Assembly: GCF_036373705.1 (NCBI RefSeq)
Contig: NC_089867.1
Span: 21,812,323-21,876,322 of the forward strand
Origin: Amia ocellicauda
Taxonomy: Eukaryota > Chordata > Actinopteri > Amiiformes > Amiidae
Reading direction: 5' to 3'
DNA length: 64,000 bases
The notes beneath the pieces are model-generated. The model ran no database searches and was not told where the DNA came from. It worked only from the letters and a program-made list of their open reading frames with translations. A program made the position numbers and the translations under genes. This document shows positions 1 to 64,000 of this stretch, piece after piece. Positions within the stretch are counted from its first letter, which is position 1. Every line of letters begins with the position of its first letter.

Positions 1-99
1 TTCTTTTTTTATCTCCAATTTGTCCTATACTTTAATTTCAGAGTACATGGAGACCGGTAATGTAGACACAAAAGGCAGGCAGGGGGGAGGAGGACTGAC

Positions 100-3987
<3,888 letters not shown>

Positions 3988-4080
3988 CTTGGTTATTTGC
4001 CTTGGAAACCGTACGCCGGGGGCGACCTGCTGACGTATGACGTTAAATACGCGACGTAGGACACGTCCCACTCGGGTGAA
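3988..4080 (-). promoter_or_regulatory. Probable pank4 promoter / 5' UTR
   Basis: This sequence lies immediately upstream of the pank4 start and is richer in CpG than its surroundings. It holds two TGACGT CRE/ATF half-sites one base apart (4031-4036 and 4038-4043). No TATA box is obvious, which fits a housekeeping gene. The transcription start is not determinable by eye. Confidence 0.5.
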
Positions 4081-4354
4081 AGTTTTACATTTTATACGAC
4101 ACAAATAAAAATAAAGTTGGTCTTTAAAATAGGAACTCATTTGTATGCACACACACACATATATATTGCAGTCATATTTTGGTAAAAATAATACTTTTCA
4201 ATAATTTTATTTTAACTACAGCAGAACATGTCATAGTTCACAGTTCTCCCAATCGCGGTAAAAGAGTGACACCTAGTGCGAAAAAAATAAACTACACTTA
4301 CAGAACTGTGTGACTCTTCTGCCACCATTGGCATCTTATTGAGATTTCACTGTA

Positions 4355-5252
4355 CACCGATCAGCCATAACATTATGACCAGCTGCCTAATATTGTGTAG
4401 GTCCCCCTTTTGCCGCCAAAACAGCCCTGACCCGTCGAGGCATGGACTCCACTAGACCTCTGAAGGTGTGCTGTGGTATCTGACACCAAGACATTAGCAG
4501 CAGATCCTTTAAGTCCTGTAAGTTGCGAGGTGGGGCCTCCATGGATCGGACTTGTTTGTGCAGCACATCCCACAGATGGTCGATTGGATTGAGATCTGGG
4601 GAATTTGGAGGCCAAGTCAACACCTTGAACTCGTGATTCATCAGACCAGGCCCCCTTCTTCCATTGCTCCGTGGTCCAGTTCTGATGCTCATGTGCCCAT
4701 TGTAGGCGCTTTCGGCAGTGGACAGGGGTCAGCATGGGCACCCTGACTGGTCTGCGGCTACGCAGCTCCATACGCAACAAACTGCGATGCACTGTGTGTT
4801 CTGACACCTTTCTATCAGAACCAGCATTCACTTTTTCAGCAATTTGAGCTACAGTAGCTTGTCTGTTGGATTGGACCACACGTGCCAGCCTTCGCTCCCC
4901 ACGTGCATCAATGAGTCTTGGTCGCCCATGACCCTGTCGCCGGTTCACCGCTTTTCCTTCCTTGGACCACTTTTGATAGGTACTGACCACTGCAGACCGT
5001 CAACACCCCACAAGAGCTGCAGTTTTGGAGATGCTCTGACCCAGTCGTCTAGCCATCACAATGTGGCCCTTGTCAAAGTCGCTCAGATCCTTACGCTTGC
5101 CCATTTTTCCTGCTTCTAACACATCAACTTTGAGGACAAAATGTTAACTTCCTGCCTAATATATCCCACCCACTGACAGGTGCCATGATAACGAGATTAT
5201 CAGTGTTATTCACTTCACCTGTCGGTGGTCATAATGTTATAGCTGATCAGTG
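4355..5252 (-). mobile_element. Tc1-like DNA transposon, second internally deleted copy
   Basis: Same family and same internal deletion as the copy in pank4 intron 3. It is flanked by TA (4353-4354 and 5253-5254). The inverted ends read CACCGATCAGCCATAAC and GTTATAGCTGATCAGTG. It lies upstream of pank4, between that gene and the hes5 cluster. Confidence 0.9.
4387..5104 (-). pseudogene. Tc1-like transposase remnant
   Basis: Starts with an intact Met (5102-5104), then [20 protein letters not shown]. It meets a TGA after the VGC of the DNA-binding domain, reads on to WSDESR (first catalytic Asp) and then crosses the deletion into a different frame carrying WPPNSPDLNPIDHLW, where family members usually have PIEHLW; the third acidic position is therefore D here. 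The middle catalytic Asp region is absent. Confidence 0.88.
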
Positions 5253-5254
5253 TA

Positions 5255-5980
5255 GACGTATATATTAATTTAGATATCCATATATATTAGAACAATGTAT
5301 AATATTTCTGCTATGTAATGTTATACAGTTCAATGGTGAATTTTAGCAAAAAAGATGAAGAGAGAAACAAAGAAAATGTATCTCACATCAATTTAATTTA
5401 ATTTGTTAGCCTTATTTCCCAAACCAGAGACTAGAGGAGCCACTCAGACTCCCTGTTTAGAAGAGTCATACAAACTATGGCTTTCGAGCAGCAGAATACG
5501 TCCCTCTGCCTGTATTCAATTATGGGGTTATGGGGCAGACAATAGAAAATTACAATTGCCCGTATGTAGCATGGGATTATAAACACCCTCTGAATAACAA
5601 TCGGACTGAGACGGACACAGAGACTACAGGCGAGCCATGTGTTCTTGCTTTTCCTTCCAGGTTCTCCCTTTGACAGGAGCCCTTCACACATGACTTACAG
5701 TAACAGTTCACATGAACAGACGTCTGTACTCGTCCAGCTGTGGCTGAAGAGACGCAAACCCAGGAGAGTTATACACTGAGAAAAAGAAAAGGAAAGGAAT
5801 TGAGTGTGACACTCAAATAGCCCCAAGCTGATATATGTTGAAGGTTTATTGGCTCTAGTGTCTACAATCTGACCCTTTCCTCAAACAAAAAAATATGAAA
5901 AAAAACTAAAAACCCCTTCCCACTCTGCTGCAGTCCCACCCTGCAGGTCTTTCCCAGGAGTGGAGAGTTTTCCTCGCCCG
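5255..5980. other. Non-coding flank, nothing recognised
   Basis: No conserved protein frame, RNA gene or repeat family is recognised. The sequence is AT-rich at the left and more mixed towards 5.9 kb. Confidence 0.5.
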
Positions 5981-5984
5981 CTGA

Positions 5985-6240
5985 GCAGTGAGCAGCTGTC
6001 TGCACTGCCTTGTTGGGGCCCTGACTGACCGGCAGCACAATGGCGCGATCAGACAACAGAGCTTCGCCCGCCGTTTACCACGGCACATGTCCATTGTGCT
6101 GCCCCTTCAATGCCCACAGTGGCAGAGAGTGTGGGAACCACGCGGGGTGGCTCTACTCACAGACTGGGTAGCAGTTGGCAGAATAAAGAGAATGGCATTA
6201 ATTGAGAGCGCTTTCCTGGCTGGCAGACTCAGATGAGGAG
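5985..6240. promoter_or_regulatory. Candidate regulatory element with RBPJ site, diverged E1-like
   Basis: Contains TGTGGGAA (6130-6137), followed by GGCTCTACTCACAGA, which also follows the RBPJ site of the array's E1 modules read on the opposite strand. Sox-like CCATTGT and ACAATGG and a homeodomain-like TTAATTG are close by. There is no open reading frame of interest. The relation to E1 rests on short matched stretches in the same order. Confidence 0.45.
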
Positions 6241-6899
6241 GTAACCAGCGGCCGTTAAGACAATGACTGGGGTCGGTCAGTCTAATACACTGCATGCCAA
6301 TGGCAGGATATATCAGTATATTGTCCACAGCGATGTCGTGCCACTCTTGGGCAGGGGCCGGTTATTGGGGGCCACAGCTGTGGGCAGTAAGGGCTGTGCA
6401 GAGATACGGTGGCACAGTAGCTTGGCTCGGGTCTCCTATCTGACTCGCTGCCAGAACAGAAACTGACACATCTGGAATAGGGGAGGAGACAGACACATCT
6501 GGACCAAGGACGGAAGGTGGTTTAGTCTTCACGGCTCAGTGGCACAACATTACAGTCAGTTGGGGTAGCAGTGCCAGAATGATAAAGATACATAAAGTTT
6601 AATTATAATCGATGAATCTAAGTTCCACACCATTAAATTTAACATCCTGGAGCTGAAGGAGAATTAGGCAGAGCTCAGAAGGTCAATTTAAGATTAAATG
6701 CTGGATTAAACTGGAATTTAGAATCTCCCAGCTATGTTTAATTACGCCCAGACGTTCAAAAAACAAATAAAATAGTATTACTATCTATATGTGTGTGTAT
6801 GTTTTTACATGTTGCAGAGGTGCAGTTGTTCCGCTAACATCTGGCAGGAGCACAGCTGCGCAGACCCCCCCCCAGCTCATTATCCTCTGCCTTGTGAGA

Positions 6900-7022
6900 G
6901 TGCGCTTGATGGAGTTTCCCACACACTCCTCCATTCACTGCGTCTAAACACAGGAACAAAAGGAGCGTGCCTTGTTACATATCACATTAGTGCTGCTGCC
7001 CGCCTGCCTATTGTGCCCGGGT
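6900..7022. promoter_or_regulatory. Candidate regulatory element, diverged E3-like
   Basis: TTTCCCACA (6915-6923), then CCATTCA, then TTACATATCACATTAG, then CCTATTGTG follow the same order and spacing style as the E3 modules of the array (TTTCCCACA, CCATTCA, TTACACATCGCGTTAG, CCATTGTG). The substitutions lie between the motif cores. It has the same orientation as the minus-strand genes. Confidence 0.5.
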
Positions 7023-7024
7023 GA

Positions 7025-8144
7025 AATGTGCTCAAAGACCATCTGGGGAGCAGCTCTGGGACAGAGAAAAAGAAAAGTAAAAAGTAAAGAATTGTTTTCT
7101 TACGCCTCCTTGTTGTAAAAGGCAGAAGTTGCTGCAATTCTCCTGTGAGGACAACGGTGAAGGACAAAGAAAAATGTCTCTTTGCTAGCATAAAAGATTA
7201 AACTATCGTAGGATGGCAATGTGGTGCGTTGCAACATTAGGACCTTTTATGAAAGTTTTTATTTTCTCTTTCTAAACTCATGACCCAGTGACCTCCAGGG
7301 TTTGCCCCCTGTGATTGCCCCCGGGGTTAATTCAATTTAGAAGCCAATTTATCACTATCACTGATACACACCGAATTTAACAAAGCCAAAGACTGGGTCT
7401 GCTGTAACAGTATTAATCTTAATCCTTTCAAATTGTTGCCTATTAACATACAGTAAAGACTATCCTAACAGTAGATTATTTTACTATTCACCATATAAGT
7501 TATTCACCACAATGTTACAGTGGTGGCACATCAGTTTTATTGGTGCAAAGTGGATTTCTGCAAGAGTAAAGGAAAACACATCAGAACTTATATTTTCATT
7601 GATTTATTTTCTTATTTTTCAGTTCAGGAAGATCATCAACATGATGATTGATCACATAATAAACAACACTGACAGCAATGCAGTGAAAAAAAGCAATAAC
7701 AGTAAATACAGGATATAATTCCTTGATAAAGGCTACATATCACACAGTTACTCTGCATTGGATTGAAATTTACAAAACCATTACCAGACCTTAAACAGAA
7801 TTTCAAGGCCATACTTTAAAAATACTCACCAGAAGGTAGATACACTTATCACATCGCATTAGAAACACCACAGTGAAAACAAACACTAGAGTTTCTTTAT
7901 ATGACAAGCTGCTCTTGTGTAACAAGATACCATTGGAGTTTGGCCTTCACAGAAGACCTAATTTTAAACATTTGTTCATACAAAACATTTCACAATTGAG
8001 AAATACATTCTCAGCATCATATATATTGCTTGCACGGCAAGATATACATCAGGTCTCCTCAGAACAGACACACATCAGGGACTGCTTGAAATGATTCCTA
8101 ACTGAACAAATTTCAACACAGATTTGAAAACATTTAAAAATTTA
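7025..8144. other. Non-coding left flank of the array
   Basis: Unique sequence downstream of gene 1. It has no coding frame but shares the small hairpins found in the 3' flanks of the other hes5 genes: CTTGTGTAACAAG at 7914-7926 and CTTCACAGAAG at 7945-7955. Clear homology to the other units begins at about 8145. Confidence 0.5.
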
Positions 8145-8499
8145 TAGCAACACGTCCACACACTGGTGTGAAATATGATTAGAAATATCCTGCCTTCACA
8201 GAAGACACACATTGTTAGAAGCTGCCCTGATTACTTCAGAGGCACAAGTGGAAACAGAAATAATCTCTTCCACACATACACACGTCTTGTATAACAAGGA
8301 GAACAGCAGTCATACTGTTGAGCACAGGTGTGTTGAATCGTGCATGTTCTTTCTGTCAAAGACAGAGCTCTTTAAAACCTTCCACACAGGCAGAAGAGGA
8401 AGGAAGACACTTCCTACACGCTGAGAATTACTGTCCATGCCCGTCTTAGACAGGCCGGTCCAATTCTGGGGTCTGAGTCCAGTGCCCGTCCGCAGGGCT

Positions 8500-9108
8500 C
8501 TACCAGGGCCGCCAGAGGGCGCCTTTAGCCGGACTCTCCTGTTTGATGGTGCTGTGGCGGGCTGGGGAGCTCAGCTGGGGCAGGGCGCTCGGACAGCTGG
8601 CCTTATCAGAGGACTGCTGCCCGCTCCGGAAATGGCTCAGCAGTCTTCGCCGGGACTCGGTCTTCACTTGGTCCCGGGACAGGAAGCGCACGATTTCTTG
8701 GGCACACCTGGAGTAGCCCTCGCCTGCAGCCGCAGGCCCGGAGGAGGCGCTAGCGAGCTGCTGCTGGCACCGCTGTCTCAGGTAGCACACCGTCATTTCC
8801 AGGATGTCGGCTTTCTCCAGCTTGGAGTCGGGCTGCTGGCTCAGGAAGTCGCCGGCCAGGAGAGACTTGAGCTGCTCGATGCTGCTGTTGATGCGATCTC
8901 TGCGCATTCGCTCAACCATCGGCTTTCTCAGCTGGAGAGACAAGACAAGACGTGGGTTAGTCATCAGGCTCTGGGAGGCAACCTGGATGAAATCACTGAC
9001 AGATGAAATCAGGGCATTTCTCCACAGGTCAGGTTCTCAACTTACTTTGTGGCTCAGGGTGGCGTGCTCCTTTGAGTATCCCATTGCTGCAGCGAGTGTC
9101 GGTGCCAT
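8500..9108 (-). CDS. hes5: HES5-type bHLH-Orange repressor, gene 1 (R75 variant)
   Basis: Exon 1 is 9046-9108 (MAPTLAAAMGYSKEHATLSHK) and exon 2 is 8500-8931, with a 114-bp GT-AG intron in phase 0. The product has 164 aa, close to the 166 aa I recall for human HES5. Residues 23-35 form the basic region with the family proline (RKPMVERMRRDRI, Pro25), about 36-73 the helix-loop-helix (KLEKADILEM in helix 2), about 92-122 the Orange domain (EGYSRCAQEIVRFL), and the protein ends in WRPW. Known role: nuclear Notch effector that binds N-box/class C sites as a dimer and recruits Groucho/TLE through WRPW, keeping neural progenitors undifferentiated. Residue 75 is Arg (CGG), as in gene 2 only. The start is chosen because ATG follows CCAGCC in a good context and sits 74 bp from the TATA box. 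Confidence 0.96.
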
Positions 9109-9480
9109 GGCTGGAGCTGGGCTGTAGTGCTCTCTGTGTAGAGTGAGTGTGACTGCTGCTGCTCTCGGCTCTGCTATTTATAGTCCCCAATCTGCATCCC
9201 AATGTGTGGGTCTCGGGCTCGTTGCAGTTTCTCACAGTCCGTAGCCAATGGGCGAGCTCGGGGAGACAATGGGGACGCTGGAATTGCCACATGCTCAATG
9301 AAGTGCTTATTGCCCGGGGACAATGGCCATGTCTCTGGGGAACAGGTGGAGGGGTGGGGCGATGGCGAGTGCCTCACGGAGCACTGTGTGAATCTGGGAA
9401 AGTGGTGACCCCCGTGCAGAGAGCAGATCTGCCGCCTGATGTTGGGATCAGTGATTCGTGTTTAGAGAGCACACGTGTGT
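9109..9480 (-). promoter_or_regulatory. hes5 gene 1 promoter: RBPJ site pair, TATA box, upstream CACGTG
   Basis: Reading on the minus strand: TATAAATA at 9175-9182 is 67 bp before the ATG. TGTGAGAA (9229-9236) and, facing it, GACCCACA (9205-9212) are separated by exactly 16 bp, the spacing described for paired Su(H)/RBPJ sites of Notch targets. The second site is degenerate in its last two bases. ATTGG/CCAAT (near 9245) and two ATTGTCCCC Sox-like stretches lie further upstream. CACGTG at 9472-9477 could bind HES itself. Confidence 0.8.
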
Positions 9481-10319
9481 AAGTGCACACGTCCTGCACC
9501 ATGAAGGCTTTAAAGCACCGAAGCCCACACTCGGCTCTGCATGCTGTTTGCAGTGAACACTGATGCTTCCAGGATTGTTCGATGTCTGTGAGATATTAAG
9601 CCGATGAGATCTGTTTGACCTCAGCCCCAGCTGCAGGTGTTGAACTGTATGTGCGCGGCTCGCTGGGGTATGATTATAATTACCCTGAATAAGCCCTAAT
9701 CGCACCCATGTACTTTTATTATGATCATTATTTATTCATTGAGCAGACGTCTTTTTAATAATGCCTTCCATATCATCCGCATATTGATTTCAAGGGTTTC
9801 CTGGTGACAGTAAAGAAAATAGAACATTCAGCACTTCGTATTAAATGGGAGAGAGAGAACAACATCAATAATAATAATAATAATAATATTAATAATAATT
9901 ATCATTATTATTATGATTTGTGTTCTTAGTGGATCAGTGCTGTTCATTCTTACATTATATATCTTTGAGAGCAAATACACAATTTAATGTTGCTTCACAT
10001 ATAAGCAACATGTCTATATTAAGCCACTCCTTTTTAAACTAACTAGCATTTTTATACAGTCAACTGGGCTCTGTGACTAAAGTACACCAAGTCTCCTGAG
10101 ATTACGAATGGACAGTTCAAAGCGATTGCTTGGTAATTCATGAACTGAAAAGATTGAATTAAAAGGTTGAGGTTAATCATTAAGATGAATTTATAAATTA
10201 GTCTTCAAATTGAAAATTATTAATTAAAATTCCCAGATTGCACCTCCGTATCCCAGATTGTGGCTGACAGGGTCTAATCAGTTATCACTGTCAGGGGGAT
10301 AGTCAGCAGATATGTGTCA

Positions 10320-11437
10320 ATCCACAGAGCAGTGTGTCCAGATGTCCCAGATGTGTCTCAGTCCTGCGGCTGCTGGGCTCTGTGAGTAGAGCTGCCCGGT
10401 CTTTCCCACACTGCGTCCTGTGTGCTGGGCTCCACACACAACAAAAGCAGCCAGGCGCGCTGAATGGGGCATTAGTGACGCCAATTGGCTCTGTATTGTG
10501 GGACGGGCAGCGCATGACGTCACACGCCATCTGGAGGGAAGGCCGATCAATGGCTGACATCTTATCAATACATCTGTACCTGTGCGCATCAACAGGGCCT
10601 CACAGCACCACAGTCAGTCATGACATCAGGACCGCAGCAGCTGACTGGGGGAGGCGGGGCTAATGGACAGGGAAACCCAGATTATACCTGTCGGGCAGGT
10701 GATCAGGTGACCTCAGCACACTGCGCTGTGATTGGCAGAGGAGGAGGAGAGTCTGACAGAGTGACACACAGGTATTGTGTGTCTTATTGTGCGACTGTTG
10801 TCCTCAAACACACAGCAATAGTAAAACAGCCTGATGACACTGCAGGCACTTCTGCTCTGAATGGTGTATCGAACACGTCCCCTCAGCCGTCCTCCTGCTC
10901 AGTGCTCAGCTTCTCCACACCTTCCTGCTCCCCGTGCCTTTGCCATGACTGAGCCACAGAGAGGGGCTCCCAGGTGCCCAGTGTCAGAGAGCAGCCCCCC
11001 CACCGTGTCCAGCCCCAGATAAAGGCCTCCAGATGCTGGTGGGGTTGAGGAGTCGTAATGGCCCTGGAACTGAGACTCTGCTCTCCAGAGCTTTCCCACA
11101 CTCTGCCCATTGAGAGAGCGACAATAGAAGTGTGCCGATTGAATGCTAATTTGGTTTCAAACCATCAGCCCCTGAAAATCCTCTAGAGGATAAAACTTGT
11201 TAGTTAAAGTGCTTTCATCAAGGGCCAGATGAACACACACATGTAGAGAGCATGGCGTCCAGCGGAAGTGTGTTAGTAGACATCAGCGCTCATGGGAAAT
11301 CGTCAGTAAAGCATGTGATATCAGCGTCTGAGACCCAGAGTAAATCATAAGCAATTCAAGACAATATAATGGAAACTCTTATGTACCAGTCTTATTCACT
11401 GAGAGCCATTATTCTTCTTATTATTATTCATCTTCTT

Positions 11438-11499
<62 letters not shown>

Positions 11500-11975
11500 A
11501 TGACTAATCAAAACTACTCAGCACTTTTAAAGTAATCTTTTGCATCCACCAAAATAATAGAATTATTTCCCTCCTCCATTATATAGCGCCTTTCACTCCA
11601 CCAGTGTTCTCAACAGCCTTTCCCAGTCACAGCCCAGCTGCTCAACGCTTTACTCTGAGAATCACACAATGCACCTGGGCCTGATATTTCATCAGCGATA
11701 TGAGACACACAGCAGAACCTCGTCAACATGCAACATGTGCCGTGTTTAATATGGCAACAAAACAGACCCCACCTCCCCCTCCCCCCATTCCTGGTGTGCA
11801 GCTCTGTGGGTCGACTCACTAGGGATTGTCCCCTCCGGCCCTGTGAGTGAGTTTTCCTCTGTTTCCCACACTCTGCCCATTCAGCACGTCCAATAGGGAG
11901 ACAATAGAAGTGTGTCTTATTACACATCGCGTTAGCGACGGTGTTTGATCTGCCATTGTGGGGTAGGGCAGCCAC
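10320..11975 (-). promoter_or_regulatory. Unit 1 distal modules E1, E2, E3
   Basis: E1 (10320-10571): TTTCCCACA RBPJ site at 10402-10410, GGCATTAGTGACG with a TAAT-like core, GTATTGTGGG, and a CRE TGACGTCA at 10515-10522. E2 (about 11000-11190): TTTCCCACA at 11092-11100, then GACAATAG and TGCTAATTTG. E3 (11815-11975): TTTCCCACA at 11862-11870, GACAATAG, TTACACATCGCGTTAG, CCATTGTGGGG. All three combine an RBPJ core with Sox-like ACAAT/ATTGT and homeodomain-like sites. The enhancer role is inferred from motif content and from conservation in and outside the array. Confidence 0.6.
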
Positions 11976-14189
11976 AGTGCGTGTCACTGTGCAATTTCAG
12001 GCAAACTTCTGAAACTTGTATCAGCTCAGCCTGATTTAGTGTCCAGCTGACTGTCCTGGATTACACCTCTTCAGCTTATAGTTTAGTAAACAAGGATGTA
12101 GAAACCAGCACAAGAGCAGCAGCATTGACTAATGCACTCAATTAACAAAATAATCTTCATTACCATGTTAAAACAGTACACTGAGACCAGGGTGGGCTGT
12201 AAAAACAAGGTACCAAATGAACAAGCATGCATACCTTTCATACACAGATTACTTCGATTAATAATCTAATACCAACACAGAGCTCCTATATACATCCACA
12301 CAGACATATATAGTGAGATACACAAGCTATAATTATTATTATTATCATTATTATTATTATTATTGTTCATCTGTTTTTTTATACAGTGTGAAGCTGCATC
12401 TTGAAGTTGACTGATTGTAATGATTTCTTATAATGATGATGATTTTGTATTTAACGTAGGAAGTCAATTAGACAATATCAGACAATTTAAATATTCATGT
12501 TTTGTCATCGTTTTCTCAGTGGATTCTCTATGGCGTAAGGAAGGAGTCCTTCTATGAGTCTTAAACTTCTCAACTACTGTCTGGTATTCTGTTCTAGTAC
12601 ATCACAGTTAAGTATATTTAAAAGGGGTAATGACGATGCAGAACATGTATTCAAGAAGATGATACTGGTCGCTCTTCTCATCGAGGACAATTAACTGTGT
12701 TAGTGCGTGATGTCATACTCGCAAGAAACCTAAACTGATTACTTTCTCTATTCAGTACCTTAAACAGCGCCAACAAAGCAGCATCCAAAAAGCAAATGAA
12801 GAAAGCACGATCAATATATTTATTACTTTCTAGTTTTACTAATTATGATGATATTAATAGGGTGAAATACGTATTTAGTGTTATGAAAATAAACGATTTA
12901 TCTAAATATACGTCACACTTTATTGATAGTCAGAGAGCCTCGATTAAATCACACATTATATATGTAATATGCAATGTAGTGTAATATGTAATGTGTATCA
13001 ATGTGGGTCTGATATAGAAATAAAGTAAATTAATCAATTTTGACCGTTAATTGCATTTTAAACATTGCCTTTCAATTTCCTGTACTGTAATAAATTCACA
13101 TGTGTATGTGATTCCTCATTATTATTACGATTGCATGTATTGGATTTAAAGAAGAGAAAACAAGGACATGTGAAGTTGATTTCATTTTTATTCTTCATGT
13201 TCTTCTTCTTGAAGTGAAATGCACAACAATTGAATATGATTCACAGAATCAGTACGGTTTCATGAGCACTGTATGTTCATGAACAGCTACAATAAGAGCC
13301 AAGGTGAGAGTCTGGGTCTACAAACACATGAGCCACACACTGAAAACAACATCACTAGCAAAACCTGAAGACATCTCCAAGACACAATATTCCATCACAC
13401 AGACACACCGTGGACAGTGTGAACACATTGAGAAACAGCCTTCATAGAAGACACACATATACTTGAATAATAAACACGCTAACCTTTCTCCGAGTCAGAA
13501 ATAATTATATTTCAATTGAATAAATACATATTTCTTATGTAACAAAGCAATGCTAATATAGGCCCATTACTGAAACATATTCATTATTAATCATTCATTA
13601 TAGTAGCCTAATGCTCAAACTTGAGCATCGCACACTGCTTTATTCAAAGCATAGGGAAGCACACACGTCTTGTGGAACAAGATACAATCATACCTTCTCG
13701 GAAGGCAAGTGTCTAAGATAGAAATTAATTTCTTTAAAACATGAAAAAACACATCAATGGACTAATGTGAAATGAAAACATCACATTTGTACTTTTCTGC
13801 AATCAGAAATAACCTTTGAGCTATGAAAAATTCATAGCAACACGTCCACACACTGGTGTGAAATATGATTAGAAATATCCTGCCTTCACAGAAGACACAC
13901 ATTGTTAGAAGCTGCCCTGATTACTTCAGAGGCACAAGTGGAAACAGAAATAATCTCTTCCACACATACACACGTCTTGTATAACAAGGAGAACAGCAGT
14001 CATACTGTTGAGCACAGGTGTGTTGAATCGTGCATGTTCTTTCTGTCAAAGACAGAGCTCTTTAAAACCTTCCACACAGGCAGAAGAGGAAGGAAGACAC
14101 TTCCTACACGCTGAGAATTACTGTCCATGCCCGTCTTAGACAGGCCGGTCCAATTCTGGGGTCTGAGTCCAGTGCCCGTCCGCAGGGCT

Positions 14190-14798
14190 CTACCAGGGCC
14201 GCCAGAGGGCGCCTTTAGCCGGACTCTCCTGTTTGATGGTGCTGTGGCGGGCTGGGGAGCTCAGCTGGGGCAGGGCGCTCGGACAGCTGGCCTTATCAGA
14301 GGACTGCTGCCCGCTCCGGAAATGGCTCAGCAGTCTTCGCCGGGACTCGGTCTTCACTTGGTCCCGGGACAGGAAGCGCACGATTTCTTGGGCACACCTG
14401 GAGTAGCCCTCGCCTGCAGCCGCAGGCCCGGAGGAGGCGCTAGCGAGCTGCTGCTGGCACCGCTGTCTCAGGTAGCACACCGTCATTTCCAGGATGTCGG
14501 CTTTCTCCAGCTTGGAGTCGGGCTGCTGGCTCAGGAAGTCGCCGGCCAGGAGAGACTTGAGCTGCTCGATGCTGCTGTTGATGCGATCTCTGCGCATTCG
14601 CTCAACCATCGGCTTTCTCAGCTGGAGAGGCAAGACAAGACGTGGGTTAGTCATCAGGCTCTGGGAGGCAACCTGGATGAAATCACTGACAGATGAAATC
14701 AGGGCATTTCTCCACAGGTCAGGTTCTCAACTTACTTTGTGGCTCAGGGTGGCGTGCTCCTTTGAGTATCCCATTGCTGCAGCGAGTGTCGGTGCCAT
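14190..14798 (-). CDS. hes5: HES5-type bHLH-Orange repressor, gene 2 (R75 variant)
   Basis: Exon 1 is 14736-14798 and exon 2 is 14190-14621. The protein is identical to gene 1, including Arg75 just after helix 2. The one difference I noticed in the transcribed core is a base in the intron close to the acceptor (GAGAGGCAAG for GAGAGACAAG on the plus strand). Confidence 0.96.
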
Positions 14799-15170
14799 GG
14801 CTGGAGCTGGGCTGTAGTGCTCTCTGTGTAGAGTGAGTGTGACTGCTGCTGCTCTCGGCTCTGCTATTTATAGTCCCCAATCTGCATCCCAATGTGTGGG
14901 TCTCGGGCTCGTTGCAGTTTCTCACAGTCCGTAGCCAATGGGCGAGCTCGGGGGGACAATGGGGAAGCTGGAATTGCCACATGCTCAATGAAGTGCTTAT
15001 TGCCCGGGGACAATGGCCATGTCTCTGGGGAACAGGTGGAGGGGTGGGGCGATGGCGAGTGCCTCACGGAGCACTGTGTGAATCTGGGAAAGTGGTGACC
15101 CCCGTGCAGAGAGCAGATCTGCCGCCTGATGTTGGGATCAGTGATTCGTGTTTAGAGAGCACACGTGTGT
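14799..15170 (-). promoter_or_regulatory. hes5 gene 2 promoter
   Basis: TATA box 14865-14872; RBPJ pair 14895-14926 (16-bp gap). Confidence 0.8.
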
Positions 15171-16010
15171 AAGTGCACACGTCCTGCACCATGAAGGCTT
15201 TAAAGCACCGAAGCCCACACTCGGCTCTGCATGCTGTTTGCAGTGAACACTGATGCTTCCAGGATTGTTCGATGTCTGTGAGATATTAATCCGATGAGAT
15301 CTGTTTGACCTCAGCCCCAGCTGCAGGTGTTGAACTGTATGTGCGCGGCTCGCTGGGGTATGATTATAATTACCCTGAATAAGCCCTAATCGCACCCATG
15401 TACTTTTATTATGATCATTATTTATTCATTGAGCAGACGTCTTTTTAATAATGCCTTCCATATCATCCGCATATTGATTTCAAGGGTTTCCTGGTGACAG
15501 TAAAGAAAATAGAACATTCAGCACTTCGTATTAAATGGGAGAGAGAGAACAACATCAATAATAATAATAATAATAATTATTATTATTATTATAATTATAA
15601 TAATTATAAAATCATCTATGTGGATCAGTGCTGTTCATTCTTACATTATATATCTTTGAGAGCAAATACACAATTTAATGTTGCTTCACATATAAGCAAC
15701 ATGTCTATATTAAGCCACTCCTTTTTAAACTAACTAGCATTTTTATACAGTCAACTGGGCTCTGTGACTAAAGTACACCAAGTCTCCTGAGATTACGAAT
15801 GGACAGTTCAAAGCGATTGCTTGGTAATTCATGAACTGAAAAGATTGAATTAAAAGGTTGAGGTTAATCATTAAGATGAATTTATAAATTAGTCTTCAAA
15901 TTGAAAATTATTAATTAAAATTCCCAGATTGCACCTCCGTATCCCAGATTGTGGCTGACAGGGTCTAATCAGTTATCACTGTCAGGGGGATAGTCAGCAG
16001 ATATGTGTCA

Positions 16011-17144
16011 ATCCACAGAGCAGTGTGTCCAGATGTCCCAGATGTGTCTCAGTCCTGCGGCTGCTGGGCTCTGTGAGTAGAGCTGCCCGGTCTTTCCCAC
16101 ACTGCGTCCTGTGTGCTGGGCTCCACACACAACAAAAGCAGCCAGGCGCGCTGAATGGGGCATTAGTGACGCCAATTGGCTCTGTATTGTGGGACGGGCA
16201 GCGCATGACGTCACACGCCATCTGGAGGGAAGGCCGATCAATGGCTGACATCTTATCAATACATCTGTACCTGTGCGCATCAACAGGGCCTCACAGCACC
16301 ACAGTCAGTCATGACATCAGGACCGCAGCAGCTGACTGGGGGAGGCGGGGCTAATGGACAGGGAAACCCAGATTATACCTGTCGGGCAGGTGATCAGGTG
16401 ACCTCAGCACACTGCGCTGTGATTGGCAGAGGAGGAGGAGAGCCTGACAGAGAGACACACAGGTATTGTGTGTCTTATTGTGCGACTGTTGTCCTCAAAC
16501 ACACAGCAATAGTAAAACAGCCTGATGACACTGCAGGCACTTCTGCTCTGAATGGTGTATCGAACACGTCCCCTCAGCCGTCCTCCTGCTCAGTGCTCAG
16601 CTTCTCCACACCTTCCTGCTCCCCGTGCCTTTGCCATGACTGAGCCACAGAGAGGGGCTCCCAGGTGCCCAGTGTCAGAGAGCAGCCCCCCCACCGTGTC
16701 CAGCCCCAGATAAAGGCCTCCAGATGCTGGTGGGGTTGAGGAGTCTTAATGGCCCTGGAACTGAGACTCTGCTCTCCAGAGCTTTCCCACACTCTGCCCA
16801 TTGAGAGAGCGACAATAGAAGTGTGCCGATTAAATGCTAATTTGGTTTCAAACCATCAGCCCCTGAAAATCCTCTAGAGGATAAAACTTGTTAGTTAAAG
16901 TGCTTTCATCAAGGGCCAGATGAACACACACATGTAGAGAGCATGGCGTCCAGTGGAAGTGTGTTAGAAGACATCAGCGCTCATGGGAAATCGTCAGTAA
17001 AGCATGTGATATCAGCGTCTGAGACCCAGAGTAAATCATAAGCAATTCAAGACAATATAATGGAAAACTCTTATGTACCAGTCTTATTCACTGAGAGCCA
17101 TTATTCCTCTTATTATTATTCATCTTCTTCTTCTTCTTCTTCTT

Positions 17145-17203
<59 letters not shown>

Positions 17204-17679
17204 ATGACTAATCAAAACTATTCAGCACTTTTAAAGTAATCTTTTGCATCCACCAAAATAATAGAATTATTTCCCTCCTCCATTATATAGCGCCTTTCAC
17301 TCCACCAGTGTTCTCAACAGCCTTTCCCAGCCACAGCCCAGCTGCTCAAAGCTTTACTCTGAGAATCACACAATGCACCTGGGCCTGATATTTCATCAGC
17401 GATATGAGACACACAGCAGAACCTCGTCAACATGCAACATGTGCCGTGTTTAATATGGCAACAAAACAGACCCCACCTCCCCCTCCCCCCATTCCTGGTG
17501 TGCAGCTCTGTGGGTCGACTCACTAGGGATTGTCCCCTCCGGCCCTGTGAGTGAGTTTTCCTCTGTTTCCCACACTCTGCCCATTCAGCACGTCCAATAG
17601 GGAGACAATAGAAGTGTGTCTTATTACACATCGCGTTAGCGACGGTGTTTGATCTGCCATTGTGGGGTAGGGCAGCCAC
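16011..17679 (-). promoter_or_regulatory. Unit 2 distal modules
   Basis: E1 16011-16262, E2 16691-16881, E3 17519-17679. RBPJ cores start at 16093, 16783 and 17566. Confidence 0.6.
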
Positions 17680-19892
17680 AGTGCGTGTCACTGTGCAATT
17701 TCAGGCAAACTTCTGAAACTTGTATCAGCTCAGCCTGATTTAGTGTCCAGCTGACTGTCCTGGATTACACCTCTTCAGCTTATAGTTTAGTAAACAAGGA
17801 TGTAGAAACCAGCACAAGAGCAGCAGCATTGAATAATGCACTCAATTAACAAAATAATCTTCATTACCATGTTAAAACAGTACACTGAGACCAGGGTGGG
17901 CTGTAAAAACAAGGTACCAAATGAACAAGCATGCATACCTTTCATACACAGATTACTTTGATTAATAATCTAATACCAACACAGAGCTCCTATATACATC
18001 CACACAGACATATATAGTGAGATACACAAGCTATAATTATTATTATTATCATTATTATTATTATTATTGTTCATCTGTTTTTTTATACAGTGTGAAGCTG
18101 CATCTTGAAGTTGACTGATTGTAATGATTTCTTATAATGATGATGATTTTGTATTTAACGTAGGAAGTCAATTAGACAATATCAGACAATTTAAATATTC
18201 ATGTTTTGTCATCGTTTTCTCAGTGGATTCTCTATGGCGTAAGGAAGGAGTCCTTCTATGAGTCTTAAACTTCTCAACTACTGTCTGGTATTCTGTTCTA
18301 GTACATCACAGTTAAGTATATTTAAAAGGGGTAATGACGATGCAGAACATGTATTCAAGAAGATGATACTGGTCGCTCTTCTCATCGAGGACAATTAACT
18401 GTGTTAGTGCGTGATGTCATACTCGCAAGAAACCTAAACTGATTACTTTCTCTATTCAGTACCTTAGACAGCGCCAACAAAGCAGCAACCAAAAAGCAAA
18501 TGAAGAAAGCACGATCAATATATTTATTACTTTCTAGTTTTACTAATTATGATGATATTAATAGGGTGAAATACGTATTTAGTGTTATGAAAATAAACGA
18601 TTTATCTAAATATACGTCACACTTTATTGATAGTCAGAGAGCCTCGATTAAATCACACATTATATATGTAATATGCAATGTAGTGTAATATGTAATGTGT
18701 ATCAATGTGGGTCTGATATAGAAATAAAGTAAATTAATCAATTTTTACCGTTAATTGCATTTTAAACATTGCCTTTCAATTTCCTGTACTGTAATAAATT
18801 CACATGTGTATGTGATTCCTCATTATTATTACGATTGCATGTATTGGATTTAAAGAAGAGAAAACAAGGACATGTGGAGTTGATTTCATTTTTATTCTTC
18901 ATGTTCTTCTTCTTGAAGTGAAATGCACAACAATTGAATATGATTCACAGAATCAGTACGGTTTCATGAGCACTGTATGTTCATGAACAGCTACAATAAG
19001 AGCCAAGGTGAGAGTCTGGGTCTACAAACACATGAGCCACACACTGAAAACAACATCACTAGCAAAACCTGAAGACATCTCCAAGACACAATATTCCATC
19101 ACACAGACACACCGTGGACAGTGTGAACACATTGAGAAACAGCCTTCATAGAAGACACACATATACTTGAATAATAAACACGCTAACCTTTCTCCAAGTC
19201 AGAAATAATTATATTTCAATTGAATAAATACATATTCTTATGTAACAAAGCAATGCTAATATAGGCCCATTACTGAAACATATTAATAATGAATCATTCA
19301 TTATAGTAGCCTAATGCTCAAACTTGAGCATCGCACACTGCTTTATTCAAAGCATAGGGAAGCACACACGTCTTGTGGAACAAGATACAATCATACCTTC
19401 TCAGAAGGCAAGTGTCTAAGATAGAAATTAATTTCTTTAAAACATGAAAAAACACATCAATGGACTAATGTGAAATGAAAACATCACATTTGTACTTTTC
19501 TGCAATCAGAAATAACCTTTGAGCTATGAAAAATTCATAGCAACACGTCCACACACTGGTGTGAAATATGATTAGAAATATCCTGCCTTCACAGAAGACA
19601 CACATTGTTAGAAGCTGCCCTGATTACTTCAGAGGCACAAGTGGAAACAGAAATAATCTCTTCCACACATACACACGTCTTGTATAACAAGGAGAACAGC
19701 AGTCATACTGTTGAGCACAGGTGTGTTGAATCGTGCATGTTCTTTCTGTCAAAGACAGAGCTCTTTAAAACCTTCCACACAGGCAGAAGAGGAAGGAAGA
19801 CACTTCCTACACGCTGAGAATTACTGTCCATGCCCGTCTTAGACAGGCCGGTCCAATTCTGGGGTCTGAGTCCAGTGCCCGTCCGCAGGGCT

Positions 19893-20501
19893 CTACCAGG
19901 GCCGCCAGAGGGCGCCTTTAGCCGGACTCTCCTGTTTGATGGTGCTGTGGCGGGCTGGGGAGCTCAGCTGGGGCAGGGCGCTCGGACAGCTGGCCTTATC
20001 AGAGGACTGCTGCCCGCTCCGGAAATGGCTCAGCAGTCTTCGCCGGGACTCGGTCTTCACTTGGTCCCGGGACAGGAAGCGCACGATTTCTTGGGCACAC
20101 CTGGAGTAGCCCTCGCCTGCAGCCGCAGGCCCGGAGGAGGCGCTAGCGAGCTGCTGCTGGCACTGCTGTCTCAGGTAGCACACCGTCATTTCCAGGATGT
20201 CGGCTTTCTCCAGCTTGGAGTCGGGCTGCTGGCTCAGGAAGTCGCCGGCCAGGAGAGACTTGAGCTGCTCGATGCTGCTGTTGATGCGATCTCTGCGCAT
20301 TCGCTCAACCATCGGCTTTCTCAGCTGGAGAGACAAGACAAGACGTGGGTTAGTCATCAGGCTCTGGGAGGCAACCTGGATGAAATCACTGACAGATGAA
20401 ATCAGGGCATTTCTCCACAGGTCAGGTTCTCAACTTACTTTGTGGCTCAGGGTGGCGTGCTCCTTTGAGTATCCCATTGCTGCAGCGAGTGTCGGTGCCA
20501 T
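19893..20501 (-). CDS. hes5: HES5-type bHLH-Orange repressor, gene 3 (Q75)
   Basis: Exon 1 is 20439-20501 and exon 2 is 19893-20324. This is the majority form: Gln75 (CAG) and Ala137. The same protein is predicted for genes 4, 5, 6, 8 and 9. Confidence 0.96.
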
Positions 20502-20873
20502 GGCTGGAGCTGGGCTGTAGTGCTCTCTGTGTAGAGTGAGTGTGACTGCTGCTGCTCTCGGCTCTGCTATTTATAGTCCCCAATCTGCATCCCAATGTGT
20601 GGGTCTCGGGCTCGTTGCAGTTTCTCACAGTCCGTAGCCAATGGGCGAGCTCGGGGGGACAATGGGGAAGCTGGAATTGCCACATGCTCAATGAAGTGCT
20701 TATTGCCCGGGGACAATGGCCATGTCTCTGGGGAACAGGTGGAGGGGTGGGGCGATGGCGAGTGCCTCACGGAGCACTGTGTGAATCTGGGAAAGTGGTG
20801 ACCCCCGTGCAGAGAGCAGATCTGCCGCCTGATGTTGGGATCAGTGATTCGTGTTTAGAGAGCACACGTGTGT
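20502..20873 (-). promoter_or_regulatory. hes5 gene 3 promoter
   Basis: TATA box 20568-20575; RBPJ pair 20598-20629. Confidence 0.8.
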
Positions 20874-21259
20874 AAGTGCACACGTCCTGCACCATGAAGG
20901 CTTTAAAGCACCGAAGCCCACACTCGGCTCTGCATGCTGTTTGCAGTGAACACTGATGCTTCCAGGATTGTTCGATGTCTGTGAGATAGTAAGCCGATGA
21001 GATCTGTTTGACCTCAGCCCCAGCTGCAGGTGTTGAACTGTATGTGCGCGGCTCGCTGGGGTATGATTATAATTACCCTGAATAAGCCCTAATCGCACCC
21101 ATGTACTTTTATTATGATCATTATTTATTCATTGAGCAGACGTCTTTTTAATAATGCCTTCCATATCATCCGCATATTGATTTCAAGGGTTTCCTGGTGA
21201 CAGTAAAGAAAATAGAACATTCAGCACTTCGTATTAAATGGGAGAGAGAGAACAACATC

Positions 21260-21368
<109 letters not shown>

Positions 21369-21763
21369 ATTATAAAAACATCTAAGTGGATCAGTGCTGT
21401 TAATTCTTACATTATATATCTTTGTGAGCAAATACACAATTTAATGTTGCTTCACATGTATATTAAGCCACTCCTTTTTAAACTAACTAGCATTTTTATA
21501 CAGTCAACTGGGCTCTGTGACTAAAGTACACCAAGTCTCCTGAGATTACGAATGGACAGTTCAAAGCGATTGCTTGGTAATTCATGAACTGAAAAGATTG
21601 AATTAAAAGGTTGAGGTTAATCATTAAGATGAATTTATAAATTAGTCTTCAAATTGAAAATTATTAATAAAAATTCCCAGATTGCACCTCAGTATCCCAG
21701 ATTGTGGCTGACAGGGTCTAATCAGTTATCACTGTCAGGGGGATAGTCAGCAGATATGTGTCA

Positions 21764-22903
21764 ATCCACAGAGCAGTGTGTCCAGATGTCCCAGATGTGT
21801 CTCAGTCCTGCGGCTGCTGAGCTCTGTGAGTAGAGCTGCCCGGTCTTTCCCACACTGCGTCCTGTGTGCTGGGCTCCACACACAACAAAAGCAGCCAGGC
21901 GCGCTGAATGGGGCATTAGTGACGCCAATTGGCTCTGTATTGTGGGACGGGCAGCGCATGACGTCACACGCCATCTGGAGGGAAGGCCGATCAATGGCTG
22001 ACATCTTATCAATACATCTGTACCTGTGCGCATCAACAGGGCCTCACAGCACCACAGTCAGTCATGACATCAGGACCGCAGCAGCTGACTGGGGGAGGCG
22101 GGGCTAATGGACAGGGAAACCCAGATTATACCTGTCGGCCAGGTGATCAGGTGACCTCAGCACACTGCGCTGTGATTGGCAGAGGATGAGGAGAGCCTGA
22201 CAGAGTGACACACAGGTATTGTGTGTCTTATTGTGCGACTGTTGTCCTCAAACACACAGCAATAGTAAAACAGCCTGATGACACTGCAGGCACTTCTGCT
22301 CTGAATGGTGTATCGAACACGTCCCCTCAGCCGTCCTCCTGCTCAGTGCTCAGCTTCTCCACACCTTCCTGCTCCCTGTGCCTTTGCCATGACTGAGCCA
22401 CAGAGAGGGGCTCCCAGGTGCCCAGTGTCAGAGAGCAGCCCCCCCACCGTGTCCAGCCCCAGATAAAGGCCTCCAGATGCTGGTGGGGTTGAGGAGTCGT
22501 AATGGCCCTGGAACTGAGACTCTGCTCTCCAGAGCTTTCCCACACTCTGCCCATTGAGAGAGCGACAATAGAAGTGTGCCGATTAAATGCTAATTTGGAT
22601 TCAAACCATCAGCCCCTGAAAATCCTCTAGAGGATAAAACTTGTTAGTTAAAGTGCTTTCATCAAGGGCCAGATGAACACACACATGTAGAGAGCATGGC
22701 GTCCAGTGGAAGTGTGTTAGAAGACATCAGCGCTCATGGGAAATCGTCAGTAAAGCATGTGATATCAGCGTCTGAGACCCAGAGTAAATCATAAGCAATT
22801 TAAGACAATATAATGGAAAACTCTTATGTACCAGTCTTATTCAATGAGAGCCATTATTCTTCTTATTATTATTCATCTTCTTCTTCTTCTTCTTCTTCTT
22901 CTT

Positions 22904-22934
<31 letters not shown>

Positions 22935-23429
22935 TTATTATTATTTTTATTACATGACTAATCAAAACTACTCAGCACTTTTAAAGTAATCTTTTGCATC
23001 CACCAAAATAATAGAGTTATTTCCCTCCTCCATTATATAGCGCCTTTCACTCCACCAGTGTTCTCAACAGCCTTTCCCAGCCACAGCCCAGCTGCTCAAA
23101 GCTTTACTCTGAGAATCACACAATGCACCTGGGCCTGATATTTCATCAGCGATATGAGACACACAGCAGAACCTCGTCAACATGCAACATGTGCCGTGTT
23201 TAATATGGCAACAAAACAGACCCCACCTCCCCCTCCCCCCATTCCTGGTGTGCAGCTCTGTGGGTCGACTCACTAGGGATTGTCCCCTCCGGCCCTGTGA
23301 GTGAGTTTTCCTCTGTTTCCCACACTCTGCCCATTCAGCACGTCCAATAGGGAGACAATAGAAGTGTGTCTTATTACACATCGCGTTAGCGACGGTGTTT
23401 GATCTGCCATTGTGGGGTAGGGCAGCCAC
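21764..23429 (-). promoter_or_regulatory. Unit 3 distal modules
   Basis: E1 21764-22015, E2 22444-22634, E3 23269-23429. RBPJ cores start at 21846, 22536 and 23316. Confidence 0.6.
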
Positions 23430-25632
23430 AGTGCGTGTCACTGTGCAATTTCAGGCAAACTTCTGAAACTTGTATCAGCTCAGCCTGATTTAGTGTCCAG
23501 CTGACTGTCCAGGATTACACCTCTTCAGCTTATAGTTTAGTAAACAAGGATGTAGAAACCAGCACAAGAGCAGCAGCATTGACTAATGCACTCAATTAAC
23601 AAAATAATCTTCATTACCATGTTAAAACAGTACACTGAGACCAGGGTGGGCTGTAAAAACAAGGTACAAAATGAACAAGCATGCATAAATTTCATACACA
23701 GATTACTTCGATTAATAATCTAATACCAACACAGAGCTCCTATATACATCCACACAGACATATATAGTGAGATACACAAGCTATAATTATTATTATTATC
23801 ATTATTATTATTATTATTGTTCATCTGTTTTTTTATACAGTGTGAAGCTGCATCTTGAAGTTGACTGATTGTAATGATTTCTTATAATGATGATGATTTT
23901 GTATTTAACGTAGGAAGTCAATTAGACAATATCAGACAATTTAAATATTCATGTTTTGTCATAGTTTTCTCAGTGGATTCTCTATGGCGTAAGGAAGGAG
24001 TCCTTCTATGAGTCTTAAACTTCTCAACTACTGTCTGGTATTCTGTTCTAGTACATCACAGTTAAGTATATTTAAAAGGGGTAATGACGATGCAGAACAT
24101 GTATTCAAGAAGATGATACTGGTCGCTCTTCTCATCGAGGACAATTAACTGTGTTAGTGCGTGATGTCATACTCGCAAGAAACCTAAACTGATTACTTTC
24201 TCTATTCAGTACCTTAGACAGCGCCAACAAAGCAGCAACCAAAAAGCAAATGAAGAAAGCAAGATCAATATATTCATTACTTTCTAGTTTTACTAATTAT
24301 GATGATATTAATAGGGTGAAATACGTATTTAGTGTTATGAAAATAAACGATTTATCTAAATATACGTCACACTTTATTGATAGTCAGAGAGCCTCGATTA
24401 AATCACACATTATATATGTAATATGCAATGTAGTGTAATATGTAATGTGGATCAATGTGGGTCTGATATAGAAATAAAGTAAATTAATCAATTTTGCATT
24501 TTAAACATTGCCTTTCAATTTCCTGTACTGTAATAAATTCACGTGTGTATGTGATTCCTCATTATTATTACGATTGCATGTATTGGATTTAAAGAAGAGA
24601 AAACAAGGACATGTGACGTTGATTTCATTTTTATTATTCATGTTCTTCTTCTTGAAGTGAAATGCACAACAATTGAATATGATTCACAGAATCAGTACGG
24701 TTTCATGAGCACTGTATGTTCATGAACAGCTACAATAAGAGCCAAGGTGAGAGTCTGGGTCTACAAACACATGAGCCACACACTGAAAACAACATCACTA
24801 GCAAAACCTGAAGACATCTCCAAGACACAATATTCCATCACACAGACACACCGTGGACAGTGTGAACACATTGAGAAACAGCCTTCATAGAAGACACACA
24901 TATACTTGAATAATAAACACGCTAACCTTTCTCCAAGTCAGAAATAATTATATTTCAATTGAATAAATACATATTTCTTATGTAACAAAGCAATGCTAAT
25001 ATAGGCCCATTACTGAAACATATTAATAATGAATCATTCATTATAGTAGCCTAATGCTCAAACTTGAGCATCGCACACTGCTTTATTCAAAGCATAGGGA
25101 AGCACACACGTCTTGTGGAACAAGATACAATCATACCTTCTCAGAAGGCAAGTGTCTTAGATAGAAATTAATTTCTTTAAAACATGAAAAAACACATCAA
25201 TGGACTAATGTGAAATGAAAACATCACATTTGTACTTTTCTGCAATCAGAAATAACCTTTGAGCTATGAAAAATTCATAGCAACACGTCCACACACTGGT
25301 GTGAAATATGATTAGAAATATCCTGCCTTCACAGAAGACACACATTGTTAGAAGCTGCCCTGATTACTTCAGAGGCACAAGTGGAAACAGAAATAATCTC
25401 TTCCACACATACACACGTCTTGTATAACAAGGAGAACAGCAGTCATACTGTTGAGCACAGGTGTGTTGAATCGTGCATGTTCTTTCTGTCAAAGACAGAG
25501 CTCTTTAAAACCTTCCACACAGGCAGAAGAGGAAGGAAGACACTTCCTACACGCTGAGAATTACTGTCCATGCCCGTCTTAGACAGGCCGGTCCAATTCT
25601 GGGGTCTGAGTCCAGTGCCCGTCCGCAGGGCT

Positions 25633-26241
25633 CTACCAGGGCCGCCAGAGGGCGCCTTTAGCCGGACTCTCCTGTTTGATGGTGCTGTGGCGGGCTGGGG
25701 AGCTCAGCTGGGGCAGGGCGCTCGGACAGCTGGCCTTATCAGAGGACTGCTGCCCGCTCCGGAAATGGCTCAGCAGTCTTCGCCGGGACTCGGTCTTCAC
25801 TTGATCCCGGGACAGGAAGCGCACGATTTCTTGGGCACACCTGGAGTAGCCCTCGCCTGCAGCCGCAGGCCCGGAGGAGGCGCTAGCGAGCTGCTGCTGG
25901 CACTGCTGTCTCAGGTAGCACACCGTCATTTCCAGGATGTCGGCTTTCTCCAGCTTGGAGTCGGGCTGCTGGCTCAGGAAGTCGCCGGCCAGGAGAGACT
26001 TGAGCTGCTCGATGCTGCTGTTGATGCGATCTCTGCGCATTCGCTCAACCATCGGCTTTCTCAGCTGGAGAGACAAGACAAGACGTGGGTTAGTCATCAG
26101 GCTCTGGGAGGCAACCTGGATGAAATCACTGACAGATGAAATCAGGGCATTTCTCCACAGGTCAGGTTCTCAACTTACTTTGTGGCTCAGGGTGGCGTGC
26201 TCCTTTGAGTATCCCATTGCTGCAGCGAGTGTCGGTGCCAT
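25633..26241 (-). CDS. hes5: HES5-type bHLH-Orange repressor, gene 4
   Basis: Exon 1 is 26179-26241 and exon 2 is 25633-26064. The protein equals gene 3. Asp108 is encoded GAT instead of GAC, a silent change shared with genes 5 and 6, so these three exons share recent ancestry or conversion. Confidence 0.96.
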
Positions 26242-26613
26242 GGCTGGAGCTGGGCTGTAGTGCTCTCTGTGTAGAGTGAGTGTGACTGCTGCTGCTCTCG
26301 GCTCTGCTATTTATAGTCCCCAATCTGCATCCCAATGTGTGGGTCTCGGGCTCGTTGCAGTTTCTCACAGTCCGTAGCCAATGGGCGAGCTCGGGGGGAC
26401 AATGGGGAAGCTGGAATTGCCACATGCTCAATGAAGTGCTTATTGCCCGGGGACAATGGCCATGTCTCTGGGGAACAGGTGGAGGGGTGGGGCGATGGCG
26501 AGTGCCTCACGGAGCACTGTGTGAATCTGGGAAAGTGGTGACCCCCGTGCAGAGAGCAGATCTGCCGCCTGATGTTGGGATCAGTGATTCGTGTTTAGAG
26601 AGCACACGTGTGT
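26242..26613 (-). promoter_or_regulatory. hes5 gene 4 promoter
   Basis: TATA box 26308-26315; RBPJ pair 26338-26369. Confidence 0.8.
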
Positions 26614-26999
26614 AAGTGCACACGTCCTGCACCATGAAGGCTTTAAAGCACCGAAGCCCACACTCGGCTCTGCATGCTGTTTGCAGTGAACACTGATGCT
26701 TCCAGGATTGTTCGATGTCTGTGAGATAGTAAGCCGATGAGATCTGTTTGACCTCAGCCCCAGCTGCAGGTGTTGAACTGTATGTGCGCGGCTCGCTGGG
26801 GTATGATTATAATTACCCTGAATAAGCCCTAATCGCACCCATGTACTTTTATTATGATCATTATTTATTCATTGAGCAGACGTCTTTTTAATAATGCCTT
26901 CCATATCATCCGCATATTGATTTCAAGGGTTTCCTGGTGACAGTAAAGAAAATAGAACATTCAGCACTTCGTATTAAATGGGAGAGAGAGAACAACATC

Positions 27000-27038
<39 letters not shown>

Positions 27039-27458
27039 TTTTATTATTATTATAATTATAATAATTATAAAATCATCTAAGTGGATCAGTGCTGTTCATT
27101 CTTACATTATATATCTTTGAGAGCAAATACACAATTTAATGTTGCTTCACATGTATATTAAGCCACTCCTTTTTAAACTAACTAGCATTTTTATACAGTC
27201 AACTGGGCTCTGTGACTAAAGTACACCAAGTCTCCTGAGATTACGAATGGACAGTTCAAAGCGATTGCTTGGTAATTTATGAACTGAAAAGATTGAATTA
27301 AAAGGTTGAGGTTAATCATTAAGATGAATTTATAAATTAGTCTTCAAATTGAAAATTATTAATTAAAATTCCCAGATTGCACCTCAGTATCCCAGATTGT
27401 GGCTGACAGGGTCTAATCAGTTATCACTGTCAGGGGGATAGTCAGCAGATATGTGTCA

Positions 27459-29286
27459 ATCCACAGAGCAGTGTGTCCAGATGTCCCAGATGTGTCTCAG
27501 TCCTGCGGCTGCTGGGCTCTGTGAGTAGAGCTGCCCGGTCTTTCCCACACTGCGTCCTGTGTGCTGGGCTCCACACACAACAAAAGCAGCCAGGCGCGCT
27601 GAATGGGGCATTAGTGACGCCAATTGGCTCTGTATTGTGGGACGGGCAGCGCATGACGTCACACGCCATCTGGAGGGAAGGCCGATCAATGGCTGACATC
27701 TTATCAATACATCTGTACCTGTGCGCATCAACAGGGCCTCACAGCACCACAGTCAGTCATGACATCAGGACCGCAGCAGCTGACTGGGGGAGGCGGGGCT
27801 AATGGACAGGGAAACCCAGATTATACCTGTCGGGCAGGTGATCAGGTGACCTCAGCACACTGCGCTGTGATTGGCAGAGGAGGAGGAGAGTCTGACAGAG
27901 TGACACACAGGTATTGTGTGTCTTATTGTGCGACTGTTGTCCTCAAACACACAGCAATAGTAAAACAGCCTGATGACACTGCAGGCATTTCTGCTCTGAA
28001 TGGTGTATCGAACACGTCCCCTCAGCCGTCCTCCTGCTCAGTGCTCAGCTTCTCCACACCTTCCTGCTCCCTGTGCCTTTGCCATGACTGAGCCACAGAG
28101 AGGGGCTCCCAGGTGCCCAGTGTCAGAGAGCAGCCCCCCCACCGTGTCCAGCCCCAGATAAAGGCCTCCAGATGCTGGTGGGGTTGAGGAGTCGTAATGG
28201 CCCTGGAACTGAGACTCTGCTCTCCAGAGCTTTCCCACACTCTGCCCATTGAGAGAGCGACAATAGAAGTGTGCCGATTAAATGCTAATTTGCTTTCAAA
28301 CCATCAGCCCCTGACAGGCCTCTAGAGGATAAAACTTGTTTGTTAAATATGCTTTAATCAAGGGCCAGATAAACACACACATGTAGAGAGCATGTAGAGA
28401 GTAAATCATAAGCAATTCAAGACAATGTAATGTAATCATTATATTTAAAGGCTCTGCAAGGACATCAGACATATTGAGCAGAGATACAGTGCTATGCTCT
28501 GAGTTGCGTCTTATGAATGATTATAAGCTCTGTCAGGATATGCTGCTGTTGGACTCTGACTTTCATTTGGGATTCCTCAAGTACTGAGGGGAGCAATGAA
28601 AGGTTGTAGGAACTTCAAAACATCTAGAAGAATGCACTATACTTCAACACTGGACTGTTTAACTCCCCAAACACTGTATTATGACATTCTTAACTCTCCC
28701 TATCCTTGTTGTGTTTCCTGTCACAAGTTAAGTTGTGATTTTGCCTTTTGATGTGACTCCTCAGAGCTGATGAAGTGCACATCAAGAGGGTGTCACTACC
28801 ACAACAGTGCCCCAAAATGAGCATATCACCCAACAGTTCTGTTTCAGATCCCAAGGAATGAACACTGCAGACAGAATCTCCCTCCTCCATTATATAGCGC
28901 CTTTCACTCCACCAGTGTTCTCAACAGCCTTTCCCAGCCACAGCCCAGCTGCTCAAAGCTTTACTCTGAGAATCACACAATGCACCTGGGCCTGATATTT
29001 CATCAGCGATATGAGACACACAGCAGAACCTCGTCAACATGCAACATGTGCCGTGTTTAATATGGCAACAAAACAGACCCCACCTCCCCCTCCCCCCATT
29101 CCTGGTGTGCAGCTCTGTGGGTCGACTCACTAGGGATTGTCCCCTCCGGCCCTGTGAGTGAGTTTTCCTCTGTTTCCCACACTCTGCCCATTCAGCACGT
29201 CCAATAGGGAGACAATAGAAGTGTGTCTTATTACACATCGCGTTAGCGACGGTGTTTGATCTGCCATTGTGGGGTAGGGCAGCCAC
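27459..29286 (-). promoter_or_regulatory. Unit 4 distal modules
   Basis: E1 27459-27710, E2 28139-28329, E3 29126-29286. The type B spacer segment (28424-28877) sits between E2 and E3, so the E2-E3 distance is larger than in type A units. Confidence 0.6.
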
Positions 29287-31483
29287 AGTGCGTGTCACTG
29301 TGCAATTTCAGGCAAACTTCTGAAACTTGTATCAGCTCAGCCTGATTTAGTGTCCAGCTGACTGTCCTGGATTACACCTCTTCAGCTTATAGTTTAGTAA
29401 ACAAGGATGTAGAAACCAGCACAAGAGCAGCAGCATTGACTAATGCACTCAATTAACAAAATAATCTTCATTACCATGTTAAAACAGTACACTGAGACCA
29501 GGGTGGGCTGTAAAAACAAGGTACAAAATGAACAACCATGCATACCTTTCATACACAGATTACTTTGATTAATAATCTAATACCAACACAGAGCTCCTAT
29601 ATACATCCACACAGACATATATAGTGAGATACACAAGCTATAATTATTATTATTATCATTATTATTATTATTATTGTTCATCTGTTTTTTTATACAGTGT
29701 GAAGCTGCATCTTGAAGTTGACTGATTGTAATGATTTCTTATAATGATGATGATTTTGTATTTAACGTAGGAAGTCAATTAGACAATATCAGACAATTTA
29801 AATATTCATGTTTTGTCATAGTTTTCTCAGTGGATTCTCTATGGCGTAAGGAAGGAGTCCTTCTATGAGTCTTAAACTTCTCAACTACTGTCTGGTATTC
29901 TGTTCTAGTACATCACAGTTAAGTATATTTAAAAGGGGTAATGACGATGCAGAACATGTATTCAAGAAGATGATACTGGTCGCTCTTCTCATCGAGGACA
30001 ATTAACTGTGTTAGTGCGTGATGTCATACTCGCAAGAAACCTAAACTGATTACTTTCTCTATTCAGTACCTTAGACAGCGCCAACAAAGCAGCATCCAAA
30101 AAGCAAATGAAGAAAGCACGATCAATTATTACTTTCTAGTTTTACTAATTATGATGATATTAATAGGGTGAAATACGTATTTAGTGTTATGAAAATAAAC
30201 GATTTATCTAAATATACGTCACACTTTATTGATAGTCAGAGAGCCTCGATTAAATCACACATTATATATGTAATATGCAATGTAGTGTAATATGTAATGT
30301 GTATCAATGTGGGTCTGATATAGAAATAAAGTAAATTAATCAATTTTGCATTTTAAACATTGCCTTTCAATTTCCTGTACTGTAATAAATTCACGTGTGT
30401 ATGTGATTCCTCATTATTATTACGATTGCATGTATTGGATTTAAAGAAGAGAAAACAAGGACATGTGAAGTTGATTTCATTTTTATTCTTCATGTTCTTC
30501 TTCTTGAAGTGAAATGCACAACAATTGAATATGATTCACAGAATCAGTACGGTTTCATGAGCACTGTATGTTCATGAACAGCTACAATAAGAGCCAAGGT
30601 GAGAGTCTGGGTCTACAAACACATGAGCCACACACTGAAAACAACATCACTAGCAAAACCTGAAGACATCTCCAAGACACAATATTCCATCACACAGACA
30701 CACCGTGGACAGTGTGAACACATTGAGAAACAGCCTTCATAGAAGACACACATATACTTGAATAATAAACACGCTAACCTTTCTCCAAGTCAGAAATAAT
30801 TATATTTCAATTGAATAAATACATATTCTTATGTAACAAAGCAATGCTAATATAGGCCCATTACTGAAACATATTAATAATGAATCATTCATTATAGTAG
30901 CCTAATGCTCAAACTTGAGCATCGCACACTGCTTTATTCAAAGCATAGGGAAGCACACACGTCTTGTGGAACAAGATACAATCATACCTTCTCAGAAGGC
31001 AAGTGTCTAAGATAGAAATTAATTTCTTTAAAACATGAAAAAACACATCAATGGACTAATGTGAAATGAAAACATCACATTTGTACTTTTCTGCAATCAG
31101 AAATAACCTTTGAGCTATGAAAAATTCATAGCAACACGTCCACACACTGGTGTGAAATATGATTAGAAATATCCTGCCTTCACAGAAGACACACATTGTC
31201 AGAAGCTGCCCTGATTACTTCAGAGGCACAAGTGGAAACAGAAATAATCTCTTCCACACATACACACGTCTTGTATAACAAGGAGAACAGCAGTCATACT
31301 GTTGAGCACAGGTGTGTTGAATCGTGCATGTTCTTTCTGTCAAAGACAGAGCTCTTTAAAACCTTCCACACAGGCAGAAGAGGAAGGAAGACACTTCCTA
31401 CACGCTGAGAATTACTGTCCATGCCCGTCTTAGACAGGCCGGTCCAATTCTGGGGTCTGAGTCCAGTGCCCGTCCGCAGGGCT

Positions 31484-32092
31484 CTACCAGGGCCGCCAGA
31501 GGGCACCTTTAGCCGGACTCTCCTGTTTGATGGTGCTGTGGCGGGCTGGGGAGCTCAGCTGGGGCAGGGCGCTCGGACAGCTGGCCTTATCAGAGGACTG
31601 CTGCCCACTCCGGAAATGGCTCAGCAGTCTTCGCCGGGACTCGGTCTTCACTTGATCCCGGGACAGGAAGCGCACGATTTCTTGGGCACACCTGGAGTAG
31701 CCCTCGCCTGCAGCCGCAGGCCCGGAGGAGGCGCTAGCGAGCTGCTGCTGGCACTGCTGTCTCAGGTAGCACACCGTCATTTCCAGGATGTCGGCTTTCT
31801 CCAGCTTGGAGTCGGGCTGCTGGCTCAGGAAGTCGCCGGCCAGGAGAGACTTGAGCTGCTCGATGCTGCTGTTGATGCGATCTCTGCGCATTCGCTCAAC
31901 CATCGGCTTTCTCAGCTGGAGAGACAAGACAAGACGTGGGTTAGTCATCAGGCTCTGGGAGGCAACCTGGATGAAATCACTGACAGATGAAATCAGGGCA
32001 TTTCTCCACAGGTCAGGTTCTCAACTTACTTTGTGGCTCAGGGTGGCGTGCTCCTTTGAGTATCCCATTGCTGCAGCGAGTGTCGGTGCCAT
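31484..32092 (-). CDS. hes5: HES5-type bHLH-Orange repressor, gene 5
   Basis: Exon 1 is 32030-32092 and exon 2 is 31484-31915. The protein equals gene 3. Three silent changes are visible: Asp108 GAT, Ser124 AGT and Gly158 GGT. Having several changes, all silent, is what selection on the protein predicts. Confidence 0.96.
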
Positions 32093-32464
32093 GGCTGGAG
32101 CTGGGCTGTAGTGCTCTCTGTGTAGAGTGAGTGTGACTGCTGCTGCTCTCGGCTCTGCTATTTATAGTCCCCAATCTGCATCCCAATGTGTGGGTCTCGG
32201 GCTCGTTGCAGTTTCTCACAGTCCGTAGCCAATGGGCGAGCTCGGGGGGACAATGGGGAAGCTGGAATTGCCACATGCTCAATGAAGTGCTTATTGCCCG
32301 GGGACAATGGCCATGTCTCTGGGGAACAGGTGGAGGGGTGGGGCGATGGCGAGTGCCTCACGGAGCACTGTGTGAATCTGGGAAAGTGGTGACCCCCGTG
32401 CAGAGAGCAGATCTGCCGCCTGATGTTGGGATCAGTGATTCGTGTTTAGAGAGCACACGTGTGT
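32093..32464 (-). promoter_or_regulatory. hes5 gene 5 promoter
   Basis: TATA box 32159-32166; RBPJ pair 32189-32220. Confidence 0.8.
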
Positions 32465-32850
32465 AAGTGCACACGTCCTGCACCATGAAGGCTTTAAAGC
32501 ACCGAAGCCCACACTCGGCTCTGCATGCTGTTTGCAGTGAACACTGATGCTTCCAGGATTGTTCGATGTCTGTGAGATATTAAGCCGATGAGATCTGTTT
32601 GACCTCAGCCCCAGCTGCAGGTGTTGAACTGTATGTTCGCGGCTCGCTGGGGTATGATTATATTTACCCTGAATAAGCCCTAATCGCACCCATGTACTTT
32701 TATTATGATCATTATTTATTCATTGAGCAGACGTCTTTTTAATAATGCCTTCCATATCATCCGCATGTTGATTTCAAGGGTTTCCTGGTGACAGTAAAGA
32801 AAATAGAACATTCAGCACTTCGTATTAAATGGGAGAGAGAGAACAACATC

Positions 32851-32929
<79 letters not shown>

Positions 32930-33327
32930 ATAATTATAAAAACATCTAAGTGGATCAGTGCTGTTAATTCTTACATTATATATCTTTAAGAAAAAATACA
33001 CAATTTAATGTTGCTTCACATGTATATTAAGCCACTCCTTTTTAAACTAACTAGCATTTTTATACAGTCAACTGGACTCTGTGACTAAAGTACACCAAGT
33101 CTCCTGAGATTACAAATGGACAGTTCAAAGCGATTGCTTGGTAATTCATGAACTGAAAAGATTGAATTAAAAGGTTGAGGTTAATCATTAAGATGAATTT
33201 ATAAATTAGTCTTCAAATTGAAAATTATTAATTAAAATTCCCAGATTGCACCTCCGTATCCCAGATTGTGGCTGACAGGGTCTAATCAGTTATCACTGTC
33301 AGGGGGATAGTCAGCAGATATGTGTCA

Positions 33328-34444
33328 ATCCACAGAGCAGTGTGTCCAGATGTCCCAGATGTGTCTCAGTCCTGCGGCTGCTGGGCTCTGTGAATAGAGC
33401 TGCCCGGTCTTTCCCACACTGCGTCCTGTGTGCTGGGCTCCACACACAACAAAAGCAGCCAGGCGCGCTGAATGGGGCATTAGTGACGCCAATTGGCTCT
33501 GTATTGTGGGACGGGCAGCGCATGACGTCACACGCCATCTGGAGGGAAGGCCGATCAATGGCTGACATCTTATCAATACATCTGTACCTGTGCGCATCAA
33601 CAGGGCCTCACAGCACCACAGTCAGTCATGACATCAGGACCGCAGCAGCTGACTGGGGGAGGCGGGGCTAATGGACAGGGAAACCCAGATTATACCTGTC
33701 GGACAGGTGATCAGGTGACCTCAGCACACTGCGCTGTGATTGGCAGAGGATGAGGAGAGCCTGACAGAGTGACACACAGGTATTGTGTGTCTTATTGTGC
33801 GACTGTTGTCCTTAAACACACAGCAATAGTAAAACAGCCTGATGACACTGCAGGCACTTCTGCTCTGAATGGTGTATCGAACACGTCCCCTCAGCCGTCC
33901 TCCTGCTCAGTGCTCAGCTTCTCCACACCTTCCTGCTCCCCGTGCCTTTGCCATGACTGAGCCACAGAGAGGGGCTCCCAGGTGCCCAGTGTCAGAGAGC
34001 AGCCCCCCCACCGTGTCCAGCCCCAGATAAAGGCCTCCAGATGCTGGTGGGGTTGAGGAGTCGTAATGGCCCTGGAACTGAGACTCTGCTCTCCAGAGCT
34101 TTCCCACACTCTGCCCATTGAGAGAGCGACAATAGAAGTGTGCCGATTAAATGCTAATTTGGATTCAAACCATCAGCCCCTGAAAATCCTCTAGAGGATA
34201 AAACTTGTTAGTTAAAGTGCTTTCATCAAGGGCCAGATAAACACACATGTATAGAGCATGGCGTCCAGTGGAAGTGTGTTAGAAGACATCAGCGCTCATG
34301 GGAAATCGTCAGTAAAGCATGTGATATCAGCGTCTGAGACCCAGAGTAAATCATAAGCAATTCAAGACAATATAATGGAAAACTCTTATGTACCAGTCTT
34401 ATTCACTGAGAGCCATTATTCTTCTTATTATTATTCATCTTCTT

Positions 34445-34513
<69 letters not shown>

Positions 34514-34997
34514 TTTATTACATGACTAATCAAAACTACTCAGCACTTTTAAAGTAATCTTTTGCATCCACCAAAATAATAGAGTTATTTCCCTCCTCCA
34601 TTATATAGCGCCTTTCACTCCACCAGTGTTCTCAACAGCCTTTCCCAGCCACAGCCCAGCTGCTCAAAGCTTTACTCTGAGAATCACACAATGCACCTGG
34701 GCCTGATATTTCATCAGCGATATGAGACACACAGCAGAACCTCGTCAACATGCAACATGTGCCGTGTTTAATATGGCAACAAAACAGACCCCACCTCCCC
34801 CTCCCCCCATTCCTGGTGTGCAGCTCTGTGGGTCGACTCACTAGGGATTGTCCCCTCCGGCCCTGTGAGTGAGTTTTCCTCTGTTTCCCACACTCTGCCC
34901 ATTCAGCACGTCCAATAGGGAGACAATAGAAGTGTGTCTTATTACACATCGCGTTAGCGACGGTGTTTGATCTGCCATTGTGGGGTAGGGCAGCCAC
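33328..34997 (-). promoter_or_regulatory. Unit 5 distal modules
   Basis: E1 33328-33579, E2 34008-34198, E3 34837-34997. Confidence 0.6.
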
Positions 34998-37200
34998 AGT
35001 GCGTGTCACTGTGCAATTTCAGGCAAACTTCTGAAACTTGTATCAGCTCAGCCTGATTTAGTGTCCAGCTGACTGTCCAGGATTACACCTCTTCAGCTTA
35101 TAGTTTAGTAAACAAGGATGTAGAAACCAGCACAAGAGCAGCAGCATTGACTAATGCACTCAATTAACAAAATAATCTTCATTACCATGTTAAAACAGTA
35201 CACTGAGACCAGGGTGGGCTGTAAAAACAAGGTACAAAATGAACAAGCATGCATAAATTTCATACACAGATTACTTCGATTAATAATCTAATACCAACAC
35301 AGAGCTCCTATATACATCCACACAGACATATATAGTGAGATACACAAGCTATAATTATTATTATTATCATTATTATTATTATTATTGTTCATCTGTTTTT
35401 TTATACAGTGTGAAGCTGCATCTTGAAGTTGACTGATTGTAATGATTTCTTATAATGATGATGATTTTGTATTTAACGTAGGAAGTCAATTAGACAATAT
35501 CAGACAATTTAAATATTCATGTTTTGTCATAGTTTTCTCAGTGGATTCTCTATGGCGTAAGGAAGGAGTCCTTCTATGAGTCTTAAACTTCTCAACTACT
35601 GTCTGGTATTCTGTTCTAGTACATCACAGTTAAGTATATTTAAAAGGGGTAATGACGATGCAGAACATGTATTCAAGAAGATGATACTGGTCGCTCTTCT
35701 CATCGAGGACAATTAACTGTGTTAGTGCGTGATGTCATACTCGCAAGAAACCTAAACTGATTACTTTCTCTATTCAGTACCTTAGACAGCGCCAACAAAG
35801 CAGCAACCAAAAAGCAAATGAAGAAAGCAAGATCAATATATTCATTACTTTCTAGTTTTACTAATTATGATGATATTAATAGGGTGAAATACGTATTTAG
35901 TGTTATGAAAATAAACGATTTATCTAAATATACGTCACACTTTATTGATAGTCAGAGAGCCTCGATTAAATCACACATTATATATGTAATATGCAATGTA
36001 GTGTAATATGTAATGTGGATCAATGTGGGTCTGATATAGAAATAAAGTAAATTAATCAATTTTGCATTTTAAACATTGCCTTTCAATTTCCTGTACTGTA
36101 ATAAATTCACGTGTGTATGTGATTCCTCATTATTATTACGATTGCATGTATTGGATTTAAAGAAGAGAAAACAAGGACATGTGACGTTGATTTCATTTTT
36201 ATTATTCATGTTCTTCTTCTTGAAGTGAAATGCACAACAATTGAATATGATTCACAGAATCAGTACGGTTTCATGAGCACTGTATGTTCATGAACAGCTA
36301 CAATAAGAGCCAAGGTGAGAGTCTGGGTCTACAAACACATGAGCCACACACTGAAAACAACATCACTAGCAAAACCTGAAGACATCTCCAAGACACAATA
36401 TTCCATCACACAGACACACCGTGGACAGTGTGAACACATTGAGAAACAGCCTTCATAGAAGACACACATATACTTGAATAATAAACACGCTAACCTTTCT
36501 CCAAGTCAGAAATAATTATATTTCAATTGAATAAATACATATTTCTTATGTAACAAAGCAATGCTAATATAGGCCCATTACTGAAACATATTAATAATGA
36601 ATCATTCATTATAGTAGCCTAATGCTCAAACTTGAGCATCGCACACTGCTTTATTCAAAGCATAGGGAAGCACACACGTCTTGTGGAACAAGATACAATC
36701 ATACCTTCTCAGAAGGCAAGTGTCTTAGATAGAAATTAATTTCTTTAAAACATGAAAAAACACATCAATGGACTAATGTGAAATGAAAACATCACATTTG
36801 TACTTTTCTGCAATCAGAAATAACCTTTGAGCTATGAAAAATTCATAGCAACACGTCCACACACTGGTGTGAAATATGATTAGAAATATCCTGCCTTCAC
36901 AGAAGACACACATTGTTAGAAGCTGCCCTGATTACTTCAGAGGCACAAGTGGAAACAGAAATAATCTCTTCCACACATACACACGTCTTGTATAACAAGG
37001 AGAACAGCAGTCATACTGTTGAGCACAGGTGTGTTGAATCGTGCATGTTCTTTCTGTCAAAGACAGAGCTCTTTAAAACCTTCCACACAGGCAGAAGAGG
37101 AAGGAAGACACTTCCTACACGCTGAGAATTACTGTCCATGCCCGTCTTAGACAGGCCGGTCCAATTCTGGGGTCTGAGTCCAGTGCCCGTCCGCAGGGCT

Positions 37201-37809
37201 CTACCAGGGCCGCCAGAGGGCGCCTTTAGCCGGACTCTCCTGTTTGATGGTGCTGTGGCGGGCTGGGGAGCTCAGCTGGGGCAGGGCGCTCGGACAGCTG
37301 GCCTTATCAGAGGACTGCTGCCCGCTCCGGAAATGGCTCAGCAGTCTTCGCCGGGACTCGGTCTTCACTTGATCCCGGGACAGGAAGCGCACGATTTCTT
37401 GGGCACACCTGGAGTAGCCCTCGCCTGCAGCCGCAGGCCCGGAGGAGGCGCTAGCGAGCTGCTGCTGGCACTGCTGTCTCAGGTAGCACACCGTCATTTC
37501 CAGGATGTCGGCTTTCTCCAGCTTGGAGTCGGGCTGCTGGCTCAGGAAGTCGCCGGCCAGGAGAGACTTGAGCTGCTCGATGCTGCTGTTGATGCGATCT
37601 CTGCGCATTCGCTCAACCATCGGCTTTCTCAGCTGGAGAGACAAGACAAGACGTGGGTTAGTCATCAGGCTCTGGGAGGCAACCTGGATGAAATCACTGA
37701 CAGATGAAATCAGGGCATTTCTCCACAGGTCAGGTTCTCAACTTACTTTGTGGCTCAGGGTGGCGTGCTCCTTTGAGTATCCCATTGCTGCAGCGAGTGT
37801 CGGTGCCAT
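37201..37809 (-). CDS. hes5: HES5-type bHLH-Orange repressor, gene 6
   Basis: Exon 1 is 37747-37809 and exon 2 is 37201-37632. The protein equals gene 3, with the silent GAT at Asp108. Confidence 0.96.
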
Positions 37810-38181
37810 GGCTGGAGCTGGGCTGTAGTGCTCTCTGTGTAGAGTGAGTGTGACTGCTGCTGCTCTCGGCTCTGCTATTTATAGTCCCCAATCTGCATCC
37901 CAATGTGTGGGTCTCGGGCTCGTTGCAGTTTCTCACAGTCCGTAGCCAATGGGCGAGCTCGGGGGGACAATGGGGAAGCTGGAATTGCCACATGCTCAAT
38001 GAAGTGCTTATTGCCCGGGGACAATGGCCATGTCTCTGGGGAACAGGTGGAGGGGTGGGGCGATGGCGAGTGCCTCACGGAGCACTGTGTGAATCTGGGA
38101 AAGTGGTGACCCCCGTGCAGAGAGCAGATCTGCCGCCTGATGTTGGGATCAGTGATTCGTGTTTAGAGAGCACACGTGTGT
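37810..38181 (-). promoter_or_regulatory. hes5 gene 6 promoter
   Basis: TATA box 37876-37883; RBPJ pair 37906-37937. Confidence 0.8.
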
Positions 38182-38567
38182 AAGTGCACACGTCCTGCAC
38201 CATGAAGGCTTTAAAGCACCGAAGCCCACACTCGGCTCTGCATGCTGTTTGCAGTGAACACTGATGCTTCCAGGATTGTTCGATGTCTGTGAGATAGTAA
38301 GCCGATGAGATCTGTTTGACCTCAGCCCCAGCTGCAGGTGTTGAACTGTATGTGCGCGGCTCGCTGGGGTATGATTATAATTACCCTGAATAAGCCCTAA
38401 TCGCACCCATGTACTTTTATTATGATCATTATTTATTCATTGAGCAGACGTCTTTTTAATAATGCCTTCCATATCATCCGCATGTTGATTTCAAGGGTTT
38501 CCTGGTGACAGTAAAGAAAATAGAACATTCAGCACTTCGTATTAAATGGGAGAGAGAGAACAACATC

Positions 38568-38615
<48 letters not shown>

Positions 38616-39035
38616 TTTTATTATTATTATAATTATAATAATTATAAAATCATCTAAGTGGATCAGTGCTGTTCATTCTTACATTATATATCTTTGAGAG
38701 CAAATACACAATTTAATGTTGCTTCACATGTATATTAAGCCACTCCTTTTTAAACTAACTAGCATTTTTATACAGTCAACTGGGCTCTGTGACTGAAGTA
38801 CACCAAGTCTCCTGAGATTACGAATGGACAGTTCAAAGCGATTGCTTGGTAATTTATGAACTGAAAAGATTGAATTAAAAGGTTGAGGTTAATCATTAAG
38901 ATGAATTTATAAATTAGTCTTCAAATTGAAAATTATTAATTAAAATTCCCAGATTGCTCCTCAGTATCCCAGATTGTGGCTGACAGGGTCTAATCAGTTA
39001 TCACTGTCAGGGGGATAGTCAGCAGATATGTGTCA

Positions 39036-40863
39036 ATCCACAGAGCAGTGTGTCCAGATGTCCCAGATGTGTCTCAGTCCTGCGGCTGCTGGGCTCTGTG
39101 AGTAGAGCTGCCCGGTCTTTCCCACACTGCGTCCTGTGTGCTGGGCTCCACACACAACAAAAGCAGCCAGGCGCGCTGAATGGGGCATTAGTGACGCCAA
39201 TTGGCTCTGTATTGTGGGACGGGCAGCGCATGACGTCACACGCCATCTGGAGGGAAGGCCGATCAATGGCTGACATCTTATCAATACATCTGTACCTGTG
39301 CGCATCAACAGGGCCTCACAGCACCACAGTCAGTCATGACATCAGGACCGCAGCAGCTGACTGGGGGAGGCGGGGCTAATGGACAGGGAAACCCAGATTA
39401 TACCTGTCGGGCAGGTGATCAGGTGACCTCAGCACACTGCGCTGTGATTGGCAGAGGAGGAGGAGAGTCTGACAGAGTGACACACAGGTATTGTGTGTCT
39501 TATTGTGCGACTGTTGTCCTCAAACACACAGCAATAGTAAAACAGCCTGATGACACTGCAGGCATTTCTGCTCTGAATGGTGTATCGAACACGTCCCCTC
39601 AGCCGTCCTCCTGCTCAGTGCTCAGCTTCTCCACACCTTCCTGCTCCCCGTGCCTTTGCCATGACTGAGCCACAGAGAGGGGCTCCCAGGTGCCCAGTGT
39701 CAGAGAGCAGCCCCCCCACCGTGTCCAGCCCCAGATAAAGCCCTCCAGATGCTGGTGGGGTTGAGGAGTCGTAATGGCCCTGGAACTGAGACTCTGCTCT
39801 CCAGAGCTTTCCCACACTCTGCCCATTGAGAGAGCGACAATAGAAGTGTGCCGATTAAATGCTAATTTGCTTTCAAACCATCAGCCCCTGACAGGCCTCT
39901 AGAGGATAAAACTTGTTTGTTAAATATGCTTTAATCAAGGGCCAGATGAACACACACATGTAGAGAGCATGTAGAGAGTAAATCATAAGCAATTCAAGAC
40001 AATGTAATGTAATCATTATATTTAAAGGCTCTGCAAGGACATCAGACATATTGAGCAGAGATACAGTGCTATGCTCTGAGTTGCGTCTTATGAATGATTA
40101 TAAGCTCTGTCAGGATATGCTGCTGTTGGACTCTGACTTTCATTTGGGATTCCTCAAGTACTGAGGGGAGCAATGAAAGGTTGTAGGAACTTCAAAACAT
40201 CTAGAAGAATGCACTATACTTCAACACTGGACTGTTTAACTCCCCAAACACTGTATTATGACATTCTTAACTCTCCCTATCCTTGTTGTGTTTCCTGTCA
40301 CAAGTTAAGTTGTGATTTTGCCTTTTGATGTGACTCCTCAGAGCTGATGAAGTGCACATCAAGAGGGTGTCACTACCACAACAGTGCCCCAAAATGAGCA
40401 TATCACCCAACAGTTCTGTTTCAGATCCCAAGGAATGAACACTGCAGACAGAATCTCCCTCCTCCATTATATAGCGCCTTTCACTCCACCAGTGTTCTCA
40501 ACAGCCTTTCCCAGCCACAGCCCAGCTGCTCAAAGCTTTACTCTGAGAATCACACAATGCACCTGGGCCTGATATTTCATCAGCGATATGAGACACACAG
40601 CAGAACCTCGTCAACATGCAACATGTGCCGTGTTTAATATGGCAACAAAACAGACCCCACCTCCCCCTCCCCCCATTCCTGGTGTGCAGCTCTGTGGGTC
40701 GACTCACTAGGGATTGTCCCCTCCGGCCCTGTGAGTGAGTTTTCCTCTGTTTCCCACACTCTGCCCATTCAGCACGTCCAATAGGGAGACAATAGAAGTG
40801 TGTCTTATTACACATCGCGTTAGCGACGGTGTTTGATCTGCCATTGTGGGGTAGGGCAGCCAC
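39036..40863 (-). promoter_or_regulatory. Unit 6 distal modules
   Basis: E1 39036-39287, E2 39716-39906, E3 40703-40863, with the type B segment between E2 and E3. Confidence 0.6.
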
Positions 40864-43078
40864 AGTGCGTGTCACTGTGCAATTTCAGGCAAACTTCTGA
40901 AACTTGTATCAGCTCAGCCTGATTTAGTGTCCAGCTGACTGTCCAGGATTACACCTCTTCAGCTTATAGTTTAGTAAACAAGGATGTAGAAACCAGCACA
41001 AGAGCAGCAGCATTGACTAATGCACTCAATTAACAAAATAATCTTCATTACCATGTTAAAACAGTACACTGAGACCAGGGTGGGCTGTAAAAACAAGGTA
41101 CCAAATGAACAAGCATGCATACCTTTCATACACAGATTACTTTGATTAATAATCTAATACCAACACAGAGCTCCTATATACATCCACACAGACATATATA
41201 GTGAGATACACAAGCTATAATTATTATTATTATCATTATTATTATTATTATTGTTCATCTGTTTTTTTATACAGTGTGAAGCTGCATCTTGAAGTTGACT
41301 GATTGTAATGATTTCTTATAATGATGATGATTTTGTATTTAACGTAGGAAGTCAATTAGACAATATCAGACAATTTAAATATTCATGTTTTGTCATAGTT
41401 TTCTCAGTGGATTCTCTATGGCGTAAGGAAGGAGTCCTTCTATGAGTCTTAAACTTCTCAACTACTGTCTGGTATTCTGTTCTAGTACATCACAGTTAAG
41501 TATATTTAAAAGGGGTAATGACGATGCAGAACATGTATTCAAGAAGATGATACTGGTCGCTCTTCTCATCGAGGACAATTAACTGTGTTAGTGCGTGATG
41601 TCATACTCGCAAGAAACCTAAACTGATTACTTTCTCTATTCAGTACCTTAGACAGCGCCAACAAAGCAGCATCCAAAAAGCAAATGAAGAAAGCACGATC
41701 AATATATTTATTACTTTCTAGTTTTACTAATTATGATGATATTAATAGGGTGAAATACGTATTTAGTGTTATGAAAATAAACGATTTATCTAAATATACG
41801 TCACACTTTATTGATAGTCAGAGAGCCTCGATTAAATCACACATTATATATGTAATATGCAATGTAGTGTAATATGTAATGTGTATCAATGTGGGTCTGA
41901 TATAGAAATAAAGTAAGTTAATCAATTTTTTACCTTTAATTGCATTTTAAACATTGCCTTTCAATTTCCTGTACTGTAATAAATTCACGTGTGTATGTGA
42001 TTCCTCATTATTATTACGATTGCATGTATTGGATTTAAAGAAGAGAAAACAAGGACATGTGAAGTTGATTTCATTTTTATTCTTCATGTTCTTCTTCTTG
42101 AAGTGAAATGCACAACAATTGAATATGATTCACAGAATCAGTACGGTTTCATGAGCACTGTATGTTCATGAACAGCTACAATAAGAGCCAAGGTGAGAGT
42201 CTGGGTCTACAAACACATGAGCCACACACTGAAAACAACATCACTAGCAAAACCTGAAGACATCTCCAAGACACAATATTCCATCACACAGACACACCGT
42301 GGACAGTGTGAACACATTGAGAAACAGCCTTCATAGAAGACACACATATACTTGAATAATAAACACGCTAACCTTTCTCCAAGTCAGAAATAATTATATT
42401 TCAATTGAATAAATACATATTTCTTATGTAACAAAGCAATGCTAATATAGGCCCATTACTGAAACATATTCATTATTAATCATTCATTATAGTAGCCTAA
42501 TGCTCAAACTTGAGCATCGCACACTGCTTTATTCAAAGCATAGGGAAGCACACACGTCTTGTGGAACAAGATACAATCATACCTTCTCAGAAGGCAAGTG
42601 TCTAAGATAGAAATTAATTTCTTTAAAATATGAAAAAACACATCAATGGACTAATGTGAAATGAAAACATCACATTTGTACTTTTCTGCAATCAGAAATA
42701 ACCTTTGAGCTATGAAAAATTCATAGCAACACGTCCACACACTGGTGTGAAATATGATTAGAAATATCCTGCCTTCACAGAAGACACACATTGTTAGAAG
42801 CTGCCCTGATTACTTCAGAGGCACAAGTGGAAACAGAAATAATCTCTTCCACACATACACACGTCTTGTATAACAAGGAGAACAGCAGTCATACTGTTGA
42901 GCACAGGTGTGTTGAATCGTGCATGTTCTTTCTGTCAAAGACAGAGCTCTTTAAAACCTTCCACACAGGCAGAAGAGGAAGGAAGACACTTCCTACACGC
43001 TGAGAATTACTGTCCATGCCCGTCTTAGACAGGCCGGTCCAATTCTGGGGTCTGAGTCCAGTGCCCGTCCGCAGGGCT

Positions 43079-43687
43079 CTACCAGGGCCGCCAGAGGGCG
43101 CCTTTAGCCGGACTCTCCTGTTTGATGGTGCTGTGGCGGGCTGGGGAGCTCAGCTGGGGCAGGGTGCTCGGACAGCTGGCCTTATCAGAGGACTGCTGCC
43201 CGCTCCGGAAATGGCTCAGCAGTCTTCGCCGGGACTCGGTCTTCACTTGGTCCCGGGACAGGAAGCGCACGATTTCTTGGGCACACCTGGAGTAGCCCTC
43301 GCCTGCAGCCGCAGGCCCGGAGGAGGCGCTGGCGAGCTGCTGCTGGCACTGCTGTCTCAGGTAGCACACCGTCATTTCCAGGATGTCGGCTTTCTCCAGC
43401 TTGGAGTCGGGCTGCTGGCTCAGGAAGTCGCCGGCCAGGAGAGACTTGAGCTGCTCGATGCTGCTGTTGATGCGATCTCTGCGCATTCGCTCAACCATCG
43501 GCTTTCTCAGCTGGAGAGACAAGACAAGACGTGGGTTAGTCATCAGGCTCTGGGAGGCAACCTGGATGAAATCACTGACAGATGAAATCAGGGCATTTCT
43601 CCACAGGTCAGGTTCTCAACTTACTTTGTGGCTCAGGGTGGCGTGCTCCTTTGAGTATCCCATTGCTGCAGCGAGTGTCGGTGCCAT
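43079..43687 (-). CDS. hes5: HES5-type bHLH-Orange repressor, gene 7 (T137 variant)
   Basis: Exon 1 is 43625-43687 and exon 2 is 43079-43510. It differs from gene 3 at Thr137 (ACC for GCC) in the low-complexity stretch between Orange and WRPW, and at a silent Ala81 change (GCC for GCT). The substitution lies outside the known domains, so little effect is expected. Confidence 0.95.
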
Positions 43688-44059
43688 GGCTGGAGCTGGG
43701 CTGTAGTGCTCTCTGTGTAGAGTGAGTGTGACTGCTGCTGCTCTCGGCTCTGCTATTTATAGTCCCCAATCTGCATCCCAATGTGTGGGTCTCGGGCTCG
43801 TTGCAGTTTCTCACAGTCCGTAGCCAATGGGCGAGCTCGGGGGGACAATGGGGAAGCTGGAATTGCCACATGCTCAATGAAGTGCTTATTGCCCGGGGAC
43901 AATGGCCATGTCTCTGGGGAACAGGTGGAGGGGTGGGGCGATGGCGAGTGCCTCACGGAGCACTGTGTGAATCTGGGAAAGTGGTGACCCCCGTGCAGAG
44001 AGCAGATCTGCCGCCTGATGTTGGGATCAGTGATTCGTGTTTAGAGAGCACACGTGTGT
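43688..44059 (-). promoter_or_regulatory. hes5 gene 7 promoter
   Basis: TATA box 43754-43761; RBPJ pair 43784-43815. Confidence 0.8.
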
Positions 44060-44445
44060 AAGTGCACACGTCCTGCACCATGAAGGCTTTAAAGCACCGA
44101 AGCCCACACTCGGCTCTGCATGCTGTTTGCAGTGAACACTGATGCTTCCAGGATTGTTCGATGTCTGTGAGATAGTAAGCCGATGAGATCTGTTTGACCT
44201 CAGCCCCAGCTGCAGGTGTTGAACTGTATGTGCGCGGCTCGCTGGGGTATGATTATAATTACCCTGAATAAGCCCTAATCGCACCCATGTACTTTTATTA
44301 TGATCATTATTTATTCATTGAGCAGACGTCTTTTTAATAATGCCTTCCATATCATCCGCATGTTGATTTCAAGGGTTTCCTGGTGACAGTAAAGAAAATA
44401 GAACATTCAGCACTTCGTATTAAATGGGAGAGAGAGAACAACATC

Positions 44446-44493
<48 letters not shown>

Positions 44494-44913
44494 TTTTATT
44501 ATTATTATAATTATAATAATTATAAAATCATCTAAGTGGATCAGTGCTGTTCATTCTTACATTATATATCTTTGAGAGCAAATACACAATTTAATGTTGC
44601 TTCACATGTATATTAAGCCACTCCTTTTTAAACTAACTAGCATTTTTATACAGTCAACTGGGCTCTGTGACTGAAGTACACCAAGTCTCCTGAGATTACG
44701 AATGGACAGTTCAAAGCGATTGCTTGGTAATTTATGAACTGAAAAGATTGAATTAAAAGGTTGAGGTTAATCATTAAGATGAATTTATAAATTAGTCTTC
44801 AAATTGAAAATTATTAATTAAAATTCCCAGATTGCTCCTCAGTATCCCAGATTGTGGCTGACAGGGTCTAATCAGTTATCACTGTCAGGGGGATAGTCAG
44901 CAGATATGTGTCA

Positions 44914-46741
44914 ATCCACAGAGCAGTGTGTCCAGATGTCCCAGATGTGTCTCAGTCCTGCGGCTGCTGGGCTCTGTGAGTAGAGCTGCCCGGTCTTTCC
45001 CACACTGCGTCCTGTGTGCTGGGCTCCACACACAACAAAAGCAGCCAGGCGCGCTGAATGGGGCATTAGTGACGCCAATTGGCTCTGTATTGTGGGACGG
45101 GCAGCGCATGACGTCACACGCCATCTGGAGGGAAGGCCGATCAATGGCTGACATCTTATCAATACATCTGTACCTGTGCGCATCAACAGGGCCTCACAGC
45201 ACCACAGTCAGTCATGACATCAGGACCGCAGCAGCTGACTGGGGGAGGCGGGGCTAATGGACAGGGAAACCCAGATTATACCTGTCGGGCAGGTGATCAG
45301 GTGACCTCAGCACACTGCGCTGTGATTGGCAGAGGAGGAGGAGAGTCTGACAGAGTGACACACAGGTATTGTGTGTCTTATTGTGCGACTGTTGTCCTCA
45401 AACACACAGCAATAGTAAAACAGCCTGATGACACTGCAGGCATTTCTGCTCTGAATGGTGTATCGAACACGTCCCCTCAGCCGTCCTCCTGCTCAGTGCT
45501 CAGCTTCTCCACACCTTCCTGCTCCCCGTGCCTTTGCCATGACTGAGCCACAGAGAGGGGCTCCCAGGTGCCCAGTGTCAGAGAGCAGCCCCCCCACCGT
45601 GTCCAGCCCCAGATAAAGGCCTCCAGATGCTGGTGGGGTTGAGGAGTCGTAATGGCCCTGGAACTGAGACTCTGCTCTCCAGAGCTTTCCCACACTCTGC
45701 CCATTGAGAGAGCGACAATAGAAGTGTGCCGATTAAATGCTAATTTGCTTTCAAACCATCAGCCCCTGACAGGCCTCTAGAGGATAAAACTTGTTTGTTA
45801 AATATGCTTTAATCAAGGGCCAGATGAACACACACATGTAGAGAGCATGTAGAGAGTAAATCATAAGCAATTCAAGACAATGTAATGTAATCATTATATT
45901 TAAAGGCTCTGCAAGGACATCAGACATATTGAGCAGAGATACAGTGCTATGCTCTGAGTTGCGTCTTATGAATGATTATAAGCTCTGTCAGGATATGCTG
46001 CTGTTGGACTCTGACTTTCATTTGGGATTCCTCAAGTACTGAGGGGAGCAATGAAAGGTTGTAGGAACTTCAAAACATCTAGAAGAATGCACTATACTTC
46101 AACACTGGACTGTTTAACTCCCCAAACACTGTATTATGACATTCTTAACTCTCCCTATCCTTGTTGTGTTTCCTGTCACAAGTTAAGTTGTGATTTTGCC
46201 TTTTGATGTGACTCCTCAGAGCTGATGAAGTGCACATCAAGAGGGTGTCACTACCACAACAGTGCCCCAAAATGAGCATATCACCCAACAGTTCTGTTTC
46301 AGATCCCAAGGAATGAACACTGCAGACAGAATCTCCCTCCTCCATTATATAGCGCCTTTCACTCCACCAGTGTTCTCAACAGCCTTTCCCAGCCACAGCC
46401 CAGCTGCTCAAAGCTTTACTCTGAGAATCACACAATGCACCTGGGCCTGATATTTCATCAGCGATATGAGACACACAGCAGAACCTCGTCAACATGCAAC
46501 ATGTGCCGTGTTTAATATGGCAACAAAACAGACCCCACCTCCCCCTCCCCCCATTCCTGGTGTGCAGCTCTGTGGGTCGACTCACTAGGGATTGTCCCCT
46601 CCGGCCCTGTGAGTGAGTTTTCCTCTGTTTCCCACACTCTGCCCATTCAGCACGTCCAATAGGGAGACAATAGAAGTGTGTCTTATTACACATCGCGTTA
46701 GCGACGGTGTTTGATCTGCCATTGTGGGGTAGGGCAGCCAC
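44914..46741 (-). promoter_or_regulatory. Unit 7 distal modules
   Basis: E1 44914-45165, E2 45594-45784, E3 46581-46741, with the type B segment between E2 and E3. Confidence 0.6.
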
Positions 46742-48600
46742 AGTGCGTGTCACTGTGCAATTTCAGGCAAACTTCTGAAACTTGTATCAGCTCAGCCTGA
46801 TTTAGTGTCCAGCTGACTGTCCAGGATTACACCTCTTCAGCTTATAGTTTAGTAAACAAGGATGTAGAAACCAGCACAAGAGCAGCAGCATTGACTAATG
46901 CACTCAATTAACAAAATAATCTTCATTACCATGTTAAAACAGTACACTGAGACCAGGGTGGGCTGTAAAAACAAGGTACCAAATGAACAAGCATGCATAC
47001 CTTTCATACACAGATTACTTTGATTAATAATCTAATACCAACACAGAGCTCCTATATACATCCACACAGACATATATAGTGAGATACACAAGCTATAATT
47101 ATTATTATTATCATTATTATTATTATTATTGTTCATCTGTTTTTTTATACAGTGTGAAGCTGCATCTTGAAGTTGACTGATTGTAATGATTTCTTATAAT
47201 GATGATGATTTTGTATTTAACGTAGGAAGTCAATTAGACAATATCAGACAATTTAAATATTCATGTTTTGTCATAGTTTTCTCAGTGGATTCTCTATGGC
47301 GTAAGGAAGGAGTCCTTCTATGAGTCTTAAACTTCTCAACTACTGTCTGGTATTCTGTTCTAGTACATCACAGTTAAGTATATTTAAAAGGGGTAATGAC
47401 GATGCAGAACATGTATTCAAGAAGATGATACTGGTCGCTCTTCTCATCGAGGACAATTAACTGTGTTAGTGCGTGATGTCATACTCGCAAGAAACCTAAA
47501 CTGATTACTTTCTCTATTCAGTACCTTAGACAGCGCCAACAAAGCAGCATCCAAAAAGCAAATGAAGAAAGCACGATCAATATATTTATTACTTTCTAGT
47601 TTTACTAATTATGATGATATTAATAGGGTGAAATACGTATTTAGTGTTATGAAAATAAACGATTTATCTAAATATACGTCACACTTTATTGATAGTCAGA
47701 GAGCCTCGATTAAATCACACATTATATATGTAATATGCAATGTAGTGTAATATGTAATGTGTATCAATGTGGGTCTGATATAGAAATAAAGTAAGTTAAT
47801 CAATTTTTTACCTTTAATTGCATTTTAAACATTGCCTTTCAATTTCCTGTACTGTAATAAATTCACGTGTGTATGTGATTCCTCATTATTATTACGATTG
47901 CATGTATTGGATTTAAAGAAGAGAAAACAAGGACATGTGACGTTGATTTCATTTTTATTCTTCATGTTCTTCTTCTTGAAGTGAAATGCACAACAATTGA
48001 ATATGATTCACAGAATCAGTACGGTTTCATGAGCACTGTATGTTCATGAACAGCTACAATAAGAGCCAAGGTGAGAGTCTGGGTCTACAAACACATGAGC
48101 CACACACTGAAAACAACATCACTAGCAAAACCTGAAGACATCTCCAAGACACAATATTCCATCACACAGACACACCGTGGACAGTGTGAACACATTGAGA
48201 AACAGCCTTCATAGAAGACACACATATACTTGAATAATAAACACGCTAACCTTTCTCCAAGTCAGAAATAATTATATTTCAATTGAATAAATACATATTC
48301 TTATGTAACAAAGCAATGCTAATATAGGCCCATTACTGAAACATATTAATAATGAATCATTCATTATAGTAGCCTAATGCTCAAACTTGAGCATCGCACA
48401 CTGCTTTATTCAAAGCATAGGGAAGCACACACGTCTTGTGGAACAAGATACAATCATACCTTCTCAGAAGGCAAGTGTCTAAGATAGAAATTAATTTCTT
48501 TAAAACATGAAAAAACACATCAATGGACTAATGTGAAATGAAAACATCACATTTGTACTTTTCTGCAATCAGAAATAACCTTTGAGCTATGAAAAATTCA

Positions 48601-49037
48601 TAGCAACACGTCCACACACTGGTGTGAAATATGATTAGAAATATCCTGCCTTCACAGAAGACACACATTGTCAGAAGCTGCCCTGATTACTTCAGAGGCA
48701 CAAGTGGAAACAGAAATAATCTCTTCCACACATACACACGTCTTGTATAACAAGGAGAACAGCAGTCATACTGTTGAGCACAGGTGTGTTGAATCGTGCA
48801 TGTTCTTTCTGTCAAAGACAGAGCTCTTTAAAACCTTCCACACAGGCAGAAGAGGAAGGAAGACACTTCCTACACGCTGAGAATTACTGTCCATGCCCGT
48901 CTTAGACAGGCCGGTCCAATTCTGGGGTCTGAGTCCAGTGCCCGTCCGCAGGGCTCTACCAGGGCCGCCAGAGGGCGCCTTTAGCCGGACTCTCCTGTTT
49001 GATGGTGCTGTGGCGGGTTGGGGAGCTCAGCTGGGGC
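48601..49037 (-). repeat. Array unit 8, truncated
   Basis: Only the downstream flank, 3' UTR and last 82 bases of the coding exon remain. The unit breaks off at 49,037 and continues as plus-strand hes5 promoter sequence. Confidence 0.95.
48956..49037 (-). pseudogene. hes5 fragment: last 26 codons of a truncated minus-strand copy
   Basis: The reverse strand gives the final part of the protein from about PQLSSPARH to WRPW and the stop codon, then the 3' UTR leftwards. Everything upstream is missing because the sequence switches at 49,037 into a plus-strand hes5 promoter. There is no start, intron or bHLH. Confidence 0.95.
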
Positions 49038-49129
49038 TATAAATAGATTGGGGACTATAAATAGCAGAGCCGAGAGCAGCAGCAGTCACACTCACTCTAC
49101 ACAGAGAGCACTACAGCCCAGCTCCAGCC
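49038..49129 (+). promoter_or_regulatory. hes5 gene 8 truncated promoter with duplicated TATA box
   Basis: The normal TATAAATA is at 49056-49063. A second TATAAATA at 49038-49045 forms the breakpoint itself and precedes GATTGGGGAC, where intact promoters have ATGCAGATTGGGGAC. No RBPJ pair, CCAAT or Sox-like sites remain. Confidence 0.85.
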
Positions 49130-49738
49130 ATGGCACCGACACTCGCTGCAGCAATGGGATACTCAAAGGAGCACGCCACCCTGAGCCACAAAGTAAGTTG
49201 AGAACCTGACCTGTGGAGAAATGCCCTGATTTCATCTGTCAGTGATTTCATCCAGGTTGCCTCCCAGAGCCTGATGACTAACCCACGTCTTGTCTTGTCT
49301 CTCCAGCTGAGAAAGCCGATGGTTGAGCGAATGCGCAGAGATCGCATCAACAGCAGCATCGAGCAGCTCAAGTCTCTCCTGGCCGGCGACTTCCTGAGCC
49401 AGCAGCCCGACTCCAAGCTGGAGAAAGCCGACATCCTGGAAATGACGGTGTGCTACCTGAGACAGCAGTGCCAGCAGCAGCTCGCTAGCGCCTCCTCCGG
49501 GCCTGCGGCTGCAGGCGAGGGCTACTCCAGGTGTGCCCAAGAAATCGTGCGCTTCCTGTCCCGGGACCAAGTGAAGACCGAGTCCCGGCGAAGACTGCTG
49601 AGCCATTTCCGGAGCGGGCAGCAGTCCTCTGATAAGGCCAGCTGTCCGAGCGCCCTGCCCCAGCTGAGCTCCCCAGCCCGCCACAGCACCATCAAACAGG
49701 AGAGTCCGGCTAAAGGCGCCCTCTGGCGGCCCTGGTAG
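49130..49738 (+). CDS. hes5: HES5-type bHLH-Orange repressor, gene 8 (inverted, promoter truncated)
   Basis: Exon 1 is 49130-49192 and exon 2 is 49307-49738, with the intron at 49193-49306 (GTAAGT...CTCCAG). The coding sequence is intact and gives the majority protein. Upstream, the match to other promoters ends about 82 bp before the ATG: the RBPJ pair and CCAAT region are gone. The gene faces away from the truncated minus-strand fragment next door. Its transcription under Notch control is therefore doubtful unless more distant modules suffice. The downstream flank matches the 3' UTR of all other copies. Confidence 0.95.
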
Positions 49739-50093
49739 AGCCCTGCGGACGGGCACTGGACTCAGACCCCAGAATTGGACCGGCCTGTCTAAGACGGGCA
49801 TGGACAGTAATTCTCAGCGTGTAGGAAGTGTCTTCCTTCCTCTTCTGCCTGTGTGGAAGGTTTTAAAGAGCTCTGTCTTTGACAGAAAGAACATGCACGA
49901 TTCAACACACCTGTGCTCAACAGTATGACTGCTGTTCTCCTTGTTATACAAGACGTGTGTATGTGTGGAAGAGATTATTTCTGTTTCCACTTGTGCCTCT
50001 GAAGTAATCAGGGCAGCTTCTAACAATGTGTGTCTTCTGTGAAGGCAGGATATTTCTAATCATATTTCACACCAGTGTGTGGACGTGTTGCTA

Positions 50094-50308
50094 TGATTTT
50101 TTTATAGTTTAAATCTTATTTCTGATTCCAGAAAAATACGAGAGTAATGTTAATGTCCTGACATATGTAATGTTTTAAGCTGTGTGCTCTTCTAACAGCT
50201 CATGGTGTGTGCCTGTTGCATGGCAACATGACTGCTTTATTTTGCTAAGCAATGATTTGTACACGATCCTGAGATCCAGGAACATCTCAACTGTGCTGTC
50301 TGATGTGA
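50094..50308 (+). repeat. 3' flank shared by genes 8 and 9 but not by the array
   Basis: From about 50094 the sequence keeps matching the gene 9 flank (57045-57265), including AAAAATACGAGAGTAATG and TGTTGCATGGCAACA, while array units differ. The match ends after GTCTGATGTGAAGACA. Genes 8 and 9 therefore share a more recent origin in this flank. Confidence 0.8.
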
Positions 50309-50309
50309 A

Positions 50310-51980
50310 GACAAAAAATGGTTGTGACAGAAATGGTTGTGTTTCTGATTGTTAGAAAATATTTTTGTTTCTGTTTGAAATTTCATGTGAAAGAACAAGA
50401 GCTAATCTGAGATAAGTAGAATATGTATTCTTCATATTGTCTTCTATGAAGAATCAATGTCAATTAATTTGTTCTAAATTGAGCACATTTCATTACTTAA
50501 TACCTAATGCATCATCATATTGAAGTGATATAAATGTATTTCTGAATCACTTTAAACAGCTTTGATATGCTGTTTATTATTGCACCACTGTAACTTGTTA
50601 TACAAGGATTAAGTAAAATTGTGTTATTCTTAATAACCTAAGATGGCAACTTCTATAATGTGTATGTATTTGTGAATACTTACTTGAAATCTGCCTTTTA
50701 AGAAGGATATTTTTATTTGTGTGTGTGTCTCGGAAGTGTAAACTCTTTGCGAGATGAAGATAACATGTTATGTTTGACTCCTTTAGAGACGCCAAGTCCA
50801 GAGTACCTGTGAACATGTGAATTAACAGTGTGTTGTGTTTTGAAAGACGTTGTCTTGATGGTACAGTGGTGACTTCAGTTAAACAGCTGTGTCATCTAAG
50901 GTGGAAATTATTGAATATTTCATTCCTCAAGAAATAAATGCATAAATGAAGCTAATGTCTTAATTGTTTTACTTTCCTTAAGAACTTGACCTAGTACATT
51001 CAAAAATAATAGTAATAATGCATGCAACCTAAACAAAATATACAAAATAATCGTGGATACCCAATAAACAAAACTCTTGAGTATGAATAATAGTCTCAAA
51101 ATATATCTTCAAATATTTAAATAAGTCAATTTACCTTTAAACAATGTAATGTATACATTGCACATTTACCTGTACATGACACTCAATCATCTTATACAAA
51201 CGTAATTTTACTTATTAGAATTAAACAACCACTGAACTATTTCTCAGTTCTTCACATACTCATATGTTAAGTATTTGTACCATAAGTTGTGATATTTGAA
51301 TATGAACACATGCACCCTCTCTCAATGGCATTTACCTATATCTGCATTTAAACGTGTCAATCACATTAACTGTACAGAAACATTGAACAGTTTAGAAAGA
51401 AACAACAGAATGCTATCAGGCTGGGTTTCTGAGCTTGATGTCCAGAACCTTAATGGGCCGATTTAAATCACAGTATTCGGGTTCTAGTGTACAAGGTTCT
51501 CTACTCTTTAAAAGTTTAAATGGTCTAATATACTTTTGTATGAGCTTGTAATTTCCTGATTGTGAATTACCAGGGGTACACCTTGCCTGTAGATATAATT
51601 TTTTAAAGTATTATATTTAGAATTTGTTTGTTTGAGTTTAATTTTGAGCAAATTCTTTCCACTGGATATGAAATGTCTGCCTTATATACTAAGGTATATA
51701 CTAAATTACTCCCAACAGCATCCCATCTTCTGCACATAAAGATATTACAATTACAACATTACGTCAAATTGCCGAACCACTTTTTGAAACCGTTGAGAAC
51801 TGGCTAAAGCCGACGTAGAAAGCTAGTCATGTATATATATATTACATATTGGTAGCACAAAATACGTTAAAATGAAATAAGTCATCATTCAATGGCCCCC
51901 CCACCCCTTCCCAACCCAACCCATTTACAGGCAGTTACAGATTATGTGAAATCAGGGCCTGCATTCAGACTAGGCAATGG
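50310..51980. other. Non-coding sequence downstream of gene 8
   Basis: AT-rich. Contains further small hairpins of the 3' flank type (TCTTCTATGAAGA near 50440, CTTGTTATACAAG near 50595) and a candidate AATAAA at about 50934. No gene is recognised. Confidence 0.5.
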
Positions 51981-51984
51981 GTCA

Positions 51985-52060
51985 GTGGGAAGTTGTGCTT
52001 TCCCACAGTGAGCAGTCAATCAGTGCGTTTACAGCCACAATAGGCAGAGCTTTAGTCAAT
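51985..52060 (+). promoter_or_regulatory. Candidate RBPJ/Sox element E4a
   Basis: TTTCCCACAGTGAGCAGTCA is followed by ATCAGTGCG and CCACAATAGG. The same order of motifs recurs at 59.42 kb. It lies about 1 kb upstream of the gene 9 E3 module, on the outer side. Confidence 0.45.
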
Positions 52061-52797
52061 AGTAAATTGACGACACACCGCTGAGGGACAATGGACCCCC
52101 GGCAGCTGTGGCGGGGGTGGGGGGCGGTATGATACAGTGAGCTCGGTGTGGAGACCCTACCCTGCTTTGGGAAGGAGTGGATAAAGATCAACAGGCCCTC
52201 AAGACGGAATGAATACAGATTGGGGAGAATTAGGCTCAGATCGAAAATAATAAAAATAATAATAAAAATAAAAGTGGGAGATTAAAGAAGACATTTTGAA
52301 TGGGCAGAAACAGCTGCAGATGCCTTTGTCATGAATAATTTCACAGAGATGTATGGAAATTAATAAGCATTGCAATTAAGCTGTATCTTTTTATGGGCGG
52401 CAGGTTTTTCAGAAACCATTTGGGCGAATGAAGAAAGCGATTCGAGAAACACATTTCACAAGTGCCAATCACTGTATTGCTGGACAGTACTGGATGAAAA
52501 GCATAATTAAATATATTATTCTTAGCGTGCATTGTGTTTTCTTTTCTTTGTGGTAATGGAAAATAATGAATATGTTTATTTGCATGCAGAGTACACATGA
52601 GGGAGCTTAAAAAGCGTCCGTTTCCAAATAAAACATTGTACATTTCTGTTTGACAGACACATTCACACAAAGTTACTATAAACATTACAAATGTTGTTTG
52701 TTAGAAGTTAAAACAACAAAGACAACAACATGCGAAAACATTTAAACTTCTGTTGTCAAGTAAAGAAAGGTGACTTTTTATTTAAATAAGAATATTA

Positions 52798-52799
<2 letters not shown>

Positions 52800-52830
<31 letters not shown>
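52800..52830. repeat. (AT)n microsatellite
   Basis: About 30 bp of pure AT. Confidence 0.95.
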
Positions 52831-52835
<5 letters not shown>

Positions 52836-52964
52836 CTCATGCTGTACACAGAAGAGCTTTTAAGAGTGTGGTTTAGGAGATTAGTATCATAATAAAACTT
52901 TCAGATGTCTGTCTTGACTTGCCTCCCTCACTGCAGTCCAGATGGTGCGCTCAGAGTGAGGCTC

Positions 52965-53125
52965 CCCTTCCCCACAATGGGAGATCAAACACCGTTGCTA
53001 ACGTCATATGTAATAGGACACACTTCTTTTGTCTCCCCATTGAAGACGCTGAATGGGCAGAGTGTGGGAAACAGAGGAAAACTCACTCACAGGGCCTGGA
53101 GGGGACAATCCCTACAGAACGGCAC
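52965..53125 (+). promoter_or_regulatory. E3 module of gene 9 (reverse orientation to the array)
   Basis: Matches the reverse complement of the array E3: CCCACAATGGGAGATCAAAC, GCTAACGTCATATGTAATAG, CTGAATGGGCAGAG, then TGTGGGAA at 53063-53070 and ACTCACTCACAGGGCC. Point changes are visible (for example CTTTTGTCTCC for CTATTGTCTCC), so this copy is older than the array copies. Confidence 0.65.
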
Positions 53126-53129
53126 ACAG

Positions 53130-54085
53130 ATCTCAGCACCGCACCTTACATCTTGCTGTACTAAAGACCGAGGGAGTGGTTTACTTATTAACTGAGCAAA
53201 AAGAAAAACAGGGAACAGCACAGTGAAAGTGACAGGCCACCATAATACATCACTAAGGATGATCAGAGCACTGGAGCTGATATTGAATTGTGACGGCTAA
53301 AGCCTTGTCTTGCAGGGGGCTCAGCGGGAGAAGAGACAGTTTTTAAACCTCTGGACAGAATGCAGTAGATGACAAGAACTTACCATGTTTGGGTTTTAAA
53401 ATGGAAATGTATATACTGAGCATATGTGGCTATTCAGTTTTACCAATCACACTTCAGAGATTAAAGAACACACGGTTGATTTTTCATAACTTTAGCAGCA
53501 TAAAAACTGTTTTAAATATCCATACAATACTTAAAATAGTATAAAACCACACAGTAAGGCAGTTCTTGTGTCATCTTAATAAAAAACTACCATTAAACTG
53601 GCATATATGTTTTGGCTGTAGAGGAAATATGAAAGAAAAACATTAATGCAAACCATGTAAAACTGCAGAATGAATGCTAATGTTGTCAACCTTCATTGGT
53701 GCTTTGAACACTGCACACTCAATTAAAGAAATAAGGAAGAGGAGGATCACTATTTAGACCTTCAGTAAAAACCGGAAATTACACAATCTTTCAATTAAAG
53801 CATGGAGATTTTGAAAACACTCTGTGGGCTTTTAACCAAGAGCAGTTAATAGATTCTCAAGTAGAGCAATGTGTATCAGCCCTGTCCCCTGTGTCAGACT
53901 GAAAGCAGTGCTGGATTATGTGCCGCGCTCAATTGCTATCAGGGTAAAACTGTACTCAGCTTCTCAATTAAAATATACTTAACTACAGTGTCTGATCCCA
54001 TGAGTGCTGCAATTAATTAACACTTTTCAAACGCATCTCATTCTTTCTAAATGTTTGCGTTTATCTGGCCCTTGATTAAAGCATA
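53130..54085. other. Spacer between E3 and E2 of gene 9, nothing recognised
   Basis: AT-rich with no coding frame and no visible match to the array spacers. Confidence 0.5.
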
Positions 54086-54089
54086 TTTA

Positions 54090-54300
54090 ACTAACAAGTT
54101 TCATCCTCTAGAGGCTTGTCAGGGGCTGATGGTTTGAAAGCAAATTAGCATTTAATCGGCACACTTCTATTGTCGCTCTCTCAATGGGCAGAGTGTGGGA
54201 AAGCTGTGGAGAGCAGAGTCTCAGTTCCAGGGCCATTACGACTCCTCAACCCCACCAGCATCTGGAGGCCTTTATCTGGGGCTGGACACGGTGGGGCGGG
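54090..54300 (+). promoter_or_regulatory. E2 module of gene 9
   Basis: Reverse complement of array E2: AAATTAGCATTTAATCGGC, CTATTGTCGC, TGTGGGAAA at 54194-54202. Carries GAGGCTTGTCAGGGGCTG like the type B units (GACAGGCCTC), not the type A form (GAAAATCCTC). Confidence 0.65.
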
Positions 54301-54589
54301 CAAAGGCACGGTGAGCAGGAAGGTGTGGAGAAGCACAGGGAGGAACTGAACAGGAGGACGGCTGAGGGGACGTGTTCGATACACCATTCAGATACATCAT
54401 TGCTAATGACACCTTATATGGAGCAGTACTATCAAAATAATGTAAAGAATAATCTAATCTAGTGATTCCAGCACTAACAGTTATTGTAAAATGTGGCATC
54501 TCTCTTAAATTCTGCTCTGAATGTAGTTTCTTGCAAATAAATAAAAAAGCCTGCACTTGCTAGCTGTCATGCATGAGCGACAGATATTA

Positions 54590-54947
54590 TTGATAAGATG
54601 TCAGCCATTGATCGGCCTTCCCTCCAGATGGCGTGTGACGTCATGCGCTGCCCGTCCCACAATACAGAGCCAATTGGCGTCACTAATGCCCCATTCAGCG
54701 CGCCTGGCTGCTTTTGTTGTGTGTGGAGCCCAGCACACAGGACGCAGTGTGGGAAAGACCGGGCAGCTCTACTCACAGAGCCCAGCAGCCGCAGGACTGA
54801 GACACATCTGGGACATCTGGACACACTGCTCTGTGGATGTCCACACTGTGCTGACAGAATAGAGGAGGCATGTTAAACAGTCTGTTTCCAGTCACTGGTC
54901 ACTCATTAATACCCCTGACTGTAGCACTTCATAACAACATGATGCTG
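54590..54947 (+). promoter_or_regulatory. E1 module of gene 9
   Basis: About 250 bp are essentially identical to the reverse complement of array E1, including CRE TGACGTCA, ATTGGCGTCACTAATGCC and GCAGTGTGGGAAAGACC. After 54840 it continues into about 100 bp shared only with the orphan E1 at 61.4 kb. Confidence 0.7.
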
Positions 54948-54949
54948 TA

Positions 54950-55737
54950 AAGTAGAGGACAGGGAGTTTTAATCACACACTGAGTATTAAGACATATGGT
55001 TCAGTGACCAGTCACCCGAGATCAATGAATCAATCAGCGGTGTTTTCAGTGAATTAATTAGAATATTGTGGTCAGAAATGTCAAACATCCCAAAAATTCA
55101 ACACTTGATCAAGGCTGGAAGAGATTTATGTTCCTTTATTAATCAAATGACAGTCTGATTGCTATCTCAATAGTTCACTCAATATCTTTTAGTCAATGTA
55201 TCTGTATCTTATAACCATTCCTAGAGAAGTCAAAGTTCAAGTCACATATTCAAACCTATTGTTCAATTACCCTGTTTCCCTTCAGCAGCACTGCAAAAGC
55301 AATTTTCAAAGGCTTCCTCCACTAGGCAATTACTAACACCTTGTCTCCGAATTTCTTGGAAGTAAGCAATTTCAAGGCATGGCATTAAAAAGCTGTGATA
55401 CTAAACATACAGAAGAAAAATACAAAATGACAAAGCTGCAATGTCATAAAAACTTTAGATCGAATCAAATGGAATCAATAAAATGTCTGTCTAAAATATC
55501 CTACAGTGAATGTCTAACAAATATATTGGACACTGTGGTTTGGACACTGGACGTGTTGTTTCCCAGACCAATCTACATGACACAGTAGATTTGTAGAGGA
55601 AGCTAGATGTTCCACAGATTTAAAACAATGCTTAGAATGTGAGAAGTCCTAAGAGTTATTGCGGACGGAGGCATTGCTTCTGTAGAGAAGTATGCCACAC
55701 TAGTACTTTCCAATTACAACTGCTGTGCTGCTTCAGT
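54950..55737. other. Spacer between E1 and promoter of gene 9
   Basis: No match to the corresponding array spacer and no gene recognised. Confidence 0.5.
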
Positions 55738-56084
55738 GTCACTGATCCCAACATCAGGCGGCAGATCTGCTCTCTGCACGGGGGTCACCACTTTCCCAGA
55801 TTCACACAGTGCTCCGTGAGGCACTCGCCATCGCCCCACCCCTCCACCTGTTCCCCAGAGACATGGCCATTGTCCCCGGGCAATAAGCACTTCATTGAGC
55901 ATGTGGCAATTCCAGCTTCCCCATTGTCCCCCCGAGCTCGCCCATTGGCTACGGACTGTGAGAAACTGCAACGAGCCCGAGACCCACACATTGGGATGCA
56001 GATTGGGGACTATAAATAGCAGAGCCGAGAGCAGCAGCAGTCACACTCACTCTACACAGAGAGCACTACAGCCCAGCTCCAGCC
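55738..56084 (+). promoter_or_regulatory. hes5 gene 9 promoter
   Basis: RBPJ pair 55957-55988 (TGTGAGAA, 16 bp, GACCCACA); TATAAATA 56011-56018; CCCATTGGC upstream. Homology with the array promoters starts at about 55738, just short of the CACGTG found in the array. Confidence 0.82.
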
Positions 56085-56693
56085 ATGGCACCGACACTCG
56101 CTGCAGCAATGGGATACTCAAAGGAGCACGCCACCCTGAGCCACAAAGTAAGTTGAGAACCTGACCTGTGGAGAAATGCCCTGATTTCATCTGTCAGTGA
56201 TTTCATCCAGGTTGCCTCCCAGAGCCTGATGACTAACCCACGTCTTGTCTTGTCTCTCCAGCTGAGAAAGCCGATGGTTGAGCGAATGCGCAGAGATCGC
56301 ATCAACAGCAGCATCGAGCAGCTCAAGTCTCTCCTGGCCGGCGACTTCCTGAGCCAGCAGCCCGACTCCAAGCTGGAGAAAGCCGACATCCTGGAAATGA
56401 CGGTGTGCTACCTGAGACAGCAGTGCCAGCAGCAGCTCGCTAGCGCCTCCTCCGGGCCTGCGGCTGCAGGCGAGGGCTACTCCAGGTGTGCCCAAGAAAT
56501 CGTGCGCTTCCTGTCCCGGGACCAAGTGAAGACCGAGTCCCGGCGAAGACTGCTGAGCCATTTCCGGAGCGGGCAGCAGTCCTCTGATAAGGCCAGCTGT
56601 CCGAGCGCCCTGCCCCAGCTGAGCTCCCCAGCCCGCCACAGCACCATCAAACAGGAGAGTCCGGCTAAAGGCGCCCTCTGGCGGCCCTGGTAG
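56085..56693 (+). CDS. hes5: HES5-type bHLH-Orange repressor, gene 9
   Basis: Exon 1 is 56085-56147 and exon 2 is 56262-56693. The protein equals gene 3. It has a complete proximal promoter from about 55738 and its own E3, E2 and E1 modules at 53.0, 54.2 and 54.7 kb. The intervening spacer sequence is unlike that of the array, so this copy is not a recent array member in its flanks even though the gene body is near-identical. Confidence 0.96.
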
Positions 56694-57269
56694 AGCCCTG
56701 CGGACGGGCACTGGACTCAGACCCCAGAATTGGACCGGCCTGTCTAAGACGGGCATGGACAGTAATTCTCAGCGTGTAGGAAGTGTCTTCCTTCCTCTTC
56801 TGCCTGTGTGGAAGGTTTTAAAGAGCTCTGTCTTTGACAGAAAGAACATGCACGATTCAACACACCTGTGCTCAACAGTATGACTGCTGTTCTCCTTGTT
56901 ATACAAGACGTGTGTATGTGTGGAAGAGATTATTTCTGTTTCCACTTGTGCCTCTGAAGTAATCAGGGCAGCTTCTAACAATGTGTGTCTTCTGTGAAGG
57001 CAGGTTTTATGTATGAAATCTTATTTCACACCAGTGTGTGTTGCTATGATTTTTTCACAGATTAAATCTTATTTCTGATTCCAGAAAAATACGAGAGTAA
57101 TGTTAATGTCCTGACATATGTAATGTTTTAAGCTGTGTGCTCTTCTAACAGCTCATGGTGTGTGCCTGTTGCATGGCAACATGACTGCTTTATTTTGCTA
57201 AGCAATGACTTGTACACGATCCTGAGATCCAGGAACATCTCAACTGTGCTGTCTGATGTGAAGACAGAC

Positions 57270-58145
57270 TGATTTACAGTCATTCTCAGCATGTAGGAAG
57301 TGTCTTCCTTTCTCTTCTGCCTGTGCAGAAGGCTGTGATTAATCGATAAAGAAGATCCCAATGCTGTATTTCATGTGTGCCTCTGTGAGGCGTGTACAGC
57401 TCCTGCAATGCAGGCCTCTTATTCGATGCTGTTTTCTGTTTCTAGGAAGCTGTGTACTATACATTCAGTGTTTGAAAGGATTACTCTTTGTAAAACAAGT
57501 TTTGTTTTAATTATCAGTAGCTTTACTTATGCAATGTCTTTAATTAATATTATTTTTGTTAAATGATTAGTCTTGTTCAACAAGAAAAATAATGTTTCCT
57601 GATTTGGGATTGATTTTGTGACCACCTTAATGTATCTTGTTATTCAAGAAATTAATTTGTATCGCCTACATTTTGGTTTGCAAATTTTGAATTATTTCTG
57701 TATTATGAAATATCCAAATGAAAATATGTCTTCTTTGAAGACAAATTGGTACCTTTGCTGCTTGTCACACAATAATGTCTCTGTGTGTATGAGTAAAGCA
57801 TTGTGTGGTACATATGAATTGCTTAAGAGACGTGTATATTACATAATTGCATAGTTTAGCCTGTTTTAAAGGCAATGTGCCAGTATGTACCCTGGGAGAT
57901 GTTAACATACTGTCTTGATGTTTAATTAAATTGCAGGGGTGCTTTTTCTTTGTATATTTTAATACAGAGACTTCCGTGAATTAAATGTCCATTGTTGTTG
58001 ATTGTTACAAATCAAATATGTTCTATACAAATATCTTGCATCAATATGTTTTCTGGGAAAATATAATAAAATGATTGAACTTGACATATACACTGGCGTG
58101 TGCTTTTTCTATTATAAAACAAAATTGCTGGAACTTAAACGGCAC
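57270..58145. other. Downstream flank of gene 9
   Basis: No coding frame. Contains hairpins TCTTGTTATTCAAGA (near 57637) and TCTTCTTTGAAGA (near 57730), similar in design to those of the other hes5 3' flanks. Confidence 0.5.
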
Positions 58146-58149
58146 AACA

Positions 58150-58503
<354 letters not shown>

Positions 58504-58711
58504 ACTCCATTTAGTGAGATCGTTGAGATGTCATATTTGGACACTGTTCGTCTACATGGCCTCCTGTGCATAGGTCTTAAGCATTTTGTCTAATTGGGAA
58601 AACCACTACTAGCGCAGTGAAAAGCGCAGTGAAAGTAAACTCGTGTAAAATAATGAAATAACTGAAAATTTGCAGGTTCCGTTACAGTTAAATAAGGGTT
58701 ACACTCGCACA

Positions 58712-58715
<4 letters not shown>

Positions 58716-58764
<49 letters not shown>
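58716..58764. repeat. (ATT)n microsatellite
   Basis: About 48 bp of ATT trinucleotides. Confidence 0.95.
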
Positions 58765-58769
58765 TAGAC

Positions 58770-59405
58770 GTGAGCTCTCCATTGTGCTGATCGGGTAAAC
58801 TTTGATTGTTAAGTGATCTGCGATCATTAATTATGCGGCTATTGAACGACTACATGTGTCTGTGTCTAATGTCATGCTCTCAGGAAGAAGAAGGTCAGTA
58901 AACAAATATGGTATATTTTGAGGCGCAGACAATTATATATTGTAGTAATGGTAATATATGTGATTGTATTAAATAATATAAATGTTTCCACGGAAAATCA
59001 GATGGTAATAGTCATGATTATAGTTTATTTAAGAGGAGTGGACCTTTTAATTCGATAGCACAAATGTCTGAGTGAATTATGAAGAAACTAAATATATTCA
59101 TAACAACAAAAATATGTCTCATTATATCAAAGTATCTGTATACATGAAGCTGATTAGCTCAGCATAGAATCTGGTTGTATCCCCCCTGGAAAGTGTCTTC
59201 ATATATATTGATTTTGAAGCGAAGCTTGACACAATTATAGTCTGATACGTCTCGGTTGAAGCGGCATCCCCATGAGATACTCGATTAATTGCAGTTCCTC
59301 TTCATGAATAAACGCATTTAGCTTTCATTTAAACACAATGCAATAGTGCCGACAGATAACGAGACAGGCAGCAAAACCCAAAGCATGCATCCTTTTTGAG
59401 TGCCT
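58770..59405. other. Non-coding, nothing recognised
   Basis: AT-rich; no gene or repeat family seen. Confidence 0.5.
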
Positions 59406-59409
59406 GGGA

Positions 59410-59470
59410 AGCTTCAGTTTCCCACACTGAGCAGTCAATCACTGCATAAGAGCAGACAATAGAGCAAAGA
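59410..59470 (+). promoter_or_regulatory. Candidate RBPJ/Sox element E4b
   Basis: TTTCCCACACTGAGCAGTCA, then ATCACTGCA and GCAGACAATAGAG: the same motif order as at 51.99 kb, in the same orientation. Confidence 0.45.
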
Positions 59471-60449
59471 CTGAGTCGATAAAGCCTGAACTATATAGCC
59501 TAAGCCGTTATATGGCATACAAAGAATGCATGTGGGCCGCTGTGTTTTTAAATGGGAAGAACGTATGAATGGGCATCAACATTATTCATACATATGCCCA
59601 CTTTAGTCTTCTAAAACTATATTTAAATGGACTTTTGTTTTGGCAAATGTACACCAAGGTCCATTTATGATAAGGAATATAAAATATTTACTTCCACCGT
59701 ATTTTGTTCATGTAATTAACCGCAGTGCGCATGTCGCTGCAATATGTATGTGGAGTTCATGTGGCTGGCAAACAAAGTATAAGTCAGCAGCATAAACTCA
59801 GTGACACAAAAATGTGTGCAAGAGTAGGACAGCCTAATTGTGTAAAGGCGCTGAATGAGATCATTAATAATTGGCAGGTGAAAGAACAGGGTTTGAATCG
59901 AAATGGGTCGCATAGGCACACGCTTTGAAGAAGCATGTAGACTAATGGTGTCGTCTAAACTGACAAGTGTGAAGCTGCGCAGCTTTCCTAACGGCTCCCT
60001 TTGGTCTCTTGACGTTTGATCGTGCCGAGCGCAAAAAATAAAAAAACTTTGACCCCCCCTGCGGATGGCTTATTAAAAATCTGAACTCGGTCGTGCCAAG
60101 TCAGGGGCTCCTTTCTATGCCTATACATCCAAACAACAAGTTTGTAATTTGGAGGGAAGGTCAAAACATTGATTTGATCTAAGGCACCCTGTAAATAAAT
60201 CTATATAAACCAATAACCCTTAGATTAATAGACTGCAACAAGTCCTTCAAACCAGATCGACACATATTTGTGCAGAACACGTCCCGCAACAGACATCTGA
60301 AAGTTTCATATATCTGCGAAACAGATTTATATTTGATGTTGTATTTATTTTATCGCTGCTTAATCTGCATAATATATTGCGCCCAGTGTTAAAACGGCAG
60401 CTACACATTTCAGAGGATTGCCTGAGATGCACAATGACGCACAGAGAGC

Positions 60450-60600
60450 GAGGCTCCCCTAACCCGCAAGGGGACATCAAACGCCGTCGCTAATGTGATG
60501 TGTAATAAGACACACTTCCTTTGTCTCCCCCTGAAAGTGCTGAATGGACAGAGTGTGGGAAACAGAGGAAAACTCACTCACAGGACCCAGCGCCTCCCAG
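60450..60600 (+). promoter_or_regulatory. Orphan E3-like module
   Basis: GACATCAAACGCCGTCGCTA, GTGATGTGTAATAAGACACA, CTTTGTCTCCCC, CTGAATGGACAGAG, TGTGGGAA (60554-60561), ACTCACTCACAGGACCC. Clearly homologous to E3 and more diverged than the gene 9 copy. No hes5 gene follows it in this window. Confidence 0.6.
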
Positions 60601-60681
60601 CACATAATCCACACAGAGCGCTTCTGCACTTAGATGCATATATAATCCTAGGAGACGTTTATCGTATTTGTCACACTTTAT

Positions 60682-60714
60682 TATTATTATTGTTATTATT
60701 ATTATTATTATTCT
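60682..60714. repeat. (TTA)n microsatellite, short
   Basis: About 30 bp of TTA/ATT trinucleotides with one TTG interruption. Confidence 0.85.
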
Positions 60715-61354
60715 CTATTGTGTTCGGTGAAAGAAATATAGATTTTATACTTTTTTATTAGTTTGGTTTCCATTGTACCTTTTGTTTCTGTGAAGGCGCT
60801 GTTCTTTTGCATTTTTCTAAGAGAAGTCTATTGTTTCCTATGCGTGTCGGGAAAGAATAGATCGACGTTACTTGGTGCAGCCGTGACTGTACAGCTCTGA
60901 CCAATTAAACATTAGCCTGTGTATTATAATGAATTAAACAGAAACACTGCTGACGGTTGATGTGATACAGTAGCGCTGACTGACTACATTAAGTTGTTTC
61001 CTTCTTTTTTTTAATTATTGAAGGCTGTAGCGTGTTTGAAGGCGTACAATGTATCACCTGACAGCTTACAACCGTATGCCAAATTCATATAATAACCTAA
61101 TTGTTACCCCTTGAAGTATAATATATGCTTTGTATTTCATATGAACTGTACAGATAATCAATATCTTCTGCAAATGTTGTAATTTTTAAATTGTATTATG
61201 CCTCAATTTAATTTTGAATTGCATTATTGCACTTTTGTACTGGTCAGTCAATAAATCAAGAAATACACACTAACACAAACTAACCACAAAGTACTATATG
61301 CTATAATCATGTAGTATTCATATTCTACTTAGATAGTATGTTCAACATCAGCCA

Positions 61355-61677
61355 TTGATGCTTTCCCTCCAGATGGACTGAGGTGGCTCCACAATACAGA
61401 GCCAATTGGCGTCACTAATGCCCCATTCAGCGCGCCTGGCTGCTTTTGTTGTGTGTGGAGCCCAGCACACAGGACGCAGTGTGGGAAAGACCGGGCAGCT
61501 CTACTCACAGAGCCCAGCAGCCGCAGGACTGAGACACATCTGGGACATCTGGACACACTGCTCTGTGGATGTCCACACTGCGCTGACAGAATAGAGGAGG
61601 CATGTAAACAGTCTGTTTCCAGTCACTGGTCACTCATTAATACCCCTGACTGTAGCACTTCATAACAACATGATGCT
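61355..61677 (+). promoter_or_regulatory. Orphan E1 module, CRE region deleted
   Basis: Matches the gene 9 E1 from ATCAGCCATTGAT to CATAACAACATGATGCTG, with the RBPJ core in GCAGTGTGGGAAAGACC. The stretch carrying the CRE is replaced by a shorter, different sequence (around 61375-61390). Homology with the gene 9 block stops at about 61677. Confidence 0.68.
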
Positions 61678-61916
61678 GATCCGGCTATCCTGCAATCTCA
61701 AACAAGAGAGTTCTCAAACAATTTGAGAATAATCGGGATTTATTAATATTATTATTATCACCAACCTCTTCATCAATCTATATATTTTTATTTGGTATGG
61801 CGCCCTTCGCAAAGTTGCCACAGAGCCTGTCAGGCATTAAAGCAACAACACAAGCTTGTGTTTCATTCAGAAATAAACAAAAGCCGTATAGGAAGACTGA
61901 CTGCTGTAGGAAATGT

Positions 61917-61936
61917 ATTATTATTATTATTATTAT

Positions 61937-61989
<53 letters not shown>
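61917..61989. repeat. Compound (ATT)n(AGT)n microsatellite
   Basis: About 20 bp of ATT followed by about 50 bp of AGT/TAG. Confidence 0.95.
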
Positions 61990-62237
61990 TAAACACATAA
62001 CTTAAACTGCTAGCTCTATTTTCGGGAATGCTCCAAAAACATTGCAAAATAAATCGCGCCTCTTTCCAGATGTAAGTGTCCAGCTGTGCGCTGAAGCCAG
62101 AGCCTCCCGTCCACACGCTGACACCTGCCTGCCAGGACACGCTTGACACCCGCATGGAGGCGTGAGCAGGACACGCGAGGGCCACACCTGGCCGACAGGA
62201 GGCTGTAAACCTCCTCAAATCACACCTACCGCCCGGG

Positions 62238-62261
62238 TGAGAGAGAGAGAGAGAGAGAGAA
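62238..62261. repeat. (GA)n microsatellite
   Basis: About 24 bp of GA. Confidence 0.9.
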
Positions 62262-62264
62262 AAG

Positions 62265-62690
62265 AGGTGTGTGCGCATTGGGGGTCTGATGGGAAAGTGT
62301 TTAGTGCCTTCCTTTCGACTCTTAAATTCACTGTTATTAAACTACCTACTACTGCCGTGGTTGTTGTTCCTAACAAGGACATCATTCCCACCATGCCCCA
62401 GCACCCAGTATGAAAAGCCCTGTTCAAATGAAGTGGTAAGGGACACTTAACTTAACAGGAGCAATAAACAATATCAGCAGCATCCCCAGCCACTTTCATT
62501 TTAGATTTTGTCTAAGTAAATAACAGGCAAGTGGTGGGAATTGATTGTCCTGCTAGTTAGAATGAATACGATTGTGGCAGGTCTCAGGGGACAGTCAAGT
62601 TATGTCATTCTTATTTTCATCTGTATTACATTTTATAGAATGTGTTTGGTAGACAGATAAGGAAATGAGCACTGTAAGGGGCAGCCAATA
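62265..62690. other. Non-coding, nothing recognised
   Basis: No gene or repeat family seen. Confidence 0.5.
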
Positions 62691-62694
62691 AATG

Positions 62695-62821
62695 TTGAAA
62701 TAAATAAATAAAAAATAAATGTTTAAATATATACTGAAATGTACACATTTATTTAATTATTTATTTATTTAACTATTTCGTAATATATTTCAGCATTTAT
62801 TCATGTATTTATTTATTTGAA
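62695..62821. mobile_element. AT-rich palindromic element, MITE-like
   Basis: The left end TTGAAATAAATAAATAAAAA and the reverse complement of the right end, TTCAAATAAATAAATACATG, match closely. An inner pair around ATACTGAAATG and CATATTTCAG-like sequence continues the fold. At 127 bp with no coding capacity it resembles a short MITE, although low complexity alone could produce part of this symmetry. Confidence 0.4.
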
Positions 62822-62824
62822 AAA

Positions 62825-63350
62825 ATGCTTGTGGGCCCCAAGATGAAAATCAGATTCACCTACCAATATTTTTAAACGGACAAATTTCAGATTGGTTTCA
62901 AAGAGACTGATCAAAATACAGTTCTTAAATAAAGACTTGATTAATGTATTTTTAAATGTATGAACATAACAAACTATATGAATTACAAATATTCCTTACA
63001 GAAGTGAATATTTAATCTTAAGTAATTTTTAAAGTCTTGGAAACTGACACTAATCTAGTGCTGGGAAAAGTAGATTTTAAGCATAATATGCTAAATCAAA
63101 TTAGTCTGCTTCTGCAAAACTGATTTTAAAAATGACTTCCAGGAGTATTGATGTAGCTGATAAGATACATTATATACATGTACATTAGATATACATTGAA
63201 GGGGGGTGGTGGGGCGTAGGTGTATCGATTAATTACATATTCATAAATATCGAGGGGTACAGCATCTTCATTGGGAGAACTATATTGAAATTATATTAAG
63301 ACCCACTGAGTCATGTGTACCATAGACAGAGACAAGACATAAACAGATAG
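62825..63350. other. Non-coding, nothing recognised
   Basis: AT-rich. Includes a G-rich patch near 63200 (GGGGGGTGGTGGGG). Confidence 0.5.
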
Positions 63351-63353
63351 ATT

Positions 63354-63354
<1 letters not shown>

Positions 63355-63390
<36 letters not shown>

Positions 63391-63420
63391 TAGATAGATA
63401 GATAGAGATAGATAGATAGA
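63355..63420. repeat. (GACA)n(GATA)n microsatellite
   Basis: Tetranucleotide GACA for about 35 bp changing to GATA. Confidence 0.95.
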
Positions 63421-63903
63421 CCAATATTATTATGAGACATTAATAATGCAATTCCAATAATTCGATTTCATATAATTTATTATGCAAATATATAATATTG
63501 AATTATATTCATACAGCATATTTTTAATATAGAAAACACACGCCTTTATAAAAGGCAAAATTACAAAATAATGGATGTTTAGTCAACATATCGTAATGAA
63601 AACACAACTTCTGCCATACAGTATGCAAAGAAAAATATCTATACTTCTTATTTAATCACCTGCACTATAGAATAATGCAACACGCAAATCGCTACAAACA
63701 TTGTAGACCTATAGTTATAACGCACCGGCAGAACAATGCTCTAAATCAATTTAAATTACTTTCTCTTAAAATACTAGAGAATATGAACCTCTCGCCTTAC
63801 AAAGGGTCGGTACAGATAACCTACACAGTGGTGTAGCAGAAATAAATAATGGAACCAATAAGTTCCTACGCAATCAGAGGACGCCTTGACTTCAAGCTCT
63901 CCT

Positions 63904-63999
63904 CTAGTTTAGTTGGATTGTCCTTCGTGGTGTATCAGTTCTTTCTACCAGGGTCTCCACAGGGTCACTCTGGACCTCGATGCCCCTGCTTTGGCGGAG
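63904..63999 (-). CDS. Possible C-terminal coding exon of an unrecognised gene, open at the right edge
   Basis: The minus strand reads 31 codons from the window edge to a TAG at 63904-63906, ending RTDTPRRTIQLN. Local base composition is more GC-rich than the preceding 2 kb, which is the main reason for noting it. An open frame of this length can occur by chance, and I do not recognise the peptide. Confidence 0.2.
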   Translation of the reverse strand, partial: LRQSRGIEVQSDPVETLVERTDTPRRTIQLN

Positions 64000-64000
64000 C

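What the first reader, a model, noticed from the sequence alone, without database searches (positions are those of the whole stretch)
8145..56693. Nine near-identical hes5 genes in a 7-minus / 2-plus arrangement beside pank4
Across nine copies of a 164-aa protein, only residues 75 and 137 differ, while several silent changes are scattered among the copies. The genes are intact and head-to-tail except for the last two, which are inverted. This indicates recent amplification together with selection and/or gene conversion on the coding region. Family expansion of HES5-type genes is known in fish (her4, her15) and frogs, but this unit structure with its regulatory modules deserves description.
Basis: partly seen in the sequence, partly recalled or inferred. 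Interest (0 to 1): 0.75.

Follow-up and report, generated by a model that had tools for sequence, protein, structure and literature searches.

The report
Nine-copy hes5 gene array beside pank4
A fish chromosome carries nine nearly identical, intact copies of a brain-development gene of the Notch pathway (hes5), most with their own set of likely control switches; this is a fresh example of a gene expansion already known in other fish and frogs, with unusually clear traces of how it was copied.

Summary
Nine intact two-exon hes5 genes (164 aa, WRPW end) lie beside pank4, seven on the minus and two on the plus strand. Only codons 75 and 137 change the protein; four changes are silent.

Copies 1-7 are tandem units of 5.69-5.88 kb, 0.17-1.07% apart outside one block that exists in two versions, order a a a b a b b. 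This fits unequal crossing-over, including a two-unit duplication. Coding sequence is not specially homogenised among these seven. Copies 8 and 9 differ: 1052 and 1266 bp match unit 3 perfectly, with abrupt ends in diverged surroundings, best read as ectopic gene conversion. Each unit and copy 9 carries four CSL sites; eight of nine promoters keep a paired site with a 16-nt gap, copy 8 lost it.

A pank4-linked hes5 cluster is published for spotted gar (four genes), and similar expansions for zebrafish and stickleback: a new member of a known kind. Function (extra Notch-driven repressor dosage) is inferred.

The parts
28..471 (-). pank4 exon (Fumble/pantothenate kinase domain) with ORF surroundings; neighbour of the hes5 array
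   Evidence: Pfam PF03630 E 1.8e-22; PDB pantothenate kinase hits; the name pank4 itself is recalled
8136..13825 (-). Tandem unit U1 (a-type) with hes5 copy 1 at 8500-9108
   Evidence: self-BLAST, gene model, MAFFT, block
13826..19528 (-). Tandem unit U2 (a-type) with hes5 copy 2 at 14190-14798
19529..25268 (-). Tandem unit U3 (a-type) with hes5 copy 3 at 19893-20501
25269..31119 (-). Tandem unit U4 (b-type) with hes5 copy 4 at 25633-26241
31120..36836 (-). Tandem unit U5 (a-type) with hes5 copy 5 at 31484-32092
36837..42714 (-). Tandem unit U6 (b-type) with hes5 copy 6 at 37201-37809
42715..48591 (-). Tandem unit U7 (b-type) with hes5 copy 7 at 43079-43687
11254..11565 (.). a-version of the replacement block in U1 (312 bp); equivalents in U2, U3, U5 (322-328 bp)
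28394..28876 (.). b-version of the replacement block in U4 (483 bp), identical in U6 (39971-40453) and U7 (45849-46331)
48592..49037 (-). Truncated tenth hes5 copy: 3' region and the last 26 codons plus stop (48956-49036), one residue different from the intact copies
49037..49045 (.). Inversion junction with a short filler that repeats the TATA sequence; copy 8 has TATAAATA at -92 and -74 and no CSL paired site
49045..50096 (+). 1052-bp tract with zero mismatches to U3 (1-4 to the other units), containing hes5 copy 8 (49130-49738)
55739..57004 (+). 1266-bp tract with zero mismatches to U3, containing hes5 copy 9 (56085-56693) and its proximal promoter
52957..53133 (+). Copy 9 module M1 (CSL at 53063), 87% identical to M1 of U3
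54141..54296 (+). Copy 9 module M2 (CSL at 54194), one mismatch to M2 of U3 over 156 bp
54589..54838 (+). Copy 9 module M3 (CSL at 54748), one mismatch to M3 of U3 over 250 bp
9228..9236 (-). Promoter CSL site of copy 1, first half of a paired site with a 16-nt gap; the same in copies 1-7 and 9
10402..10410 (-). Module M3 CSL site in U1 (one per unit)
11092..11100 (-). Module M2 CSL site in U1 (one per unit)
11862..11870 (-). Module M1 CSL site in U1 (one per unit)
59405..61678 (+). 'Ghost' regulatory unit with no hes5 gene found behind it in the window: M0 (59405-59481), M1 (60402-60587), M3 (61348-61678)
63945..64000 (-). C-terminal end of a second-type hes5 gene (B'); 63789-64000 is an inverted relative (92% over 212 bp) of the end of gene B

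Best explanation
This is a recent local amplification of one member of the pank4-linked hes5 cluster of a fish. Shown: a 5.7-5.9 kb unit holding the gene, a TATA/inverted-CCAAT/CSL promoter and three distal CSL modules is repeated seven times head to tail; a block present in two versions (a a a b a b b) and the unit tree fit stepwise unequal crossing-over, including copying of the U3-U4 pair to U5-U6 and then of U6 to U7. Two inverted copies and a truncated tenth copy mark the right edge. Inferred: copies 8 and 9 were overwritten by array sequence through ectopic gene conversion, because long mismatch-free tracts end abruptly in diverged flanks. Inferred from promoter anatomy and family knowledge: the genes are direct Notch targets (CSL paired site with a 16-nt gap) encoding a bHLH-Orange-WRPW repressor, and the array raises the dosage of one near-identical protein rather than making new ones. 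Copy 8, without a paired site, probably depends on the modules it shares with divergently placed copy 7, or is weakly expressed.
For: Nine open copies, same protein but for two residues. Units differ by substitutions and microsatellite length, so they are not one copy pasted by the assembler; the window has no N. The b block is identical in three units that are not all adjacent; a tree without block and shoulder groups U3+U5 (100), U6+U7 (90) and, weakly, U4+U6+U7 (71). Zero mismatches to U3 over 1052 bp (copy 8) and 1266 bp (copy 9); a run as long as that in the pooled copy 9/U3 alignments arose in 0 of 10000 permutations. CSL sites: 38 versus 4.5 expected, four in each of seven units and four at copy 9, not independent since they are copies. 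Paired-site gap of exactly 16 nt in 8 of 9 copies, the gap Notch dimers prefer. Genome probes list the array only here (lower bounds).
Against: No expression, read-depth or population data. The paired-site partner differs from the consensus at two bases, and the isolated mammalian Hes5 paired site did not show dimer dependence in one study. Mismatch-free tracts at copies 8 and 9 could be very recent insertions of copied segments. In zebrafish, loss of both Notch-dependent hes5-type clusters (nine genes) did not affect the neural stem and progenitor cells studied (section title and passages), so a dosage benefit is not obvious. The selection signal rests on six changes.
Confidence: 0.8

Rival explanations
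1. Assembly artefact: one or a few real copies were multiplied by the assembler, or haplotypes were joined end to end.
For: U6 and U7 differ at only 9 of 5354 sites, and the U4/U6/U7 trio is very close. A 7.5 kb stretch right of the window reads N, cause unknown.
Against: The units have private or subgroup substitutions, different microsatellite lengths and two block versions. Haplotype joining would not give seven distinct units. The window holds no N, and no further unit is listed on other contigs (lower bound).
Confidence: 0.07
2. Concerning copies 8 and 9 only: no gene conversion; they were created by recent duplicative insertion of an array segment into a region that already held older modules.
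For: Abrupt tract ends; copies 8 and 9 share about 200 bp of 3' flank with one difference, so copy 8 was at least partly a segmental copy of copy 9.
Against: At copy 9 the order M1-M2-M3-core and the M3-to-core spacing (884 versus 899 bp) match the array while the spacers do not align, which fits an old unit whose core was overwritten; an insertion would have to land in register.
Confidence: 0.3
3. Strong selection on every base of core and modules, without conversion, keeps them identical.
For: The identical islands coincide with the promoter-gene core and modules M2 and M3; 181 bp of M3 have one mismatch even at the ghost unit.
Against: Zero mismatches to U3 also across intron, synonymous sites and about 310-360 bp after the stop codon, while the array units themselves vary at 4 of 116 synonymous sites and one intron site.
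Confidence: 0.06

Closest known systems
Spotted gar hes5 cluster on LG25 next to pank4 (PMC8320183: parts 1-2 of 4 read, passages of the rest)
   Same: pank4-linked; three of four genes with two coding exons; listed lengths 163, 159, 159, 162 aa (LG25-1 to -4) resemble A 164, B 159 and C 162 aa here by my gene models, with B' unseen.
   Different: One A-length gene listed for gar against nine here; whether the older gar assembly collapsed an array is unknown. I did not see the order relative to pank4, and no gar sequence could be compared.
Zebrafish her4.1-4.5, chr 23 (PMC3396596 passages; PMC10112928 passages)
   Same: Tandem hes5 homologs with almost identical proteins and 5' UTRs; Notch-dependent.
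   Different: Five copies; placed between emc1 and icmt, not beside pank4; no unit anatomy, two-version block or conversion tracts in the passages I saw.
Stickleback-specific HES5 cluster of nine sequences (PMC3396596 passages)
   Same: Same number of lineage-specific hes5 genes in one fish.
   Different: Reported from a tree; identity and arrangement not given in the passages seen.
Xenopus hes5.1 and hes5.3 clusters (PMC8320183) and chicken Hes5-1 to -3 beside Pank4 (PMC3201213 passages)
   Same: Clustered hes5 genes; the hes5.1-type cluster and the chicken cluster are pank4-linked.
   Different: Diverged members as far as the text seen tells; almost all frog genes have three coding exons; no near-identical array described there.

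Membership tests
HES5 / her4-her15 type genes | bHLH domain followed by Orange domain | tested here: met
   Pfam HLH E 3e-15 and Hairy_orange E 6.7e-6 for copy 1, the copy scanned; the others differ at no more than two residues
HES5 / her4-her15 type genes | C-terminal WRPW | tested here: met
   9 of 9 copies
HES5 / her4-her15 type genes | Proline in the basic region (hallmark recalled) | tested here: met
   LRKPMVERMRRDRIN in 9 of 9
HES5 / her4-her15 type genes | Two coding exons, as reported for many ray-finned fish hes5 genes | tested here: met
   One 114-nt GT-AG intron in 9 of 9, by sequence, no transcript seen; expectation
HES5 / her4-her15 type genes | Linkage to pank4 (hes5.1-type locus) | tested here: met
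   Fumble-domain exon at 28-471; its identity as pank4 among pantothenate kinases is recalled
HES5 / her4-her15 type genes | Phylogenetic placement in the hes5 clade | not tested
Direct Notch (CSL paired-site) target genes | Head-to-head CSL sites with a 15-17 nt gap | tested here: met
   16-nt gap, partner with two differences from the consensus, in 8 of 9 copies; absent in copy 8
Direct Notch (CSL paired-site) target genes | Activation by Notch intracellular domain | not testable with these tools
   needs reporter or expression data
Homogenised tandem array (concerted evolution) | Mismatch-free tracts with abrupt ends among copies | tested here: met
   copies 8 and 9
Homogenised tandem array (concerted evolution) | Silent coding sites less variable than noncoding sites in copies 1-7 | tested here: not met
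   4/116 synonymous versus 69/4588 noncoding, p 0.10, in the opposite direction

The most novel reading that the evidence does not exclude
Homogenisation in this cluster acts in islands that coincide with function. The promoter-gene core and distal Notch modules M2 and M3 are kept nearly identical between the array and copy 9, and M3 even at a gene-less ghost unit, while the spacers between them no longer align. The modules of all three gene types also share one grammar: a Sox-like YWTTGT, an ATTGG/GAATGG element, a CSL site and often a half-site partner, with the Sox-like element mostly 35-36 bp, or about 10 bp less, before the CSL start on the same strand. The cluster would then evolve as a set of interchangeable Notch modules rather than as separate genes.
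Probability: 0.2. Interest if true: 0.65.

Novelty: new member of a known kind. Interest (0 to 1): 0.45.

Why it matters
Hes5-type repressors help keep neural progenitors undifferentiated (family knowledge), so a natural nine-copy series of one near-identical Notch target, with regulation apparently intact in eight and a natural promoter loss in one, is a ready-made test of whether dosage or regulation drives hes5 expansions. The two-version block and the sharp identical tracts let the copying history be read unusually clearly. If the module grammar holds in other species, it would give a testable rule for how the Notch input of hes5 genes is built.

Tried and rejected
Retrogene origin: suspected because the second exon is continuous through the bHLH; rejected, since intron 1 is present and two coding exons are the form reported for many ray-finned fish. 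Coding-specific conversion in copies 1-7: not supported. Species: not settled. Gene lengths like gar's and a single hes5-type locus listed in 988 Mb (lower bound) suggest a gar-like non-teleost, but no sequence of a named fish was compared. Age in years: not attempted, no mutation rate. Left-flank search against U3: the script stopped with an error at that step and was not rerun; the left-flank CSL modules rest. The Sox-like word alone (YATTGTB) is also commoner in the window than in shuffles, 145 versus 88, mostly because the units repeat, so I rely on its placement next to CSL sites. No structure prediction was run. The 557 nt after copy 9 fold only mildly better than shuffles (z -2.47, 3 of 100 shuffles as good). 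Literature searches with conversion terms gave nothing on hes5 arrays in what was listed: 12 of 1358 papers shown and one paper.
Full report
What is there. The window is G000:C24:21812323-21876322 of a 988 Mb genome in 385 contigs. Each is 609 bp from ATG to stop with one 114-nt GT-AG intron and encodes 164 aa ending in WRPW. Pfam finds the HLH and Hairy_orange domains in copy 1; the only PDB sequence found for the protein is HES-1. Six coding sites vary: codons 75 (R/Q) and 137 (A/T) change the protein, codons 81, 108, 124 and 158 do not; one intron site varies. A pantothenate kinase exon, which I read as pank4, lies on the left on the minus strand.

A truncated tenth minus copy (last 26 codons plus stop and 3' region, 48592-49037, one residue different) is fused to copy 8. 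At the right edge the last 17 codons of another hes5-type gene, B', appear on the minus strand (63945-64000); 212 bp there match the end of gene B, inverted, at 92%. Genes B and C lie at window-equivalent 72433-72867 and 81965-82426, both plus; a broken hes5 relic lies at about 75601-75830. The stretch 64001-71500 reads N, withheld or a gap, so B' cannot be judged whole. A 2.3 kb unit probe gives 23 matches in the genome: full length in the seven units, parts of copies 8 and 9, modules and genes B and C, plus two short ones of 53 and 56 bp on C7 and C11. A gene C protein probe lists 11 matches, all here: the nine copies, B and C. The tool scores only its best candidates (14 and 34), so I can say only that no second hes5-type locus was listed.

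Unit anatomy. Units U1-U7 begin at 8136, 13826, 19529, 25269, 31120, 36837 and 42715 and are 5690-5878 bp long. Outside one block they differ by 0.17-1.07%. The block, between modules M2 and M1, exists in two versions: a (312-328 bp, in U1, U2, U3, U5) and b (483 bp, identical in U4, U6, U7); only a 38-bp piece aligns between them. Ten variable sites unite U3 and U5; nine unite U4, U6 and U7, but seven of these lie within about 100 columns of the block. A tree without block and shoulder gives U3+U5 support 100, U6+U7 90 and U4+U6+U7 only 71. The simplest history is duplication of the U3-U4 pair into U5-U6, then of U6 into U7. Of 528 pairs of informative sites 173 are incompatible, and near sites are more compatible than shuffled ones (p 0.011), which suggests some exchange between units; some sites lie next to simple repeats, so alignment error may add to this.

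Selection or conversion? Among the nine CDS, 4 of 116 synonymous and 2 of 376 nonsynonymous sites vary (Fisher p 0.03); noncoding sites of the seven units vary at 69 of 4588, neither above synonymous (p 0.10) nor significantly above nonsynonymous (p 0.17). Copies share ancestry, so these p values are rough. Silent sites are not depleted, so for copies 1-7 recent copying is enough. Copies 8 and 9 differ in kind. Copy 8 matches U3 without a mismatch over 49045-50096, then has 12 mismatches in 55 bp; copy 9 matches over 55739-57004, then has 17 mismatches and two gaps in 100 bp, and just upstream of 55739 nothing aligns. Over copy 8's tract the other six units differ at 1-4 sites, so U3 is the closest copy. 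The longest identical run, 1275 in the pooled string of 2204 aligned bases (nine from the neighbouring piece), was not reached in 10000 permutations; uneven constraint is a confounder. Upstream of copy 9 the modules M1, M2 and M3 lie in array order, M2 and M3 with one mismatch each over 156 and 250 bp, M1 at 87%, while most sequence between does not align. I read this as an old unit whose core, and perhaps modules, were overwritten from the array. Copy 8 also shares about 200 bp of 3' flank with copy 9 with one difference, but matches the array, not copy 9, in the 40-odd bp just before it, so it is a mosaic.

Regulation. CSL consensus sites (YGTGRGAAM) number 38 in the window against 4.5 expected (largest shuffle 15): four in each of seven units, four at copy 9, six in the flanks; the repeats are copies of each other. 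In copies 1-7 and 9 the promoter has TGTGAGAA at -128 and a head-to-head partner GACCCACA at -104, a gap of 16 nt, an inverted CCAAT at -141 and TATA at -74; copy 1 has two substitutions further upstream. Gene C has the same 16-nt gap; gene B does not show that partner. Notch dimers prefer 16 nt, and the mammalian Hes5 site is described as a canonical site with a cryptic partner (PMC7685452, passages). Copy 8 has no CSL pair; its upstream is the truncated copy, and a filler at the junction gives it a second TATAAATA at -92. Its nearest CSL module is M1 of U7, about 2.5 kb away.

A shared module grammar. In 81 kb of the locus with the extra array units left out, 23 of 27 CSL sites have a Sox-like YWTTGT within 60 bp upstream on the same strand, against a background of 12%; the three control placements (upstream on the other strand, downstream on either strand) give 3 of 27 each. 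Of the 23, 14 start 35-36 bp before the CSL start, four 24-26 bp, five elsewhere (19-47 bp). 16 of 27 have ATTGG, AATGG or ATTGA in the 25 bp upstream (background 7.6%) and 15 of 27 a partner half-site at a spacer of 10-22 (background 1.4%); 12 of 27 lack the half-site. The 27 include related modules (M3 three times, for example), so binomial p values overstate independence, and I chose the motifs after looking at the sequence. A strict string (TTGT, 19-32 bases, GAGTGTGGGAAA) has 21 matches in the genome, 12 here (seven of them the repeated M1) and nine elsewhere, against eight for the reversed control pattern, so outside the locus it is at chance level. That Sox and NF-Y proteins bind these elements is inference, the motif names are recalled.

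Compared with what is known. Kuretani et al. (PMC8320183; parts 1-2 of 4 read, passages of the rest) describe pank4-linked hes5 genes in frogs, chicken, gecko, coelacanth and spotted gar, with four genes in gar of 163, 159, 159 and 162 aa. Here A is 164, B 159 and C 162 aa by my gene models; I did not see the gar gene order relative to pank4. Zhou et al. (PMC3396596, passages) report five almost identical tandem zebrafish hes5 genes and a nine-member stickleback-specific clade, and propose a dosage benefit. In zebrafish, deletion of both hes5-type clusters did not affect the neural stem and progenitor cells studied (PMC10112928, section title and passages), which speaks against a simple need for dosage. 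I saw no paper on conversion in hes5 arrays in the listings of my searches (only 63 and 64 used conversion terms), in a library that lacks most subscription journals.

Verdict. Real, intact, and a new member of a known kind, with clear marks of tandem duplication by unequal crossing-over and probable ectopic conversion. The dosage role is inferred. The most novel part is the island-like identity and common module grammar, which needs other species and reporter tests.

Noticed in passing
729-1632 and 4349-5254: Two Tc1-like transposon copies, 95.4% identical, with DDE_3 matches; by my reading of the exons one lies in a pank4 intron and one upstream of its first exon.
   Followed up: partly
8425-9006 and the equivalent place in the eight other copies: A 193-aa antisense stop-to-stop ORF overlaps each of the nine hes5 copies; probably a by-product of codon composition.
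   Followed up: no
3' regions, e.g. 8286-8298, 13669-13681, 49940-49952, 56895-56907, 57572-57584: Short hairpin motifs CTTGTTNNACAAG (43 matches with one mismatch allowed, 2.1 expected; near-palindromic, so most places count on both strands) and GTCTTCTNTGAAG (20 matches, all exact, 0.5 expected, all on the sense strand of the neighbouring gene) recur downstream of the genes; many are repeats of the unit. Possible 3' UTR elements; the 557 nt after copy 9 fold slightly better than shuffles (z -2.47, 3 of 100 as good).
   Followed up: partly
6130-6138 and 6915-6923: Two more Sox-like/CSL modules between pank4 and copy 1, perhaps the remains of an older regulatory unit.
   Followed up: partly
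59405-61678: A regulatory unit (M0, M1, M3) with no hes5 gene found behind it before the window ends; 181 bp of M3 differ from U3 at one site.
   Followed up: partly
L010, window-equivalent 75601-75830: Broken hes5 relic on the minus strand between genes B and C.
   Followed up: no
58143-58499: A 357-bp CA-rich microsatellite array right of copy 9.
   Followed up: no
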